Shown one piece after another: positions 1 to 64,000 of a stretch of DNA of 64,000 nt. A program made the translations under genes and the position numbers. The notes below the pieces were generated by a model. It ran no database searches and was not told where the DNA came from. It was given only the letters and a program-made list of their open reading frames with translations. Within the stretch, counting starts at the first letter, position 1, and the number at the start of each line of letters is the position of its first letter. Source of the DNA: Lachnospiraceae bacterium NK4A144 (GTDB lineage: Bacteria; Bacillota; Clostridia; Lachnospirales; Lachnospiraceae); the NCBI GenBank assembly GCA_000424365.1, contig AUJT01000002.1:186001-250000 (forward strand), written 5' to 3'.

Positions 1-392
1 TAGGCTGCAACGGACATATCGGCTTTAATGAGCCCGGCAGTGCCTTTGATAAAGAGACCCACTGCGTGACTCTCAGTGAAAACACCATCGGTGCCAATGC
101 ACGCTTTTTTGCTTCCAGAGATGATGTGCCGAGATACGCCTACTCCATGGGCATTAAGAGCATCATGCAGGCTAGACGCATCCTTCTCATCGCGACCGGT
201 GCAAATAAGGCTGATGCCCTGTATGACAGCATCTGCGGCCCTATAACCCCCTCTGTGCCTGCATCGATCCTACAGCTCCACAATAACGTAACTATCATCG
301 CCGATGAGGACGCTCTCGCAAAAATCCTCGCAGAACACGACATCATGCCCGGAGGACACCTGATAGACAGAAGGGATGGTACAGATAAATGA
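1..392 (+). CDS. nagB: Glucosamine-6-phosphate deaminase, C-terminal part
   Basis: This is the 3' end of nagB; the gene starts before the window and the reading frame is open from base 3. NagB converts glucosamine-6-phosphate to fructose-6-phosphate and ammonia in the cytoplasm, the last step of amino-sugar catabolism. The visible part contains [15 protein letters not shown], the family block carrying the active-site NGHIGFNEP motif, followed by the regular C-terminal part ([33 protein letters not shown]). It ends with TGA inside the ATGA that starts nagA, so the two are translationally coupled. I see no damage in the visible part. Identification rests on the motif and the nagA neighbour and is very secure. 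Confidence 0.96.
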
Positions 393-1510
393 TCATAAAA
401 AACGGAAATGTTTTTTGTCCTGATGGATTCTTTCATAAAAAAGATCTCTATATTTCAAATAAGAGGATCGTATCCGACAGCATACCGGCACTTGAGGATC
501 AGATCGTCATCGATACAGAGGACAATTATGTGATCCCGGGGCTCGTGGACATACACTCCCACGGAGCAAACGGACACGACTTCTGCGATGCTTCTGCTGA
601 TGGACTTAAAGAGATCCTAAAGTACGAAAAGAGCTGCGGTATCACCAGCTACTGCCCCACATCAATGACTTACTCCTTTGACATACTTAAGGGGATATTT
701 AAAACGGTTAAAGAAGTCGAAGAATCCGTTGACGATGCATCAGAGAACTATGCCCGTATCGCCGGCATAAATATGGAAGGGCCATTCATATCCCCCGACA
801 AAAAAGGGGCTCAGAACGAGAAATATATCCAAAAGCCCGATATAGATATGTTCAAAAAATTGAACAGTCTCACAGGAAACCGCATAAAACTCGTAACTAT
901 GGCACCGGAAATTGATGGTGCGCTGGACTTTATCAAAGAATTAAAAGACGAAGTTAATATCTCCGTAGGGCACACCTCTGCGACCTACGATGAAGCAATC
1001 GCAGCATTTAAGAGCGGAGCAAACCATGTAACTCACCTCTGCAATGCCATGCCGCCATTCCATCATAGAGATCCGGGTGTATTCGGCGCCGCCGCTGACA
1101 GCGGGTATGTGTTTGCAGAGCTTATCTGCGACGGCATCCACATCCATCCGTCAATGATCCGAAGCATATTTAAGCTCTTTGGTCCAAAAAGAGTAACTCT
1201 GATCAGTGACTCCATGGAAGCAACCGGCATGAAGGATGGCGAATACGAGCTCGGGGGACAGAAAGTAATCAAGCGCGGCAACCACGCAACCTTAACCGAT
1301 GGAACCCTCGCCGGATCCGCCACGAACCTCTTTGACTGCATGAAAAAAGCAGTGGCCTTCGGAATACCGCTGGAACACGCGGTAGCCGCTGCCACTGCCA
1401 ATCCTGCCAAGAGCATCGGAGCCTATCCGGAGATCGGATGCCTCGATATCGACTCAAGAGCAGATGTAATTATAGTTTCAAAGGAGCTGGAGCTGCTGCG
1501 CGTCATATGA
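389..1510 (+). CDS. nagA: N-acetylglucosamine-6-phosphate deacetylase
   Basis: NagA removes acetate from GlcNAc-6-phosphate, giving the substrate of NagB. The 373-residue length is normal for the family. Visible amidohydrolase motifs are the HSH metal motif in [10 protein letters not shown] (about residue 56), NMEGPF (about 128), [25 protein letters not shown], the CDGIHIHP block, and the catalytic aspartate region ISDSMEATG (about 273) followed by GTLAGSAT. The start overlaps the nagB stop by four bases (ATGA), so a nagBA operon is certain. The last codons and the stop lie inside the hairpin of the terminator that follows. These are the only well-expressed housekeeping-like genes on the plus strand, and they mark the left border of the surface-glycan locus. 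Confidence 0.96.
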
Positions 1511-1524
1511 CGCGCAGTTTTTTT
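1496..1524 (+). terminator. Rho-independent terminator of nagBA
   Basis: A perfect 22-base palindrome (11-bp arms, CTGCGCGTCAT and its complement) at 1496-1517 is followed directly by seven T residues. It overlaps the last codons of nagA and includes its TGA. On the minus strand the same hairpin follows the stop of the ABC transporter gene at 1524, but no T-run follows there, so it should work best for nagBA. Confidence 0.92.
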
Positions 1525-3311
1525 CAAGCATTTTTCATAGTCTGCTCAAACGCTGCTTCGAGCACCTCTTTTTTATCCTTTTCATGAACTTTTCCATCAC
1601 GAACTTCATAAACGATGTCGCAGTTACGGATAGTCGTAAGTCTATGAGCAATGATGATGAGCGTTCTGGAACCTGCAAGCTTGTCAATGGACTCCATAAC
1701 CGCTGTCTCAGTTTCAGTATCAAGCGCAGATGTAGCTTCATCAAGGATCAGAACTTCCGGCTCATTGTAAAGCGCTCTCGCGATACCGATACGCTGTCTC
1801 TGACCACCTGAAAGCTTTACACCCATTGCACCGATGTTGCTGTCGAGATCCATACCATGCTCTCTAAAGTAGTCAGCGAGCTGTGCTTCCTCAAGAGCTT
1901 TCCATACACGTGCATCATCTGTGTCTTCCTTAGAATAGCCAAAAGCAACATTCGCACGAACTGTATCATCTATCAGATAGATATTCTGAGGGATATATCC
2001 TACATGCTTATGCCAGGAATGAAGGTGATCATAAACATCATGACCATTAACAACTACATGGCCGCCCTCAGGCTTCAGCACACCAAGGATCACATCCGCC
2101 AGAGTTGTCTTACCCGCACCGGACGGTCCGATAAATGCCACAGACTTATTATAGGGGATCACCATATCTATCTCATTAAGTATGATCGCCTCAGGCTTTG
2201 ACGGATAGTAAAACTTAACTTTATCAAGATGGATGCCATCCTTCATGGACAGCTCTGTGCTGTCCTGATTGTCCTTAAGAACTTCCTGACGAAGTCCCTC
2301 GATATCATGCAGATCTCTGTAAACACTGTCAACAGAAGACTTCGCTCCGGTTATGACAGAAAAGCATCCGCTGATACGGTTAAAGGACGGAAGCAGACGA
2401 TAAGCCGCTACCACGAATACAGAAAGGATTGGTACAAAACTCACCATATCCTCACCTGCAAGAACACGGAAAGCTACATATCCTAAAAGTCCGCACACAA
2501 CAACCACTTCCATGATAGGACGCGGAACAATGGAGATTAAAAGAGAAGTCTTTGAAAGTCTTGTAGACTTCCTGTAATTCTCATCATAGTGATCCAGGAA
2601 ATACTGCTCACGGTTAGCAACCTTGATCTCCTTAATACCCTGGAATGACTGGATGAACCACTTATTCTGCTCTGCCCCAATCACTCTCTGCTTCTCACCG
2701 ATAGTTACCAGACGCTTCTTAAATACAACCAGAACGAAATACATAAAGAACATCATGAGAACCATGATAAACAATGTAGTTCCCACGTCTTCCATCATGA
2801 GGAATACAACTAGAAATGAAACCGTCATTATTTCTGTTGTGAGCTGAATGATGTTCAGGAGCACATTAAAGAAGCTCGCCACGTCACCGCTGCAGTTTCT
2901 CTGGAGCTCTGCCACACTATGAGACACATGAAAGAGATAATCCTGCGACATGTAGCACTGCATGAGCTTATAGGAAATACGGCGCTGATTGTTTGTCGTA
3001 TACTTGAACTGCAGATTATACAGAAAAATGAGGTACAGATTTTTGACCACATATACGATTATCATAGTCATCGCCAGGACAAAAATGTATTCTCGAATCT
3101 CATGGATATTCAAGATATCTCCGATAAGTTTGTACCATTTATTAGTATTGATGATATCCGGCTTTGTAACTACGTTTACTACCGGCAGTACAGCCGAGAT
3201 GCTGATCGTCTCAAAAAACGATCCTATGGCGATACAGATCGCAAGTATCACCAGATTCCGTTTCTGACGTCTATCCAGAATATAATTGATCTTTTTGAAA
3301 ATATTCCACAT
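1524..3311 (-). CDS. PglK-like ABC transporter (lipid-linked glycan flippase)
   Basis: This is a half-size ABC exporter with a fused membrane domain and ATPase domain, 595 residues. The N-terminal half has about six hydrophobic segments. The ATPase carries Walker A GPSGAGKT (about 395-402), the Q-loop region GYIPQNIYLIDDTV, the signature LSGGQRQR (about 500), Walker B LILDEATSALD (about 523-531) and the switch histidine in IIIAHRLTT. Both the membrane-domain wording (AAYRLLPSFNRI) and the Q-loop stretch resemble Campylobacter PglK, the flippase for undecaprenyl-diphosphate-linked oligosaccharide. By inference it flips a lipid-linked glycan made by the upstream genes. It is the most downstream gene of the minus-strand block, 22 bases after the NodZ-like gene. 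A general multidrug or lipid MsbA-type exporter is the alternative. Confidence 0.85.
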   Translation of the reverse strand: MWNIFKKINYILDRRQKRNLVILAICIAIGSFFETISISAVLPVVNVVTKPDIINTNKWYKLIGDILNIHEIREYIFVLAMTMIIVYVVKNLYLIFLYNLQFKYTTNNQRRISYKLMQCYMSQDYLFHVSHSVAELQRNCSGDVASFFNVLLNIIQLTTEIMTVSFLVVFLMMEDVGTTLFIMVLMMFFMYFVLVVFKKRLVTIGEKQRVIGAEQNKWFIQSFQGIKEIKVANREQYFLDHYDENYRKSTRLSKTSLLISIVPRPIMEVVVVCGLLGYVAFRVLAGEDMVSFVPILSVFVVAAYRLLPSFNRISGCFSVITGAKSSVDSVYRDLHDIEGLRQEVLKDNQDSTELSMKDGIHLDKVKFYYPSKPEAIILNEIDMVIPYNKSVAFIGPSGAGKTTLADVILGVLKPEGGHVVVNGHDVYDHLHSWHKHVGYIPQNIYLIDDTVRANVAFGYSKEDTDDARVWKALEEAQLADYFREHGMDLDSNIGAMGVKLSGGQRQRIGIARALYNEPEVLILDEATSALDTETETAVMESIDKLAGSRTLIIIAHRLTTIRNCDIVYEVRDGKVHEKDKKEVLEAAFEQTMKNA

Positions 3312-3333
3312 TTGTTTATATTGCCTCTCTCAT

Positions 3334-4398
3334 TCACTTTCTGGCAGCCTTATAATACTGCTCCGGATTCTTTCCATTCTTCACGACACCATGGTCGAGG
3401 AGTACCTGATCTCCATACTTCTCTCCTCTGCCGGACTTTGTGATCCTGGCAGCGAGACTCACCTGTGACTGACCTGCGATCAGTGCTCCGCAGTGCGCAA
3501 GAGTCTCCATGTCACGGAGTACCTCAAGTCCAAGTTTATAATGATGAAGCGATCTGTCATCATTGGAAAATGCCACAGATGTATCACCGTCTGTCCTGTA
3601 GACATCGCTGTAGCAAATCAGCCTGTCTGAAAATCTCTCTTTAAATGCAGCCAATGCCTCCGTGTCATCCGTTGCAAGAAATACTTTCTCGTACTTTCCG
3701 CTTTCTAAGAGTTTCTCTGCTCTATCCATTTCCTCAGCAGGACCTGCATAGACCGGATGTCCATCCAGACCTCTCTTATAGTCTGTACCGCGGAAATGCA
3801 CAGCTATTACACGGTTCCAGTCTCCGGCATTCAGGCTTCCAAGATTTTCATCGACATATTTTTGTACCTCGTGATTCAATCTGATGTACTTATGATCGAT
3901 CTCACCCATGATCTCTATATATTTATCAGTGTAGCCATACATTCCATCCCGCTCATGCATGAGCACCTCATGAAGCGTATGTACAAACTCTGACTTCACA
4001 ACATTCCTGCTTTTTTCCGCCTCAACGGGCTCAATGCCTGCAGGCTCCTCATAAAAATACTGAAATGGATTTGTATGACCGTTTACGGGTTCTTTCTCCG
4101 TATAAAGATAATCCTCCGTAAAGCGTACCACCGGCGTCATGTGATAATAGTCCGCCGTGAAGAGATACATTAACAGGCGTCCATACTCTGCAAAAAAACC
4201 GTCCCCACGGTCACCCATTACGATGTAATAAATGTTTTTATCCGGATTTTTCTCTCCAAAATTCCGAAATTGAAAAACCGCAGGATCTGTCTGCATGGCT
4301 TTTTTCAGATAATCCTGATCCGCACTATGCTTATAGGCATAGAGCGCTGCGCCCAGTCTCGGATGATCCGTTATGAGCTTTTCTAAAAATTTATTCAT
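3334..4398 (-). CDS. NodZ/alpha-1,6-fucosyltransferase-like glycosyltransferase
   Basis: A 354-residue cytoplasmic-looking protein. The clearest signal is VIAVHFRGTDYKRG in the middle, followed by KVFLATDDTEALAAF and a late segment with AGQSQVSLAARITKSG. This combination (HxRGTDY for the nucleotide-sugar site, then a TDD block) is the hallmark of the NodZ/FUT8/POFUT superfamily of GT-B fucosyltransferases. The donor is not certain from sequence; GDP-fucose is the usual one, but no GDP-fucose synthesis genes are visible here. The gene overlaps the preceding GT2 gene by four bases (ATGA) and lies 22 bases before the flippase gene, so all three are probably co-transcribed. Confidence 0.65.
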   Translation of the reverse strand: MNKFLEKLITDHPRLGAALYAYKHSADQDYLKKAMQTDPAVFQFRNFGEKNPDKNIYYIVMGDRGDGFFAEYGRLLMYLFTADYYHMTPVVRFTEDYLYTEKEPVNGHTNPFQYFYEEPAGIEPVEAEKSRNVVKSEFVHTLHEVLMHERDGMYGYTDKYIEIMGEIDHKYIRLNHEVQKYVDENLGSLNAGDWNRVIAVHFRGTDYKRGLDGHPVYAGPAEEMDRAEKLLESGKYEKVFLATDDTEALAAFKERFSDRLICYSDVYRTDGDTSVAFSNDDRSLHHYKLGLEVLRDMETLAHCGALIAGQSQVSLAARITKSGRGEKYGDQVLLDHGVVKNGKNPEQYYKAARK

Positions 4399-5402
4399 GT
4401 GTCTATCGCTTTCTTATGAAAGACCTTTCTCGCCTGATAGTTGATCCACGGACTCATTATAAAGAGACCGAACAGCGCCACCTGCGCCGGCGACAGCATG
4501 TGCTTTTTATGCGCTTTTCTGTAGACATCTGCATATTTCTTATAGAGCTGATCCTTAAGCTCAGTTTTTTCAGGATAGTGATAACGGATGCCATAATAAT
4601 AGTATTGAAAACGCTTCAGAAAATCTATGTAACAGAGCCTTATCAGGCCTCTGTCGCCCTTTTCCTCAAAGAAACGTATCCTGTCCAAAAGCGCCGGAAC
4701 GCAATCAAGACGCTTCAGCGAAAAATGCGACTTTGTGATCCCCTTTTTCTCGACAGTGTAATAAAAAAGCTCATCGTTCGTATAGGTAACACGTTTCGCC
4801 CGTTCCAAAATGTAATGAGCCAAATGCTCATCCTCATGGATCTTTCCGTCCGGATAACGTAATCCCTCAAAAAGCTCTCTTTTATATAACTTTTCCCACG
4901 GAACTATGGAATCAAATTTACGGTCGTCAAAAAGTCTGCGGAACTTTTCATTTCCTTCCAATGTCTCGACTTTTCGTTCCACCGGCTCAGTAAACTTATG
5001 ATCCACGTCATCACCGGTTGTCATGGTACATACGCAGAGATCCGCTTCAGTATCCATTAACGTCCTGTACAGCGTCTCCACAGCCTTTGGGCTGATATAG
5101 TCATCCGCGTCAACCTGCAGGATAAAGTCACCTGTCGCAGCCTCCAGCAACGCATTTCGCGCAGCTGCGACTCCGGCATTTTCCTGGTGAATGACACGTA
5201 CTCTGGCATCACGCTCAGCGAAACCATCTGCGATCTCCCCTGTCCTGTCCTTTGAACCGTCATCTACGACAATGATCTCCAGATTGTCCCAGGTCTGCTC
5301 CGTAATACTCGTAAGACACTTCTCAATATGTTTCTCTGCCTCATAAGCCGGTACGAGAACCGATATTAACGGCAGTTTTTTTTCATTATTATGTGTTTGC
5401 AT
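4395..5402 (-). CDS. GT2 family glycosyltransferase
   Basis: A GT-A fold family 2 transferase. The N-terminus reads ISVLVPAYEAEKHIEKCL, followed by IIVVDDGSKDRTGEI (nucleotide binding) and the catalytic-site DAD in LQVDADDYISP. The C-terminal half has the EDEHLAHY block typical of surface-polysaccharide GT2 enzymes (about 335 residues). I place the start at the ATG at 5402 (MQTHNNEKKLP) because the longer frame begins with TTG and adds only seven residues. No clear ribosome-binding site precedes either start, but a TATAAT lies immediately upstream. The gene overlaps the next one by four bases. Donor and acceptor sugars cannot be told from sequence. Confidence 0.88.
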   Translation of the reverse strand: MQTHNNEKKLPLISVLVPAYEAEKHIEKCLTSITEQTWDNLEIIVVDDGSKDRTGEIADGFAERDARVRVIHQENAGVAAARNALLEAATGDFILQVDADDYISPKAVETLYRTLMDTEADLCVCTMTTGDDVDHKFTEPVERKVETLEGNEKFRRLFDDRKFDSIVPWEKLYKRELFEGLRYPDGKIHEDEHLAHYILERAKRVTYTNDELFYYTVEKKGITKSHFSLKRLDCVPALLDRIRFFEEKGDRGLIRLCYIDFLKRFQYYYYGIRYHYPEKTELKDQLYKKYADVYRKAHKKHMLSPAQVALFGLFIMSPWINYQARKVFHKKAIDT

Positions 5403-5479
5403 ACGTTGGAGATTATACCACAAACGTGAAAAGACGGCATCTTGCTTTTTATCTATAATTTTATTATTGAATTCAGATT

Positions 5480-7012
5480 TTACTGCACCTCACTTGCGTA
5501 AACACCTGCGCTTTGAAGATCACTATCATTTTCTCTCCACACATTTTTATATCCATTCCTGTCTAAAAAATTTGTAATATTATCATTATATCTGCCTCTT
5601 TGAACAACAATTACTTTAGGCTGCTCTGTTTGTAGTTGCTGAAAATAGTCATTCTCAATCTGCGCTCCTGCCGAACCGATCGGCGGCATAAAAGAGTATT
5701 GTGTTGCATGAATTCTCTTTGTCAGCACATACACTATATCCCAATTTCCATACACCGATATTGCATCATCTATGTCTGTATATTTTTCAACATTTTTTAT
5801 GACATTTGTTAATACAACATCATTATCAATTTCACGCTCCTCGCGCTCGCTATAGATAGTTGGTATGTATTTCCCCACCATGAATAACCAATTCGGCAAA
5901 GCGATCAATCCTGCCAGATAAACCGATACTGCTATTGAGCAGGCAAACCTCTTCTTTTTTTCATTGGTTTTTTCTATATCTTCAAACAGTAAGCTTATTG
6001 GATAAGCAAACAGAGGAATCAGAACTAATCCATAATGTGCATATTCACGTCCGGACAAAGCAACTAATCCCGAAGCAACAATCATATAAATAACATATAC
6101 CAACTTTATTTCCATTTTTTTGTTTTCTGTTTTATTGCACAAAACACTGTATAATATGCAAATAAAACTCATCACAAACATGGAAGAACCCGCAAATATT
6201 TTTAACGAAGACAGTCTTGCTTTGAACAAAGAACCTTCTGTATTTGCAATATATGTTCCATTAAATACAATATAATCTTTCCAAAACCAGTTCAGATCTC
6301 CGTTTACTGCAAGCCAGATAAATATTGGAACAACTACAACACACGTTCCAATAGTAAAACAGCTGACTATTTTCACTAATTTTGCATATTTCCTTGATTG
6401 TATGCACTTTATCAATATATATACGCAAAAAACAATCCAAGGTGCTATCATATTGGGTCTAAGCATCAACACTATCCCAAGACAAACACCACACAAAAAT
6501 GTCCGGCTATTTGATAATCTATCGTTGATCAAAAAATCTAAAAACACGTAAATCGCAATGGCGATACATGGCATAGCATACTCTTCTGTCATATTACCGC
6601 CTTCAAAATAATCAAACAATAATCCTGTTGAGACCACTGCTGATACAACCGATGCCAATACCGAACATGATAAACGGGATATTTTATATATCGCAAAAAC
6701 AGCAATTGCCAGCGAAAAAACTTCCAGTATCCAAACTCCATTGTAATAAGATATCTTGTTTCCAACAAAATTTACCAAGTACATAAATGGACCCTTATGA
6801 TCGAACGAATCCTTGTATGGTAAATATCCCCTTTCCATCATCAAAGCAACCGTCTTAAATACACTTGAATCAGTTGCCGCAGCACCGTTTCTCCATGGAT
6901 GCAACGGACTGCTAAACATAAATAACAACGAAAAAACAACTGATAATATCATTATTATCAAATTTTCGATTTCGTTTCGAAATCTACAACAATGTATATT
7001 TAACATATTCAC
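5480..7012 (-). CDS. GT39/ArnT-like integral membrane glycosyltransferase (GT-C)
   Basis: A 510-residue polytopic membrane protein with about ten hydrophobic segments and a C-terminal soluble tail. The first extracellular loop reads AATDSSVFKTVALMMERG followed by PYKDSFDHKGP. An acidic residue just after the first membrane helix and a DHKGP motif are typical of dolichyl-phosphate-mannose/ArnT-like GT-C enzymes that use polyprenyl-phosphate sugars outside the membrane. The C-terminal part has KVIVVQRGRYNDN. The start is a GTG inside the end of the upstream DPM-like GT2 gene (four-base GTGA overlap). Such a GT2 is the expected maker of the polyprenyl-phosphate sugar donor, so the two probably form a functional pair. 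Confidence 0.75.
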   Translation of the reverse strand: MNMLNIHCCRFRNEIENLIIMILSVVFSLLFMFSSPLHPWRNGAAATDSSVFKTVALMMERGYLPYKDSFDHKGPFMYLVNFVGNKISYYNGVWILEVFSLAIAVFAIYKISRLSCSVLASVVSAVVSTGLLFDYFEGGNMTEEYAMPCIAIAIYVFLDFLINDRLSNSRTFLCGVCLGIVLMLRPNMIAPWIVFCVYILIKCIQSRKYAKLVKIVSCFTIGTCVVVVPIFIWLAVNGDLNWFWKDYIVFNGTYIANTEGSLFKARLSSLKIFAGSSMFVMSFICILYSVLCNKTENKKMEIKLVYVIYMIVASGLVALSGREYAHYGLVLIPLFAYPISLLFEDIEKTNEKKKRFACSIAVSVYLAGLIALPNWLFMVGKYIPTIYSEREEREIDNDVVLTNVIKNVEKYTDIDDAISVYGNWDIVYVLTKRIHATQYSFMPPIGSAGAQIENDYFQQLQTEQPKVIVVQRGRYNDNITNFLDRNGYKNVWRENDSDLQSAGVYASEVQ

Positions 7013-7725
7013 CGTAAATTCATTTCTTTCTTAAATGTTCTAAAATCGCCCAGTGCCTTCCAGCCTATTTTTATTATCCTTGGAATATTTACTGAATTCA
7101 CACCTGCCTGTCGCGGTCTGAATGATATAGTTCTGAACGCAACCTTCTCCTTATAACGCACAAAAAATGTCGTCATCATAATGTTGGGAAGATTGTAGTC
7201 AACCGGCATTTTATCTAAGTATTTCTTTACCACATCCGATTTCATCAATCTAAAAGGCGCATTGGCATCCGGAACATTTACCGAGAAATACATTTTCAGC
7301 AATGTACAAACGACTTTTTCAACCAATGCTCTATCTTTGCCATCTCCTCTTTCTGTCCTGTTCCCAAATATTCCCACATACTTTTTGCGATCATCCCAAA
7401 ATGAAACGAATTCATTAGGATCAGTCTGTCCATCCGAATCCGTTTGAAATATATAATCCGCTCCATTTTTTATAGCATAATCATATAATGCTATAACCTT
7501 AGGACCATGAAATTGATCTGTATTAGTTAGCACTTCAATTTTCGGATAAACTGTATTTTTTAACTCCTCTAATATCTCATGCGTTTTATCCTTACTCCCA
7601 CTATCAGCAACGACAATTCTTGACTCCTCAGCTTTTCCGTCAAGTATCGGATACCACTGTTCAATTACAGATTTAATATTTTCCTCTTCATTATATGCAG
7701 GCATCACAATGTAAAGTATGTCCAT
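7009..7725 (-). CDS. DPM1-like GT2 glycosyltransferase (polyprenyl-phosphate sugar synthase)
   Basis: A short (238-residue) family 2 transferase. It begins MDILYIVMPAYNEEENIKSV, has RIVVADSGSKDKTHEIL and the metal motif TDSDGQTDP, and a QxxRW-region replacement near VNVPDANAPFRLM. The PAYNEEEN start and the DSDGQ motif are characteristic of dolichol-/polyprenyl-phosphate hexose synthases (DPM1, ArnC, GtrB types). There are no C-terminal membrane helices, so it is the soluble type. It is translationally coupled to the GT39-like membrane transferase and should supply that enzyme with a lipid-phosphate sugar. The sugar is unknown. Confidence 0.85.
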   Translation of the reverse strand: MDILYIVMPAYNEEENIKSVIEQWYPILDGKAEESRIVVADSGSKDKTHEILEELKNTVYPKIEVLTNTDQFHGPKVIALYDYAIKNGADYIFQTDSDGQTDPNEFVSFWDDRKKYVGIFGNRTERGDGKDRALVEKVVCTLLKMYFSVNVPDANAPFRLMKSDVVKKYLDKMPVDYNLPNIMMTTFFVRYKEKVAFRTISFRPRQAGVNSVNIPRIIKIGWKALGDFRTFKKEMNLR

Positions 7726-7774
7726 TTTTTTGCTCTCCAGCTTACCAATCAGCGAATTATAAATATTATATATC

Positions 7775-8649
7775 TTAATGAATCACATCTCGTATGCACT
7801 TCGGAAGTACCGATACCACCTTATCTACATTTCCTGCCGTCTTATAATACTCGCCCAGTCTTGCCTTTGAATATTTCCTAATCCCGTTTTTAGTCAAATC
7901 GGCCAAATAATGCGTGTAAAACTCTTCCCAACTAAAATACTTCACACTATCTGCATAGTTCCACGTTTCTTCCATGATTGATTTAGGAATTTCAATTACT
8001 CCTGATTTTAATATCAGATATTCAAATGACTCTGGGACAAAAACAGAAATCTTCTTGTCTGAGCCAACCATCATACTCATACATTCCTCGATTTCCGGTC
8101 CAAATGCAGCGCCATCAACGATAGCCAAAATCTTTACCCGAATTAGAATCTTCGGTTATTACAAGTTCAGGATTATTATTTATATCCGGCAATTCTCCAA
8201 AGATTCTGTACATCTCATTGTATACTCTCTTTGGCTTGTGATATTTTCCGGTTCCCTCACCTTCTCTGAGACCATATATCTCGTCAACGCTATACGGTAA
8301 CTGTGCTAGTTTTTCTCTACTTATAATGACGAAATAATTATCAGAACCCTTTACGGTTGAAGCAAACTCTTCTGTTCTCAAAAAGGAATTTCCCTCATCA
8401 ATAAAAAAATATTATTATTATAAGAGGTCGTGAACAGTTTCCAATTTTCCTCTGTGAGCACTGTACACTTTTTTTACATATCAGTGTTATTCCGGACGAT
8501 GCCGGGTTGCTGTTATATGCACTTAAGAGGCGGATCAGTTCTGATTTTCCGAAGGCGCTGTTTCCTCTAAAAACAGTAATATTTCTCCTAATAGTCAGCT
8601 GATACTGAACTTTATTGTTATAAAGAACAATGTCATATTTACCGGTCAT
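7775..8649 (-). pseudogene. Frameshifted ATPase-like partner of DUF4869 gene
   Basis: Three overlapping reading-frame pieces (8398-8649, 8115-8400 and 7775-8128) read as one protein of about 291 residues if three single-base shifts are corrected. The first piece has a P-loop-like stretch, VFRGNSAFGKSELIRLL. The second has a sensor-like NIFFIDEGNSFLRT once joined, then NYFVIISREKLAQLPYSV. The third has ILAIVDGAAFGPEIEECM, which resembles a TOPRIM-like acidic motif. Shifts fall at an A7 run near 8468-8475 (one base short), a T7 run near 8403-8409 (one base short), and around 8115-8145 (one base extra, perhaps in a GGG). It starts six bases after the DUF4869 gene. Either this is a decayed gene or the homopolymers were miscalled. 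Function is unknown. Confidence 0.75.
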
Positions 8650-8655
8650 ATCAAT

Positions 8656-9117
8656 TTACCTCTTCTCATCCAAAAGTCCGGCAAGAATAACCTTTCTCAC
8701 AAGCTCTTTCTGCGATGAAACAATATCATCTGTATTCGCAATTCTTATATTTATGGGTTCATCACCAAAATCCATAATATGACCCAACCGAACCAAAACA
8801 TCCTTATCCTGACTGATTTTCAATAGCCACAATGCGCAATTATCTCCGCATGCAGACGCATTATATACATGCTCACGATCATTATTAATCTGTATCAACG
8901 TCTTGACCCCTCCGGACAGGCGACTAACAGGTATTGATCCCAGCACAGGGCTTATGACCAGATTTGGGCTTACAAGTTCTGAACAATCAATATCCTTTAC
9001 CATCTCTTTTGACCGCTCATCTTCAAGCCAATCATCTTCATATGTGTTATCAAAGTACAGATCTGGATTATCAATATAATCATCACCGGGATAATCTCCA
9101 AAATATATACTTAACAT
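8656..9117 (-). CDS. DUF4869 domain protein
   Basis: A 153-residue protein that I recognise as the DUF4869 type found in Lachnospiraceae and relatives. It begins MLSIYFGDYPGDDYIDNP, continues with PDLYFDNTYEDDWL, KDIDCSELVSPNLVISPVLG, a conserved SRLSGGVKTLIQI, and ASACGDNCALWLLKIS, and ends with a region on KDVLVRLGHIMDFG. It is intact, with no membrane segments or signal peptide. It usually sits next to a P-loop protein, and here the downstream neighbour is such a gene in broken form. The role is not known. The pair interrupts an otherwise continuous glycan gene block, so it is probably an independent cassette. Confidence 0.75.
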   Translation of the reverse strand: MLSIYFGDYPGDDYIDNPDLYFDNTYEDDWLEDERSKEMVKDIDCSELVSPNLVISPVLGSIPVSRLSGGVKTLIQINNDREHVYNASACGDNCALWLLKISQDKDVLVRLGHIMDFGDEPINIRIANTDDIVSSQKELVRKVILAGLLDEKR

Positions 9118-9157
9118 ATCCTGTCCCTCTCCATTCGTCGAATTTAATCTTCAATTT

Positions 9158-10420
9158 TCAATCTTCCTCATATAGCTTTTTATAACGCGTTCCAATGATA
9201 TTATATGTAAATTTCCCGAGTACAGTATTCCTCGCCTTCTCCCTCAGATCGTGATCTGCGCAGTACATGATACCTGCTGCCAGATCATCAGAATTTCCTG
9301 CTTCCGCGAGATATCCGTTCTCCTCATGATTTATCATATCTGCCATGCCACCGATTCCAAATGCAGTGACTGGAGTTCCGCAGGACAACGATTCCATGAC
9401 TGTATTTGCCAGATTTTCAAAAAGCGATGGGCTTACAAATACGTCGCACGCATTGTAAACACACTTCAAATGAAAGTCATCCCGAATGAAGCCAAGCGAG
9501 ATCACTTCAATATCGAGCTCAGTTTTTAGTTCTTTGCTGTTTCCAAATACCACGCAGGAATACTCATCTGCTGGCAGTTTTCTAAGAGCAGAAAGCAGTT
9601 CCTGATAGCCCTTTCTCCTGTCACTATCAGCATTCTCCGCGCCGAAGAGGATCAATTTTTTATCCAATGGAAGTCCCAACAGCTTTCTCACCGTTGACCT
9701 ATCCTGCACGTCAAAAATATCAGTATCTATCGGATTTGGGATATTTATGCATTTTTTCCCCTTAAAGGTGCTGCTTTCAGCTGCGCATTCTGTCATCCAT
9801 TTACTACAGCCAACAACAGTCACGTCAAGTTTCTCTACCGCTTTCCTCATGACTGCCTGACACTTAGTAGAAAAGTCGCTTTTTATCTGTGATCTATCTT
9901 CATTTTCCGGACTACGGAGTATTTCTCCAGCGTCACCATTATGAAGAGCCGGGCAGCTTCCGCACATTTTTTTGTACCTTTTACACTCTTCCGCATAATG
10001 ACATCCACCCGTATATGGCCGCTGGTCATGAAGTGTCCATACAACCTTCTTGCCCATTTCTGCCAGTTTTTTCAATGATCCAGGCGAAATCATTCCATCC
10101 GAAACCCAGTGCAGATGTATCACGTCTGTCTGCTGTATCACCGGCAGATGTGTAATATCAAAACCATACAGATCCGGTGAGATGCTTCTCACGGCATTTT
10201 TTCCGGAAAGCGCTTTTTTCTGGACAGCATGATTAAAACGATTAAAAAACTTTAACTGCAGCTTCTCTTTCCAATGCCACGTGATACACTCCTTTTCAGA
10301 GCCACCCTCAGCATAGAGCATCACAGCATCTATTCCAACTTTTCTCTCAGCTGCAGCTATCCTCTCCGCAGCTCTCGCCGCGCCACCGGATTCAGTCGTC
10401 ACCAGATGAACCACTCTCAT
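9158..10420 (-). CDS. GT4 family glycosyltransferase (WcaC-like)
   Basis: A GT-B family 4 transferase of 420 residues. The N-terminal domain starts MRVVHLVTTESGGAARAAERI, with the HLHWVSDGMISPGSL and WTLHDQRPYTGGCHYAEEC stretches seen in colanic-acid WcaC-type enzymes. The C-terminal donor domain has KKLILFGAENADSDRRKGY and the EX7E region FVSPSLFENLANTVMESLSCG. It overlaps the following cytidylyltransferase gene by four bases (its ATG sits in the ATGA at 10417-10420), so it belongs to the same operon. Substrate is unknown. The Cys cluster in the acceptor loop (ECKRYKKMCGSCPAL) is also seen in WcaC relatives. Confidence 0.88.
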   Translation of the reverse strand: MRVVHLVTTESGGAARAAERIAAAERKVGIDAVMLYAEGGSEKECITWHWKEKLQLKFFNRFNHAVQKKALSGKNAVRSISPDLYGFDITHLPVIQQTDVIHLHWVSDGMISPGSLKKLAEMGKKVVWTLHDQRPYTGGCHYAEECKRYKKMCGSCPALHNGDAGEILRSPENEDRSQIKSDFSTKCQAVMRKAVEKLDVTVVGCSKWMTECAAESSTFKGKKCINIPNPIDTDIFDVQDRSTVRKLLGLPLDKKLILFGAENADSDRRKGYQELLSALRKLPADEYSCVVFGNSKELKTELDIEVISLGFIRDDFHLKCVYNACDVFVSPSLFENLANTVMESLSCGTPVTAFGIGGMADMINHEENGYLAEAGNSDDLAAGIMYCADHDLREKARNTVLGKFTYNIIGTRYKKLYEED

Positions 10421-11169
10421 TTTTTTGTCTTCTCTATCCTCTCCAAATCTGCCTTTGTCGTTATCTTGAAATTTCGCTCGTCACCCTCTACCATTGCGAT
10501 GTCCATGCCGGCGAGTATTGCCGGTTCCGTAGCACCGTTTATAGTCAGGATCCTATGTGGAAGCAGCGCACGCGTCGCGTCGAAATATTTTCCGAGCTTA
10601 AACGCCTCCGGAGCCTGCCCCGCAAAGATCTTTTCTCTGGGAAGCAGCTCTGACACAGCTTTACCGTCTTCACTAAGATACACCGTATCCTTCATAGGCA
10701 GCACCGGCATGGCTCCATCATGCTCTGCCGCCGCTGTAAGTATCCGATCGATCAGCTCTTCCGATACAAAAGGTCTCGCTGCATCATGTATGAGTATGAT
10801 GTCATCATCACCTGCATAGCTCCTGCAGCTCTCCATACCTGACAAAGCCGATAACTGGCGGTTCTCCCCGGGATCAGAAAATCCGCGAAATTTCGCCTTT
10901 ATCCGCTGAAATCTCTCTACTGCATGATCACGGTCATCTATCAAAAGTCTCTCAGAAATCTCCGACATGATCTTCTCTATCTCAAAAGTGATTGCATCTC
11001 TCCACTCATCTGCAGCCACTATCTGTACTGCATCTATCTTTTCAGAAATAAGCATAGTTTCAAGACTGTATGAGATGATCTTTTTTCCATTAACTTCCAG
11101 ATATTGCTTTGGGATAGACGCGCCGAGGCGTGTTCCGGTCCCACCTGACAGGATCAATGCAATGTTCAT
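10417..11169 (-). CDS. IspD/TarI-like cytidylyltransferase
   Basis: A 250-residue nucleotidyltransferase of the IspD/TarI family. The CTP-binding N-terminus reads ALILSGGTGTRLGASIPKQYLEVNGK, split here by GxGxR and PKQ motifs, followed by IILIHDAARPFVS and the late NFKITTKADLERIE, all family signatures. IspD proper makes CDP-methylerythritol for isoprenoids; TarI-like relatives make CDP-ribitol or another CDP-polyol for surface polymers. The setting here (GT4 downstream with a four-base overlap, sugar-phosphate isomerase four bases upstream) favours a surface-polymer role. A second, clearly different paralogue lies at 58091-58801. If neither is the isoprenoid enzyme, a third copy should exist elsewhere in the genome. 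Confidence 0.85.
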   Translation of the reverse strand: MNIALILSGGTGTRLGASIPKQYLEVNGKKIISYSLETMLISEKIDAVQIVAADEWRDAITFEIEKIMSEISERLLIDDRDHAVERFQRIKAKFRGFSDPGENRQLSALSGMESCRSYAGDDDIILIHDAARPFVSEELIDRILTAAAEHDGAMPVLPMKDTVYLSEDGKAVSELLPREKIFAGQAPEAFKLGKYFDATRALLPHRILTINGATEPAILAGMDIAMVEGDERNFKITTKADLERIEKTKK

Positions 11170-11173
11170 TTTT

Positions 11174-12109
11174 TTACCTCAGTTTTCCTGCAAAATACTG
11201 CCCAATTGACGCGATCATACGAAGTGCCTCCGGCCTCAGTTCCTCAGGGAAAGATGAAAGAACCGGCGCAGTCTCAAAGTTCAGCACGCCTTTAAATCCA
11301 ACATTTCTAAGTGCCCTTATAAAACCATCCCAATCAGTAGATGGCTTATTTTCTCTGGTCTTAGTAAAAGTAAACGGGATCTGATGCAGATCTGAAATAC
11401 CATCATTATCATGGATATGAAGCACTTTTAATCTTTTTCCAAGAATATTTATAAACTTCTCAAAATCAATACCGACGAGATTCGCATGACCGGTATCGAA
11501 ACAAAATCCAAGAACTTCCGCGCCATATCTCGCATTTATGCGGTCGATCCTGTCCACTGCTTTTCTGGCATCGCAGCAGGGTCCTTCTAAGATATGCCTT
11601 CCTGCACCTGTGTAGATATTTTCGACACAGATCACAATCCCACGTTCTTTTGCGATTGGCAGAACCGTATCCAGAAACTTCTCCGTCGCATCCCACTCCG
11701 CTTCTTCAGAGCCATAAAACTGCTTAACTTTAAGTCCGTGCACTACGATATATTTGCAATCCAGAAAATCGCAAATCTCCATACTCTTCGGCGCCATCTC
11801 ACGAACCAGATAATCATTTAGTTCCTTAGGCGCCCCCGGGACAAAATTGGGATAAGGCATATGCATCTGATGAAAACGGATACCGTTACGCTCAGCCGTT
11901 TCCTTATGAGGCCTGAAAAATTCCTTTAACTCATCGACCGACTTATCAAAAAATTTATTAAGTTCAAATTTATACAAATCTGTGTTTTTCAAATAAAAAT
12001 TCAGCGAAAAATCACAGCACGTAAATCCTGTATCATGAAGAAGCTTAAATCCCTCATCAGGATTCTCATCCATGATCACATTATGCGTCTGTACACCTAT
12101 TTCAAGCAT
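11174..12109 (-). CDS. Sugar-phosphate isomerase/epimerase-like TIM barrel
   Basis: A 311-residue xylose-isomerase-like (AP endonuclease family 2) TIM barrel. Metal-ligand positions are visible: E in VICVENIYTG, D and H in GFCFDTGHANL, H in VLHIHDNDGISD, and E in LNFETAPV. The family isomerises or epimerises sugars and polyols, and substrates cannot be inferred from motifs. It lies 18 bases downstream of a paralogous isomerase and four bases upstream of the IspD/TarI-like gene. A plausible reading is that the two isomerases shape the sugar or polyol that the cytidylyltransferase then activates. It has no membrane segments. Confidence 0.8.
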   Translation of the reverse strand: MLEIGVQTHNVIMDENPDEGFKLLHDTGFTCCDFSLNFYLKNTDLYKFELNKFFDKSVDELKEFFRPHKETAERNGIRFHQMHMPYPNFVPGAPKELNDYLVREMAPKSMEICDFLDCKYIVVHGLKVKQFYGSEEAEWDATEKFLDTVLPIAKERGIVICVENIYTGAGRHILEGPCCDARKAVDRIDRINARYGAEVLGFCFDTGHANLVGIDFEKFINILGKRLKVLHIHDNDGISDLHQIPFTFTKTRENKPSTDWDGFIRALRNVGFKGVLNFETAPVLSSFPEELRPEALRMIASIGQYFAGKLR

Positions 12110-12127
12110 ATAAAACCTTTCTCTTAC

Positions 12128-13435
12128 TTATAACCCCTTTAAGCGATCCATGTAAAAAGTCTGCAGATACTCATCATTAAAGTATTCCACACTTTCCGTA
12201 ATACCCATATCCCGCAGCTGCTTTTCGATTTCCCGGTAATAAACATTACAGATAAAAATACCTGTATTCTCCGGTAAACTCTTTAATTTCTCCGGTGACT
12301 CGATCGTCAGTCCGCAGAACTCCTCACCCCAGCGAGCAGAGTTATTATCACAGGTAAAAAGCGGCGGATACTGTTCACCATAGTTTTTCATATAATTCCG
12401 ACACATATTTCCTGCGCCGAAAAGAACCACATGATCATATTTTTTCATGGCGTCAGCCATACGGATTTGCCACTTAAAATACTCTGCCAGACGATAAACC
12501 AGACCCAAAAGCTCAGGCATAAGGATTATAGGAAAATTCGCAGCATTCGCTCCAATGTCCATTATGAGATATCCATCAAAGCTTATGGAGCGAAGTCCCT
12601 TTATGACTTCATGCCAGTTTGTGGCGGATCTGCCTCCGGAAATAGCTGTAAACGGGATCAACGTATCATCATTCTGGCCATCGTTATCATAAAGCATAAC
12701 CGCATCTATCCTGCCCTTAAGCGCATAGGCAAATTCGTATATATCCTGAGCACAGACATTACAATGACCTATATTCAGGCAAAAACCAAATGCATCCGCC
12801 CGATTTGCTTCACCATTAAGTCTGTCAAGCCACTCAATGATCTCTGCCGTATCAGATAGCATACCTCTGACTAAATGACCCTCAAAAGGCTTATACTGAT
12901 TCTCAATGAGTATTTTCATTGGATGGTCGCCGCGGTTTTCGGTATCCTTTTCAAATACCTCATTTGCAATCTCAGATAACCACAGATATTTCTGCCTGTT
13001 ATACTCAAATACTTCCTCATCTGTCCCCTGCAGATGAAAAGGACTCACAACTATAGCCCTGCATCCAAGCTTCGCCGCAAATCTGACCTCTTCCTCAAGT
13101 ACCCGAAAATATAAATCTCTGTCAGGTTCCCTTCCATCATTTGGAAAACAAAGAGGTGTTGCATGTGCAACAGGCAGATTTATCTCTTTTTTTCTAAAAG
13201 TATCCAGTAAAACATCAAGCTTCTCAGCAATACGACTCGGATCATCCGGAATAAATATAAACCCGTTCTCCAGAGTTTCCTTTCTCGCCTTATCAGTAAA
13301 TAAAAAATCTCCGGCTCCGCTGCAAATACCCAGTTCCAGCATCGCATTTCTAAAGCCGGCCTTCCTCATATCTCCAACAGCCTGCCCCGGCCTCCTCAGC
13401 TCAATGTAAGCTGTTGAATTTAACAGTATTTCCAT
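12128..13435 (-). CDS. Sugar isomerase-like TIM barrel fused to FGxG Rossmann-like module
   Basis: A 435-residue fusion. Residues about 1-330 form an isomerase-like TIM barrel with IENQYKPFEGH, the metal-binding AFGFCLNIGHCNV, VMLYDNDGQND, and YLIMDIGANA. Compared with its neighbour, the aspartate of DTGH is replaced (LNIGH) and the final glutamate by aspartate (MDIG), so activity is uncertain. Residues about 335-435 are the FGxG module: VVLFGAGNMCRNYMKNYG, then FTCDNNSARWGEEFCG, IESPEKLKSL, and IFICNVYYREIEKQLRDMG. This module recurs on many other proteins of the locus. It lies 18 bases upstream of the stand-alone isomerase gene and 80 bases after the GT2 gene start upstream. Substrate unknown. 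Confidence 0.75.
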   Translation of the reverse strand: MEILLNSTAYIELRRPGQAVGDMRKAGFRNAMLELGICSGAGDFLFTDKARKETLENGFIFIPDDPSRIAEKLDVLLDTFRKKEINLPVAHATPLCFPNDGREPDRDLYFRVLEEEVRFAAKLGCRAIVVSPFHLQGTDEEVFEYNRQKYLWLSEIANEVFEKDTENRGDHPMKILIENQYKPFEGHLVRGMLSDTAEIIEWLDRLNGEANRADAFGFCLNIGHCNVCAQDIYEFAYALKGRIDAVMLYDNDGQNDDTLIPFTAISGGRSATNWHEVIKGLRSISFDGYLIMDIGANAANFPIILMPELLGLVYRLAEYFKWQIRMADAMKKYDHVVLFGAGNMCRNYMKNYGEQYPPLFTCDNNSARWGEEFCGLTIESPEKLKSLPENTGIFICNVYYREIEKQLRDMGITESVEYFNDEYLQTFYMDRLKGL

Positions 13436-13515
13436 CTAATCCTCCAAACTATCGGAACCCTCACATAATAGTCTCATATACTACATGTACGTAAACTTTT
13501 TATCTTTTAATTGGC

Positions 13516-14529
13516 TCAGTGTGAAGTCTTCACTACCAGTTTTCTTAAACAGCAAAAACGAGTATATAAGACAAATAAGATCAACATCTTAACATGCTTT
13601 TTTAGCCAGTCTTTCTTTCCATTAGTTCTAACTCCACCCTGGAATAAATAATCTCTTCTGTATTTTTCCCAAATTCGAGAATCATTATATTTCCTTTTAT
13701 CCCACGCAAGGCCAAATACATACTCTGTAAGTATATAATTGACCTGCTTAAAATCCTCCCTCGGAATATCTTCTAGTAAAGATTTCATATACTCAAACGA
13801 ATATATAATATCCAGTTCTTTGGAAAGACTACTGTTTCCATGTGACGCACTATTGTTATAAATATAATAGTTATATCCAATATGGTCTAATATGGCTATC
13901 TTATCTCGAGGCGATACACTTCTAAAAACTGAAAGCTGATAGCAAACATCCTCATACCAATGACACTCTGGGTTAAATAACGGAATCGCCCCACATTCAT
14001 TGCATATTTTCTCTGCATTAAATACCATATTCCACAAGAAGCCCGCACCAACGCTTCTGGAGTTGACCGGAAGAATCCTACGAACATCCCCAACATCTAA
14101 ACTACCAAATGCCGTCAATTCACCTATTACAGCTTCTCCTGTTTCAGGTACTTCTCTCCATCTGCACTCAGCCGCAACGAGATCGTCCCGTTCGATTTCA
14201 TTAATAAGAACAGAAAACATATCCTTCTCAACCACATCATCTGCATCTATATAAGCGATATAATGTCCTCTAGATTTCTCTATTCCCATATTTCGCGCCG
14301 AACTCGGACCACCATTTTCTTTATGAAACACCCTTACACGCTGGTCTGATCTGGCAATATCCTCACAGATTTTTCCACTATTATCTTTAGAACCATCATC
14401 GACCAGTATAAGTTCCAAATTGTCATAATCAGATGACAATATTGACTCCAAGCATCGTTTCAGCGCTCTTTCTGCATTATATACGGGTACTATGACCGAC
14501 AATAGTCCCTCACTCCTGTCACTCATCAA
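13516..14529 (-). CDS. GT2 family glycosyltransferase
   Basis: A 337-residue family 2 transferase. It begins GLLSVIVPVYNAERALKRCL, followed by LILVDDGSKDNSGKI, FHKENGGPSSARNMGIEKS and the metal motif YIDADDVVEKDMF. The C-terminal half has the CHWYEDVCYQL block (ED acceptor-side motif) and a basic, hydrophobic tail (KKHVKMLILFVLYTRFCC), which suggests membrane association. There is no FGxG module. It lies 13 bases downstream of the acyltransferase gene. Donor and acceptor unknown. Confidence 0.88.
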   Translation of the reverse strand: MMSDRSEGLLSVIVPVYNAERALKRCLESILSSDYDNLELILVDDGSKDNSGKICEDIARSDQRVRVFHKENGGPSSARNMGIEKSRGHYIAYIDADDVVEKDMFSVLINEIERDDLVAAECRWREVPETGEAVIGELTAFGSLDVGDVRRILPVNSRSVGAGFLWNMVFNAEKICNECGAIPLFNPECHWYEDVCYQLSVFRSVSPRDKIAILDHIGYNYYIYNNSASHGNSSLSKELDIIYSFEYMKSLLEDIPREDFKQVNYILTEYVFGLAWDKRKYNDSRIWEKYRRDYLFQGGVRTNGKKDWLKKHVKMLILFVLYTRFCCLRKLVVKTSH

Positions 14530-14542
14530 ATCTTTCCTCTAA

Positions 14543-15736
14543 TCATCTCAAACCGGCATTTACGTGCTTAATATGCATAATACCCTTTTTTATTGCCATT
14601 ATCACAACCGAGCAAAGTAAACTTGCCATAAATACCATTGTTCCAATGCAGACGAAAAAAATCATCTGCTTTATTAATGTTCCATCCATTTCAATATACT
14701 GCCTGAACTGTTCAATGCATTCATACTTGTTGAACAAATCTATTACTATCTGATGTAACAGGTAAATCGTAAATGTATTACCGCCCACGAAATATAATAC
14801 TGCTTTTATTTTATTTAAATCATTAATTTTCCGATCAATACTATATACGAGCATAAAAATGCACACGGCTGATACCAAACCAAATGTAGTATACCAATAT
14901 AGATGGAAATTGGGAGGATTCTCTGTTTTCTCATAAAGCCTAACCAAAATCATCCACCTGAATAAATTTGATACTGCAAATACCAACAACCAAATTCCTG
15001 CATGAAATTTTGATGCAATTTTCTCTCTGTAAAGATACACAAAATGTCCCCAGATCATTATATTTACAGCAGGAATCGCAGCACCAAATGTGTGTTGTGA
15101 AAAGCAGGCAAACTGATTGAACGAAATATCATTTATCATTAACAGCAAGCCGGAAATGATCATAAAAATCACAATCTTTCTCTCACTGTCCAGATAATCA
15201 ACAAAAGCCTTCTCAACAGGGAATAATACTATAACTAAGAGATATGAAAACAGATACCACAATTGTCCTGTATGCCCAACCGGTGTTACCCACTGGAAAA
15301 ATGTGCATTTAATAAATGCCTTTATATTGTGAAATGACACTGCCTGCCTAATGCTATCTGCAATAGACATATTTTGAAACATCCATCCATCAAAAAATAA
15401 CACGAACAGTATTAACGTAACCATTGGAATTAATATCCTGCTTATAGAACGTAATACGACTTTTTTATAACTGCATGCTCTAAAGAAAAAAGCTCCTGTA
15501 ATCATCCAAAAGATAGCAACCGCATCAGCTCTTATACAGGACAGCATAAGCGCTGCCCTGCTCAATTTTTCATCAAAGTAATATCCCAAATTTATGTGAA
15601 TACATATCACAAAAAAACATGCTATTATCCTTAATATTTCTATCGATGTATCTTTACTATTTTTTATTTCACTCATTGTTAATTCATTTCCGGCAGCATG
15701 CCCCGATTTTTTATCTTTGTATAAACTTATTTGCAT
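14543..15736 (-). CDS. Acyltransferase-3 family membrane protein (OafA/WecH-like)
   Basis: A polytopic membrane protein of the acyltransferase-3 family, which usually adds acetyl groups to surface sugars. It has about ten hydrophobic segments, starting with SIEILRIIACFFVICIHINLG, in which the R-x10-H arrangement (EILRIIA...IH) is the family's active-site signature. Mid-protein GHTGQLWYLFSYLLVI matches the conserved WY(L)-containing loop, and the end is QMIFFVCIGTMVF. The long frame starts at 15736, five bases after the upstream YfhO gene; an internal ATG at 15676 (MSEIKNSKDTS) gives the usual family N-terminus and may be the real start. Neither has a strong ribosome-binding site. A related but broken gene lies at 23597-24656. 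Confidence 0.82.
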   Translation of the reverse strand: MQISLYKDKKSGHAAGNELTMSEIKNSKDTSIEILRIIACFFVICIHINLGYYFDEKLSRAALMLSCIRADAVAIFWMITGAFFFRACSYKKVVLRSISRILIPMVTLILFVLFFDGWMFQNMSIADSIRQAVSFHNIKAFIKCTFFQWVTPVGHTGQLWYLFSYLLVIVLFPVEKAFVDYLDSERKIVIFMIISGLLLMINDISFNQFACFSQHTFGAAIPAVNIMIWGHFVYLYREKIASKFHAGIWLLVFAVSNLFRWMILVRLYEKTENPPNFHLYWYTTFGLVSAVCIFMLVYSIDRKINDLNKIKAVLYFVGGNTFTIYLLHQIVIDLFNKYECIEQFRQYIEMDGTLIKQMIFFVCIGTMVFMASLLCSVVIMAIKKGIMHIKHVNAGLR

Positions 15737-15741
15737 ATAAC

Positions 15742-18330
15742 TTAATCTACAGGCTTTAGAATCATCGATAGAGCTTGTATTGTAACCATAATGATCCCAA
15801 TAAATGATAAAACCATTCCCATTTTTAAGCCTGGTATATTGAACTTCATTCTTATCACGTTCTTTCCGCTATTCAAAGGGATCATTATGAGACAATCATC
15901 TATCATCTTTGGTTCGATGACATCACCATTATTATATACTTTCCACCCTTCATTCCATGGTATGGATAAGAACACTCCCTCATTATCATGACCTGTGGCC
16001 TCTATTTCAAATGAACTATTGCTGATCTTTCTGAAATCAACAGCCTTTTCATTTATTTTTCTCGATACAGTTCTCAATTCTTCTAGATCAAGCACATAAA
16101 ACTGCACATCTGAATTTCGAGAAACGTCTATATCCGACTCAAACGAAACAGTAGCCTCTTCTCCATCCGTCGGTATATAGAAAACCGAAGGAGATTCCCA
16201 ACCGAGATATTCTGCCTTATATTTATCATTTACGCTCAGCTTTCCCTGTCCGCTGCTCTGCCAAGGAATATTTCCATATAGAACACTATTATCCGAAATA
16301 CCCTTTATATCCCATCTAATTGAACAATTATCATTTTTCAACTCCTCAGCTTCAAAATCCACCTGAGTAAATAATGTTGTTTCTTCGCCCAATAATCTGC
16401 TATACAGATCATTAAGATTCAAAAAAGGATTTTGGTTGTTCCTATTCTCAAACCCACCTTCACTTTGAGAAACAATAAAAGCTAACGGAAGCGCATACGG
16501 ATTCTTCCAAACTTTTTTGCTCTTTCCTCTTAAATCAGCAAAGCTAAAGATCGAAGTTTCTTCCAGTCCTTTTATCTCATAGGGTGACAAGATATATCTT
16601 ACTCCAAGAAGTGAATCCAACGGAATCACAGACGTGTTCACGATCTTCATGATCCCAGCCTCAGATCTATACCCGTTCCTTTCCAAAAAGGCCATCTGCC
16701 TATTATCAGGGCAAGACGTATATCCAGCTATTCCCGCATAATTAAAAGAAAACGCATCATCATAATACGGCGTAAGAAAACTATCATAAACCATACGTCC
16801 CTGCGTCTGATTTATCCGAAAAAGATCATTTCCTTCAATCTTCTCTATCTCCTCAACCTGTGCTTTTTGATTTTCATAATAATAAGCCCAGTTAGACAAA
16901 CTAAACCCATTACCATTATTCGTGATCTGAAGCGAAAGATTTAATGCGAGATCTATAACTCCTATACAAAATGCAAAACCAACTACATGCTTTTTTCGCA
17001 ATCCAAAAACACGCTTCTCTTGCGTATATAAAAACATAAGTCCAGCCTGCATACATAATAGGCCATACCCTATCCAGATCTTTTTAGTTACAAGGAAGTC
17101 TGTTGAAATATACTTCAATCCATAAACTGTTGAAATGATCACATATGACGCAATACATATTATGAGAGCTACAAGATTCAGCTTGCTTTCCACTGAATAA
17201 TAATAAGCTGCTATGAAAACAAGCAAAAAGATAGATATATATGAATATCTAAAAAAATAACTTCCAACTTCCTTAAACAAAGAAAAGATACCGACGAACG
17301 TCTGTATATAAAAGATCAACACGCCGGTAACTAATGCCAGGCCAAAATAGATCTTCTTTTTCAAAACCATATTTTGACTGCAAAACAGACCTATAACTCC
17401 TGCTAAAACAAAAAATCCACAATATAAAGAAACATGCGATTCTGAACTTGCCATTCCAAGATTGTATCCCGGTATAGCCGATAGTGGATTTCCACGCATT
17501 CCCCAACGCAAGACAGACCAATCAAACGAAGATCCCTTTCCTCCTCGCAAGCATAAAATAGCCGGCAAAAACAGCATCATACTTGCCAGGAGACCACTGA
17601 TCATTAAGTAAACGTATTGAATAAATACACGCAATCCTTCTTTTACCGAAATCCTCTCGTCCCGTTCTAAAACAAGGAGTATATATTCAAAACAAAACCA
17701 TATGGCAGAGAAAATGCAATTTATCCCACCCGTATACCAATTAAACAATATCGATAACGCGACTGAAACAGAAAGCAATACGCCCTTGTTTTTTCTAACA
17801 AGTTCAGATACTCCAAGTGCGATCAACGGCAACATATATATACCATCAAGCCACATTGAGTTTAAGGCCTGTGCAATATTATATTGCATCAAACCATAAG
17901 AAACACCCAATAAAACCACATGGAATGCATCAATCTTTCGCTCAAATCTCCTAGCTAAAAACAATGCCATAAAAGCTGACGAAAAGCACCATTTCAAGAG
18001 ATTTATAACCGTGAAAAAAATCGGTATATCTGCTTTATCAAAAAAATAAAGCAGCAAATTAAATGGAGATGACAGATAATATGCGAAAACTCCTACTCCC
18101 GTTCCTCCAATTCCATGAGAAAACGTATATACCAAACTATTATTTCCATGTAAAATATCCCAAAGATATGCATAAAAATCAATATATTGAATAGATGCAT
18201 CAGCATTTAACAGAGTATTATCACCAAAAGGCGCTATTCTGTTTACAGCCAAAACCAGAATACTTATTAAAAAAGTCAATAGAAACGCCCCAAAGACAAT
18301 TATCCATATTCTATCAATTTTCCTTATCAT
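15742..18330 (-). CDS. YfhO-like membrane protein (GT-C glycosyltransferase type)
   Basis: An 862-residue protein. The first about 480 residues hold a dozen or so membrane segments; the rest is a large extracellular domain, followed by a final membrane helix (MGMVLSFIGIIMVTIQAL). The first loop has DNTLLNADASIQYIDFYAYL and the next THTFSHGIGGTG-type stretch (TFSHGIGGTGVGVFAYYLSSP), typical of YfhO proteins. In Bacillus, YfhO is implicated in glycosylation of lipoteichoic acid using lipid-phosphate sugars. Here it should decorate an exported polymer outside the membrane. It lies five bases upstream of the acyltransferase gene and is the most upstream gene of the left glycan block, just beyond which the accessory island begins. 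Confidence 0.82.
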   Translation of the reverse strand: MIRKIDRIWIIVFGAFLLTFLISILVLAVNRIAPFGDNTLLNADASIQYIDFYAYLWDILHGNNSLVYTFSHGIGGTGVGVFAYYLSSPFNLLLYFFDKADIPIFFTVINLLKWCFSSAFMALFLARRFERKIDAFHVVLLGVSYGLMQYNIAQALNSMWLDGIYMLPLIALGVSELVRKNKGVLLSVSVALSILFNWYTGGINCIFSAIWFCFEYILLVLERDERISVKEGLRVFIQYVYLMISGLLASMMLFLPAILCLRGGKGSSFDWSVLRWGMRGNPLSAIPGYNLGMASSESHVSLYCGFFVLAGVIGLFCSQNMVLKKKIYFGLALVTGVLIFYIQTFVGIFSLFKEVGSYFFRYSYISIFLLVFIAAYYYSVESKLNLVALIICIASYVIISTVYGLKYISTDFLVTKKIWIGYGLLCMQAGLMFLYTQEKRVFGLRKKHVVGFAFCIGVIDLALNLSLQITNNGNGFSLSNWAYYYENQKAQVEEIEKIEGNDLFRINQTQGRMVYDSFLTPYYDDAFSFNYAGIAGYTSCPDNRQMAFLERNGYRSEAGIMKIVNTSVIPLDSLLGVRYILSPYEIKGLEETSIFSFADLRGKSKKVWKNPYALPLAFIVSQSEGGFENRNNQNPFLNLNDLYSRLLGEETTLFTQVDFEAEELKNDNCSIRWDIKGISDNSVLYGNIPWQSSGQGKLSVNDKYKAEYLGWESPSVFYIPTDGEEATVSFESDIDVSRNSDVQFYVLDLEELRTVSRKINEKAVDFRKISNSSFEIEATGHDNEGVFLSIPWNEGWKVYNNGDVIEPKMIDDCLIMIPLNSGKNVIRMKFNIPGLKMGMVLSFIGIIMVTIQALSMILKPVD

Positions 18331-18420
18331 ATCCTAAATACCCCAAATGAATGAGCATGGTCAGGATTCAGATAAATACCCATCGACCTGCACCTCATTA
18401 AAAAAGCGAAATGCATCTAC

Positions 18421-20196
18421 CTAATTATCCTGTTTTTGTCTTTTCAACTCCCTTATAATACAACTCTTTTTGCAAAAGCATACTCCGAAAGCAATCGCGT
18501 CTACATAACCTTCCTCAAGAGCACCTTCTATATACTTCATATCCCTTATTTGCAGAAATGCTTCTTCAATCCCATCTTCCATTTCGTTGAATTTTTTTCT
18601 TGCTTTCAGTTCGAAAATATAAACCGGATCTTTGGCTCTGTTAGGATAAAGCACTATATCAGGTCTTCCATTGCCAACCTCACGATTTGACTTTGCAAAG
18701 TATCCTGGAACATTTGATAATAACTGTAGCATATACCCGTGATAAAAGCTCTCAGATCCATCAAAATAACTGATACTTTTTGACAGGATCTCACTTATAT
18801 AATCCGACATGTATTCTGTATTTCTATCTAAAAGAGCCCTATACAGTTCACCAAAATCAAGAGCCTTAACTTTGTTATCAAACCATTCCCGAATATGGTT
18901 ACTGTAAATCGATCTGACTTCCCTATTTGGAATTGTCAGCGTGATCACAATATCATCGTCCAACATGCTTTCCGATATCTTTTTTAAGTATCCTGTAAAA
19001 AAAAGGAAATTCCAAAGATTTCCTTCACTTCTATCTATATCCTCATACGTTATATCCTCATGAACGATCTTTTCAATCTGATTCCCGGATATAAGTTGGT
19101 CAAGCTCGTTTCTCACATTTTCATCAGCCTTCTCGATCATATTTTTTACGATCGAATTGGATGAGGTATTTGCCCAATATGGCCTCGGATACAAACGTTT
19201 CCCATTTATCTTTTCATCAATATAGCAGATCACACTCCATGGATTGTAGATGCTTTTATTTCCAAAAAGATAGCCATCATACCAGTCACGAACTTCATCT
19301 CTATCTCTCATCAGATCATAATGTGTTAATAGTTCATCGATTTCCGACTGCGTAAAACCAAAACCTTCTGAAAAATCTCCGGACAATATAGAATTGATCT
19401 TTAGATTGTTCAACCCGGTAAAAATACTTTCCTTACTGATACGCAAGCATCCTGTAACAATTCCAAACTCCAAAGCATCATTTGTCTTTAATGCTGATTC
19501 AAATAGCGACCTGATAAACCCAACCATTCGATCATAAAAATGGCCATAATACGCATTTTCAAGTGGAACATCATACTCATCAATAAGGATGATCACTTTT
19601 TTATCGAGATATCTTTTCAGAAATTCTGACAATTTCTTTAAGGCTGTTGAAAAAAGTGAACACTCAACCCTTATTGCCTCATCTCTTTCAGTTCCCGATT
19701 TAAATGTCTTTTCCCTTTCCATCCACCGAACCATGGCCTGCTCGTAGTATTCATACTCAGTTATCTTGTCGGTATCCGCTCCCATGTAGTTCTTTAAGTA
19801 GCTGTGTCGTTCAAATTCTCCAACGATTTCATCTCTAATCTTTAGAAATGAAGACGCAAAATCTCCCTGTCTTGCAGATTTAAGCGATAGCTTTATTACA
19901 GGATATGTTCCCATTTTCGAGAGAATTTCTTCTCTCTCGTCCATAATTTTTAAACCGATAAAGTAATGGCTATTATCTATCCATTCACCCGCGCGATCGA
20001 TCTCCTTTTCAAAAAAAGTCTGAAGCATGGACATGGCCAACGTCTTTCCAAAGCGCCTGGGACGCGTAAAAAGTGTGACTGCTCCACCTTTTTCCACAAC
20101 ATCACGAATCAAAAGGGACTTGTCAACGAAATAGCACCCATCATCGATCAGCTTTTTGAAATTTTCGTATCCAACTCCTATCTTTTTCATCATCAA
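18421..20196 (-). CDS. AAA-ATPase-like / PD-(D/E)XK nuclease-like protein
   Basis: A 591-residue protein of the AAA-ATPase-like plus PDDEXK_9 architecture that is abundant in gut Bacillota and Bacteroidota. It begins GVGYENFKKLIDDGCYFVDKS and carries a P-loop TRPRRFGKTLAMSM near residue 45, a Walker B-like VIILIDEYDVPLENAY near 210, and a C-terminal nuclease core with NGRPDIVLYPNR (acidic residue) and YIFELKARKKF (E-x-K). The function is not established; roles in nucleic-acid processing or defence have been proposed. It starts immediately after the stop of the HNH gene (no gap), with a GAGG site inside that gene. Three ATGs in a row make the exact start uncertain by two codons. It is therefore co-transcribed with the Septu-like pair. 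Confidence 0.85.
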   Translation of the reverse strand: MMMKKIGVGYENFKKLIDDGCYFVDKSLLIRDVVEKGGAVTLFTRPRRFGKTLAMSMLQTFFEKEIDRAGEWIDNSHYFIGLKIMDEREEILSKMGTYPVIKLSLKSARQGDFASSFLKIRDEIVGEFERHSYLKNYMGADTDKITEYEYYEQAMVRWMEREKTFKSGTERDEAIRVECSLFSTALKKLSEFLKRYLDKKVIILIDEYDVPLENAYYGHFYDRMVGFIRSLFESALKTNDALEFGIVTGCLRISKESIFTGLNNLKINSILSGDFSEGFGFTQSEIDELLTHYDLMRDRDEVRDWYDGYLFGNKSIYNPWSVICYIDEKINGKRLYPRPYWANTSSNSIVKNMIEKADENVRNELDQLISGNQIEKIVHEDITYEDIDRSEGNLWNFLFFTGYLKKISESMLDDDIVITLTIPNREVRSIYSNHIREWFDNKVKALDFGELYRALLDRNTEYMSDYISEILSKSISYFDGSESFYHGYMLQLLSNVPGYFAKSNREVGNGRPDIVLYPNRAKDPVYIFELKARKKFNEMEDGIEEAFLQIRDMKYIEGALEEGYVDAIAFGVCFCKKSCIIRELKRQKQDN

Positions 20197-21210
20197 TTAA
20201 TCCTCGTTGTATTCTTCCTTAATCTGTTTAGCAATATCATGATATAGTTTAGCCAGCTCTCTATTTCCCCATTCAGATTGTTCATAATTCTGCTCAAATC
20301 TTTCTATGCATTCACCTATAAAAGTTTTAAAAACATCATTTTCTGAATCGGCAGTGGCCATTGTAAGCTTTAACCTACCAGCATATAAAAAAGATTGATT
20401 CTTTATAAACTTTTGAATATCGCCCCTATAACTGCTCTCTTTATAACCATCACTATCATCATCATTTAAAACAGCACATAGCCTTAACCTACTATCCTGT
20501 TGCATCACCTTTTGCCTTTTTTCATCATTTAAGCACTTTATTGCAACCTTTATATCTTTTGTTTTGTCCTCTAGGACTCCGAATAAACTGCCACAATCCT
20601 TCAGCCGTATATAAAAAAAGGTATCTGTGCCAAACTCTTCCTCATATGGGTAAATAATCGGTTCTTTGTAGCAGTCAAGATCATTCTTATGGGAATTACA
20701 ATAAGAACAGCAAGGAACAAGATTGAATACAGATAACGAAAGATATGGATAGATTGCTCTAGGATAATAATGATCCACATTAGATTTTATTCCATGACTA
20801 TATTTTTCAGTGTAAACCGATATACGATTGCAATATGGACATATTCTTACGCCTAATTCCCTCAAAATATTTCTTAATCCTTGTCTATTTGAAAACCCTT
20901 CATAATCAAAAATCTCTCTTAATCTCTGGGAACAATCATTATTGGTTACGGGACCGAGAATCTGTATTACATCCATGAGTTCTTTTCGACTCAGCATCAG
21001 GTACTGAACAATCTTTTGTTCATCCGGTTTCCCACTTTTATCATCATATAGTTTTTTGTATAAATATGGATACAGCGTTTGTAGATATGTATAGTTTTTT
21101 TCATCTTTTAACCTACACATCAATCCTTTGGTTCTTGCTGAACGTAAGTCTTTCTCTAAAAATTCAGTAATGTTTTTGATTGCTTCTTCATTTAAATTAA
21201 TCTTTATCAT
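20197..21210 (-). CDS. HNH endonuclease, Septu PtuB-like
   Basis: A 337-residue protein with an HNH nuclease core. A CPYC zinc knuckle lies near residue 124, the catalytic histidine segment NVDHYYPRA near 145, and a second zinc knuckle with the final catalytic part in VPCCSYCNSHKND near 167. The gene overlaps the preceding large ATPase gene by 14 bases. An ATPase followed by an HNH nuclease is the Septu (PtuA/PtuB) anti-phage arrangement, also used as the effector pair of some retrons. Both proteins are larger than classical Septu members, so I call it Septu-like. No retron reverse transcriptase or msr-msd is visible nearby. Confidence 0.75.
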   Translation of the reverse strand: MIKINLNEEAIKNITEFLEKDLRSARTKGLMCRLKDEKNYTYLQTLYPYLYKKLYDDKSGKPDEQKIVQYLMLSRKELMDVIQILGPVTNNDCSQRLREIFDYEGFSNRQGLRNILRELGVRICPYCNRISVYTEKYSHGIKSNVDHYYPRAIYPYLSLSVFNLVPCCSYCNSHKNDLDCYKEPIIYPYEEEFGTDTFFYIRLKDCGSLFGVLEDKTKDIKVAIKCLNDEKRQKVMQQDSRLRLCAVLNDDDSDGYKESSYRGDIQKFIKNQSFLYAGRLKLTMATADSENDVFKTFIGECIERFEQNYEQSEWGNRELAKLYHDIAKQIKEEYNED

Positions 21211-23218
21211 TCTCTTTCATCAACATCAAACTATTTCTTAAAAATATGTTCCCAATCGATTTAATCAATCTTTCCAATTCATCACTATCTTGAGAAGTAA
21301 TCTCCCCTTTTTCTATTTTTTTTGCATAGTCATTGATTTTTTTTCTTGCAAATTCCCCAATTGTTCCTTTTCTCAAAAAGAATGAATTCCAATATAAATC
21401 CCCTATCTCTCCCCCAAATGTATGAACGTCATTCCTCTTTTTCACATTATACTTAGTGTATTTTCTCCCCTCCATACCAGGTAAATACAGAACATTTTCG
21501 CTTGGAAAATCCGAAAGAAGGATGGGTGAATTTGTTGAAATCAAAACCTGAATTTTAATCTCTTTATCAAATTTTAATTTCAAAAACCTGGTCAATCTAT
21601 CCACGTATTCCCTTTGCCACTCTGGATGGAAACCAAGCTCTGCTTCATCAAAAATCAATAGTAGATTTCTAGGAAACTCATTATTTTTGCCCAAGCTGTG
21701 CAATCTTGAAAACAAACATAAATAATTAAATTCGCCTGCCGAAAGATTCATATCGGTTTGCAGATAAGGAAAATATGAACCTGTCTTACGATAATAGTCT
21801 AACAATTTATGTGTAAAATCCACATTGACCCTTTTCTTTCCTTCTTTTTTTTCTTTTGTCAACGGAACAATAATTCTATTATATCTAATAGATACTGATT
21901 CTCCATTTTCCTTGTATTTTTCTATCCATAATATAAATTCTTTTATAGTTTTCAAAAAATCAGAATATATGTCAAATACAACTCTTCCTTCACTTAAACT
22001 GTAGTTAATTAACGCATCAATTAATCCTGTAAAATTGACAATATCATTCGATTTCTTTAGCCTGTTGGGATATTCTCCCAAACACCTAAAATAACTTATC
22101 ATTCGATCTGCTTTACCGTCAGATTTTGTTGGATCAAAAACCCCACAAAGGCAACAGGTAATATTTATCAATAATGCCGTATATATTTGTTTCTTCCATT
22201 CAGCTTCTTTTTTATACTTTAGTTCATTAATTACATAATTTCTAGCATATCTTACCTTACTCCATGCATTGGACAAATCATCATCCATCCAAGACAAATC
22301 ATCTTTTGATTCATCAATCAATGACTCCATTCCATTTCTACAAAACTTCCTTCTTTTCAGCTTGATAAAGCTTTCTATTTGTTGCTGCAATTTCTCTTCA
22401 ATTGTATACAAATCAGCAAAACTAAATCTAACTTCAGAGATAAACGGAATTTCAAAATCTACATATTTCTCATCTGCCTTATCATAGAAGCTCAAAATTT
22501 GCTTGTATTGCTCCACGAAAAACAAACGTAGGCTATCATCTTCAATAGAAGTATATCCATGTTCTCTGCTTTCCCTTGAAAAAAATCTAATCATACCTCC
22601 AAGAGATAAATCATTAACAAAACCAATCTTATTTCTATAAAAATCATCTGAATCCAAAGCGTTTGAAACATAACAGGCGTTGAAATTTCTTCCCAAACCA
22701 TACTCACCAATATCATGGTATTCTATTTGTATATCCCGATCAGATTTATCAGACAAGATCATATTCTGGTAACAACTTGATCCAGATATGTCTACATGCC
22801 AGTTGCCGCATGAATCCTTCCTTCGAAATATAAAAAAAAAGTCATTAATATATTTTTGGGGGGAACCATTATCTAGCATCTTTTCAGTCGACTGATGATA
22901 ATTACCATATTCGAAAAACATTAAATAATCTATCAATGTCTTAAAAAAAGTCGTCTTTCCCGAACCATTTTCTCCAACCATTACAGTACATTCAGAAATA
23001 TTTTTACCCCAAAAATTTTCTATAAAAAGAGGGTTTTTATTAATAGTCAAACTGCCTGCTGTCTTTCTTGATTTCTTGTAAGAGATTCGGTAACGACTAG
23101 ATAAAGAGAATTCTGCTCTTCTTGCAAAATAGGTGTATTTGTCAAAATAAACATATAATATTTCTATATCAGTAATATCCACATTTTTCTTTTGCATCAC
23201 TAAATCCATATTTTTCAC
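21197..23218 (-). CDS. AAA/ABC-type ATPase, Septu PtuA-like
   Basis: A 673-residue SMC/OLD-related ATPase. Walker A is GENGSGKT near residue 83, the signature is LSAGEFNYLCLFSRLH near 492, Walker B is LLLIFDEAELGFHP near 521, and the switch region is ISTNSPILLSDFP near 560. The middle is long, helical and poorly conserved. Such ATPases sense phage-induced changes and control a partner nuclease, here the HNH protein encoded with a 14-base overlap. The start is taken as the GTG at 23218, preceded by an AGGGGG site about ten bases upstream. It is the first gene of the three-gene operon running to 18421. No specific trigger can be inferred. Confidence 0.78.
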   Translation of the reverse strand: MKNMDLVMQKKNVDITDIEILYVYFDKYTYFARRAEFSLSSRYRISYKKSRKTAGSLTINKNPLFIENFWGKNISECTVMVGENGSGKTTFFKTLIDYLMFFEYGNYHQSTEKMLDNGSPQKYINDFFFIFRRKDSCGNWHVDISGSSCYQNMILSDKSDRDIQIEYHDIGEYGLGRNFNACYVSNALDSDDFYRNKIGFVNDLSLGGMIRFFSRESREHGYTSIEDDSLRLFFVEQYKQILSFYDKADEKYVDFEIPFISEVRFSFADLYTIEEKLQQQIESFIKLKRRKFCRNGMESLIDESKDDLSWMDDDLSNAWSKVRYARNYVINELKYKKEAEWKKQIYTALLINITCCLCGVFDPTKSDGKADRMISYFRCLGEYPNRLKKSNDIVNFTGLIDALINYSLSEGRVVFDIYSDFLKTIKEFILWIEKYKENGESVSIRYNRIIVPLTKEKKEGKKRVNVDFTHKLLDYYRKTGSYFPYLQTDMNLSAGEFNYLCLFSRLHSLGKNNEFPRNLLLIFDEAELGFHPEWQREYVDRLTRFLKLKFDKEIKIQVLISTNSPILLSDFPSENVLYLPGMEGRKYTKYNVKKRNDVHTFGGEIGDLYWNSFFLRKGTIGEFARKKINDYAKKIEKGEITSQDSDELERLIKSIGNIFLRNSLMLMKENDKD

Positions 23219-23385
23219 TTGAGCATGCCCCCTCTCCTACTTCTTCTTTGTAAATTATCAATCACACATATTCTCTTAGCTAATAGAAATCTATTCTCTC
23301 TCAATATAATCAAGTATTTTCTTCCGTAAATTCAATTTTTTCCCACAGCATGAGTAAAGATAAGGTTATGGAGTAATCTTTGTCT

Positions 23386-23503
23386 AAAAGTTGAAAAAGT
23401 GTGAAATGTATTTAATATTTTTCAACTTTTCAAACATTTCTTTCAATCATCTATGAAAGAAGATCAGATTTCTATATACTAACTACAAAGTGTTTACGAG
23501 AAA
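23386..23503 (-). repeat. Hairpin element, copy of the insert in IS66 tnpB
   Basis: About 118 bases match, in opposite orientation, the segment 43803-43921. Both carry the arms AAAAGTTGAAAAA and TTTTTCAACTTTT (23386-23398 and 23418-23430 here, 13 bp perfect) around a variable loop. After the arms both share CAAACATTTCTTTCA, a short divergent stretch, then AGATTTCTATRTACTAACTA and a GTTTAC end. The two copies differ at many positions, so neither is recent. It looks like a small non-autonomous mobile or regulatory repeat. Confidence 0.7.
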
Positions 23504-23541
23504 TTCGCCGAAAATAATCTGCGGATAATGCCTCCCACAAT
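23498..23541 (-). repeat. 44-base dispersed repeat, copy 1
   Basis: Forty of 44 bases match 28871-28914. It abuts the hairpin element. On the minus strand one frame reads IVGGIIRRLFSANFS, against IVGGVIRRLVSADFS in the other copy, so it may be the relic of a coding sequence such as a transposase end. Nothing more can be said. Confidence 0.6.
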
Positions 23542-23596
23542 GTGCCGCCAGTCCCATCTATTGAAGATTACTTTTTATAGATAGGTGAAGTATTTA

Positions 23597-24656
23597 TTAT
23601 ATAATCTCCTTAATTATCGGCAACATCTCTAATATCCACGTTACAATGCCTGAAATAATAAAGCAAATAAACACCGATACAAATATACCCCCTTTGCCAT
23701 ATGCTTCTATTCTTTCATATATTGCCATTAAAAAAGAAATTTTCCACAGAATTATAATATGAATCAGATAAATTCCAAAAGTTCTCTTTCCCCAAAATAT
23801 AATACCCTTTTTGCCATTTCTTGCCTTCCATTTAAACTTTGTTGATGATTCATACAACCACTTCGTTGTCATGAAAATACATATAGCATTTGTGAGGCAC
23901 GTAACACGAAGGAATACTTCGCTTCTATCACCCGGATTTATGCATAAATATAGATATTCAAAGTATTCTCCTAGACCAAATATTATCGCATCTAATGCCC
24001 ATAACCCATATATCGTGCTTTTCTTCACTCTTTGAAAATCGATTTTTTTATCAATATAATAACCCAGTACAGGATATAGGAATATATCCGCTATAAGCCA
24101 GGAAGGTTTTAACGAATCAAACAAAGGAATTTTGAATGTTTCTATGATAGGTACAACAAATATGAGTATAAATGCAATAATCGCCAATAAATAAAAATCT
24201 TTTAAGCCAATATCTTGTGCAAAGGTGCGTAGCAATGGCAGAGTAATGATAAAAGCAATATATGCATATAGGTACCATAAATGCCAATAATATGAACTGA
24301 TAATCTGCTTTATCAACGTGCGTGCATCTAGTCCTTTTCCTGATAAGAATGCATCCAGCCAGAAATATATTACCGACCAAATAATTAAACACAGAAGTAT
24401 TCTTCGAGCCCTTAAAAAAGTCTTCTTGTAAGACTCATTTTTCCCAAGCAAGTTTGCACCCGCTATCATAAAAAAGCGGTACTCCAACCTTACACATTGC
24501 TGATATAAGCGTGCTCAATATCCAAGAAAAGCTACTTATATCATATATTGCGTATCTATAAAATCCACGATCATTGCTATGATTAAAAATAACCATTAAA
24601 CAAGCAATAATCCGTATTAATTCAATATTCTCTGCTCGAGCTTCACTTTTCTGCAT
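23597..24656 (-). pseudogene. Frameshifted acyltransferase-3 family protein
   Basis: Two frames together encode an OafA-like acyltransferase. The first part (from the ATG at 24656) reads MQKSEARAENIELIRIIACLMVIFNHS, with the family's R-x10-H signature, and continues to KVGVPLF. The second, in another frame, continues MIAGANLLGKNESYKKTFL and has the WHLWYLYAYIAFII loop and the remaining membrane helices to 23597. The shift is at a T6 run near 24470-24476, between VPLF and MIAGAN, where one base too many or two too few are present. It is probably inactive unless slippage or a sequencing error is involved. It is related to the intact acyltransferase at 14543-15736 and to no other gene of this island. 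Confidence 0.78.
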
Positions 24657-24896
24657 AATAATGTCAATCCCATTAAATAAATATATTAATCCTGAATTAT
24701 TCATGACAACCCGACCACTGCAAATAATCAAATTAATAATCATTTTTTTGAACAAGACGTGATGTACAGCTCTTCTTTTTTCTAAAAAGGGTAGACTCCA
24801 CCTGTTGATATAAAAATACAGCTTTTCGGATTGTTAAAGTACGTTAATAGCTGCTATTCAAGCTGCGGTTTTAGTCGGCTTATATGATCAAGTGTT

Positions 24897-26174
24897 TCAT
24901 AGAATTCTTCTTGATAGGAACAGCTTGAAATAAATGTATCTCCCTGATCTGATCACTTTAGCTGCGATCTTGACCAGCTTCAAACGAATGGTATCTACGC
25001 AGTGCTTTTTCATTGATGCAATGAGTGCCAGTCGCTTAAACCAATTAAATATATTGTAAGCGAGTACATGTATCTGAACACGGTTCGCATTTACAACCAT
25101 CGAACGACTGCTTACTGCGCCGAAATCGAAGCCACTTTTACTTTCCTTGATAAAGTTTTCCATCTTACCTCTTCCGCAGAAAAAACGGATTACTGATTGG
25201 ATATCTGCCGTCATAGTTGTGACAATAAATGAGTATATATGAGTCAGTTGCCCATAAGGCTTTTCAATCTTGAAGACAACACGGCGAGGTTTGTTCCAAC
25301 TATTGGCTTGATAATAGAATTCTCCGTAAACTACGGCATAATCTATCGCATTGGCGGAAGTTTTTTTATACAAAAGTTCATCCGTCTTTTGAGCCAGTTT
25401 CATGAGAGTGCTGTTTTTCTTAAGACGAATGGCATATGACACGTTATAGTTTTCTTCTTCGCAAAGATCATACAGTTCCGGTGTTGCAAAGCCGCTGTCA
25501 CCTCTTAACGAAAGATGCGCAGGAAAAGAATATGTCGATAATTCTTCCAAAAGAGGTCTTAAAAAATCAGCTACACCGTTGCTGGAATAAGCAGATCCAT
25601 CACGAAGCTGAAGTTTCAAAAGATCACCGGTAATGCCGTCGTAACATACAAGAGGATGATAACCGTGCGCCTGATAGTGAAAATTGAAAGCCTCGTCTTC
25701 CTGATGACCATAGGTGTCAAGAAGCGTAGAATCCAAATCCAAGAGTATATACTCAGGGCGCTTGATTGTATAAACGACTTTACGCATTTCAGTCAAAAGC
25801 GAATATAGCTGCCTAAGAGTATCATCGTTCATACGATTGTAAAAACGTGATAACGTTGGCTGCGAAGCAAGGCGTTCCTTCTCTAAGATGGCGGTGAATA
25901 ATGGTTCTTTTGAGAGCTCATCAGCGCAGTTATCCTCATTATAAGCAGCAATGATCTGATACATGACCTGCATCAGATTATCACTGTCAGAATGATTCCG
26001 GCGATTGACATCGCCAGAGGTGTGAAACCTGTTATTGATAAGTTTGTCAAAGCGAAGTTTGCTTATGAATTCTTTTATGAGAAGAATACCTGCATCGGAG
26101 GATAAATCACCTCCACCAAAATTAATTTTAAAACGCTTATTGCTTTCGAGGGTTTTGTAATCTAAACTATGCAT
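24897..26174 (-). CDS. IS1380 family transposase
   Basis: An intact 425-residue DDE transposase of the IS1380 type. Catalytic blocks are ILLDLDSTLLDTYGHQ (first aspartate), LSLRGDSGFATPELYD (second aspartate) and GKMENFIKESKSGFDFG (glutamate). The N-terminus has the family GGDLSSDAGILLIKEF stretch. The gene is preceded and followed by AT-rich sequence, and I could not define terminal inverted repeats or a target duplication with confidence. The element sits between a broken acyltransferase gene and a group of accessory genes, as expected in a mobile-element-rich island. Confidence 0.93.
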   Translation of the reverse strand: MHSLDYKTLESNKRFKINFGGGDLSSDAGILLIKEFISKLRFDKLINNRFHTSGDVNRRNHSDSDNLMQVMYQIIAAYNEDNCADELSKEPLFTAILEKERLASQPTLSRFYNRMNDDTLRQLYSLLTEMRKVVYTIKRPEYILLDLDSTLLDTYGHQEDEAFNFHYQAHGYHPLVCYDGITGDLLKLQLRDGSAYSSNGVADFLRPLLEELSTYSFPAHLSLRGDSGFATPELYDLCEEENYNVSYAIRLKKNSTLMKLAQKTDELLYKKTSANAIDYAVVYGEFYYQANSWNKPRRVVFKIEKPYGQLTHIYSFIVTTMTADIQSVIRFFCGRGKMENFIKESKSGFDFGAVSSRSMVVNANRVQIHVLAYNIFNWFKRLALIASMKKHCVDTIRLKLVKIAAKVIRSGRYIYFKLFLSRRIL

Positions 26175-26651
26175 ATAAAGTCTCTTTTTTGTTAAATGTT
26201 TGGATTAGTCACCTAAATTTTAACAGAATTGAGACTTTTTAAATACCCTCAATATTTTCACCTGCTGGGTGAAATCAATATGCGTTCTCAAGGCAGTAAC
26301 TAGGCGGATAATTCGAAAGAACGTGAATTATTCAGGTTTAGTGCCACTCCGCTAACATGCTTGGATGTTCGGTCATAGCAAATAACCTCATGTCATTTTG
26401 CGGCCATTCCGGTTGCCAATTCATTTACTACAACCTCGATCCCCCCTTCGCGAGAGAAAGTGTGCTTTTGACCGAAATGAACTATTACCATATGGTCTTT
26501 ACGATTTCTCATCGCCATAAGTTTAACCCTCACTAAGCTTACAAATTAATTGGTTGGATTAATTCATGAAGATAATTCAGGGTCATTCTTTTTCACATTT
26601 TTTCCTCAAGGAAAATAAAAATGTGTTATCACTGCAAAAGCTACATTCAGT
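26175..26651. other. Intergenic region with IS1380 flank and possible small ORF
   Basis: This 477-base gap holds the upstream flank of the IS1380 transposase, a small hairpin at 26255-26274 (TTTCACC and GGTGAAA arms), one weak 41-codon ORF (listed separately), and an imperfect hairpin at about 26600-26632 with CACATTTTT/AAAAATGTG arms. The last could help terminate the operon ending at 26652. No other gene was seen. Confidence 0.6.
26393..26518 (-). CDS. Possible 41-residue small protein
   Basis: A short frame starting MAMRNRKDHMVIVHFGQKHT and ending in a row of plausible coding residues (VVVNELATGMAAK). The ATG at 26518 has a GAGGG site at a good distance (about eight bases). Its base composition is richer in GC than the surroundings. 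It may be a relic of a larger mobile-element gene. No family recognised. Confidence 0.3.
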   Translation of the reverse strand: MAMRNRKDHMVIVHFGQKHTFSREGGIEVVVNELATGMAAK

Positions 26652-26861
26652 TCATTCCCCATCGCCGTGGCGAAGTTCTTCGCCCAATGCAAATGTAGTA
26701 GGAACGCCTAGATAGCCCTCATTCAAAGCCTGTATGCCAGAATTATCCTTTGGCTGTCTAACACTTGCATCTGCCCTTGTAATGTGTTCCGAAGTTCCTG
26801 CTTTATCCCATAATGTCTGTTTATTAATTCCTGAATTATCTGCATCATTATTTCCCGTCAT
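26652..26861 (-). CDS. Small hypothetical protein, third gene of a three-gene cassette
   Basis: A 69-residue hydrophilic protein beginning MTGNNDADNSGINKQTLWDK. I take the ATG at 26861 because GGAGG lies nine bases before it, whereas the earlier ATG abuts that site. It overlaps the end of the upstream membrane-protein gene by 14 bases, so it is translated from the same message. The middle reads SVRQPKDNSGIQALNEGY and the end is acidic. No family is recognised. Its size and position suggest an accessory or immunity-type partner of the membrane protein, but this is only inference. Confidence 0.5.
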   Translation of the reverse strand: MTGNNDADNSGINKQTLWDKAGTSEHITRADASVRQPKDNSGIQALNEGYLGVPTTFALGEELRHGDGE

Positions 26862-27633
26862 TTGTATCATCCTCCATCATAGTTTTATCTATACGGTCTA
26901 ATTCCTTAATTACCTTCTCATGGAAATCCCCAATTTCCTTATCCATGTACTCTGCTACAATTGGAAAAAAATCCGGTAAAGTTTCCTCCGTTTCCCTCCC
27001 CTTTGGTAATAATTCTCCTACCGCAGTCAGTATAATCAGCAAAACCACAACGCATGATAGACTTCGTACGCTTTTTTCTAATTCGTCGTATTTCTTATCA
27101 ATTTTGTCATTATTGGTCTGCCTGGTATTCTCATAAATTGCTAAGACGTACTCTGCCACTTTATGTTTATCTGCCGATATCATCTCAAAATCTAAAATAT
27201 CGCCTGTATCGAACCGTAAAAGCTTGATTGAAGATAATGCCCCAATCAATCCTTTCAAAAGCGAAATCACCCTTTTGATCACATAAATCATAAATACAAG
27301 GTACGCTAAAAGAACTATCAACTCAGTAATTCCTTGTGGAAGCCGAATTTCTCTAACGCCGTTTATCGCGTTTGTAAGCATTACAAATATAAATGCGCAG
27401 ACAGTGAGCAAAATATATATTTTATTATCAAGACGGTCCAATCGTTTGACACAATTCTCATATTCTGTTTTTGCTATATCGAGAAGCATTCCAGGATCAG
27501 TTTCAATTTTCTTCTCTGCGCTTTCATCTTTTATTTCTATGCATGTGCGATGTTCGCTTAGAGTATTTATTTCAATTTCATATTTCTTGTATAACCCATT
27601 CTCTTTATCAACAACTTCAGTCTCATAAAGCAT
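26848..27633 (-). CDS. Hypothetical membrane protein with two helix pairs
   Basis: A 261-residue protein. After about 80 hydrophilic residues come two closely spaced membrane helices (IYILLTVCAFIFVMLTNAI and ELIVLLAYLVFMIYVIKRVI), then a soluble segment, then a third helix (LSCVVVLLIILTAVGEL) and an acidic, coiled C-terminus (HEKVIKELDRIDKTM). The layout recalls SLATT-type pore-forming effectors of prokaryotic conflict systems, but no diagnostic motif is seen. It starts at the ATG at 27633 or an adjacent GTG at 27636, overlapping the stop of the upstream gene. Together with its neighbours it forms a compact operon between IS1380 and IS66 elements. Confidence 0.6.
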   Translation of the reverse strand: MLYETEVVDKENGLYKKYEIEINTLSEHRTCIEIKDESAEKKIETDPGMLLDIAKTEYENCVKRLDRLDNKIYILLTVCAFIFVMLTNAINGVREIRLPQGITELIVLLAYLVFMIYVIKRVISLLKGLIGALSSIKLLRFDTGDILDFEMISADKHKVAEYVLAIYENTRQTNNDKIDKKYDELEKSVRSLSCVVVLLIILTAVGELLPKGRETEETLPDFFPIVAEYMDKEIGDFHEKVIKELDRIDKTMMEDDTNDGK

Positions 27634-27977
27634 CACTTACAGCTTGTATCCTCATATTCTATATACTTCAATCCAAGATAAGTTATACCGAACCCTGCGT
27701 AATCAAACGCTGATACCTGCTTCGTTTTTAAGGCAAAACCCCAGCTCTCCAAATCTGAAAGGCATGTATTAAGTACATAAGGAGCCATGATTCCTTCTAA
27801 GGCATCCTCCATATCCTTATAGGACATCGCTTGCCCTGAATACGGTTTAAACTCATATTTCTCAACCGTAATATTTTTCTCTGCATCTTCATACAAGAGC
27901 CTCAACACTTTTTTATGCTCTTGCTGAAGAAGATGAAGCTTATTCTGTATATTAGTTTTATAAAATTCTGATATCAT
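27633..27977 (-). CDS. Small hypothetical protein, first gene of a three-gene cassette
   Basis: A 114-residue protein starting MISEFYKTNIQNKLHLLQQE. The ATG at 27977 has a GAGG site about ten bases upstream; the open frame extends further but without such a site. The first part looks like a short coiled coil, and the C-terminal half (PYVLNTCLSDLESWGFALK followed by FGITYLGLKYIEYED) resembles the wing-and-helix end of winged-helix proteins that lets them discriminate on a small C-terminal domain. It overlaps the membrane-protein gene. It may sense a signal or regulate the cassette. No family recognised. Confidence 0.55.
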   Translation of the reverse strand: MISEFYKTNIQNKLHLLQQEHKKVLRLLYEDAEKNITVEKYEFKPYSGQAMSYKDMEDALEGIMAPYVLNTCLSDLESWGFALKTKQVSAFDYAGFGITYLGLKYIEYEDTSCK

Positions 27978-28191
27978 TTCTTTCACCTCGCTCCGTTGAT
28001 ACAAAATCAAATATTTTCTTAGTCGTAAATTGAAACAGTGACATTCGAGCAACCATTTCATTTGCGCGTAAGCTCCTAATCACGCGTACCTTTTCATAAC
28101 AACCAATTCATGAGACAATCCCGCTATCATATCTAAATTCGTGTTGCGCAATCTGCGCGATTCGTACCTTGATTCTAAGGAGGTCGTTCTC

Positions 28192-28599
28192 ATGAACGCT
28201 AAACAAAAAATTCACCAGGTCAAAATGACCAAATGGGCGGCTCTCATCAAAGAGCAGTCCGAAAGTAATCTTACTGTTAAGGAATGGTGTAATCAAAACA
28301 ATTGCTCCATTCACACTTATAATTACTGGAAGCATCAATTAAGGGAAGAAGCTTTCAGTTCTATTGTACCCGACATTGTTCCTTTGGCTCAACAATCTTT
28401 TACATCCCTTTTGCCGGATGACTTGGCTTTACAATCTTCTGTTTCGTTTGATTCGTGCAATTCGCGCGATTTGCGCAACTCAAAAACTACCGAAACTCAA
28501 TCAGCGCTTATTTCCATTGGAGATATCCGCATTGAAGTAGGTCCCTCTGTTTCAGACGAAGTTATACTCGGAGTGATCAAGGTGGTGCGCCATGTTTAG
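28192..28599 (+). CDS. tnpA: IS66 accessory protein TnpA
   Basis: A 135-residue protein with an N-terminal helix-turn-helix-like region (KWAALIKEQSESNLTVKEWC, then HTYNYWKHQLREEAF) that is the hallmark of IS66 TnpA. The ATG at 28192 has an AAGGAGG site nine bases before it. It overlaps the tnpB start by eight bases, as usual in IS66. The copy is intact but its element lacks the transposase, so the protein is probably without use unless a full IS66 of the same group exists elsewhere. A close homologue is at 43340-43747. Confidence 0.88.
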   Translation: MNAKQKIHQVKMTKWAALIKEQSESNLTVKEWCNQNNCSIHTYNYWKHQLREEAFSSIVPDIVPLAQQSFTSLLPDDLALQSSVSFDSCNSRDLRNSKTTETQSALISIGDIRIEVGPSVSDEVILGVIKVVRHV

Positions 28600-28735
28600 A
28601 ACAATACCTTATAGCTCCTTTTCTTCAATCTACCTTGTTTGCGGCTATACCCCCGATACTTCCTATCTCCAGAATCTTCTTCCCTGGTCAAAAGACATAC
28701 AGAAGAATTTTCATCGTAAAGAGAAAAAATCCTAA
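28592..28735 (+). pseudogene. IS66 tnpB start fused to probable tnpC end
   Basis: A 47-codon frame. The first part, MFRTIPYSSFSSIYLVCGYT, is the start of IS66 TnpB. It then continues PDTSYLQNLLPWSKDIQ and ends KEKKS; the LLPWS stretch resembles the end of the IS66 TnpC transposase. The joint is at about 28652, where an internal deletion must have removed most of tnpB and tnpC while keeping the frame open. Confidence 0.7.
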
Positions 28736-28761
28736 TTAACTTATCAATGTTCAAATCTATG

Positions 28762-28792
28762 AAATCGCCTGTAAAATGGCGGTTTCTTTTTG
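28762..28792 (+). terminator. Terminator-like hairpin in the IS66 right end
   Basis: Arms AAATCGCC (28762-28769) and GGCGGTTT (28778-28785, one G-T pair) enclose an eight-base loop and are followed by CTTTTTG. It could end transcription of the IS66 genes near the right terminal repeat. Confidence 0.6.
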
Positions 28793-28870
28793 TTTAGGTA
28801 CTCAGAAATGAGTGCTTACCGTCATACCGCTGAGAGTCTGCGGTCGGAGTACATGCCGCACGATCGGGGA

Positions 28871-28914
28871 GAGAAATCCGCCGAAACTAATCTGCGAATA
28901 ACGCCTCCCACAAT
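28871..28914 (-). repeat. 44-base dispersed repeat, copy 2
   Basis: It matches 23498-23541 at 40 of 44 bases, in the same orientation. It lies just outside the IS66 derivative and beyond the end of the Shedu-like gene. The minus-strand frame extends to both sides (AVRW before, SPRSCGMYSDRR after) and stops at the IS66 end, as expected for a truncated coding relic. Confidence 0.6.
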
Positions 28915-28958
28915 ATTCCATCGGACAGCCAATGTTCCTCTAAGAAAACCAACCCAGT

Positions 28959-29849
28959 CTATATTTGTTCCTCATCATGAATCATTTTTTCAAGCACAGC
29001 CCTCCTAAGACTTTGTTCTGGCATCTTTTTCGCCATCCCCTTTGCTGTACATTTTTCATTATATATAAGTAACTTCCCTGCGAGCCAACTATCCATCTCA
29101 TAATCTTGTTCTTTTAATCTCTCAATATACTCCCTTGAAACTTCAAGGCAATCTCGACTTACATATGAAAACAATGATGTGCTGATCTCTCCATCTGGAA
29201 GCACTTTTATCCTAGCCCTACCACTCTCATCCAAAGAAAGAACAAGGTTCTCAGACAATCCCCTTCTCGCTCGCTTATAGTCAGACAACAACGTGTCATA
29301 TGTGATTATCCTTAAACTATCCTTAAGAAACTCACACTCATTTGCTATAAATCGGCTCCTCGCCTGAGATTTTTCCTTATTTCTTCCCATAACAATTACA
29401 TACTTAAAAAACACATCATTGTATTCCAATGGTTTTCGTATACAATTAAGTTGTTTTAAGAATTGTTCCTTATTGTCCTCAATTTCTCGCTTCCAATTCT
29501 TAACCTGTTGTAATGCATGATAAAATTCAGCAGAAAATTCCGGTTCATTGATATTGCCCTTAAACAATTTTTTACTCGGATTTTCCAATTCTATCAAAAC
29601 CAAGTTCCACACATCTGATGATTTTGTCAAAAACGCCAAATCCGAAACATACGGACCTATTCTGAGTTTTGAAATAAAGCACTCAAAATGAAGACCATGA
29701 TTTAGCATAAATGGCGTTGGTATTAAATCTGTGTGATGCTCCAAAAAATCCTGAAAAGTATTTTCATTAACACCTAAATCTCTTTCATCTACTCTCTTAA
29801 GAAGTTCTTCATATTCCCAGGCCACTTCTGGCTTATATGTTTCAGCCAT
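28959..29849 (-). CDS. Shedu (DUF4263)-like nuclease-fold protein
   Basis: A 296-residue protein. ENTFQDFLEHHTDLIP is the typical N-terminal part of Shedu-type domains, and GPYVSDLAFLTKSSDVWNLVLIELENPSKKLF is where the PD-(D/E)XK core should be: D in SDLAF, then E-x-E-N in place of the usual E-x-K. The conserved QVKNWKREIEDN and later KYVIVMGRNKE follow. Shedu (SduA) is a single-gene anti-phage system whose nuclease is the DUF4263 domain. Here the missing lysine may mean altered or lost catalysis, although a lysine pair follows closely (PSKKLF). It stands alone, 80 bases after the large glycan gene upstream and next to the IS66 derivative. Confidence 0.7.
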   Translation of the reverse strand: MAETYKPEVAWEYEELLKRVDERDLGVNENTFQDFLEHHTDLIPTPFMLNHGLHFECFISKLRIGPYVSDLAFLTKSSDVWNLVLIELENPSKKLFKGNINEPEFSAEFYHALQQVKNWKREIEDNKEQFLKQLNCIRKPLEYNDVFFKYVIVMGRNKEKSQARSRFIANECEFLKDSLRIITYDTLLSDYKRARRGLSENLVLSLDESGRARIKVLPDGEISTSLFSYVSRDCLEVSREYIERLKEQDYEMDSWLAGKLLIYNEKCTAKGMAKKMPEQSLRRAVLEKMIHDEEQI

Positions 29850-29929
29850 TTTTTAGCATATTCCCTTGTGGACTTATCATTCTCCATCATAAGTCAAAGA
29901 TAGTTATCTACATTGTTTCCATCCATAAA

Positions 29930-32251
29930 TCACGACTCCAACTTCTTATTTATCAACGCCTTCAACTTTGTCGAGCTCGTTGATTCTGTATACGGGAAGA
30001 ATACTATATCTGCTCCTCGCTCTTCCAAAAACTGCTTATCTGCAATCCAGCTCGGACTATCATCATGATCATTTCCAGAAAACTGGACATCAAAATGATA
30101 CAATCTCCATGCTTCACGTATTCCACTATCATAAAGCGGTACCTCAACCGCTTTATCTACATACTTACAAGAATCAACGATTTCCAGACGTTCTTCAAAC
30201 GGTATAAACGTTCCGCTTTTTTTATTAGCACTTACCCACTCGTCTGTACAGACACCTGCAATCAAGTAATCACACTGCTCCTTTGCGCGTTTAAGTAAAT
30301 TCAGATGTCCCTTGTGAAAAAGGTCAAACACTCCTGCCACATATCCGATATGGTATTTTTTCTTTTCTGGCTGTGAACCATCTTCATTAGTCCGAACATT
30401 CATTTCGGGTTCCGGTTCAGACTGAAGATCTGAATCTGGATCAAAGACACTATAATTTGTAACACCAAGTTTCTTTATCTGGCGAAGAATATTCTCAAAC
30501 TGTTTAACGCAAATTATCAGTTTATAATCATTAGGTGACATATTCGTTAACTCATCTGCACTGGCGATCGGAATACCATCAAGATCCTTTCCCTGGCTTT
30601 TCGGATTATTATCAATGATCATGTCAACAGGATGCCTTCTTCCATAACGCTGCAAAAACTGCTTAGCATATAGTCCTGACCCAAACAGCACAAGCTTTCT
30701 ACTACCAATATTCTTAAAAAGATCTACAAAGATCCTAAGATATTCCTGAATCGGGAACGCCATAGTTTTCCTATTGGAATTGATCATTCCCTCTGATGCG
30801 ATAAGAGGTTCTCGCCAAAGATGAACCTCTGCATCATTTCTTAGCTGACTCATACGATTGCCATAGATTTCTCCCCATACATCAATATCATCCAACAGAT
30901 CATATCTACTGTATATATCTGCAATCTCTAGTGCATCAGAACGATTTTCTAAATTATTATAAATCACGTCAATCACTCTACGTATCAATACTTTCACAGG
31001 ACAATTATGAATCACATGTCTTTGTCCAAAGAAATAATACTCTCGATTTTTATAAATACACTTATCCGGAGTCAGATCAAGCACGACATCTTTCAATACC
31101 GCACCGATCCTATCCTCTGGAACATTGTGTCTCTTCAAGATTTTTGCCACATGTTCATCGAGCTTCTCATTTGTCGTATCTGATAAATGTGAAACTATAT
31201 CCATAAACCTATCAAGTTCTTTCAAAAACATTTCTTTATCCGTCTCAGCAAGACTTGAAAGGTAAACATATGCTAACTCTGACTCATTGATATTAACAGC
31301 AAATCCCTTATCTGTTACATCGCCATACAAAATACTTATCCCGCTCTTATCAAGTATCTCCTGAATGCGAGAAATACCAGGAGCGAACTCCCTTCCTTCT
31401 GAACTAGCTGCTTTCTCACAAACCTTGACCTCACCAGTTTGCTTATCAGAATATCCAAATATCCGAATCTCCTGCTGAGATTTGTCGCAATATGTGTCCA
31501 ATTCAATACGGCTAACATCAGCAAAGCCTCCATTTTTCGGGCATTCAATAAAATATGCATTAGCAAAGGCATGTATACTCCCCTCTTTCAAAAGGGTTTC
31601 CATCATTTGTCTTTCATATAAAAATACAGAACCACGATTCCTATATAAGGGCTCAAAACCCATTTTTCTCATATCTGTCGGTTCATAGTCCTCAGCCAAT
31701 ATGGTTGCCGGATAAATGATATTAGGAAACACAGAATAAAACTTCGAATAACGCACACCTGCTTTTTCAAGATAATTCTTAATTTCATACCGTGAATAAG
31801 CTCGCCCACTAACGAATTTCTTATCCATCTTTGAAATCTTTATATACCCATCAAGACCATCAAAGCATCGATCTGTATATGGATCATTGTCTCCACAGAA
31901 ATATCGAATTCCCAATCGATTATTCGCTGCTACGATAAGCTTACCTGATTCGGAAACAAGATTTATTGCCATTTTCAGAACATTTTCAGGTTCCGACGCA
32001 AGCTCAAAAATGCAAGGGACAAAAACCCTGTCATATCTCTCATCAATTCTTAAGCCATCATCCTCTATATAACCCTCTGTGACCTCAATTTCACGCTTTC
32101 TTAACTCCACAACAATCGAATCTATCCACTCTGTCATCCAATCATCTTCTCGCCTTGATCGTACACAAAAAATGTGAGAAACGGAGTCATCACAAAGACA
32201 ACCCACAATTCCCGCCATAATATTTTTTCTAATTGCAGTAATATCCATCAA
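29930..32251 (-). CDS. Multidomain protein: SAM-MTase-like, degenerate kinase-like, FGxG module, TagD-like cytidylyltransferase
   Basis: A 773-residue protein. Residues about 1-190 resemble a class I methyltransferase (ERYDRVFVPCIFELASEP, then SGKLIVAANNRLGIRYFCG) but lack a clear glycine-rich SAM loop. Residues about 210-480 align with its neighbour's kinase-like domain, but the key motifs are degraded: DLTPDK (about 392) for D-x-x-P-x-N and FFGQRH (about 407) for FDQE. An FGxG module follows (LVLFGSGLYAKQF at about 520; IIDNNPKSQGKDLDG). After an acidic linker comes a TagD-type domain (about 633-773) with GVFDLFHKGHLNLLKRA (HxGH) and ESTSSTKLKAL. It should make a CDP-polyol such as CDP-glycerol. 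It lies 63 bases from its paralogue. Confidence 0.72.
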   Translation of the reverse strand: MMDITAIRKNIMAGIVGCLCDDSVSHIFCVRSRREDDWMTEWIDSIVVELRKREIEVTEGYIEDDGLRIDERYDRVFVPCIFELASEPENVLKMAINLVSESGKLIVAANNRLGIRYFCGDNDPYTDRCFDGLDGYIKISKMDKKFVSGRAYSRYEIKNYLEKAGVRYSKFYSVFPNIIYPATILAEDYEPTDMRKMGFEPLYRNRGSVFLYERQMMETLLKEGSIHAFANAYFIECPKNGGFADVSRIELDTYCDKSQQEIRIFGYSDKQTGEVKVCEKAASSEGREFAPGISRIQEILDKSGISILYGDVTDKGFAVNINESELAYVYLSSLAETDKEMFLKELDRFMDIVSHLSDTTNEKLDEHVAKILKRHNVPEDRIGAVLKDVVLDLTPDKCIYKNREYYFFGQRHVIHNCPVKVLIRRVIDVIYNNLENRSDALEIADIYSRYDLLDDIDVWGEIYGNRMSQLRNDAEVHLWREPLIASEGMINSNRKTMAFPIQEYLRIFVDLFKNIGSRKLVLFGSGLYAKQFLQRYGRRHPVDMIIDNNPKSQGKDLDGIPIASADELTNMSPNDYKLIICVKQFENILRQIKKLGVTNYSVFDPDSDLQSEPEPEMNVRTNEDGSQPEKKKYHIGYVAGVFDLFHKGHLNLLKRAKEQCDYLIAGVCTDEWVSANKKSGTFIPFEERLEIVDSCKYVDKAVEVPLYDSGIREAWRLYHFDVQFSGNDHDDSPSWIADKQFLEERGADIVFFPYTESTSSTKLKALINKKLES

Positions 32252-32314
32252 TCACTATCTCCATAACTTCATAATAATCTATATGGATATATTACAATAA
32301 ATACCGAAAAGATG

Positions 32315-34180
32315 TTACCCCTCATATTTTCTATTAGGGTCAAATACGGATATATCCTTTATTCCCAATTTATCAAGTTGTTCTAAAATCGTCTGATAAT
32401 CACGTATGCAAATCATCACCTTGCAATCCTTAGCCATTTCAATCGAAGGTTCTGATATCTTAACATTCTCAAATACCTCTCCCCACTTTGTAGGATTGTT
32501 GTCAAATATTCCTTTTATCTCATAGACACTTCGATATTTTTGCATAAATCTCTCTGCATATCTGCCTGAGCCGAATAAAATCATCGGTTTATCGCTACAA
32601 CCATCAAAAATATGATCAAAGACTCTATCATAATCATTTACACCGAAATCAATTTTCAATCTGGTCTTCTCTGTTTTATCAAAATCTCTCCTATGAAGTT
32701 TATGATATTCCTTCAATTCATCTTCACTTCGAAGTGATTTTAAATAATCCAATTCAATAACTTCCCACCACTTCTTATTATCAAGAAGTCCATATCTTTC
32801 TAACGCCTTATCTCTAGGAAGAATCTTTTCAAAATGAGGATTACCAGAATAAAATGTCGCTATCATCCTCCAAAGTAACTCCTTAACCGGCAAATATGGA
32901 ACAATGAACTCTTGATCAAAAAAAATAAATTGATCATCATAAAACGAATTCAGCGGTGCCATATCAAAAAAACCTGTTCTTAAAATCTTTCCGTCATAAA
33001 AACACTGCTTAAATTCTGGCCATTCCGCTTCTTTATGACCATTGGAAATAAACCAAGTTTTCCACTGTGAAAGAACTATATCTGTATAAGAACTATCCAA
33101 ATCAACTAGTTGTGATGATATCATCACCTCATCCCTAAATTTATCCATCACCTTGAATAATCCGTCAACATTTCCGTTTTCCAACAGATCTTTCATATAC
33201 TGCTGCCCAACAGGAAAATGTTCAAAAGGCATTAGATAACATCCATCCGTAATTCTTCCGTCAACTACCGGGACACCTGTCTCTCTAAGATGTTCCATAT
33301 TATCAAACAGTGACCGTAAGCGTTTCTTTCCTTCCGGATAAACTGCGCATTTTTCCACCGTTTCTGCTCTACCACCTATACCACGATGAACTATAGTATA
33401 AAGGGCATTCTCTCCCCCTCTTTCAACCGAAGAGGTCACATTCATCAAATCAGAAAGAGCTGTCTTAGGTGCACACTCTATAAGATATGCATTTGCCATC
33501 TTATGAAACAAACCATTATGAATAAGACTGCTATATAAATACTCTTCCTCTAAAAAGATACTCTTAGAACAAAAGTATTCTGGAAAAAGACGGTTTGCCA
33601 GGTCCTCGTTCGGAGAATAATCCTCAGAAAAAAGCATTGTTGGATACTCTAAACCTGGAAAAACTCCCCATATCTGTATCTCATCTTTGCTCCATCCTGC
33701 CTCAATTAAAAAATCGTAAATCTCCGCTTCATCATAACAACGTCCGGAAAAGCCTTTTTTATCACAGCCCTCTCTCTTACTGTAATTATCAATCCCATCA
33801 AAGACATGTCCTGTATATGGATCATGATCACCACAAAAGTATCGGATTCCCATCCTATTATTCATGCCTAGGATAAGATGTCCATCTGCTTTCAATGCCT
33901 TTTTTATACAGCTAAAAAGGCATTCCGGTTGCAGCACCCTTTCAGGTGCCGCAACCGAAATAATATAATCATATATACTTTTCTCTTTTTCATTTTTTAA
34001 AAGGTCTATAAATTCGTAAACATCGATAACAAAAATCTTTTTGATCCGTTCATTTAACAGTTCAGCTATCGGTTCATCTGCTCCACCAATATATAAAACC
34101 GACGCATCCTCAGGGATGTTGTACCACCCCAAAAGTCCCTTGCGGATTTCTCCTATCAGATTTCTATTATCAGTCATCAT
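32315..34180 (-). CDS. Multidomain protein: SAM-MTase-like, kinase-like, FGxG module
   Basis: A 621-residue paralogue of the next gene downstream, without the cytidylyltransferase end. The first part is methyltransferase-like (DASVLYIGGADEPIAELL near 25; GHLILGMNNRMGIRYFCG near 100). The middle looks like a kinase fold of the aminoglycoside-phosphotransferase/choline-kinase kind: VEKCAVYPEGKKRL (candidate lysine, about 275), a hinge LMPFEHFPVGQQYM (about 316), catalytic-loop DMAPLNS (about 406-412) and metal motif FFDQEF (about 420-425). The end (about 531-621) is the FGxG module: MILFGSGRYAERFMQKY, IFDNNPTKWG, MICIRDYQTILEQL. It lies 31 bases after the GT2 gene start. Whether it phosphorylates or methylates a glycan or polyol is unknown. 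Confidence 0.68.
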   Translation of the reverse strand: MMTDNRNLIGEIRKGLLGWYNIPEDASVLYIGGADEPIAELLNERIKKIFVIDVYEFIDLLKNEKEKSIYDYIISVAAPERVLQPECLFSCIKKALKADGHLILGMNNRMGIRYFCGDHDPYTGHVFDGIDNYSKREGCDKKGFSGRCYDEAEIYDFLIEAGWSKDEIQIWGVFPGLEYPTMLFSEDYSPNEDLANRLFPEYFCSKSIFLEEEYLYSSLIHNGLFHKMANAYLIECAPKTALSDLMNVTSSVERGGENALYTIVHRGIGGRAETVEKCAVYPEGKKRLRSLFDNMEHLRETGVPVVDGRITDGCYLMPFEHFPVGQQYMKDLLENGNVDGLFKVMDKFRDEVMISSQLVDLDSSYTDIVLSQWKTWFISNGHKEAEWPEFKQCFYDGKILRTGFFDMAPLNSFYDDQFIFFDQEFIVPYLPVKELLWRMIATFYSGNPHFEKILPRDKALERYGLLDNKKWWEVIELDYLKSLRSEDELKEYHKLHRRDFDKTEKTRLKIDFGVNDYDRVFDHIFDGCSDKPMILFGSGRYAERFMQKYRSVYEIKGIFDNNPTKWGEVFENVKISEPSIEMAKDCKVMICIRDYQTILEQLDKLGIKDISVFDPNRKYEG

Positions 34181-34211
34181 ATCTTTAATTTATAGACCTT
34201 TCTTAATTTCA

Positions 34212-35528
34212 TCAAATGTCAAATAAGACAATATTTTCTTTACTTATTCCCTTTTCTATCAAGCCTTCTGTAATCTCTTCACCATACTTGATACTCGTGA
34301 TCAGATATTTCGCATCAGGGTATTTCTTCAATGTATCCTCAGGTGCATATACTCTGTACCCCATAAACTCTGAATCACGTTTCTCAATAGAATTATCTGA
34401 AAAACAAGTAATACTGTCTCTCGAGCATATATCATCAAGCCTGTTTAACGCATACTCAGCCCGCCTTCCACAGCCAAATAATATTAATGCTTTATCACTG
34501 CAAATCGTATTCTCTACGAACTCAAGAAAATGCTCATCCACTTTCTTGAAATTTTGAAAAGATTCTTCTAAATACTTTACATGTTTCTCTGAGTCACTTA
34601 GAATCCAATCTTCTGTATGGAAATATTGTCTGCCTGAGATTTGCGGCATCTTAGGCAAATCTTTTTCCAATTCTTCGCGATATCTTTCTACCAACATAGG
34701 ACGACTTGCAGCCTGTAAATGCGTAAGATTCCCATCAAAATCTACATATTTCCAGAAATATTTCAAAAACCAGATATTCTCATCATCAATATCTCGTTTT
34801 TTTAATTCATTTTCCAAATAATCATGCTCATCAACTATAACAACAGTCTTTGACTGATCTTTCATGGAAGAGTATGGATTATCCATTCGATAGTTATATA
34901 CAAAATCCGAAATATGATATGACGTTTCAGCCAATACACTCAGGAGGAACCTAAATGACATATCCTGAAAAGATGCTCCGGGAGATTCGTTCAATCTAAT
35001 ATCATTCTTCTCAAGAAATGAACGCTTATATAACCCTGTCCAGTATCTGTCCATGATTTCCATTTGGTCCGAATGTGCAGAATTATCAATTAGCTGTTCA
35101 TATGGCTGTTCATGATATAATACATGTTTTCTCTTAACTGTATGATTCCCTATATCCCAACACTCATAATAATTTCCATTAACCATATCAGGATGATAAA
35201 GCTCAACGATTTTCCATAGTTTCTCCAGCATATCCTTTTCAAAGGAATCATCTGACTCAAGAACTGCTATATACTCTCCACGAGCTTCATCCATACCTCT
35301 ATTGATCTTATGACCATAGCTCGTGTTGGTATCATTAATAATTCTGATTCGAGAATCACGTAAAGCATACTCTTTAAGTATCTCCGGTGAAGCATCACTA
35401 CTGCCACCATCAATGCATATTATTTCAATGTTTCTATATGTCTGATTTACTACACTGTCTAATGCCTGAGAAAGATAATTCTCTGCATTATGAACAGTAA
35501 CAATAACTGAAATATCTATATTATTCAT
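34212..35528 (-). CDS. GT2 glycosyltransferase with C-terminal FGxG module
   Basis: A 438-residue fusion. The N-terminal GT2 domain shows ISVIVTVHNAENYLSQAL, IICIDGGSSDASPEIL, NRGMDEARGEYIAVLESDD (metal motif ESDD) and the typical acceptor block with FQDMSFRFLLS. Residues about 346-438 are the FGxG module: ALILFGCGRRAEYALNRL, FSDNSIEKRDSEFMG, APEDTLKKYPDAKYLITS, then a last IVLFDI. It lies 82 bases downstream of the GtrII-like gene and 31 upstream of the MTase/kinase-like gene. Its closest relative in the window is 37193-38566, with the same order of domains. Confidence 0.85.
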   Translation of the reverse strand: MNNIDISVIVTVHNAENYLSQALDSVVNQTYRNIEIICIDGGSSDASPEILKEYALRDSRIRIINDTNTSYGHKINRGMDEARGEYIAVLESDDSFEKDMLEKLWKIVELYHPDMVNGNYYECWDIGNHTVKRKHVLYHEQPYEQLIDNSAHSDQMEIMDRYWTGLYKRSFLEKNDIRLNESPGASFQDMSFRFLLSVLAETSYHISDFVYNYRMDNPYSSMKDQSKTVVIVDEHDYLENELKKRDIDDENIWFLKYFWKYVDFDGNLTHLQAASRPMLVERYREELEKDLPKMPQISGRQYFHTEDWILSDSEKHVKYLEESFQNFKKVDEHFLEFVENTICSDKALILFGCGRRAEYALNRLDDICSRDSITCFSDNSIEKRDSEFMGYRVYAPEDTLKKYPDAKYLITSIKYGEEITEGLIEKGISKENIVLFDI

Positions 35529-35610
35529 TAGTTAATACCTGTATTGATATGATTAATTATCGAATCTGTTCTTTTTATCTAACAAAAGAATCTGTTAGAA
35601 ATTCTTTCCA

Positions 35611-37167
35611 TTAATCATTAAGTTTTACAACAACTCTATTTCCTATCATCTTGCAATAACCATTACATGGATAAATAGGCATACTCATAAATTCATCGTT
35701 ATTTATCAGCTCCGGATCGTTATATATTATATTCAACTTTCGCCCTAAAATTCCTAAGTAGTAATAACTTGCAGTCCCCGGATATGTGATAGACGAATTT
35801 GATGAACCTGTCAATATAGATTGATACCTTATCGCAGCAGGGCTATTATATACCATCCTTGATGAAGCAACATCACCCATAAAAACAACCGGCGTTTTAT
35901 CCTCAATATATCCATCTATACTATTAATATCTTTCCATATGGATTGAGCATGTAACAGCGTATTATCATATACAAGCTTCTTGTATACATAAGCTCCATT
36001 TGAATATATTATACTATTAAAACCAATTACCATTATTGCCAAAATAAATACTGAACTCAATCCCCTTTTAACATACCTAATAGACGAATCAGTACTATTA
36101 AACGAAATCTCTGACATTAGAAAAATAGGAACTAAATACGCCAAACAAAATGCAAATATCATTAATTGATGCATTGTTCCCATCGAAACTAAATAAATAG
36201 CATTCAACGCCAATGGCATCAAAATAATACATGGTATAACTATGCTTAACCCCCCAAAAAAACTCCTATGTTCAATAATGAATAGGATAATTGAAACGAG
36301 CAATAAGACAATCATTAACCAATTAATTAACACTATTGGTCTCGTGTTTATTTCCGAAATGTCCAAAAAGTTTTGGCAAAAATAACTATATGCTTTAGGA
36401 ATAGCCATAAGCACGCCTTTAATCGTCAAAGAACTTAATTTACCAGCGCCATTATAATCTGTAGATAAGGGAATGCCATAGTATTTAGCCGATAAACGCA
36501 TACAAACAAGATATATGGCAGTCGCAAATATTATCGAAACAAGCATCCTTAAACCACTTATGGATACTGATATTACATCTTTCCATGTTTTACTATAACG
36601 AGCTTCGTACATTAACAACAATAAAAACAATCCAATCGAAACACATATATATGCTTGGTATAAAGAAAGACAAACAACCATTGACAACGTGGAAACAAGC
36701 ATATTTAAATATCTCGGCAATTTCTTAAAGGAATATACCGCTAAACATGCAAATAATAATGCCATACAGTCTGCGTCTGCATCGGGAATATACGTACAGA
36801 ACAATGCGGTTAATGTAACATTTCCTCCAAATAATAGTCCTACGCATAAACCTTGAATTTTACTTAACGAAAAGAGCTTTGATACTAAAACTACTGAAAG
36901 TGAAACATATAAAATGCTGAATGCACCTATAACCCATGGTGATGCCATCAGCCTTATGTGCACTAAAAAAGGGTATAACCACCTTCCCAATCTCACTTTA
37001 TCCAAACCATCTGTACCAAAAAAACCCAATGAATCATGTGAATATAGTAAGTTTGCAAAGCAAAATCCATGTGTCAATACCATAATTATTATTGATGAAG
37101 TAAAAATGAATTTGCTTGTTCCATCTAAATACTCTTCTAACCTTTTCATAAATGCTCCAATACCCAT
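35611..37167 (-). CDS. GtrII-like membrane glucosyltransferase
   Basis: A 518-residue polytopic protein with about eleven membrane segments. After the first helix it reads LLYSHDSLGFFGTDGLDKVRLGRWLYPFL, in which the early HD and the GRWLYP stretch are the marks of GtrII-family GT-C enzymes. ALFCTYIPDADADCMALL follows. Family members add glucose (or another hexose) from a polyprenyl-phosphate sugar to an exported O-antigen or similar glycan. It lies between two GT2-FGxG genes (82 and 25 bases). No soluble extra domain is present, and this is one of the few glycan genes here without an FGxG module. Confidence 0.78.
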   Translation of the reverse strand: MGIGAFMKRLEEYLDGTSKFIFTSSIIIMVLTHGFCFANLLYSHDSLGFFGTDGLDKVRLGRWLYPFLVHIRLMASPWVIGAFSILYVSLSVVLVSKLFSLSKIQGLCVGLLFGGNVTLTALFCTYIPDADADCMALLFACLAVYSFKKLPRYLNMLVSTLSMVVCLSLYQAYICVSIGLFLLLLMYEARYSKTWKDVISVSISGLRMLVSIIFATAIYLVCMRLSAKYYGIPLSTDYNGAGKLSSLTIKGVLMAIPKAYSYFCQNFLDISEINTRPIVLINWLMIVLLLVSIILFIIEHRSFFGGLSIVIPCIILMPLALNAIYLVSMGTMHQLMIFAFCLAYLVPIFLMSEISFNSTDSSIRYVKRGLSSVFILAIMVIGFNSIIYSNGAYVYKKLVYDNTLLHAQSIWKDINSIDGYIEDKTPVVFMGDVASSRMVYNSPAAIRYQSILTGSSNSSITYPGTASYYYLGILGRKLNIIYNDPELINNDEFMSMPIYPCNGYCKMIGNRVVVKLND

Positions 37168-37192
37168 TTACTTAATATTTCTATAAATTCTA

Positions 37193-38566
37193 TTATTCAA
37201 TAAGATTATCATCATTTAGAATGCAACTATTACTAACACCAACATCCATCAGTTGTTTTCTTAAATCATTAGCATGCATCTTATTTGCCACAATGAACAT
37301 CGCATTAGGATACCTCTTTACGGCATCTTCCGGACTGGTTATTTCCGGAGAAAAACGTGATCTTGATGACCATTTTGCAGAGTCATTATCTGCGATTAAC
37401 ACCACATCTATCCCAAAATAGAATAATGTATCATAGGTTCGTTTTCCTCGTTGTCCCGAACCTACAATTACAATTGTATTGTCTCCTATTTGTTCTCGTA
37501 CAGTATTTTTCTTATCGTCTGAAATATCATCCCGAATCCGACAGTATTCCTTATATGCCACAGGATTATCTATTAGAAACCTGATATTCATCCACATCTG
37601 CTCATCAAAATCTTTTCTTGAGATTATTCCATCATCAATTGATTTTCTCAAAATATCCCTAAACCACTCCAGAGGTTCTCTAATGTACTCAGAGTCAATA
37701 TTATATTGTGTGAGCGAAATTGCTTTCCCAAACTCCCACACGAACGATTTCGCAATTTTCACATATAAACTATGTGTTTTTTCTAAATCTACAATGCCCC
37801 ATCTCTTTTCATTATTCCCATGTCCATCCAAATAAAAACCCTCAAGCAAACTTTGATACTCTTTATAAGCATTTATTAGGCACTTAGGACTATAGCTTGA
37901 TGACTCATCACGATCCGTTCGATAGTTGTATAAAGGCTCATTGATATAGTATCCACTTGATGCGCAATTTAACGACCTTATCAAAAAACCTATATCTTGA
38001 TACGCTGCGCCAAACGTTTCATTACATCTTATATTAAATTTGTCTAGGAATGACTTCCGATATATTCCATTCCATATATTGCAATCCATCGTCTGAATAG
38101 TAATATTTTCATCACTATTCAAAACCTTACCATACAAATTATCGTTAGAAAGACAACGCAATTCAGTACCTATTATACGACCATCAAATTCTATAAACTT
38201 GCAGGCATTGCATTTAACCAAGTCAAGTTCATTGAGTTCAGCAATTTGAACAAGTCTTTCAATCATATCAACTTCAATGAAATCATCTGTCTCTATAATT
38301 TCAATATATTCACCACTAGCTTGTTCTATTCCCAAATTAACCTGATAGCCATAACTTTTAACCGGACTATTAACAACCTTTATCCTAGAGTCCTGTAATG
38401 CAAAACTATGCAGGATCTCCAGTGTTCCATCTGTAGACCCTGCATCAATACACAGAATTTCAAGTTTTTTCCACGTTTGTTCTATTACGCTTTTAAGACA
38501 TTTCTCTATATAATCTGCCACATTCAATGATGGCATAATAACCGTAACTAACGCATTTTTTTCCAT
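37193..38566 (-). CDS. GT2 glycosyltransferase with C-terminal GxG module
   Basis: A 457-residue GT2 fusion. The transferase has VTVIMPSLNVADYIEKCL, ILCIDAGSTDGTLEIL, NLGIEQASGEYIEIIETDDF (metal motif ETDD) and the AYQDIGFLIRSL acceptor block. The module (about 363-457) begins TIVIVGSGQRGKRTYDTLF, so the first aromatic is replaced by valine, then ADNDSAKWSSRSRF, TSPEDAVKRYPNAMFIVAN. It lies nine bases after the GT4 gene start upstream and is clearly a paralogue of 34212-35528. Donor and acceptor unknown. Confidence 0.85.
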   Translation of the reverse strand: MEKNALVTVIMPSLNVADYIEKCLKSVIEQTWKKLEILCIDAGSTDGTLEILHSFALQDSRIKVVNSPVKSYGYQVNLGIEQASGEYIEIIETDDFIEVDMIERLVQIAELNELDLVKCNACKFIEFDGRIIGTELRCLSNDNLYGKVLNSDENITIQTMDCNIWNGIYRKSFLDKFNIRCNETFGAAYQDIGFLIRSLNCASSGYYINEPLYNYRTDRDESSSYSPKCLINAYKEYQSLLEGFYLDGHGNNEKRWGIVDLEKTHSLYVKIAKSFVWEFGKAISLTQYNIDSEYIREPLEWFRDILRKSIDDGIISRKDFDEQMWMNIRFLIDNPVAYKEYCRIRDDISDDKKNTVREQIGDNTIVIVGSGQRGKRTYDTLFYFGIDVVLIADNDSAKWSSRSRFSPEITSPEDAVKRYPNAMFIVANKMHANDLRKQLMDVGVSNSCILNDDNLIE

Positions 38567-38575
38567 ATATCAAAC

Positions 38576-39940
38576 CTATTCCTCAAGCACATTCCTGAGT
38601 TTCTTCTTAAATGACTCCATTGAAAAATACTCATCAAAAATATGACGTGATTTTTCGGCCATTGTTTCCATTTTTTCTCTATGGTCTATAAGCCACATCA
38701 ACTGTTTCCGCATATTTTCTGAATCACCGCTCTTTAGTACAATACCGTTCTCCTTATCTTTTATAAACGATGCCGTTCCGGTGTGATCTGATGCCATACA
38801 TATCTTCCCGTGCATCATTCCCTCTGTGGCTACTATTGGAAGAGGATCATCCGTGGAAGGTACAGCTATCACGTCAAGCATTTTGAATACATCTGGCATT
38901 TCCTGACGAGTTTTAGTGCCTATGGTTGTACAAAAATCCAGCTTATCGATTTCATCAAGCAGATTTTTTCCATATTCATCATTAGGAATATCTCCAACTA
39001 TAATAATCCGTATCTGATCAATATATTCTTTCGGCATCTGTTTCAATGAATTTAAAAACTCAAGCTGTCCTTTTCTTTTACAAGCAGATCCTATTAATCC
39101 AACAACAATTTTTTGCTTATTCATACCAGACGACTGCACTTTATCCGCCTCGTCTATAATAGCATATTGCAAAATATCAGATTGAATAGACGGAAAATAT
39201 CTTTTCAAATTTTTTTGAGCCCATGTGCTCACGGCAAAAACCCTACCGGCATTTAAGCGCACCGCATCAATATCTAAATCTAACCGGTCATAAAACTGCT
39301 CTGCTTCATGTATCCAGATTATCGGCTTACAAAAATTCTTTATACTATCCACAACCGACAACATGGAAAAAGTATTAACGATCACATGATCAAACTCCTT
39401 CACCCACGCCACATCACTTTCATCTCCGGAACAAATATACCTATATAGATAAACATTTATTCCTTGTGCTGTAATCTCATCAATAAATGTTCGATTCCCA
39501 GCCTCGGCAGCAATAGTGACAGCATATCCAATATCCCGTATAGCCATTGCAGCATAAAGACATGCTATTGGTGCGCCAGTGTAATCTAATGGATTGGAAA
39601 TGATCAGAACTTTTCTTTGCTTTCCAAATGAATCGCCATAATACACGTCTATCCTATGACGATCTCTCATGTACAAAAATTCGTTAAAGTCAAGTATGTT
39701 TTCTTCATCAATTCCCTCATTCAAAAGTTGCTCTCGCATTTCAGCAGCTTTGGCACTCATAAGAACAACCTTGTCAAAACGAATCCCTTCCCATTCTTTT
39801 GGACTTATTATGCCTATGTTTTCTAATTCAGTTCCCTGCTTCTCTTTATCATTATCTAAGAAGGCAACTATTTTATATCCAGTAAACTCATTTCTACGAT
39901 TTTTATAAAAAAGTCCCGTTCCAAAAATTGCAATATCCAT
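38576..39940 (-). CDS. GT4 glycosyltransferase with N-terminal FGxG module
   Basis: A 454-residue fusion in which the FGxG module leads. Residues 1 to about 95 read MDIAIFGTGLFYKNRRNEF, AFLDNDKEKQGTEL, SPKEWEGIRFDKVVLMSA. A GT-B transferase follows: VLIISNPLDYTGAPIACLYAAMAI (the N-terminal glycine-rich loop), VGLIGSACKRKGQLEFL (start of the donor domain) and the EX7E-like DPLPIVATEGMMHGK. It lies nine bases upstream of a GT2-module gene and 39 downstream of the WbsX-like gene start. The module position, before rather than after the catalytic domain, argues that the module is a movable unit. Confidence 0.85.
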   Translation of the reverse strand: MDIAIFGTGLFYKNRRNEFTGYKIVAFLDNDKEKQGTELENIGIISPKEWEGIRFDKVVLMSAKAAEMREQLLNEGIDEENILDFNEFLYMRDRHRIDVYYGDSFGKQRKVLIISNPLDYTGAPIACLYAAMAIRDIGYAVTIAAEAGNRTFIDEITAQGINVYLYRYICSGDESDVAWVKEFDHVIVNTFSMLSVVDSIKNFCKPIIWIHEAEQFYDRLDLDIDAVRLNAGRVFAVSTWAQKNLKRYFPSIQSDILQYAIIDEADKVQSSGMNKQKIVVGLIGSACKRKGQLEFLNSLKQMPKEYIDQIRIIIVGDIPNDEYGKNLLDEIDKLDFCTTIGTKTRQEMPDVFKMLDVIAVPSTDDPLPIVATEGMMHGKICMASDHTGTASFIKDKENGIVLKSGDSENMRKQLMWLIDHREKMETMAEKSRHIFDEYFSMESFKKKLRNVLEE

Positions 39941-39979
39941 ACATTAATGCTTTCTATATTTTCATTCGTAGCACAGTTG

Positions 39980-41509
39980 TCACTTATCCAGAAACATATC
40001 AAGAAACTCATCAACAGAAACTATTTCGTTAAACTTCTCTTTATTCAAATTCTTCTTTATTGTCAGATAGTCCTGCATTACTGTCACAATTGCGATATCC
40101 GCTTCCGGCATATCTTCATCCGGGCGATAAACATCTATCTCATCTTTAACAGCTTTCCGATCGATATAGAAATTAATTCCAACACCATAATTAGACAGCA
40201 TAAACCTAAGATGTTTACCTATCATACCCGCACCATACACTGCAATAGTACGAATCTGCTTTTCCTCTAATAAGCTCTTTAGATCAACATCACTTTCAAT
40301 TACTTTTAAGATCTTATCAAGTGTCTGCCAAAATCCCCTCTGACGCTTTCTAGTACGAATTTCAGCGTTATAGCGGTCAATATCTCCCTGTTCCACACAA
40401 TCCAATACCAAGCAATCAATTTTGCTATCTTGTCTTGCATTTTTGATAGCCTCTAAAAATGCATAACCATACTTAGCATCCGGCTCAAGGTACATCCCCT
40501 CGCCCCACTCATTCCAAGCATTTATAAAAAGAAAAGGACTATTAAGACTTTTACCCTTCTCTATCATCCTCTTCATATGTTCTTCAAAAATTTGAGGATC
40601 ACGACCAACTACTATCTGACTTCCTTCTGATCTTCTAGGTGAATCATCGTACCCGACAAAAGTGCTTAATGGATATCCATTTACCACTCTCTGTTTTTCA
40701 ATCCTATGCAAAACATCTTCATATTCAGAACATCTTGAAACACCCCTATCACAAGGCTTTGTGTTATATAGATATATTAAAGCATCTGCAGGTTCTCTTA
40801 TTTCATAAACGCCCTTTATCTCTCCACTATAGTCGATAACTGTCTGATGGATAAAAAATATACCATCAAAGCCCACCTTCTGTGCAAGCTCATTCCAACA
40901 TTTTTCCATTTCATCGATAACATCAATACACTCTGATTTATAGATCATAAATACAGGCTTATTCTCATGTAAAATGTATCTCTCATCCTTAAAAAAGGGT
41001 AATAGATAGTTAAAATGATCAATCCACGCCTGCTCATCACCATAGTCCTGCTCAAGCAAGACTCCTGAATCAGCTATATTTTCTACACTCTCAGCATCTT
41101 CATCATCAAATTTAGGAGCCCATGCGTTAACATTTCCATCTATCTTTGACCATGAACGGATCCAAGACTCATTTGCCCAAGAAAAACAAAATGGCATATC
41201 TATATCTTTCCATTTCAAAAGATTTTCTGCCGGTTTCTCTAATACTTTCCTACCGTCCTTGAAATAGTAATGATACATACACATACCATCTATTCCATAC
41301 TTGTGCATTAAATCGGCCTGCCAAGCCATAGTCTTCTTATCTAACAAATCATAGTAATTCTCATTTAACGGCACTCTAGGCTCTTCATGACCTTCAAAAA
41401 AAGGCTCCGCCTTTTTAACCGCAGTCCACTCTGTATATCCGTCTCCCCACCATTCATCATTTTCCTTTGTACGATGAAACTGAGGTAAATATAATGCTAA
41501 TATCTTCAT
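39980..41509 (-). CDS. WbsX-like (glycoside hydrolase 99-like) protein with C-terminal YGxG module
   Basis: A 509-residue fusion. The first about 365 residues are the WbsX type, a GH99-like TIM barrel common in polysaccharide loci: MKILALYLPQFHRTKENDEWWG, GYTEWTAVKKAEPFF, CMYHYYFKDGR, FCFSWANESWIRSWS, and INAWNEWGEGMYLEPD. The start is the ATG at 41509 (MKILALYLP); the frame opens five codons earlier. The last about 90 residues are the module (IAVYGAGMIGKHLRFML, FYIDRKAVKDEIDVY, VTVMQDYLTIKKNL). The substrate is unknown; WbsX proteins have been proposed to act as glycosyltransferases or on lipid-linked glycan. The 118 bases upstream contain no gene. Confidence 0.82.
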   Translation of the reverse strand: MKILALYLPQFHRTKENDEWWGDGYTEWTAVKKAEPFFEGHEEPRVPLNENYYDLLDKKTMAWQADLMHKYGIDGMCMYHYYFKDGRKVLEKPAENLLKWKDIDMPFCFSWANESWIRSWSKIDGNVNAWAPKFDDEDAESVENIADSGVLLEQDYGDEQAWIDHFNYLLPFFKDERYILHENKPVFMIYKSECIDVIDEMEKCWNELAQKVGFDGIFFIHQTVIDYSGEIKGVYEIREPADALIYLYNTKPCDRGVSRCSEYEDVLHRIEKQRVVNGYPLSTFVGYDDSPRRSEGSQIVVGRDPQIFEEHMKRMIEKGKSLNSPFLFINAWNEWGEGMYLEPDAKYGYAFLEAIKNARQDSKIDCLVLDCVEQGDIDRYNAEIRTRKRQRGFWQTLDKILKVIESDVDLKSLLEEKQIRTIAVYGAGMIGKHLRFMLSNYGVGINFYIDRKAVKDEIDVYRPDEDMPEADIAIVTVMQDYLTIKKNLNKEKFNEIVSVDEFLDMFLDK

Positions 41510-41642
41510 TCTCAAATTACTCACTTTAATAAATATGGTTTAGATTCACGTCGCTTTAACCTATTCCCTGTTACATGCACTCTCTAAAAATATATTTATG
41601 AACACATTACCGTATTCTTCATATTTCCCATCATGCTTGCTA

Positions 41643-42923
41643 TCATATTCTTTGATAAATGTTTCTCATGTCAAATTCAATAATATTTTCAAAACCTTGA
41701 TTCTTTAGATTCTCAACGATTTCTGCTCGTATCTTATTTCGAATTGACATTATAATAACAGTATCGTCTGAAGCCTCAATGTCTGTTATTCTATTCACTG
41801 GTCTGTTGAAAAAATGGCCCATATCAAATAAAGCATTAGATACAACAAAACTCACTCTTCCTTTTTCTTCCACAGAGTACATCCTATAAATATATTCTGC
41901 TACAGTCCCTGTTCCGTATATCAGAATTTGATCATATTTCTTCGAACGTTCTACCGCACTACAAATTTTTCCGTATTCATCTAAAAAAACTTTATTTCTT
42001 TCTTCTTCATCAAGACAAATTAATTTTACAAGTTCAGAATTTATAATAGGTACATCCGGAAACTTCACAATTAATTCTTTCAACCGAACAACAAATTTAT
42101 TAATTTCTTTTTCATATTCATCTGGAGCCTGGAAATACATTTCCCGAATCTTTTTTACAATAATCGTAATACTCTCTCGCATCAAACGCATTTTTACGTA
42201 ATATGGAACATCACAGCCAGAGTTTAGAATCTTATCATATACCTTTAATGTAGTATCATATAAATAATTACCTGTATGCGTAGCACTCAATGAGTTTTCA
42301 AAATAATGGTACGCACTCTTTCCCGTATAGAATACATACGATGCCTTATGAAAAAGCATCCAATTACAATCCAAATCTTCACATATAGGTATACTTTCAT
42401 CCGATTGAACGTTGTCAAATAATCGTGCTCTGTACACCTTTCCACATAGTTCCCATCTAAAAAAAGTCCACCGAAACATTTCCTCAACAGCTGCTTCTCT
42501 TGCAAAAAGATGGTCTTCCCCGATAATTCCTACTGGCTTCACTGTTCCATCAGAAAGCTCAAGTACCATTCTTTCAACACAAATATCTGCTGTAGAATTA
42601 TTATTAAACGAATTGACTGCAACTTCGATAAAATCTTCATCAATCCAATCATCACTATCTACAAATGCAATAAAATCTCCACTGCATTCTCTAATACCAT
42701 GATTTCTTGCCGATGTTACACCCTTATTTTCCTGATGTATAACATGAACATTTTCATTTTTCTCAGCATAAAGATTACATATCTTTCCTGAATCATCTGT
42801 AGAACCGTCATCTACCAGTACAATTTCCACATTCCCATATGACTGATTAAGTAACGAGTCTACGCATCTTTTCAAAAATTGCTCCGCATTATACACCGGA
42901 ACGATCACACTTACTAATTCCAT
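41643..42923 (-). CDS. GT2 glycosyltransferase with C-terminal YGxG module
   Basis: A 426-residue GT2 fusion. The start is the ATG at 42923 (MELVSVIVPVYNAEQFLKRC), which has an AGGGAGA site about eight bases before it; the open frame is longer but lacks such a site. Transferase motifs are EIVLVDDGSTDDSGKI, NHGIRECSGDFIAFVDSDDW and PICEDLDCNW. Residues about 332-426 are the module: ILIYGTGTVAEYIYRMY, FVVSNALFDMGHFFN, VIIMSIRNKIRAEIVENL. It is the most upstream gene of the second glycan block. Immediately before it (from 42950) lies a solo IS66 end, so its transcription start may be in mobile-element sequence. Confidence 0.86.
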   Translation of the reverse strand: MELVSVIVPVYNAEQFLKRCVDSLLNQSYGNVEIVLVDDGSTDDSGKICNLYAEKNENVHVIHQENKGVTSARNHGIRECSGDFIAFVDSDDWIDEDFIEVAVNSFNNNSTADICVERMVLELSDGTVKPVGIIGEDHLFAREAAVEEMFRWTFFRWELCGKVYRARLFDNVQSDESIPICEDLDCNWMLFHKASYVFYTGKSAYHYFENSLSATHTGNYLYDTTLKVYDKILNSGCDVPYYVKMRLMRESITIIVKKIREMYFQAPDEYEKEINKFVVRLKELIVKFPDVPIINSELVKLICLDEEERNKVFLDEYGKICSAVERSKKYDQILIYGTGTVAEYIYRMYSVEEKGRVSFVVSNALFDMGHFFNRPVNRITDIEASDDTVIIMSIRNKIRAEIVENLKNQGFENIIEFDMRNIYQRI

Positions 42924-42949
42924 CACGATCTCCCTAAATACGTTTATTC

Positions 42950-43031
42950 GTAAGTACCTAACCACACATACAATTCTATAACACCCAATTCACAAGACAA
43001 TTCCATTATCATATCTAAATTCGTGTTGCGT
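42950..43031 (+). repeat. Solo IS66 left end
   Basis: Eighty-two bases from GTAAGTACCTAACCACACAT to the TTCGTGTTGCG at 43021-43031 match the left ends at 28068 and 43217 with many substitutions but no major gap. No tnpA follows; the match ends at the base after GTTGCG. It is an old truncated end, 27 bases before the start codon of the GT2 gene on the minus strand. Confidence 0.72.
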
Positions 43032-43216
43032 GAAATGTGGGATTAAAAATCTCAGCTATCTAAATATCTCAAAACATATTCTTCATCTGAATACCGTCAT
43101 ACCATCATCCAATTCATAGATTTCATCCTTTAAAAACAGCTGTTCCGATGAATTGCAATCTATAGATTTCATGATACAAATTATGAAGCATTTATCTATA
43201 TTTATATTCTTAACTT
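43032..43216. other. Spacer between two IS66 ends, no gene
   Basis: No gene is visible. A short direct repeat (ATAGATTTCAT) occurs at about 43125 and 43163 within otherwise AT-rich unique sequence. The upstream promoter of the GT2 block may lie here or in the IS66 ends on either side. Confidence 0.5.
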
Positions 43217-43339
43217 GTAAGCTCCTAATCACACGTACCTTTTCATAACACCAAATTCATGAGACAATCCCGCTATCATATCCAAATTCGTGTTGCGCGA
43301 TCTGCGCGATTCGTGCCTGATTCTAAGGAGGTCGTTCTC

Positions 43340-43747
43340 ATGAACGCTAAACAAAAAAATCATCAGGTCAAAACGACCGAATGGGCGGCTCTCATCAAAA
43401 AGCAATCCGAAAGTAATCTTACCGTTAAGAAATGGTGTGATCAAAACAATTATTCCATTCACACTTATAATTACTGGAAGCATCAATTAAAGGAAGAAGC
43501 TTTCAGTTCTATTGTACCTGACATTGTTCCTTTGGCTCAGCCATCTTTTACATCCCTTTTGCCGAATGACTTGACTTTAAAATCTCCTATATCGTTAGAT
43601 TCGTGTAATTCGCGCGATTTGCGCGACTCAAAAACTACCGAAACTCAATCAGCGCTTATCTCCATTGAAGATATCCGCATTGAAATAGTTCCCTCTGTTT
43701 CAGACGAAGTTACACTCGGAGTGATCAAGGCGGTGCGTCATGTTTAG
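43340..43747 (+). CDS. tnpA: IS66 accessory protein TnpA
   Basis: A 135-residue homologue of the TnpA at 28192-28599, differing at scattered positions. The HTH-like segment reads TEWAALIKKQSESNLTVKKW followed by the conserved IHTYNYWKHQL. The ATG at 43340 has an AAGGAGG site nine bases before it. It overlaps the tnpB start by eight bases. The element around it is dead, so this is a leftover coding sequence that has stayed open. Confidence 0.86.
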   Translation: MNAKQKNHQVKTTEWAALIKKQSESNLTVKKWCDQNNYSIHTYNYWKHQLKEEAFSSIVPDIVPLAQPSFTSLLPNDLTLKSPISLDSCNSRDLRDSKTTETQSALISIEDIRIEIVPSVSDEVTLGVIKAVRHV

Positions 43748-44312
43748 AACAATACCTTATAGTTCTTTTTCTTCAATCTACCTCGTCTGCGGTTACACAG
43801 ATAGTAAACGCTTCATAGTTAGTACATAGAAATCTGTTTTTTTCATGGATGATTCAAATAGTGAAAGAAATGTTTGAAAAGTTGAAAAAGATTACAAACT
43901 TTTCACACTTTTTCAACTTTTAACACTCTATGATATGAGGCGCAGATGAAAACAAGTAAAAAAGTAGCTTATCCTGATATCAGGATAAACCGGATACACT
44001 GATCTTAGGCGTGAAATAGATTGGCTGGCTCAGATCATCAAATGCCAGTTTCATCTTGATCCGTATGATAAAAAAACTCTGTTCCTATTCTGCGGAAGAC
44101 GAACAAACCGCATCAAGGAACTCCTCTGGGAAGGAGCTTGATTTCTTCTCCTTTACAAGAGACTCGGAAGCGGTGGTGCCTTCAACTGACCAAGAACTAC
44201 AAACGATGTTCTTGCCATAACCCCAGATCAGTACTGTGCTTTGATGCAGGGGCTGGAAATCATTGCCAGACACCCCATCACAGAAATCGATAGCAGCCGG
44301 TTACTTGTTTGA
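43740..44312 (+). pseudogene. IS66 tnpB, interrupted
   Basis: The N-terminal part (43740-43802) reads MFRTIPYSSFSSIYLVCGYT and D. It is then interrupted by about 188 bases and resumes at 44001 with DLRREIDWLAQIIKCQFHLD, LFLFCGRRTNRIKELLWEG, which is the IS66 TnpB core. Two in-frame TGA codons follow (in place of the Gly of GDGF and the Trp of FNWP), and then a normal end (ITPDQYCALMQGLEII ... SRLLV). It cannot be functional. Confidence 0.85.
43803..43990 (+). mobile_element. Small palindrome-rich insert in tnpB
   Basis: About 188 bases between two near-identical 13-base stretches: CGGTTACACAGAT (43790-43802) and CGGATACACTGAT (43991-44003), which may be a target duplication. Inside are a perfect 14-bp hairpin (43877-43890 with 43908-43921) and a perfect 20-base palindrome (43969-43988, centre GATATC). 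No ORF. The part from 43803 to 43921 is repeated, inverted, at 23386-23503. This fits a MITE-like element, but the palindrome is at one end only. Confidence 0.6.
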
Positions 44313-44409
44313 TCATTGTGCAAAAGGTAGAACTTTTTGTTATTCAAATGCCCTTCTGATCAGCTTTTCATAAGGGCTTCCACGTCACCATATAAGACGG
44401 TTCGGATCC

Positions 44410-45186
44410 TTAAATCGGAAATATTTGTCCGTTTTCATTTTTTATAAAAAACATTACATTTGGTTCCTTTAGTAAAGCGTACGCTCTCCAAAAGACATTC
44501 TGCAAACTCCAAAGCGGCGTTCTATAAAAAAGCTTAAATAATATACTAAAAAATCTATAGCTATAACAAGCAGTAGCCATTCTTCTCAAAAAATAAAGAA
44601 ACTTACTGTCAACAATACGAGTATACAAAATCCCCGATATGTCTACACATTTATCTACCTGCATTCCGACATCAATAACCGCTTGATTGACATTTCTTTT
44701 TGTCGTAGGAAGAGAATGAGTATAATCTATATTATAAAATTCCATTCCCAGCTTCATACAATCCGGAAATTGCAGAATCAATACCCCATCATCTTTTAAT
44801 ACATTCCTTAGATTGTTCAACGTCTCATATAACTCGATTCCATTTGACAAATGCTCTATTACAAATCCTACAAAAACAACATCAAATTTCTTATCTACTG
44901 GTATATCAGGCAATGAAGATTCTATTATACAATCTTTTTCAATACCTAAATTCTCTAAGGCCTTACGATTACGATCCATTGCATAATATTTTCCATACCC
45001 CCCCCGGTATACAGCATTACAAAAATATCCCTTGCCAGGTCCAATTTCCAATATCTTAGCCGAACCATCTTTCGGAAATTTATACTTATCAAAAACAAAC
45101 TCTATTAACCGCTGAGCATTATTAATCAACAATTCTTTTGCAAATTTAGGTTGACGATTATTTAAAAACACATCATATACTGCCAT
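44410..45186 (-). CDS. Class I SAM-dependent methyltransferase
   Basis: A 258-residue methyltransferase. The SAM-binding loop is KILEIGPGKGYFCNAVY (near residue 45), motif II is YYAMDRNRKALENL, the acidic post-II region is SSLPDIPVDKKFDVVFVGFVIEHLSNG (broken here at DVVF), and motif III is VLKDDGVLILQFPD. The C-terminal part is hydrophobic and basic (FFSILFKLFYRTP), perhaps for membrane contact. The last gene of a tightly linked set running from 50370 to 44410, it lies 59 bases after the EamA/SMR-like gene. Its target is probably a sugar or lipid-linked intermediate. Confidence 0.82.
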   Translation of the reverse strand: MAVYDVFLNNRQPKFAKELLINNAQRLIEFVFDKYKFPKDGSAKILEIGPGKGYFCNAVYRGGYGKYYAMDRNRKALENLGIEKDCIIESSLPDIPVDKKFDVVFVGFVIEHLSNGIELYETLNNLRNVLKDDGVLILQFPDCMKLGMEFYNIDYTHSLPTTKRNVNQAVIDVGMQVDKCVDISGILYTRIVDSKFLYFLRRMATACYSYRFFSILFKLFYRTPLWSLQNVFWRAYALLKEPNVMFFIKNENGQIFPI

Positions 45187-45245
45187 TTATATACCCTCTC
45201 TTAATCTGCTTACAAAACCTCTCTTTTTTTCTTGCATATTATAAT

Positions 45246-45596
45246 TCAACTCAAACTAGCCATTATTATTCCTGCAATTATCAATACACACGATAACAAT
45301 AATTTCAGATTAAAACTTTCACCCAACAAATATACCGAAAATATTGTTATAAGAATATAAACACCACCATAGACAACTGGTGAAATATATGTTAATGAAA
45401 ACAATTGAAGAATATAAATCCATAAAGCAAAGCTAATTGTATACAACAATAATCCAAATACAAATAGTACTGATATCGTCAAACTAGCCTTGCCATCTAC
45501 TAAGGATATTCTTACATCACTTCCGCCCTTTTTTATTAAAACCATTCCCAGTGAACTAGCAAGCGCATACAACAATACAATTATAATTTTCAACAT
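45246..45596 (-). CDS. Small EamA/SMR-like membrane transporter
   Basis: A 116-residue protein with four predicted helices, the SMR/EamA-half size. It begins MLKIIIVLLYALASSLGMVL and ends LKLLLSCVLIIAGIIMAS. SMR-like proteins in glycan loci (ArnE/F types) move lipid-phosphate sugars across the membrane, a role that fits the DPM-like GT2 at 48169. The start is the ATG at 45596 with AAGGAG about nine bases before it; the longer open frame would overlap the upstream oxidoreductase gene. The gap to that gene is then four bases. Confidence 0.72.
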   Translation of the reverse strand: MLKIIIVLLYALASSLGMVLIKKGGSDVRISLVDGKASLTISVLFVFGLLLYTISFALWIYILQLFSLTYISPVVYGGVYILITIFSVYLLGESFNLKLLLSCVLIIAGIIMASLS

Positions 45597-45600
45597 TGCG

Positions 45601-46668
45601 CTATTTCTCCTTAGCATAAACCACAACCTCATTCATTGCACCGACCACCTCACGACCAAGCTCTGCACTAAGTTCGTTGCAAATATGCTGATTATCCTTA
45701 ATCGCATTTAAAAACTTATTAATGCATACATCATGCCCATAAAGAAGCCTTCCACCAATCATATCAAATCCATTTTTTATAAAGCCTTTCCAAAACTGAA
45801 GGCTAAACCCTAGTGATGTTTTTAATACATTCTTTGCAAGATGTTGTCCATCGTTATCCAAAACAATCAGAATATCCTTAAAGTAATCATAAATCGCAAT
45901 TCTCTTTTTACCAATAATAACTATTCCCCACTCACATATTGGTGAGTTAAAATTCATATACATCTGTACCGGAACAGTTCCAGAAACAAGCTGAGCCTCT
46001 AAAAACTTTGGAGTATTATCATTCTTATTAAAAACCGCATTAGCATTTAATACTTTTAATTGTCCTCCAAATTTCCTTGCACAATAAAAGAAATGAGCAG
46101 CTTCATCATAAAACAGCCCTAACGGCAAATCATTATACCACACCGGTAAACGCCTATCGCGATTCGAAAGCTGTAATTCTAATATAGATTGTATCTCACC
46201 CAATTTCCCATCTTTAACTATTCTTTCTAATTTCATCATACCATTTGAAAACTGAAAAGAATGCATTACCCCTAATACTAATTTCTTTTCTCTAGAAAGA
46301 GCAATCACCCTATCACATTCGTCCACACTCATCATCATTGGTTTCTCTACCAAAACATGTTTTCCAGTTTTCAAGCAAGCTTCAACAACAGGAAAGTGCT
46401 GCTTTGGCGGTGTTCCAATAATAACTGCATCAATATCGTTCACGAACCAAGGTATTTCCAACAATTGTGTGTACGCATCTTTTTCATCGCTTATTGCAAT
46501 ACTATTTACATTTCGAAGATCTGAATGACGCTTCTTTGTTCTCTCAATTTTTTTCTGATCATTACTAATTAATCCCACTATATCAACATCTTTATTTCTT
46601 TTTATTGCCGGTATATGCCTGCTATTAGAAATATTACCGCACCCTATTACACAAATTTTTATACTCAT
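45601..46668 (-). CDS. Gfo/Idh/MocA family oxidoreductase
   Basis: A 355-residue NAD(P)-dependent sugar oxidoreductase. The N-terminal nucleotide-binding motif is KICVIGCGNISNSRHIPAI, followed by VIIGTPPKQHFPVVEACLKTG and the catalytic VLVEKPMMMS (EKP). The C-terminal domain has LYDEAAHFFYCAR-like FYDEAAHFFYCARKFGG, with the H of D-x4-H. Such enzymes oxidise, reduce or isomerise nucleotide-linked sugars. It overlaps the GT4 gene by four bases (ATGA) and lies four bases upstream of the SMR-like gene. Confidence 0.88.
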   Translation of the reverse strand: MSIKICVIGCGNISNSRHIPAIKRNKDVDIVGLISNDQKKIERTKKRHSDLRNVNSIAISDEKDAYTQLLEIPWFVNDIDAVIIGTPPKQHFPVVEACLKTGKHVLVEKPMMMSVDECDRVIALSREKKLVLGVMHSFQFSNGMMKLERIVKDGKLGEIQSILELQLSNRDRRLPVWYNDLPLGLFYDEAAHFFYCARKFGGQLKVLNANAVFNKNDNTPKFLEAQLVSGTVPVQMYMNFNSPICEWGIVIIGKKRIAIYDYFKDILIVLDNDGQHLAKNVLKTSLGFSLQFWKGFIKNGFDMIGGRLLYGHDVCINKFLNAIKDNQHICNELSAELGREVVGAMNEVVVYAKEK

Positions 46669-47804
46669 CTTATTTTCTCCATTATTTTATTTAACTCCTC
46701 GGCTGTATTATCCCAAGTAAAAAATTTTTTAACTCTCTCTTTACCTGCTTGAGCAATACGATTTCTCAAAGAAACATCCATCTTTAATACATCATCTATT
46801 GATCCCACAAGCTTATTTACATTGTAACCATAAATTACACTTCCAAACCGTTCATCAATAATAACTTCTTTTGCGCCACCACGATCTGTCGTAATAACAT
46901 ATACTCCTGCAGCCATCGCCTCTAAAACACACGTGGGTAATCCCTCGGGATATAATGTTGGAAAGCAAAAGATAGTAGCATCCGAAATCACTTTGATAAC
47001 ACCTTCAAAATCCAGTTTGCCTGTAAAAACAATATCCTTGTCAGCTCCATATTCTTTCTTTAATTGAATAAAATCTGAACCATCACCAATCAAAACCAGC
47101 TTCAATGACGGGTATATTTCTTTCAATTTTTGATATGAAATAACAAGATCGAATACTCCTTTCTCTCTCATTATTCGCCCACTGTAAGCAATCACATACT
47201 CACTATGATCGTTCTTTTCTTTTCTATTAATAATATCCTGAATATAGTTATAATCAATCGCATTATATAGCGTTCCAATTGCCTGCACTCCAAAATGTTT
47301 TAACCATAAACCACATTCTTCAGAGACTCCTACAAAATATCTACAAGTTTTTTTTACAAAATACGTTAGAACATGTTCATATAATTCCCCTATCTTTTCG
47401 ACAAAATAATTACTAAATTCTATATGACCGGTTCCATGTTCAATAACTATTGCAGGTATATTATTTTTTTGAGCAAATTTCGCTGCAACATATGATAACA
47501 AGTAAAACTTTGTATTAATAACAGCATAATCGATTTTTTGATTCACTAACCATCGGAAAACGGTTCTATTTCTTTTACTAAACCTTACAAAAGGTAACCT
47601 ATCATTCATTACAGATATACTGTCTAATCTTATTACTTCAATACCATCATATATCAACTTTTGTGGTTGTCCCTCCATTTGAGATGTGACAACAATAACT
47701 CTATTTCCCTTTTCCTGTAGTTTTTTTGCCAAATTATATGTATATCTCTCTACACCCCCCAGGTATGGAATAAAATGTGACGCAAACAAGCAATAAACAC
47801 TCAT
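46665..47804 (-). CDS. GT4 family glycosyltransferase
   Basis: A 379-residue GT-B transferase. N-terminal FASHFIPYLGGVERYTYNLA is the usual glycine-rich loop, and the donor domain has VIAYSGRIMREKGVFDLV, KLVLIGDGSDF, and the EX7E block FPTLYPEGLPTCVLEAMAAG. It overlaps the oxidoreductase gene and the DUF2304 gene by four bases each, so it is part of a strictly coupled set. Sugar unknown. Confidence 0.92.
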   Translation of the reverse strand: MSVYCLFASHFIPYLGGVERYTYNLAKKLQEKGNRVIVVTSQMEGQPQKLIYDGIEVIRLDSISVMNDRLPFVRFSKRNRTVFRWLVNQKIDYAVINTKFYLLSYVAAKFAQKNNIPAIVIEHGTGHIEFSNYFVEKIGELYEHVLTYFVKKTCRYFVGVSEECGLWLKHFGVQAIGTLYNAIDYNYIQDIINRKEKNDHSEYVIAYSGRIMREKGVFDLVISYQKLKEIYPSLKLVLIGDGSDFIQLKKEYGADKDIVFTGKLDFEGVIKVISDATIFCFPTLYPEGLPTCVLEAMAAGVYVITTDRGGAKEVIIDERFGSVIYGYNVNKLVGSIDDVLKMDVSLRNRIAQAGKERVKKFFTWDNTAEELNKIMEKIR

Positions 47805-48172
47805 TGATCTGTTTCCTTTGCAAAGTATTCTAAATTTCTAAGTCTCTCTTCAACAATAGCCAATTCTTGAATAAGCCTTTTATTTGTCTCATTTAATCTA
47901 GATACTATATGTGTAAGTGAAAAAGCAAGAATTAACAAAAATGATATAAGCGTTAGAAAAAGAAAATTTACATCAGAATAGACACCTAGCAGACTAGAAA
48001 GATATTTTAAAATGGATGGAAAAACTGCAAACAGAAGTAGAAATCCACTTGTCAAAAGCCACAATAAAGTATATTTCAATATTGTCACCCTATCTTTTAA
48101 CATTTTTACGATAACAATCAAGTAAACTATCGCAGAAACAACAAGTATTATATGAAATCTCTCAGTAATCAT
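47801..48172 (-). CDS. DUF2304 family small membrane protein
   Basis: A 123-residue protein with three membrane helices (FHIILVVSAIVYLIVIVKML, LKYTLLWLLTSGFLLLFAVF, FLTLISFLLILAFSLTHIV) and a short coiled coil at the end. DUF2304 proteins are commonly encoded directly after a DPM-like GT2 and may anchor it. Here the order is the same, with four-base overlaps on both sides. Its exact biochemical role is not established. Confidence 0.85.
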   Translation of the reverse strand: MITERFHIILVVSAIVYLIVIVKMLKDRVTILKYTLLWLLTSGFLLLFAVFPSILKYLSSLLGVYSDVNFLFLTLISFLLILAFSLTHIVSRLNETNKRLIQELAIVEERLRNLEYFAKETDQ

Positions 48173-48870
48173 GTTCTCTTCTCCTTCTGGATACTTGCTA
48201 TCAATATAGCAATAGCAACTTTAATCATATAATAAACTGCTTTACTAGCATTGATAGAACTACTTCCTCCCTGTCTCTCCAACATCTCTACAGGTATTTC
48301 CTGTATAACAGCACCTTTCTTGTATGCTTTTACAATTGCCTCAGGTTCAGGATAATCCTGAGGATAGTCAAATGCATAAAACTCAATCATTTTTCTGCCA
48401 ACAGCTCTAAAGCCGCTTGTTACATCATATATTCTCTGGCCTGTAATAACCTTTATCATGTTGCTTAAAATCGATATTCCGCTTCTTCTAAGAAAGCTTG
48501 ACTGAAACCCTTTTTTATCGATAAATCTTGATCCTATACAGATATCAGCAACTCCATCCTCTATAGGCTTAACCAATGAATCCAACCACGATACATCATG
48601 CTGTCCATCTCCATCCATCTGTATCGCCACATCATAATCATTCTTTAATGCATATCTATATCCAGCTTGTACCGCCCCCCCTATGCCAAGATTACAACTT
48701 AAATCAAGAAACGGTATTCTGTTATTCTTTAATAATTCTGCAGTACCGTCTTTAGAGCAATCATTTATGACAATATAATCATATTCGCCTTGCTTTATAT
48801 TGATATTTTTTACAACTCTCAATATATTATCTTCCTCGTTGTAAGCAGGTATTATTATTAATTTTTTCAT
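48169..48870 (-). CDS. DPM1-like GT2 glycosyltransferase
   Basis: A 233-residue GT2 enzyme. MKKLIIIPAYNEEDNILRVV, YIVINDCSKDGTAELL and the metal motif MDGDGQHD are the polyprenyl-phosphate hexose synthase signatures. VTSGFRAVGRKMIEFY and the C-terminal GGSSINASKAVYYMIKVA are usual. The start is the ATG at 48870, with GGGGG six bases before it. It is coupled to the DUF2304 gene (four-base overlap) and lies 36 bases downstream of the DUF2142 membrane protein, which could use its product. Confidence 0.88.
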   Translation of the reverse strand: MKKLIIIPAYNEEDNILRVVKNINIKQGEYDYIVINDCSKDGTAELLKNNRIPFLDLSCNLGIGGAVQAGYRYALKNDYDVAIQMDGDGQHDVSWLDSLVKPIEDGVADICIGSRFIDKKGFQSSFLRRSGISILSNMIKVITGQRIYDVTSGFRAVGRKMIEFYAFDYPQDYPEPEAIVKAYKKGAVIQEIPVEMLERQGGSSSINASKAVYYMIKVAIAILIASIQKEKRT

Positions 48871-48906
48871 CAATTCCCCCATATTTCACTGAGCCTAAAT
48901 TTAGTT

Positions 48907-50370
48907 TTATAAATAGAAAGATTTAACACAAACTATAGCTATAATATTCACATAAAGAACTAACATTACCAAAACAGATTTATCGATATAAACCTTTATT
49001 TTTCCTATTTTGTTTTTTATCAGCCTCATTATTGGCAAAATCAAAAACATAAAAAAAGGTAAAAGATACCTGCCTTGAACCCCATCTATGATCCAATTTC
49101 TGTAAGTTGTCCAAACAACATATAACGAAAATGATATAACTGCATATCCACACAAAAAAATACCAAATTCGAAAAGGCAATCAGAAAATGAAACATCAAA
49201 TTCATCTCCCATGGCCGAAAAAACAACTATGACTGTAATTATTATCAGCAATAAACGTCCACATACTCCAGGTAAATGAATATCAAGAGACCCTAAATGC
49301 ATTCCAAGCATCATGTCAATATAAGAACCACCCTTTTCCATTAACGTTTGAACCAACACTTTAAAAAAGAAAAACGGATGTGTAATACTATATGTTGTCT
49401 GATTCTGAACATCCATTCCAGGTAAAATATCGAATAAATACCTTGAAGCCTGACGCATCCATACCCCATCCACTATAAGTGCAGGAAGGATTAATAAAAC
49501 TTTTTTCATGTAAGCCTTTAATCCCTTTCCCCAAAAAAATGTCGGTATAGTCAAAACATACAAACCAACAATAAAGTATATATTTTTACACGCGGAAATT
49601 ACTACTATAGAGCATAAAAGAACACCATAATCTAATTTAGTAATTTCTTTCTTATCCTTTATATAAAGTGTGTACGCAACAATCAAAAAAGCAACCGCAT
49701 TCGTCATCGCATCTGGTGATATACTCCCCATCTGCTGTAATGTCATTGGTAAAATCATGATAGTAAACAACACTTCTTTTCCAAAAGGTATTTTTTTTAA
49801 TGCTACACATTCAATTAAAAATGCGACAAAAAAATTAGCAAACCTAGCACCAAAAAAAAGGATCTTAATACTTCCTGTAAAAACTCTCAAAAGCGAAATC
49901 ATTACTGACTGTGGAAAAAAACATATAGGGAAATATGTTGCTGCAGCAACAAAAACCCACTTTATCTTTATATCCCCAAGTTCTTTACCATCCCACACAT
50001 GCCCCAAAAGATCCTCTGGCAGATAATCAAATCCTCCTTTATCAGTTACCGTTGTCACAAATTTACCCTCAGAAATCTCATATGCTCTAACAAAATGCGA
50101 ACCTTCATCTGGAACAACCTTTGTTGAAAATAGATATATCACCCCCATCAAAAAAAGTATAACCATATATTGATATTCTTTTTTTATAGGCAACTTCAAT
50201 AAAGCAACAGATAGTAAAAAAATAATAATTGCCGGGATCATAGATAACATATTGCCACCATGGCCAACTACCTTATCCAAACTATACTTTACTATTGATC
50301 CAAAACAAAGAAATCCCAACAAATAATATAACCACATCTCTTTGTTGAATACTTTTTTCAAACCATTCAC
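48907..50370 (-). CDS. DUF2142 membrane protein (GT-C-like)
   Basis: A 487-residue polytopic protein with about ten helices. VVPDEGSHFVRAYEISEGKF after the second or third helix is the DUF2142 signature, whose DE-x2-H pattern recalls GT-C active sites. MTLQQMGSISPDAMTNAVAF is also typical. The real start is probably the GTG at 50370 (V-N-G-L-K-K), with GGGAGG eight bases before it; the longer frame begins inside the RgpF-like gene. The protein likely glycosylates an exported polymer with the lipid-linked sugar of the coupled GT2. Confidence 0.8.
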   Translation of the reverse strand: MNGLKKVFNKEMWLYYLLGFLCFGSIVKYSLDKVVGHGGNMLSMIPAIIIFLLSVALLKLPIKKEYQYMVILFLMGVIYLFSTKVVPDEGSHFVRAYEISEGKFVTTVTDKGGFDYLPEDLLGHVWDGKELGDIKIKWVFVAAATYFPICFFPQSVMISLLRVFTGSIKILFFGARFANFFVAFLIECVALKKIPFGKEVLFTIMILPMTLQQMGSISPDAMTNAVAFLIVAYTLYIKDKKEITKLDYGVLLCSIVVISACKNIYFIVGLYVLTIPTFFWGKGLKAYMKKVLLILPALIVDGVWMRQASRYLFDILPGMDVQNQTTYSITHPFFFFKVLVQTLMEKGGSYIDMMLGMHLGSLDIHLPGVCGRLLLIIITVIVVFSAMGDEFDVSFSDCLFEFGIFLCGYAVISFSLYVVWTTYRNWIIDGVQGRYLLPFFMFLILPIMRLIKNKIGKIKVYIDKSVLVMLVLYVNIIAIVCVKSFYL

Positions 50371-50393
50371 TCTTACTTCCTCCCTAAATACCA

Positions 50394-52337
50394 TCATTTT
50401 TTTACACAAATATAACTACTAATTCCTCTCTCTTTTAGCATCCTGCATATCTCTTTACGCATTTTTATTCCAGTACATACAACTATACCCGTGTTTTCAT
50501 CAACTTGAAGTTCTGATAATTCATATACTTTTTTTCCGTTAAATTCAGCAACTTCTCTATGTCCATCAGAAACAATATATGCTTCCACATCCTTAAACAA
50601 ATCAGCATATCGAATTGCAAACAACCCCGTACCATAAACGTATATTCGGGTGAATTTCTTCCTAAAATCAATATAATTACTCTTAAACAATTCTATTTCC
50701 AAATCATCAAAAGAACCGTTTCCAAAATATGTATTCTCCATATAATCAGCAGTCATAGATAAAAAACGCATCATATAATTCCCATACATTTCCGCATAAC
50801 GTCTACTTTGTATCTGTCCAACACAAAATCCAGCATCTTGCACGATATACTGCCATAACCTGTCAATTTGAATTTTCTCTACGCTTCCATTCCACTTTGA
50901 AAGTAAGTGTTTCAATACTTCGCCCCTTATCCATAAACAATTTTGAGACGTCATTGGCTGTACTTCATCATCAATCACACATTTTAAGTGCAATTTTTCG
51001 ATATCTCTCTTCACCTTTTCAATATCATCGAACTGATTCCATCCTATATTTCTATAATTCGATGCGTGAAGTACTGCTGGTGGAATCAGAGCCCCCAAAA
51101 ACTTCTTTTCCTCAAACAGTCTTATCACAGCTTTGCAGTACTCTGGACTCTTTATTAGATTTTCCGTATAGTTATACAACGTGGATTTACTAGATGATAT
51201 AAATTCACTTTTTCCTGACAAATCAACATCTGATATAAGGCATACATACCTTTTATCAGCATATTTCTTTAACACGTCAAGCTTATTATTTGTATTAAGA
51301 CAGTCATACGCCTTTTCTCTGTATAGCTTTATGACTGTCAAATCATTAGAACATATTAATACATCAAACTGTTTTCTTAGATCATTTAATATCTCTGCAA
51401 CATCATTCACGGCGCTGACATATTGTGCAAATACAATAATTGTCGTTTTATCCGTATGTATGATATCATCCGGTTCTTCATCCAAAATATAATTTAGACA
51501 GAGAGTTCTCTGCAACATCCTTAAATCCATTGCACCGGATAGACTCTTATAAATAAGGCCAACATCATATTTTGTATTTTTATCTATATAATCCAACGCA
51601 AGTTGAATGTTTTCTGACGTTTGCCAAGAAGATATGTCCTTTCCCAATTCCTGTCGTTTCAAAAAAGGAAAATTACGTTTTTTTATCAACTCATATTGAA
51701 ATGCACCGTACTGATTTTGATTAAACTCAGGATTTTCTGAATCATTTATCTCCGTATTTGCCAATGTAAAATAACTATAACCCAAATCATGGAACTTTTT
51801 TGTGAAACACTTCTCATGATTATCAACAACTCCATTATAATCTCTGTAATATGGCATTTCATTCCAATACTTTTGAAACTCTTCAGTCGTAAACAAAGAA
51901 GAACGAATCGCAATAAAAAACGACTGTATATGCTCAGTAATACTTTCTTTTACATTCTTTGCATTGCCATGCTTAATTAACCCCCAAAAATCACCTTCTC
52001 TAGACTCGGCATCAGCAAAGAATTCTTCAATATCCGAAAATGGTCCAAAAAAGGAATCATTAACCATTACTAATTCTTCATATTTTTCAACCTCACCCCA
52101 ACCAATAAACTTAGTCAGTGCGTCCTTGAAACCGCCTGCATCCAACCCAATATTTTTCCGAAAATAATACTTGTCAGCATATTTTCGTAAATACTCTTCT
52201 CCACTTACAACACTTTCTTCATTACATACAACGATCAACGTTGTAGAAATTTTTTTAAGCTCTTTCAACATATATCCAACATATTCTTCAACAACATTTT
52301 GTGAACTATATGTCAAATAAATAACCAACCTTTTCAT
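50394..52337 (-). CDS. RgpF-like (rhamnan synthesis F) protein with C-terminal YGxG module
   Basis: A 647-residue protein. MKRLVIYLTYSSQNVVEEYV, RKNIGLDAGGFKDALTKF, LVMVNDSFFGPFSDIEEFF and SSLFTTEEFQKYW are the RgpF/rhamnan-synthesis family (a GT-A-like transferase). The middle (about 290-550) repeats similar short motifs (RNIGWNQFDDIEK), as in two-part RgpF proteins. Residues about 564-647 are the module: IYVYGTGLFAIRYADLF, IVSDGHREVAEFNG, VVCTGIKMRKEICRML. I prefer the ATG at 52337 because it gives the family N-terminus, although ATGs at 52367 and 52382 are open and no start has a strong ribosome site. Confidence 0.82.
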   Translation of the reverse strand: MKRLVIYLTYSSQNVVEEYVGYMLKELKKISTTLIVVCNEESVVSGEEYLRKYADKYYFRKNIGLDAGGFKDALTKFIGWGEVEKYEELVMVNDSFFGPFSDIEEFFADAESREGDFWGLIKHGNAKNVKESITEHIQSFFIAIRSSLFTTEEFQKYWNEMPYYRDYNGVVDNHEKCFTKKFHDLGYSYFTLANTEINDSENPEFNQNQYGAFQYELIKKRNFPFLKRQELGKDISSWQTSENIQLALDYIDKNTKYDVGLIYKSLSGAMDLRMLQRTLCLNYILDEEPDDIIHTDKTTIIVFAQYVSAVNDVAEILNDLRKQFDVLICSNDLTVIKLYREKAYDCLNTNNKLDVLKKYADKRYVCLISDVDLSGKSEFISSSKSTLYNYTENLIKSPEYCKAVIRLFEEKKFLGALIPPAVLHASNYRNIGWNQFDDIEKVKRDIEKLHLKCVIDDEVQPMTSQNCLWIRGEVLKHLLSKWNGSVEKIQIDRLWQYIVQDAGFCVGQIQSRRYAEMYGNYMMRFLSMTADYMENTYFGNGSFDDLEIELFKSNYIDFRKKFTRIYVYGTGLFAIRYADLFKDVEAYIVSDGHREVAEFNGKKVYELSELQVDENTGIVVCTGIKMRKEICRMLKERGISSYICVKK

Positions 52338-52363
52338 ATTACCATTACCTAACTGAATTAACT

Positions 52364-53515
52364 TCATGAGTTCAACAGACATTCATTTAAAAAATCATCT
52401 ATATATGCTACTGCCTTTTTCCTCCCTACCTGTATCTTCTTTAGCAGCTCCTCTTTCCCATTAAGAACACACAAAATCATCAGATCATCGTTATCATCTA
52501 TCTCATCCATCCGTTTAACTTTCATCTCATCCATATTTGCGGATTGGTCGTAAACATTTACAATATCTAGCCCTATAGACTTCAACGTATCGAAAACCCT
52601 CTTGCCGACTGCCCCCAATCCATAAAGTGAAATTCGTTTTATATTTTTTTCATAAAGAAATGCAAGAACACGTTCTTTCTGTTCTTGCACCTTTTCTAGG
52701 CGAAGGTCTATCGAATAATTTAGACTCTGAATATAAATTCTATCTGAAATAGTCTTTACAACAATTTCTCTATTTGTCTCACTTAGAAGATTATTATCTA
52801 CAATCAACCTTCTCATCTCTTCAAGTGCTTCAACATTCCTCATCCTATTTAATGAAGTATTGGAATCTGACTCTCGATGAGTATACAAAACCTTATCACA
52901 TAAATTAAACTTTTTGCCGGCATCTTTCATCAAAACCCACAAAAAGGCATCATCGCAGTAACTTGTTTTTAAAATATACTTTTTCCACTCATCAGGAACA
53001 CTTGATTTACGAAGCATAACCTGTCCAGGTGACATAATTCCCCTTAACTTACACAAATAAGAAACATTGTCAAGAACAATATTAAAGTCTTCTGTGTCAT
53101 TCATTATTGCTGCACCTTGACCATAAATCCCATTACAAACTACCCCGTCAACACTTTGTATATTTGCTAACTGCTCGGCAAGATAATCATCAGACCAATC
53201 ATCATCTTGATCCCAAAAACAAATAAACTCCCCCTTCGCTAAGTTTAATCCCTCTACTCTACTTCCATGTATTCCAATATTTTCTTTATGATTTATCACA
53301 GAAACTTGTATATTATCATCTATGATATCATCTATTTCTATTTTTTCTTCCGGACAATCATTTATAAATATCACTTCATATGCTGAATCATTCCTAAGCA
53401 TACGAATATTTTTTATTAACATTTCTTCCAAATGTCGTACGAACTTTTTACCATAAAATAATGGGATTATTATCGTAATCAATATATTCAATTTGCCAAA
53501 CTCCACATTAAACAA
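52364..53515 (-). CDS. GT2 glycosyltransferase with C-terminal YGxG module
   Basis: A 383-residue fusion. The GT2 domain is less typical: ITIIIPLFYGKKFVRHLEEM, VIFINDCPEEKIEI (in place of VDDGS), NHKENIGIHGSRVEGLNLA and the metal motif CFWDQDDDWSDDYL. Residues about 294-383 form the module: ISLYGLGAVGKRVFDTL, NVYDQSANMDEMKV, MILCVLNGKEELLKKI. It lies 26 bases upstream of the RgpF-like gene and 109 bases downstream of the TylF-like gene start. Substrate unknown. Confidence 0.83.
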   Translation of the reverse strand: MFNVEFGKLNILITIIIPLFYGKKFVRHLEEMLIKNIRMLRNDSAYEVIFINDCPEEKIEIDDIIDDNIQVSVINHKENIGIHGSRVEGLNLAKGEFICFWDQDDDWSDDYLAEQLANIQSVDGVVCNGIYGQGAAIMNDTEDFNIVLDNVSYLCKLRGIMSPGQVMLRKSSVPDEWKKYILKTSYCDDAFLWVLMKDAGKKFNLCDKVLYTHRESDSNTSLNRMRNVEALEEMRRLIVDNNLLSETNREIVVKTISDRIYIQSLNYSIDLRLEKVQEQKERVLAFLYEKNIKRISLYGLGAVGKRVFDTLKSIGLDIVNVYDQSANMDEMKVKRMDEIDDNDDLMILCVLNGKEELLKKIQVGRKKAVAYIDDFLNECLLNS

Positions 53516-53624
53516 CTAAATCAAAACAATTATTACAAGTATTAAAACATTCTTCAAAATCTTGTAGGCTTTTACCTTATTTATCTTAATGAATCTATCC
53601 GTCTATCAAGCCAATCTCATTATT

Positions 53625-54527
53625 TTACTTCACGATTGCAATACTACATCCATCTGCTATAGGCATCTTCTTAAGTCTTATATTATGCACATTTTCATAA
53701 TCACAAACTGCTTTTTTTACGCCTGGTAATTCAGGATGAAAATAATCATGCATTAGAATAACTCCACCCTTGACCATTCTTGGAACAAAAAATTCTAACC
53801 CATCAAGCATTGGTTTATACAAATCCATATCCAAATTCACAAAGCAAAAAACATCATTAACTTCTTTTGCTGATTCCGGAAAATATCCTTTATGTATCTC
53901 ACATTTTTCTAAATGAGGCATTCTCGACCTTACAATTTCTTCATTGGTACATTCAAACCTACTTACATCATTAAAACCTCCTTTCATGAAATTGCCATCA
54001 TTTATATCTCTTTCTATCTGCAGGTCTTGTTCTGAAAAGCCCTCAAAAGTATCAAATAAGTACAATTTTCTGTTAGAAAAATACTTGTTTAAATATTCCG
54101 CGAACTCTCCCCTATTTACGCCACACTCTGCAACACTTCCTTCTTTTATTTCTTCACTTGCATACTCTGAAAAATATCTAACCCATGACACTCTTGGATC
54201 AATTTTTTCATCATATCTATTTATACTTGAAAAACATGCCGTCATTAACTCTCTATCCAATACCAAACAACTGATTTTATCTTCTTCTACTCCCTCATTC
54301 TTCAATTGATCATAAATCTCATTTATAAATTTTCTTTTACCAACAGAAATAATAATCTTATCATAATTGAGATTTCCAATCTCATTTATTTTATACACTC
54401 TATACTTGCAATACTCACCAACAACATTATTATCAACAAAGCCTATGATTGATGATTGATTAGATTTCTCTATATAGCTTGCTAGTACTGCTCCATTGTT
54501 TCCTGCACCAAAAATCAAAATTTTCAT
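53625..54527 (-). CDS. TylF-like O-methyltransferase with N-terminal FGxG module
   Basis: A 300-residue fusion. Residues 1 to about 95 are the module: MKILIFGAGNNGAVLASYI, GFVDNNVVGEYCKYRVY, KIIISVGKRKFINEIYDQL. A macrocin-O-methyltransferase (TylF) domain follows: WVRYFSEYASEEIKEGSVAE, CGVNRGEFAEYLNKYF (SAM loop), YLFDTFEGFSEQDL, CFVNLDMDLYKPMLDGLEFF and GGVILMHDYFHPELPGVKKAV, with the metal-binding aspartates of the family. TylF-type enzymes methylate sugar hydroxyls. It lies 40 bases after the GT32 gene start. Confidence 0.86.
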   Translation of the reverse strand: MKILIFGAGNNGAVLASYIEKSNQSSIIGFVDNNVVGEYCKYRVYKINEIGNLNYDKIIISVGKRKFINEIYDQLKNEGVEEDKISCLVLDRELMTACFSSINRYDEKIDPRVSWVRYFSEYASEEIKEGSVAECGVNRGEFAEYLNKYFSNRKLYLFDTFEGFSEQDLQIERDINDGNFMKGGFNDVSRFECTNEEIVRSRMPHLEKCEIHKGYFPESAKEVNDVFCFVNLDMDLYKPMLDGLEFFVPRMVKGGVILMHDYFHPELPGVKKAVCDYENVHNIRLKKMPIADGCSIAIVK

Positions 54528-54567
54528 TTATACTATTCCTCTCTCATATAAAATAAATGTATTAATA

Positions 54568-55671
54568 TCACAAATAATTCTCTATCATTCCCCACATTTT
54601 CCTATTGTCTCTTAATTTCTTATCTCTTTTATTTTCCCCACCTGTTGACCAACCGAAATTATCATGATGAATTCCTATTGTATACTCAGTTTTACCCGTG
54701 AGTTCATATGTAAGATAATTCATCGGAAAAAAGAATGTGCTTGAAAGTATTAACATATCAGAATTTAACTGAAACTCCCCGTTTAATTCTATTCCATATT
54801 TTTCAAATGTTGAACTAACTAATCCCGGTTGCCAATATTTCTTAAATTCATCTTTATTTTGGGGTAACTCAAGGTCGTCATATAAATGAATAAGATTGTT
54901 TACCATATGATGATTTTTTTCTGCGCCAAATACCGCAAGATCAATGATGACGCTATTTGCAAACTCAAATACAGCCTTATTCCCTCGTAATTCATCTAAG
55001 GATTTAATCAACTCAACATCCATATCCAAGTAGAATCCACCATATTTTGAAATAACGTCTAAACGTGCATAGTCCGTTGCAAATGCCCATGCCTTACATT
55101 CAATCGCACGCTTAAAATAAGGATGATCCGAATGATAATTGTCTAGATTCCACTCTTTAATTTCGTAATCCGGACATACTTTCTTCCAAGTATCAAAGCA
55201 TTTCTGATATTCTTCCGGTTTCTCTTCTCCGCTAAACCAAAATCCGTGTATAACTTTAGGAATACATGCCTTTCTATCAACGTCCAGTCCCTGTTTTAAC
55301 AATTCTGTATCAATTATTGTTTCAGACGCTTGCTGCATAAAAGGAAACGAAAAACAACTCAAACTTTCATCCAAGCCAAGTCCCTCGAGTTGGATGTACA
55401 TATCATACATATATACAGGACTTGTTAATATGATAACCGCATTTTTCTCTTTTCTTAAAAATTCAGGTGTGTGAACATCGTACTGCTTTCCTGCAAAGAT
55501 GACCGTATTCTTTGTTTTATCGTTATCAATAAAATATAATATCTGATCAGAAAGTGATGATATAATACTTGTTTCTACCGACTTAAGCCATGCTCCTGTT
55601 CCAAAAAGGATTAATTTCTCCTGCGCAAATCGCCTGGGAGCTTCACTTAGTGTACAATTGTATAATTTCAT
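54568..55671 (-). CDS. GT32-like glycosyltransferase with N-terminal FGxG module
   Basis: A 367-residue fusion. The module (about 20-115) is LILFGTGAWLKSVETSII, FIDNDKTKNTVIFAGK, VIILTSPVYMYDMYIQL. The GT32 domain starts IPKVIHGFWFSGEEKPEEYQ, has EWNLDNYHSDHPYFKRAIE and the DXD region FATDYARLDVISKYGGFYLD, with MDVE completing LDMDVE. The end shows GIHHDNFGWSTG, a typical late block (H and W). It is a paralogue of 60882-61973 with the same order. Donor unknown. An untranslated 148-base gap separates it from the DUF3990 cassette. Confidence 0.86.
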   Translation of the reverse strand: MKLYNCTLSEAPRRFAQEKLILFGTGAWLKSVETSIISSLSDQILYFIDNDKTKNTVIFAGKQYDVHTPEFLRKEKNAVIILTSPVYMYDMYIQLEGLGLDESLSCFSFPFMQQASETIIDTELLKQGLDVDRKACIPKVIHGFWFSGEEKPEEYQKCFDTWKKVCPDYEIKEWNLDNYHSDHPYFKRAIECKAWAFATDYARLDVISKYGGFYLDMDVELIKSLDELRGNKAVFEFANSVIIDLAVFGAEKNHHMVNNLIHLYDDLELPQNKDEFKKYWQPGLVSSTFEKYGIELNGEFQLNSDMLILSSTFFFPMNYLTYELTGKTEYTIGIHHDNFGWSTGGENKRDKKLRDNRKMWGMIENYL

Positions 55672-55819
55672 TTAATCTATATCCGTGGTTTTCTCCGTAT
55701 TAAACCACCTACTCCTTACGATAATTTTATGAAACATATCAATATAGTTCACAAATCAGCTTCTTCGAAATGGATCTATACACATAACGCATTCAATCAC
55801 ATATTCATATTAGTATCTC

Positions 55820-56050
55820 TCATTCATACTTCCTAAGGTCAGACTCTACTTCATCTCTTTGCATTGCAACTCTAAGCATATTTTCTTCTGCCTCGTCTTT
55901 ACTATCATATTCCCCCTCTAAGTAATAATTATTATTCACTCTGACTTTATATTTATTATTGTCCTTCTCTTCTATTCCCATATCAAAATCAACGGACAAA
56001 ATATCTTTTATCACTAAGTTATCCTCTTTATCTCTCATATATATATTCAT
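55820..56050 (-). CDS. Small hypothetical protein of a DUF3990 cassette
   Basis: A 76-residue acidic protein beginning MNIYMRDKEDNLVIKDIL, with YEVRVNNNYYLEGEYDSKDE-like middle (YKVRVNNNYYLEGEYDSK) and an acidic end rich in E and R. The ATG at 56050 has GAGGAGG seven bases before it. It overlaps the end of the 141-residue gene by 23 bases. Size, charge and coupling suggest an antitoxin or accessory partner of the ADP-ribosyltransferase-like protein two genes upstream. No family recognised. Confidence 0.55.
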   Translation of the reverse strand: MNIYMRDKEDNLVIKDILSVDFDMGIEEKDNNKYKVRVNNNYYLEGEYDSKDEAEENMLRVAMQRDEVESDLRKYE

Positions 56051-56453
56051 TAGCCTGCCTCCTCTTCTCTAAGATTTTTCGATTTTTTTCATATAATTTC
56101 AAATAATAGTCTGCTATTCTAGCAGGACTTACCGGTTCTTTTATATATATACTTACGCTAATTTTTCTGTCTTCTTTTTCATTTATAAATAATCTTTTTG
56201 AAACAGTTCTCACTGCCTCAAACACACAATTAATCTCTATGTCCTTAACTAATCCGTTATAGATTGAATCATTCTCCAAATCTTCAAGTAGTCCTTCTAT
56301 ATTATTAGCAAAAGACTCACTCATTATTGCCTCATTCTCAGCAATTGCAAGTTTACCCGTTTCGGTACGGGCGCAGATATTGCGAATTTCAACTATATCC
56401 ATTTTTAAGATTATCTGCATGATTTCGCATAAAATATCAAATCTACTTTTCAT
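56028..56453 (-). CDS. Hypothetical protein of a DUF3990 cassette
   Basis: A 141-residue soluble protein beginning MKSRFDILCEIMQIILKMDI, with a middle acidic helix (SFANNIEGLLEDLENDSIY) and a basic tail (KLYEKNRKILEKRRQANEYI). It lies eight bases downstream of the DUF3990 gene and overlaps the next one. It is not the usual DUF3791 partner of DUF3990 proteins as far as I can see. It is a candidate antitoxin or immunity protein. No family recognised. Confidence 0.55.
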   Translation of the reverse strand: MKSRFDILCEIMQIILKMDIVEIRNICARTETGKLAIAENEAIMSESFANNIEGLLEDLENDSIYNGLVKDIEINCVFEAVRTVSKRLFINEKEDRKISVSIYIKEPVSPARIADYYLKLYEKNRKILEKRRQANEYIYER

Positions 56454-56461
56454 ATTTTTCC

Positions 56462-57016
56462 CTATATGAGCTTTTCATATTTCCATACATTATTTTCTCT
56501 GTAATATCTATATACAGATCTTTCTTCCTGTGAAATCATCTTAAGAGCTCTTTCTGTTTTTATGCAATATTGGTCATATGAAACATCATACTTCAACTTT
56601 GCAATTGCTTCGTCCGAGGAAATCTTATTATATCTATAACGCGTAAGCACTTCATCCAACATTCCCGTGTTCTTTCTTCCATCGGCCATTTTGTCATATA
56701 TTATGTCATACTTACTCGCTTCGCTAGAATTACCATCTCGATTATCCGCTATAAATTTAAGCCATTTCTCATCATACTCAACAAGTTCAAGCTCATCCAT
56801 CCCATCGATATAACAAAATGGATATCTCATCACGAACGTTTCATTCTTAAAACCTGCTTTGTTTTTTGCCCATTCTATAGCCTGATTTCTATTAGTCGTC
56901 AGATAAAAACCCGGTCCAAAATCTTTCGCTCTTCGCGATTTCTTCAAATCGATCATTTCAAACCATTTATTTGTACCGTGATACAAATACTTTATTTTTC
57001 TTAAAAAATAACTCAC
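56462..57016 (-). CDS. DUF3990 ADP-ribosyltransferase-like protein
   Basis: A 184-residue protein with the DUF3990 signatures: YLYHGTNKWFEMIDL (Y-H-G-T), DFGPGFYLTTNRNQAIEWAK and the later LELVEYDEKWLKFIADNR. Similar blocks occur in ART-fold proteins, where YHG-type and FYLTT blocks bind NAD. DUF3990 proteins usually act in toxin-antitoxin-like pairs in Bacillota. Here two small unknown genes follow within eight bases or with overlap. The gene lies 26 bases downstream of the SDR gene, so it may share the glycan transcript despite its different role. Confidence 0.75.
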   Translation of the reverse strand: MSYFLRKIKYLYHGTNKWFEMIDLKKSRRAKDFGPGFYLTTNRNQAIEWAKNKAGFKNETFVMRYPFCYIDGMDELELVEYDEKWLKFIADNRDGNSSEASKYDIIYDKMADGRKNTGMLDEVLTRYRYNKISSDEAIAKLKYDVSYDQYCIKTERALKMISQEERSVYRYYRENNVWKYEKLI

Positions 57017-57042
57017 TATCTATTTCCTAAACTTTATTTTTG

Positions 57043-58104
57043 TCAGTCTATGAATGACTCTCCCATTATCTCCGCTATCCTACGGACACCGTCTGCTATT
57101 GTGTATTCTGCTTTCCATCCAAGCTTACGGATTTTCTCTACATCCAGCCTCGCATCATTAGCTTTGGAAAAGCCCGCTGCCTCATCTTCTTTCGGTAGAT
57201 CAAATATCACTTTTACTCCAAACGCATCTGCGATGAGCTGTGCCAGATCACGCAGATGTATATCCGAATCTTTACCGGATATATTGTACGCCTCGCCTTT
57301 TTCACCATTGGCTAAGACTGACACGATTCCATCAACTGCATCTGCCTGATAACAGTAAGAGAAATACTGTGTTCCCTTACTCTTTAAGACTATATCTTCT
57401 TTATTAAGTCCGTTCTTTAAGAACTGTGTAAGCGCCTTGCTGTCATCTGTATGAAGCCCTGCGCCGTAGCATCTGGCAAGTCTCGGTACCACTACATCCA
57501 ATCCTTTTTCCTGTATATATGCCTGGCAAAGTGCCTCACCTGCACGCTTTCCCTCCGGATAATTTGCCCTTAACGTATTGCAGTTTATATACCCGACATC
57601 ATCTTCCTTAAATGGACCGATATCATTTTTGTTTTCACCGTAAACTTCTACTGATGAGCAAAAAACAAATCGCTTGCAGCTATGATTCACTGCAAACTCC
57701 AACATATTATTTGTTCCTACTACATTTGTGATAAGTGTTTCTATCGGTTTCTGAGAATATTGCAGAGGATGGGTATTACTTGCAGCATGAATGACGTAAT
57801 CAATATTTCCATCTATTTCTATGCTGTCTTTATTAATATCTGCATAGATCAGATTGAAGCATTTATCCGTTTCATACTGACAAAATCTTTCACTTGCCTT
57901 TTCACTTCTGGCAACCGCATAGATAGTGCAGTTAAGATCATTTTGCTTATTTGCCAGCATTATCGCATCGATGAACATACTGCCGATCATGCCTCTGGCA
58001 CCTGTGATCAATATTGTTGAATCCTTAAGTATTTTTACAAAGTACTCTTTTTCTGATATCCTCTTTATCTCTTCTTTGTATATCTGATGATTATAATATT
58101 CCAT
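57043..58104 (-). CDS. NAD-dependent epimerase/dehydratase (extended SDR)
   Basis: A 353-residue extended short-chain dehydrogenase. ILITGARGMIGSMFIDAIM is the Rossmann GxxGxxG motif, VIHAASNTHPLQYS follows, and the catalytic YxxxK is in RANYPEGKRAGEALC, with the preceding S in FCSSVEVYGE. The late GEAYNISGKDSDI is usual. The ATG at 58104 has AGAGGAA eight bases before it; the gene overlaps the cytidylyltransferase end by 14 bases. This pairing suggests that the SDR modifies the CDP-linked (or phospho-) sugar made by the upstream enzyme. The substrate is unknown. Confidence 0.86.
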   Translation of the reverse strand: MEYYNHQIYKEEIKRISEKEYFVKILKDSTILITGARGMIGSMFIDAIMLANKQNDLNCTIYAVARSEKASERFCQYETDKCFNLIYADINKDSIEIDGNIDYVIHAASNTHPLQYSQKPIETLITNVVGTNNMLEFAVNHSCKRFVFCSSVEVYGENKNDIGPFKEDDVGYINCNTLRANYPEGKRAGEALCQAYIQEKGLDVVVPRLARCYGAGLHTDDSKALTQFLKNGLNKEDIVLKSKGTQYFSYCYQADAVDGIVSVLANGEKGEAYNISGKDSDIHLRDLAQLIADAFGVKVIFDLPKEDEAAGFSKANDARLDVEKIRKLGWKAEYTIADGVRRIAEIMGESFID

Positions 58105-58801
58105 TATTGTCTTTCCTCTGCAAAATCGCCTCAAAGATCTTCATATCATCTTTTGTTGTGATCTTCAGATTTATTTCTGAGCCTTTTGAGAAGTATATTT
58201 TCTCACCTAGTAACGACATTAATACACAGGACGCTGTTGTGTTTGTTATATTCTTTTCTTCTGCCTGTGAATGGGCCCAGAGGAGTTTTTCTAATGCATA
58301 TGTATGCGGAGTCTGTGTTCTGAATAGCTCATCTCTATCGAGAGACTCTTTAGATTCCACTCCGTCAGAACTTCTGAATATTGCCTCTATACACGGGATG
58401 GCTGCGACTGCACTTCCGTGCTCTCTGAATGTTGCCAGACTGTCTGATATGATTTCATCGGTTATCAAAGGTCTGTTGCCGTCATGTACCATTACTACAT
58501 CATCCGGCTTACATTCTCTTTTTAATTCTTCCAGACCTTTCTTTATTGATTCCTGACCGGTACTTCCACCTGTTACGACCCATTTCAGCTTTGTTATATT
58601 GTACTGCTTTGCATATGCCCAGAGCATATCCTTCCATGCTTCAAGTGTTACCACGAGGATTGAATCTATCTGTGGATGACGCTGAAATGCTTCCATAGTG
58701 TATAGGATTATGGGTTTGTTTTTTACATGTATAAACTGCTTTGGGATTTCATTATGCATTCTGGAGCCTACTCCAGCAGCTGTGAGAATTGCTATATTCA
58801 T
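58091..58801 (-). CDS. IspD/TarI-like cytidylyltransferase, second copy
   Basis: A 236-residue enzyme. MNIAILTAAGVGSRMHNEIP is the CTP loop, then PKQFIHVKNKPIILYTM, VVMVHDGNRPLITDE and LKITTKDDMKIFEAIL. It differs clearly from the copy at 10417-11169 (GGTGTRLGASIPKQ). The ATG at 58801 has GAAGGAA before it and overlaps the LicD stop by four bases; the longer frame runs into LicD and is not real. In other bacteria IspD-like plus SDR and LicD clusters make and transfer CDP-activated polyols or phosphocholine-like groups. That is the likely role here. Confidence 0.86.
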   Translation of the reverse strand: MNIAILTAAGVGSRMHNEIPKQFIHVKNKPIILYTMEAFQRHPQIDSILVVTLEAWKDMLWAYAKQYNITKLKWVVTGGSTGQESIKKGLEELKRECKPDDVVMVHDGNRPLITDEIISDSLATFREHGSAVAAIPCIEAIFRSSDGVESKESLDRDELFRTQTPHTYALEKLLWAHSQAEEKNITNTTASCVLMSLLGEKIYFSKGSEINLKITTKDDMKIFEAILQRKDNNGIL

Positions 58802-59634
58802 TCTATTTTTCCTTCTTCCGGGAATTTTAGTTCTGATACCGGATGCGATTTTCTTTTTTCTACCGGCGGCATTTTCATATAGTCGCCAAATTCTGCCTTG
58901 AGCCAATCTTTATAGTTTGCCTCAGCCTGAACTGTAATATTTTCAAACTTTATAGGCAGATAATTATTATACCATTTTCTACAGTATCCTGCGCCGCTTA
59001 ATCTCTTTGGAAGCGGAAATGTTAATGCTCTGACCAGTTTTGTTTCTTTTTTGTTACTATACCTGATCAGTTTTCTGTACAGCTTTACTATCGTTTTCTG
59101 AGGTATATAGCTTAAAACCGTATATATTAGACGCCTTATACGATTTTTCTCCCTATCTTTTCCGATTTCTGACCACATTATTTTTCGCAATGCAAAGCAC
59201 AGAAATGTATGTATTCTTCTTTCTATTTTTCCGTCCGGAACACCATCTCTCGGAAAGATATCCATGAAGATTCCCTGTTCATAGGGCATTCCTTCCTGAC
59301 CTTCTCTTAAGAATACGGTGTTTTTCCTCCGAAGTTTTCCATATCCCCACCGATATCCCGGTGTAGTTTCTATAGACTGAAAATAAAACTTGCTGTGATC
59401 TAATTCCTTTTCACATATTTTCTGGAATCTGTCATAATCTTTTCTCATCATTACGACATCTGCATCATCATCCCATGGTATGAAGCCACCATGACGTACA
59501 GCTCCGAGGAGTGTTCCTCCCGTCACTGTATAGTTCAGATTATTCTTCTTACATATTCTATCAAATTCCTGAAGCAATTCTAATTCCACATCGTGTATCT
59601 TCTTCAGTTTTTCATCATCTAATTCTATTCTCAT
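58798..59634 (-). CDS. LicD family phosphotransferase
   Basis: A 278-residue LicD-type nucleotidyltransferase-fold protein. The core motif runs TVTGGTLLGAVRHGGF then IPWDDDADVVMMRKDYDRF, with the DDDAD metal site; FMDIFPRDGVPD follows. LicD enzymes transfer phosphocholine or phospho-ribitol/glycerol from a CDP donor to surface sugars. The overlap of four bases with the cytidylyltransferase gene fits a CDP-donor/transfer pair. The C-terminal half is basic, with ETKLVRALTFPLPKRLSG. Confidence 0.9.
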   Translation of the reverse strand: MRIELDDEKLKKIHDVELELLQEFDRICKKNNLNYTVTGGTLLGAVRHGGFIPWDDDADVVMMRKDYDRFQKICEKELDHSKFYFQSIETTPGYRWGYGKLRRKNTVFLREGQEGMPYEQGIFMDIFPRDGVPDGKIERRIHTFLCFALRKIMWSEIGKDREKNRIRRLIYTVLSYIPQKTIVKLYRKLIRYSNKKETKLVRALTFPLPKRLSGAGYCRKWYNNYLPIKFENITVQAEANYKDWLKAEFGDYMKMPPVEKRKSHPVSELKFPEEGKIE

Positions 59635-59671
59635 TAGCTCCTTCTTTTAATTACCATTCTACAAATATTTA

Positions 59672-60889
59672 TTATCCTCTTTCGTGAACACCAATATAGA
59701 CATTCCCGAAACCTTGCTCCACAAGCAGTTCTTTAATTTCCCTTCTCTCATCCGATACTATTGCTATTATGACTAATGCTGTCTCTTTATAATCCGCATA
59801 TTCATCTATTGTTTTTACCGGAATGTTCTCTATGATGCTCGTATTCCCATTCATCGCAGAGACTGCAAATCCTACTACATTTAGTTCTCTGAGTTCTCTG
59901 AGCACACGTTTTCCGAGTTTTCCTGCTCCATAGATTATTATCTGCTCAAATTTCTTAAAATATTCAATTTCATCTTTTGAAAAGAGCCCTTGCGACTGTT
60001 TTAAGCAATGATAAATATGCTGATAGTACGGATTATCAAACTCTACTTCACCATACGATTTAATATCCGGATAATCCGAAATGATGAAATTGTACTTTCT
60101 GTCTAGGATCTGCGCCAAAATACGAGCTGCGTCCTGATCATCATGATATTTCCCTAATAATAGCCTCATCATATCCGCATAGGCCACAATATTTCCTTTT
60201 AATCTCTGTACCTCATTTGTAACTGTGGTTATAGAGTTGTTACGCCGCAGGTATACATACAGTGCATCATCTATTACTTTTATACGCTTTGCAGCCAACA
60301 TTAGTTTTAATGAATATGCATTGTCTTCATGCACATATCCCTCTGTAAAGTATATACCATTGTCTCTGAGCATCTTTAATGATATAAGTTTTGATGTGCA
60401 ACGCATATCGAGCCAGCCATTGCTGTCCCTTAACATATCTATACCATTGCTTATAGAACCTGTCGGATATTTTGACTTCTTTGTATAAGTCTCAAAATTT
60501 TTTTCGAGATTTGAATTTTCATACAGCAATTTCATCTGAAATATGACCATATCCAACTGATCTTTTACAGCCTGTTCATATGTGATTTTCAATGTATCTC
60601 TTTCAAACCAGTCATCCGAGTCTAGGAACAAGACATATTCACTCTTTGCTCGTTCTATAGCTCTATTACGGCAATAAGCGACTCCTCTGTTAGAATCATT
60701 CTTAATGACAGTTATATTTCCGTACTGCTTTTCATATTCTGATAAGATTTCTAATGATCCGTCAATGGAATGGTCGTCGACACATATTATATCAAAATCC
60801 TCAAACTCTTGTTGAACAGCACTGTCCAGACACTTTTTCAGATATTTTTCCGAATTGTATACAGAAATAATTATGCTGACTTTACTCAT
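59672..60889 (-). CDS. GT2 glycosyltransferase with C-terminal YGxG module
   Basis: A 405-residue fusion. The GT2 domain has VSIIISVYNSEKYLKKCLDS, IICVDDHSIDGSLEIL, RNRAIERAKSEYVLFLDSDD and the acceptor block YVHEDNAYSLKLM. The module (about 317-405) is IIIYGAGKLGKRVLREL, GFAVSAMNGNTSIIEN, LVIIAIVSDERREIKELL. It overlaps the preceding GT32 gene by eight bases and lies 37 bases upstream of LicD. Sugar unknown. Confidence 0.87.
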   Translation of the reverse strand: MSKVSIIISVYNSEKYLKKCLDSAVQQEFEDFDIICVDDHSIDGSLEILSEYEKQYGNITVIKNDSNRGVAYCRNRAIERAKSEYVLFLDSDDWFERDTLKITYEQAVKDQLDMVIFQMKLLYENSNLEKNFETYTKKSKYPTGSISNGIDMLRDSNGWLDMRCTSKLISLKMLRDNGIYFTEGYVHEDNAYSLKLMLAAKRIKVIDDALYVYLRRNNSITTVTNEVQRLKGNIVAYADMMRLLLGKYHDDQDAARILAQILDRKYNFIISDYPDIKSYGEVEFDNPYYQHIYHCLKQSQGLFSKDEIEYFKKFEQIIIYGAGKLGKRVLRELRELNVVGFAVSAMNGNTSIIENIPVKTIDEYADYKETALVIIAIVSDERREIKELLVEQGFGNVYIGVHERG

Positions 60890-61973
60890 CTATCCTTCCA
60901 ATTTGAATTAGTTTTTCTAATTTTAACATTCCGTTCTTTTCTTTTTCACTTTTCCACGATCCTGCTTCTTCATGAATGGAAACCGTCTTATCAGAGCAAT
61001 AGTCTTCCATTCCATCGAGTGTTTTTGGAGACATCACTTCGCATGGATAGAGGACGATATCATCTATCTTTTGATAAAGATTTCTTATCTGAAAACCATG
61101 TTTTTTAAGTGTAGGATGCAGAAAAGTATGCCCTTGAGCTTTTCCTGGTTTACCATTAGACAGCAGAAAATGACGATTCTCATACACTTCCATCAATTCC
61201 CTGACGATACCACTCTTAGGCACTGCACCAAATCCGCAGCCGTTATTAACTCTGTCTGCGCATCCCATATTAAAGAATGCACCGTCTTTTAATAGACAGT
61301 CAAAACTTTTTACTGCTCTTACATCTGTATCGAGATATATGCCACCCTCGTTGTATATGATATCCAGCCGGGCATAGTTGGACGCAAAGCCATAGGCATG
61401 TGCTTCATATGCTTCTCTTAGATACTGTTTTTTGCCAAAATCATAGTTATCTTCGTTCCACTCTATGATCTCGTAGTCAGGATTCCACTTTTTCCAGCTT
61501 TCTATATTTGCCTGAAACTCCTGTGGTTTTTCATTTCTACCAAGCCATATATAGTGTATTTTCTTTGGGATACGATTTTCACCTTCCGTGAATTGATAGT
61601 TCGGTATTTCTTCTTTTGCATATCGCATGAGTACCTGTAGAAAGCACTCCATTCCATCGATTTCGCTGATTCTATCCAACTGTTCTACGATATCCACAGC
61701 ATAAAATGGTGATGATATAAATATCAAATACTCCTGTATATTTTTTATCTGCTTCAGCACTTCGCTGCTTACAATTTCTACACTTTCTCCCAAATGTTCT
61801 ATCTTACTTCCCCATTTGTCAGAACTATTATCTATGATCATTTCCGGTATTTTTTCAGAAAAGTATATGTCTAGGGAGCTTTCCATAGCTCTTCCTGCTC
61901 CAAATATGATCACCTTTTTATTTGTGATGTACTTTCTGAAAGAGCTTGGGGACATGTTTCTAATTTTAACCAT
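60882..61973 (-). CDS. GT32-like glycosyltransferase with N-terminal FGxG module
   Basis: A 363-residue fusion. The module (about 15-115) is VIIFGAGRAMESSLDIYF, MIIDNSSDKWGSKIEH, LIFISSPFYAVDIVEQL. The GT32 part starts IPKKIHYIWLGRNEKPQEFQ, has EWNEDNYDFGKKQYLREAYE and FASNYARLDIIYNEGGIYLD with TDV completing the DXD. The late CSDKTVSIHEEAGSWKS is the usual H/W block. It is a paralogue of 54568-55671. Its start codon overlaps the stop of the ParB-like gene by one base (TAATG). Confidence 0.86.
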   Translation of the reverse strand: MVKIRNMSPSSFRKYITNKKVIIFGAGRAMESSLDIYFSEKIPEMIIDNSSDKWGSKIEHLGESVEIVSSEVLKQIKNIQEYLIFISSPFYAVDIVEQLDRISEIDGMECFLQVLMRYAKEEIPNYQFTEGENRIPKKIHYIWLGRNEKPQEFQANIESWKKWNPDYEIIEWNEDNYDFGKKQYLREAYEAHAYGFASNYARLDIIYNEGGIYLDTDVRAVKSFDCLLKDGAFFNMGCADRVNNGCGFGAVPKSGIVRELMEVYENRHFLLSNGKPGKAQGHTFLHPTLKKHGFQIRNLYQKIDDIVLYPCEVMSPKTLDGMEDYCSDKTVSIHEEAGSWKSEKEKNGMLKLEKLIQIGRIDE

Positions 61974-62797
61974 TATTTTTGACCGTACTGTTCCTCTATT
62001 TTTCTATTTGTTTCTTCCAAAATTCGGATAGTATTTTTATCAAATCCGAGTTCTTCTGCTCTCTCTTTTGAAAACGAAGCATCTCCATGAATTTCTGATA
62101 ATGACTTTGTCGACGGATATACATCACAAATGATGTGGTCCATTTTTTTGAACATTGCTATTGCCAGTCTATGGTTCCCGTCTATTGGATAATAGTCCTC
62201 CATCAGCGACACCGTACAGTTTTTATCATATCCGTTTTTGTCCCAATTTTTCAGGAGTTCGATGTATTTCTTCAATCTCTTTTGAGATGTTTCCACACTA
62301 TTGAATATGGATAGTCCTCTTACATATATGTCATATCCATCATCTCTTAATCCATAGTACTGCTCCGCAGCCAGATAACGAAATGCCATTGCATATGTCT
62401 TACTGGTTGCTTTCCATATGTCACGAAGTGATATTTCTGCGTTCTTCTCTATAGGCTCCCCCAGCATCAGCTCATACAAAAAAGGGGATACCCATACGTA
62501 CTTTGTAAATCCCCTTTCTTTCAATGTATTAATTATCTCATTCTTTATTGACTCATGTACAGCAATACATACTAGCAATCCGTCGTTATCTTTGACCTGA
62601 TGCAGTGGCATAACGGGTAATCCATCCACCGTTTTCTTTTCCGGTTCTCCGGATGTTATGAAAAACTCTATGTTGTTTTCTATACCCTTCTCACATACTG
62701 CCTTATAGAAACGTTTACCAATAAAGCCCGCTCCATAGATGCCGGCTTTATTTTCGGAGATGAGCTTTATTAACTCTGTAGCATTTTTTATATTCAT
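61973..62797 (-). CDS. FGxG-type module fused to ParB/sulfiredoxin-like domain
   Basis: A 274-residue protein. Residues 1 to about 105 are the module: AGIYGAGFIGKRFYKAVCE, FFITSGEPEKKTVDG, LLVCIAVHESIKNEIINTL. The rest has a helical part (ATSKTYAMAFRYLAAEQYYG) and MEDYYPIDGNHRLAIAMFKK, a DGNHR pattern typical of ParB/Srx-like catalytic sites, some of which are known as nucleotide-using kinases or CTPases. It lies upstream of a GT32 gene with one-base overlap. Its role in glycan synthesis is unknown; this domain combination is new to me. Confidence 0.6.
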   Translation of the reverse strand: MNIKNATELIKLISENKAGIYGAGFIGKRFYKAVCEKGIENNIEFFITSGEPEKKTVDGLPVMPLHQVKDNDGLLVCIAVHESIKNEIINTLKERGFTKYVWVSPFLYELMLGEPIEKNAEISLRDIWKATSKTYAMAFRYLAAEQYYGLRDDGYDIYVRGLSIFNSVETSQKRLKKYIELLKNWDKNGYDKNCTVSLMEDYYPIDGNHRLAIAMFKKMDHIICDVYPSTKSLSEIHGDASFSKERAEELGFDKNTIRILEETNRKIEEQYGQK

Positions 62798-62846
62798 AGA
62801 AATTAACCTTTTACATACTTATGATTTCCTATATCTAAAAAATTAG

Positions 62847-63398
62847 TCACCTAACCGAAACAATGCTCTCCAGCAACTTACTCTTTTCCCAATCATCTTT
62901 CTCATAAACATATAGCTTGTCATAGTAAAAGCCACGGAGTTTTTCTAATCCCCAAATAGCAAAATCTTCTTTACCCCTTTTTGCCATTGCCAATGCTCTT
63001 TTATCCCGAGCGCCCAGCTTCTTTACACCTCCATTATAAACAAGAACAAATGTCACATTATTACGAACAAAATTCACACTTTTATCCGTTATACCGCTAA
63101 ATAAATATGCACTATCTATTGCCTTTTTCCTGATTTCTTTACACTCAAATTCTCCATCCTTGAATTCTACCAGGCAAAACTTATCCTCTGTATCTGTTTC
63201 ACACAGCGCATCTGCTGAAGCAGCATACTCTTCTGACTTTCCTAAATTATTACAATAATTTGTCTTTGCCTGATCAAAGTCAATCGCAAGCTTTTCACTA
63301 TCAGTCATACATTCATTTAATGCGGTATTCCTTGATATTTCCTTCAGAGATTTTATCGCTCTATTATCTCTAAACTCATCGAAATATTTAAGTCTCAT
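62847..63398 (-). CDS. Probable PD-(D/E)XK-like nuclease, partner of AAA ATPase
   Basis: A 183-residue protein. SADALCETDTEDKFCLVEFKDGEFECKEIRKKAID has an acidic residue followed by E-F-K (E-x-K), then a helix with further charged residues, consistent with a small nuclease of this fold. The end is YYDKLYVYEKDDWEKSKLLE. It overlaps the AAA ATPase gene by 11 bases. AAA ATPase plus small nuclease pairs act in phage defence, but I cannot assign it to a named system. The 49 bases to the next gene downstream contain no feature. Confidence 0.55.
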   Translation of the reverse strand: MRLKYFDEFRDNRAIKSLKEISRNTALNECMTDSEKLAIDFDQAKTNYCNNLGKSEEYAASADALCETDTEDKFCLVEFKDGEFECKEIRKKAIDSAYLFSGITDKSVNFVRNNVTFVLVYNGGVKKLGARDKRALAMAKRGKEDFAIWGLEKLRGFYYDKLYVYEKDDWEKSKLLESIVSVR

Positions 63399-64000
63399 CT
63401 AAAATATCCAATTCCTCGCTCACTTTTAAGAATGGTCGTGCCAACTTTGAATATATGCACTCCAAATTTTTACTGATATCTTCTATATTTGTGGTCATGT
63501 CAGTATTTTTTGCCAGAAGATAATATTTTGTTTTATCTGCAACATTATATTTCTTTGTAAAGTACTCAATAAAACTGATAAAATCTGCACTATGAGAACT
63601 TATTACAAAGTTTATTCCCAGCAAATCATGTAATAACACAACAATCTCTGCATAGACAAACATCCCCTCAGGATTTAAGTTTGTTTCCGGTTCATCCAAG
63701 ATCACTATTCCGTTTTCTTCAAGAAACCCCTTCTGCAATAAAGACTTGATAATTACAAATGACTTTATTCCGGTTGAAATATTTACAACAGAAACACTCT
63801 TTTTCAGTCCTTTTTCAGCATATACCATTCCTGATTCAGAATCGTCTTCGAGACTTCCGATTCCAAAATCATCCAACTTTTCATATACTTTTTCAAGTCG
63901 CTTATTTGCAATGACATCATCAACAGCAGAATTGTTTTTATTTTTTACATTAATAATCTTTTCAACCAGGTCATATCTATGACCTAGTCCTCTTCTGTAA
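63388..64000 (-). CDS. AAA ATPase (OLD/SMC-like), C-terminal part
   Basis: The C-terminal part of an ATPase whose N-terminus, with Walker A, lies beyond the right edge; the frame is open to 63999. Visible are the signature VVNISTGIKSFVIIKSL, Walker B GIVILDEPETNLNPEG, and the switch region NFVISSHSADFISFIEYF. The upstream part (KRLEKVYEKLDDFGIGSLED) is a helical segment. This is the ABC-ATPase-like AAA type used by OLD, Septu and related defence systems. It overlaps the small nuclease-like gene by 11 bases. Confidence 0.78.
   Translation of the reverse strand, partial: YRRGLGHRYDLVEKIINVKNKNNSAVDDVIANKRLEKVYEKLDDFGIGSLEDDSESGMVYAEKGLKKSVSVVNISTGIKSFVIIKSLLQKGFLEENGIVILDEPETNLNPEGMFVYAEIVVLLHDLLGINFVISSHSADFISFIEYFTKKYNVADKTKYYLLAKNTDMTTNIEDISKNLECIYSKLARPFLKVSEELDILDET

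Follow-up and report, generated by a model that had tools for sequence, protein, structure and literature searches.

The fifteen segments of about 90 residues that recur in otherwise different enzymes of a glycan gene cluster of Lachnospiraceae bacterium NK4A144 form a single homologous family, and the presence of this module is a property of whole operons. The window analysed is the 64,000-nucleotide stretch of contig AUJT01000002.1 (assembly GCA_000424365.1) from 186,001 to 250,000 of the forward strand, and all coordinates are relative to it. The module was found at all 15 genes named in a first-pass annotation, whose claim of a shared segment was borne out. Profiles made from the other 14 segments recover each full-length protein with E-values from 2.3e-18 to 4e-6 (21.5-60.7 bits, Z=300), the rows having been removed only after joint alignment of all segments, and in 15/15 proteins the top-scoring stretch coincides with the segment; the best score among 1600 shuffled proteins was 11.7 bits. 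When the 256 six-frame reading frames of at least 60 aa in the window were searched with the 15-segment profile, all 15 proteins were obtained at E <=3.2e-21, followed by a GT4 protein at 46665 with an E-value of 0.0056, so that the profile defines one family with nothing else in the window at comparable score. The true Rossmann enzymes at 45601 and 57043 reach E-values of 0.78 and 3.5 with this profile, and the likeness among modules therefore exceeds generic Rossmann likeness.

All fifteen modules are encoded on the minus strand, and they occupy the C-terminus (9), the N-terminus (5) or an internal position (1) of the host, in agreement with the varying position described earlier. The module at 12164..12445 forms the C-terminus of a TIM-barrel protein (AP_endonuc_2, PF01261; 12128-13435), carries the signature F-D-N-Q and has a leave-one-out E-value of 4.7e-17 (the E-values in brackets below are of the same kind). 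This gene adjoins that of a second TIM-barrel protein without module (11174..12109, minus strand; PF01261 at 88.9 bits). In many related loci, the gene order is that of a module-bearing TIM gene and then module-less frames of approximately 310-330 aa, and PF01261 makes up 13/130 sampled flank genes of these loci.

The internal module (30428..30706; 2.3e-18) lies in the protein 29930-32251 before a cytidylyltransferase domain (PF01467) that had been overlooked, and the N-terminal part of this protein has no Pfam family over the cut-off. The protein 32315-34180, 30% identical to it by alignment, has the module at its C-terminus (32333..32596; 1.3e-17). Both had been read as methyltransferase/kinase-like, of which the methyltransferase half stands in 32315 as a sub-threshold match (PF13489, 21.1 bits versus a cut-off of 27) and has no match in 29930, while family searches detected a kinase family in neither. 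WbdD, considered as a solved relative of this kind of host, was absent from the structure-database profile matches. The module is C-terminal in the GT2 proteins (PF00535) 34212-35528 (34215..34499; 5.2e-14), 37193-38566 (37202..37486; 1.6e-11), 41643-42965 (41655..41939; 1.1e-13) and 52364-53515 (52382..52645; 4e-6, the weakest of the 15), and also in the GT2 59672-60889 (59684..59953; 5e-15), the WbsX-family protein 39980-41524 (PF14307; 39992..40258; 9.1e-10) and the RgpF-family protein 50394-52382 (PF05045; 50397..50657; 2.1e-9). It is N-terminal in the GT4 38576-39940 (PF00534; 39674..39940; 4.1e-15), the TylF-type methyltransferase 53625-54527 (54258..54527; 3e-9), the GT32-type proteins (PF04488) 54568-55671 (55336..55626; 5.8e-11) and 60882-61973 (61644..61925; 6.1e-10), and the protein 61973-62797 (62477..62758; 3e-9), whose host domain has no family over the cut-off and for which the label ParB-like found no support. 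After strand two, where D-N-[DNS] or an equivalent had been proposed, D-N is present in 9/15 modules; those of 39980 and 52364 have D without N, and V or T is found at 41643, 50394 and 59672, which are V-type, and at 61973, which is V-type-like with T at this position.

Models of both residue subtypes are predicted with high confidence to adopt a small Rossmann-like fold (pLDDT 93.6 for the module of 29930 and 94.0 for the V-type module of 59672), PglD_N-like as had been suggested. The Foldseek neighbours include Rex, VioB, PglB, a perosamine N-acetyltransferase, 3NKL and the FkbM methyltransferase 2PY6; the V-type model reaches WbaP (8T53) with TMq 0.73 and 3NKL with TMq 0.76, and the D-type model reaches 3NKL with TMq 0.68. 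The module sequence profile matches 3NKL, a CapD-type domain, at E 3.3e-8 and Rex at E 1.4e-6, and one of its matches lies inside a frame of 507 aa with homology to a transferase of the WbaP type. These matches support the likeness to the PglD N-terminal domain and the CapD-type domain noted before: judged by profile and predicted fold, the module is a soluble relative of the WbaP/CapD accessory domain, the PglD-type N-terminal domain and the Rex NAD(H) domain. Neither of the searched Pfam and NCBIfam copies contains a family specific to the module, and a Pfam cut-off is exceeded at the module in 1/15 window proteins, the TylF-type methyltransferase, by PglD_N.

The reach of the module far exceeds the fifteen window proteins. 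Its own genome holds 31 matches, and 489 module-bearing frames were found in 74/75 related loci, again with N-terminal, C-terminal and internal positions. The hosts span approximately 20 Pfam families and include radical SAM enzymes, methyltransferases and TIM barrels, while in 8/504 frames the module makes up the whole frame. A simple hydrophobicity scan found no multi-pass host (three or more hydrophobic stretches) among the 489 related ones. Occurrence in glycan operons, as claimed at the outset, is supported, and the module depends on the operon: GT2 enzymes carry it in 13/25 matches that have at least three other modules nearby, versus 0/140 elsewhere. Within these operons it is carried by transferases and decorators, and no sugar-nucleotide epimerase was found to bear it, the epimerase family being represented in 0/108 sampled hosts versus 7/106 intervening module-less genes, which also include 8 GT2 and 9 GT4. 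Roughly four in five genes within one kind of bacterial glycan operon carry the module, which would allow such operons to be recognized in genomes.

The modules were mostly inherited together with the host family. For 381/505 modules, the best match among the other modules belongs to a host of the same family, and a tree of 317/514 modules (at most approximately 40 per host, rare hosts dropped, subtype-defining columns included) requires 73 host changes versus at least 230 in shuffles (28 states), with only 3 mixed-host clades of 2-40 tips having support >=95. Recent rampant shuffling is unsupported, and the earlier statement that the module moves as a unit holds over deep time but is overstated for the recent past. 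A matching of modules specific to each operon, as a code, was also tested. Of 505 modules, 8 (1.6%) have their closest relative within their own locus, versus 1.3% by shuffling, and the within-locus excess of similarity, with the host allowed for, is a tiny 0.26 percentage points, reached by 7/300 permutations.

Across 514 modules, G8 is conserved in 96%, G10 in 97% and D32 in 83%. The strongest couplings among 399 D-type modules are N33-Q76, F7-N33, F7-Q76, V5-A29, F7-I73, G8-D32 and G10-D32, and the F/D/N/Q set occurs in 245 of 426 D-type modules, from many host families, versus 122 expected under independence, both computed without control for relatedness. Conservation and coupling peak at the crest where the relatives bind nucleotides, although this conservation could be structural. 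The V-type modules (77/514) are without the strand-2 aspartate, the residue that would hold the ribose, and this speaks against nucleotide binding.

Module operons of several further families in the phylum are found beside fliW-csrA-hag. Outside the family of the window, at least three module matches occur in each of 11 genomes, and flagellar genes lie approximately 10-16 kb from the modules in six of them (G157, G191, G261, G149, G236 and G037, the last with only a FliC match seen near the modules); two show no flagellar linkage (G089 and G245) and in three the modules are on short contigs (G117, G266 and G053). The eight linked or unlinked genomes are not independent cases, given that G157, G191 and G245 come from one family. 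Among 12 retrieved genomes that have one or two matches, 1 shows linkage, and genome G041 has an 85-aa stand-alone module between flgL and fliW-csrA. In the window's own family, the link is weak: at least 12/48 core loci have a flagellin-domain gene at a distance of 60 kb or less, versus 6.6 expected (P 0.024), a lower bound obtained from 48/75 loci and 60 candidate contigs, and no flagellar family is among the 25 most frequent in 130 core-locus flank genes drawn from 311. In the genome studied, a flagellin gene lies 15 kb past the last module. Flagellin genes are present in all 47 core-locus genomes searched and in 58/61 genomes of the relatives set (own included), and their mere co-occurrence with the module is uninformative. 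If the link holds, the sequence of the module would by itself be enough to recognize some flagellin glycosylation islands.

We tentatively favour a reading in which the module is a relative of the WbaP sensor that has been placed on most assembly and decoration enzymes of one kind of glycan operon. A small nucleotide-type ligand, the same across these operons, would bind each module, and binding would switch or pair the host enzymes, so that the whole assembly line would respond to one signal. It is by analogy with WbaP that we infer a bound nucleotide which regulates or pairs enzymes. As a counterpoint, the transferases of these operons do not all bear the module, and radical SAM, methyltransferase and TIM-barrel hosts have no evident use for sensing a sugar nucleotide once it is released. 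A cytosolic site of action for these lines, in some families on flagellin, is a lead, and the membrane proteins of the window cluster speak against its cytosolic part. The multi-pass proteins GtrII (35611) and DUF2142 (48907), the small EamA-like (45246, sub-threshold) and DUF2304 (47801) proteins and an ABC exporter (1524) at the edge of the cluster are present, as would fit lipid-linked export. A more specific version, in which one ligand switches the whole line as a unit and F-D-N-Q, Y-D-[KR] and Y-V-[ST] are readers of different nucleotides or states, seems rather unlikely; if the single-ligand switch were true, the line would run or stop as a unit, in some lineages as a flagellin glycosylation island. 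The module offers one testable handle, with one domain and one candidate ligand site, on the coordination of unrelated pathway enzymes.

The first-pass annotation had offered a shared tether or a common sensor as candidate roles. Modules may instead be docking or scaffold domains that pair with like or unlike copies and keep the soluble enzymes together in one complex, with a vestigial or structural nucleotide site, which is possible though doubtful. Hosts of so many families in one kind of operon, none of which looks multi-pass, and the stand-alone frames expected of an adaptor agree with docking, as does the dimerisation of the related WbaP domain reported in excerpts of the study of that enzyme (PMC10942596). 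Nonetheless, the strongest conservation and coupling are at the nucleotide crest, and there is little sign of modules being matched within operons. It is unlikely that the enzymes use the module to bind an acceptor that they share, which might be flagellin or its glycan stem. Its distribution over transferases and decorators, with none found on epimerases, would fit such a role, and so would the nearby flagellar genes in six of the 11 genomes of other families and the lone module of G041. Hosts expected to act on small molecules (the TIM barrel and the cytidylyltransferase fusion) carry the module as well, however, flagellin is nearly universal in these genomes and weakly linked to the module in the window's family, and the window cluster contains membrane proteins of the kind found in lipid-linked pathways.

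Binding of NAD(H) as in Rex, which would couple glycan assembly to the NADH/NAD+ ratio, is brought to mind by the high rank of Rex in the sequence and structure comparisons. We consider this very improbable, since TDP- and GDP-sugar-binding acetyltransferase domains reach similar Foldseek scores and the DNA-binding part of Rex is absent from all 15 hosts; the module is also, presumably, shorter than a full dinucleotide-binding domain. Finally, Rossmann turns are common and 10 of 14 segments are less than 23% identical to the first, as might be seen if the segments were Rossmann-like ends of catalytic domains with no common origin, alike by chance or convergence. This is scarcely credible: chance or generic resemblance is rejected by the leave-one-out recovery and the gap to everything else, the Pfam host domains sit beside the module and not over it, its position varies, and GT2 enzymes have or lack it according to the operon.

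The first-pass annotation had proposed an undescribed system, which stands insofar as no account of the module itself was found in the open-licence PMC literature; its relatives, including the WbaP domain with measured nucleotide binding, have been described. Two solved proteins have a module-like domain, the FkbM methyltransferase 2PY6 of Methylobacillus flagellatus (TMq 0.72) and the uncharacterised 2G6T of Clostridium acetobutylicum (TMq 0.68), and neither is among the module-profile matches at E <=1. One FkbM-type host of the module is similar to 2PY6 in the methyltransferase part (E 3e-26). The C-terminal domain of C-methyltransferases (Methyltransf_14, PF08484) matches 1/15 segments (29930) at 20.4 bits, below the cut-off of 23.5. 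PglD_N (PF17836), the N-terminal domain of PglD, VioB, PerB and NeuD, has a fold in common with the module, and the NeuD/PglB/VioB model TIGR03570 matches 11/15 segments with E <=10 (6e-8 for the best), while PF17836 has 3 matches in the genome, 2 of them over the cut-off. In PglD_N proteins a left-handed beta-helix (hexapeptide) acetyltransferase follows, whereas no such family is present in 15/15 module hosts. The Rex NAD(H) Rossmann domain is among the nearest to the module in sequence and structure, but Rex has an N-terminal winged helix, which is found in none of the 15 hosts, where the module is fused to enzymes instead. We take many single matches in frames of approximately 205-251 aa in other genomes to be Rex repressors, from their length and the match of the module profile to Rex.

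The chemistry of the module operons may resemble that of the type A flagellin glycosylation locus of C. difficile 630, with its kinase, phosphothreonine transfer and methyltransferase; this locus joins methyltransferase and kinase steps on flagellin, and the excerpts of the report on it make no mention of the module (PMC4441256). The WbaP-type large phosphoglycosyl transferases, with their cytosolic 'DUF' (8T53), and 3NKL have in common with the module the predicted fold and an accessory role in glycan assembly. We take the Pfam family of the WbaP 'DUF' and 3NKL to be CoA_binding_3 (PF13727), whose 5 genome matches (E <=0.01) all fall outside the modules. The phosphoglycosyl transferase catalytic family is absent from all 15 hosts, and 6/6 WbaP-type genes of the genome are not within 100 kb of any module on their contig. 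According to excerpts of its description, the WbaP domain is stabilised by UMP, UDP and UTP and destabilised by UDP-Gal, UMP acts on the full enzyme as an inhibitor (IC50 4.1 uM), and the authors assign to the domain roles in nucleotide sensing and dimerisation (PMC10942596). In WbaP, one initiator with a membrane bundle carries the domain, whereas the module is carried by many enzymes and has no membrane bundle.

The genes of the window were translated, and the 15 segments named by the first-pass annotation, each belonging to a protein with a Rossmann-like domain of about 90 residues (the module; the proteins carrying it are its hosts), were cut out for profiles. A profile of the other 14 recovered the fifteenth segment in its full-length protein in all 15 cases (E 2.3e-18 to 4e-6), the best-scoring stretch being the expected segment in every leave-one-out run (15/15), and 1600 shuffled proteins reached at most 11.7 bits with these profiles. 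When 256 reading frames of the window were scanned with the 15-segment profile, these 15 were selected, the next being a GT4 protein at 46665 (E 0.0056). The claim of a segment common to 15 proteins is therefore borne out by both searches. Pfam host domains adjoin the segments, and the segment itself exceeds the Pfam cut-off in only one of the 15 (53625, as PglD_N). With an E limit of 10, the NCBIfam model for NeuD/PglB/VioB matches 11 of the 15; its best E is 6e-8, and the first segment scores 21.2 bits where the cut-off is 160.8. No dedicated family for the module was found in the copies of Pfam and NCBIfam searched. The module is real and widespread, and is kin to known sensor-type domains, its function being putative.

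The genome of the window contains 31 module matches (E up to 0.001), 15 of them in the window and the others on contig C2 just past it and on contigs C30, C16, and C7. Among its relatives, 33 of 61 genomes (its own included) have a match, with a maximum of 38 per genome. Seventy-five core loci, mostly from Lachnospiraceae and the rest from Selenomonas, Anaerovibrio, and Clostridia, were fetched with the methyltransferase/kinase-like hosts at 29930 and 32315 (the 29930/32315 family). They hold 489 module-bearing frames, or 477 without overlaps, one locus having none. In 71 of the 75 loci, a gene of the 29930/32315 family carries the module, the fetch query having included the module and the two patterns scanned for lying in the host part; 51 of these 71 also hold a module-bearing TIM barrel, which is adjacent to the 29930/32315-family gene in 31 and within three genes of it in 47. 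The 504 proteins formed by these 489 and the 15 of the window carry the module at the C-terminus (273), the N-terminus (123), internally (87), alone (8), or in multiple copies (13). Their host segments form 85 clusters, 34 of them with at least two members. The Pfam families found on hosts are GT2, GT4, GT8, Gly_transf_sug, Caps_synth, GT-D, RgpF, WbsX, DUF4422, TOD1/MUCI70, TagF-type glycerophosphotransferase, LicD, FkbM, TylF, Methyltransf_24, Methyltransf_11, radical SAM, FrhB_FdhB_C, DUF1796, cytidylyltransferase, and the TIM barrel, with GDSL below the Pfam cut-off. One host cluster consists of three very large proteins of about 1280-1410 residues with six modules between them (L089 4721-8713, L091 4302-8519, and L116 5356-9195).

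The module is a trait of whole operons. In the genome of the window and two relatives picked for having modules, GT2 matches carry a module in their own frame in 13 of 25 cases inside module neighbourhoods (at most 12 kb from at least three other modules) versus 0 of 140 elsewhere. A cluster at 30-80k of contig C2 has 15 GT2 matches, none with a module, and includes a WbaP-type initiator; all six such initiators of this genome are distant from modules, the nearest by 121 kb and the other five on module-free contigs. In the 63 core loci with at least four module genes, the module is present in 449 genes and absent from 106 intervening ones (at least 120 residues), which corresponds to a share of 81% with the module. 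A simple hydrophobicity scan found three or more hydrophobic stretches in 1 of these 106 and in 0 of the 489 module hosts. The intervening genes include 7 of the Epimerase family, 3 NTP_transf_3, 8 GT2, 9 GT4, and 4 cytidylyltransferases, and neither an epimerase nor an NTP_transf family was found on the 108 module hosts sampled from 468 complete ones.

Of 505 modules, 381 have their nearest module on a host of the same family and 8 have it within their own locus. A tree of 317 modules requires 73 host changes, compared with 27 for hosts that each form a single clade and 230 or more after shuffling, and three mixed-host clades have support of at least 95. Given these few changes and the nearest module being mostly on the same host family, the module joined many families long ago and has mostly stayed, with a few later exchanges. 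A 29930-type protein (L097 9977-13453) has a second module 68% identical to that of a Caps_synth protein in a locus of another genome (L102), which is likely a recent exchange between hosts. After correction for host, sharing a locus adds hardly anything to the similarity of two modules. This argues against operon-specific matching and is consistent with one ligand or partner common to all operons.

AlphaFold2 models of the modules of 29930 (pLDDT 93.6, 15 sequences) and of the GT2 protein 59672 (94.0, 52 sequences) both have strands alternating with helices and a short strand at the end. Among the best 50 Foldseek matches in the PDB, both models find Rex repressors, VioB, PglB, perosamine N-acetyltransferase, a CapD-type domain (3NKL), biliverdin reductase, and the FkbM methyltransferase 2PY6; the 29930 model also finds the uncharacterised 2G6T of Clostridium acetobutylicum, and the 59672 model WbaP (8T53). 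By sequence, the module profile detects 3NKL at E 3.3e-8 and Rex at 1.4e-6, and matches a 507-residue frame in genome G118 that is homologous to a WbaP-type transferase of the window's genome.

Across 514 modules, the G8-x-G10 turn is conserved in 96-97%, and 83% have D32 where strand two ends. Two main classes can be discriminated, the D-type (n = 426) and the V-type (n = 77, with the modelled module of 59672 among them), which has Y7, V32, and [ST]33 and lacks the typical Q76; on the tree of 317 modules only two changes between them occur. RgpF (9/10), GT2b (9/9), and Caps_synth (5/5) hosts are mostly V-type, TIM (53/53), WbsX (9/9), and GT-D (5/5) hosts mostly D-type, and GT2 hosts mixed (108 D, 31 V, 2 other). 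The strongest couplings in 399 D-type modules, calculated with kinship ignored, are N33-Q76, F7-N33, F7-Q76, V5-A29, F7-I73, G8-D32, and G10-D32. The full set F7-D32-N33-Q76 is present in 245 of the 426 D-type modules versus 122 expected, on hosts of the 29930/32315 family, TIM, GT2, GT4, FkbM, TagF, GT32, LicD, and others. Because nucleotide-binding relatives hold phosphates, ribose, and base at the equivalent region, we read this set as a putative ligand site common to unrelated hosts; its conservation might instead reflect a structural network.

Flagellar genes were unexpectedly found about 10-16 kb from modules by tblastn with FliW, CsrA, FlgL, and FliC, query identities that we assume from their families. 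This was the case for 6 of 11 genomes with at least three module matches outside the family of the window, several of which belong to one family, so that the cases are not all independent: all four queries match in G157, G261, G149, G191, and G236, and FliC only in G037. Of the other five, G089 and G245 are unlinked and G117, G266, and G053 are on short contigs; among 12 further genomes with one or two module matches, only G071 is linked. In a genome of the same order (G041), a stand-alone module of 85 residues (L034 1495-1752) has flgL on one side and fliW-csrA on the other, and flagellin comes next along the contig. In the window's own genome, flagellin is encoded 15 kb beyond the last module, and at least 12 of 48 core loci of its family are within 60 kb of flagellin versus 6.6 expected (P 0.024), a weak linkage. 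A role of module operons in flagellin glycosylation is thus a lead for some lineages, and least for the window itself, given the membrane proteins of lipid-linked pathways in its cluster.

This cluster is less clean than the core loci, with GT4 (46665), GT2 (48169), and LicD (58798) proteins devoid of the module. Its module genes are interspersed with a GtrII-type membrane glucosyltransferase (35611-37167) and, at 47801-50409, with a DUF2304 membrane protein (47801), the GT2, and a DUF2142 membrane protein (48907), and an ABC exporter (1524), likewise a membrane protein, lies at its edge. GtrII, DUF2304, GT2, and DUF2142 would suit lipid-linked sugar transfer, and their presence speaks against a purely cytosolic line in the window. 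The protein at 29930-32251 unites a 32315-like part, the module, and a cytidylyltransferase whose best match among solved structures is ethanolamine-phosphate cytidylyltransferase (3ELB, E 6.8e-18), and its chemistry might be akin to the decoration of flagellin with phospho-amino acids. Two IspD-family cytidylyltransferases that lack the module occur in the same glycan island, one beside a TIM-barrel gene (10417-11169) and one beside LicD (58091-58906). About 16 kb separate the TIM gene at 12128 from 29930/32315 (13436-29929), with GT2, acyltransferase, YfhO, AAA-ATPase/PDDEXK_9, AAA_21, DDE transposase, and Shedu SduA_C genes, and are probably an insertion or rearrangement. The Shedu protein, of the defence family SduA (28959-29849; PF14082, 92.7 bits), directly adjoins the module operon. 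A DUF3990 protein with a weak ADP-ribosyltransferase-like match is found among the glycan genes (56462-57016; PF13151, 116.5 bits).

Modules may let many enzymes of one operon read one signal, and we rank this sensor reading above those in which the module would serve as a scaffold or dock the acceptor. Its model is the cytosolic domain of WbaP, the nearest relative of the module with a measured role, which soluble modules would imitate in these operons. In the WbaP report (PMC10942596), this domain is stabilised by UMP, UDP, and UTP and destabilised by UDP-Gal, the full enzyme is inhibited by UMP with an IC50 of 4.1 uM, and the domain makes most of the dimer contact; its authors assign it nucleotide sensing independent of the sugar. 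In another report (PMC12802240), a partner protein activates a related initiator that lacks the hairpin.
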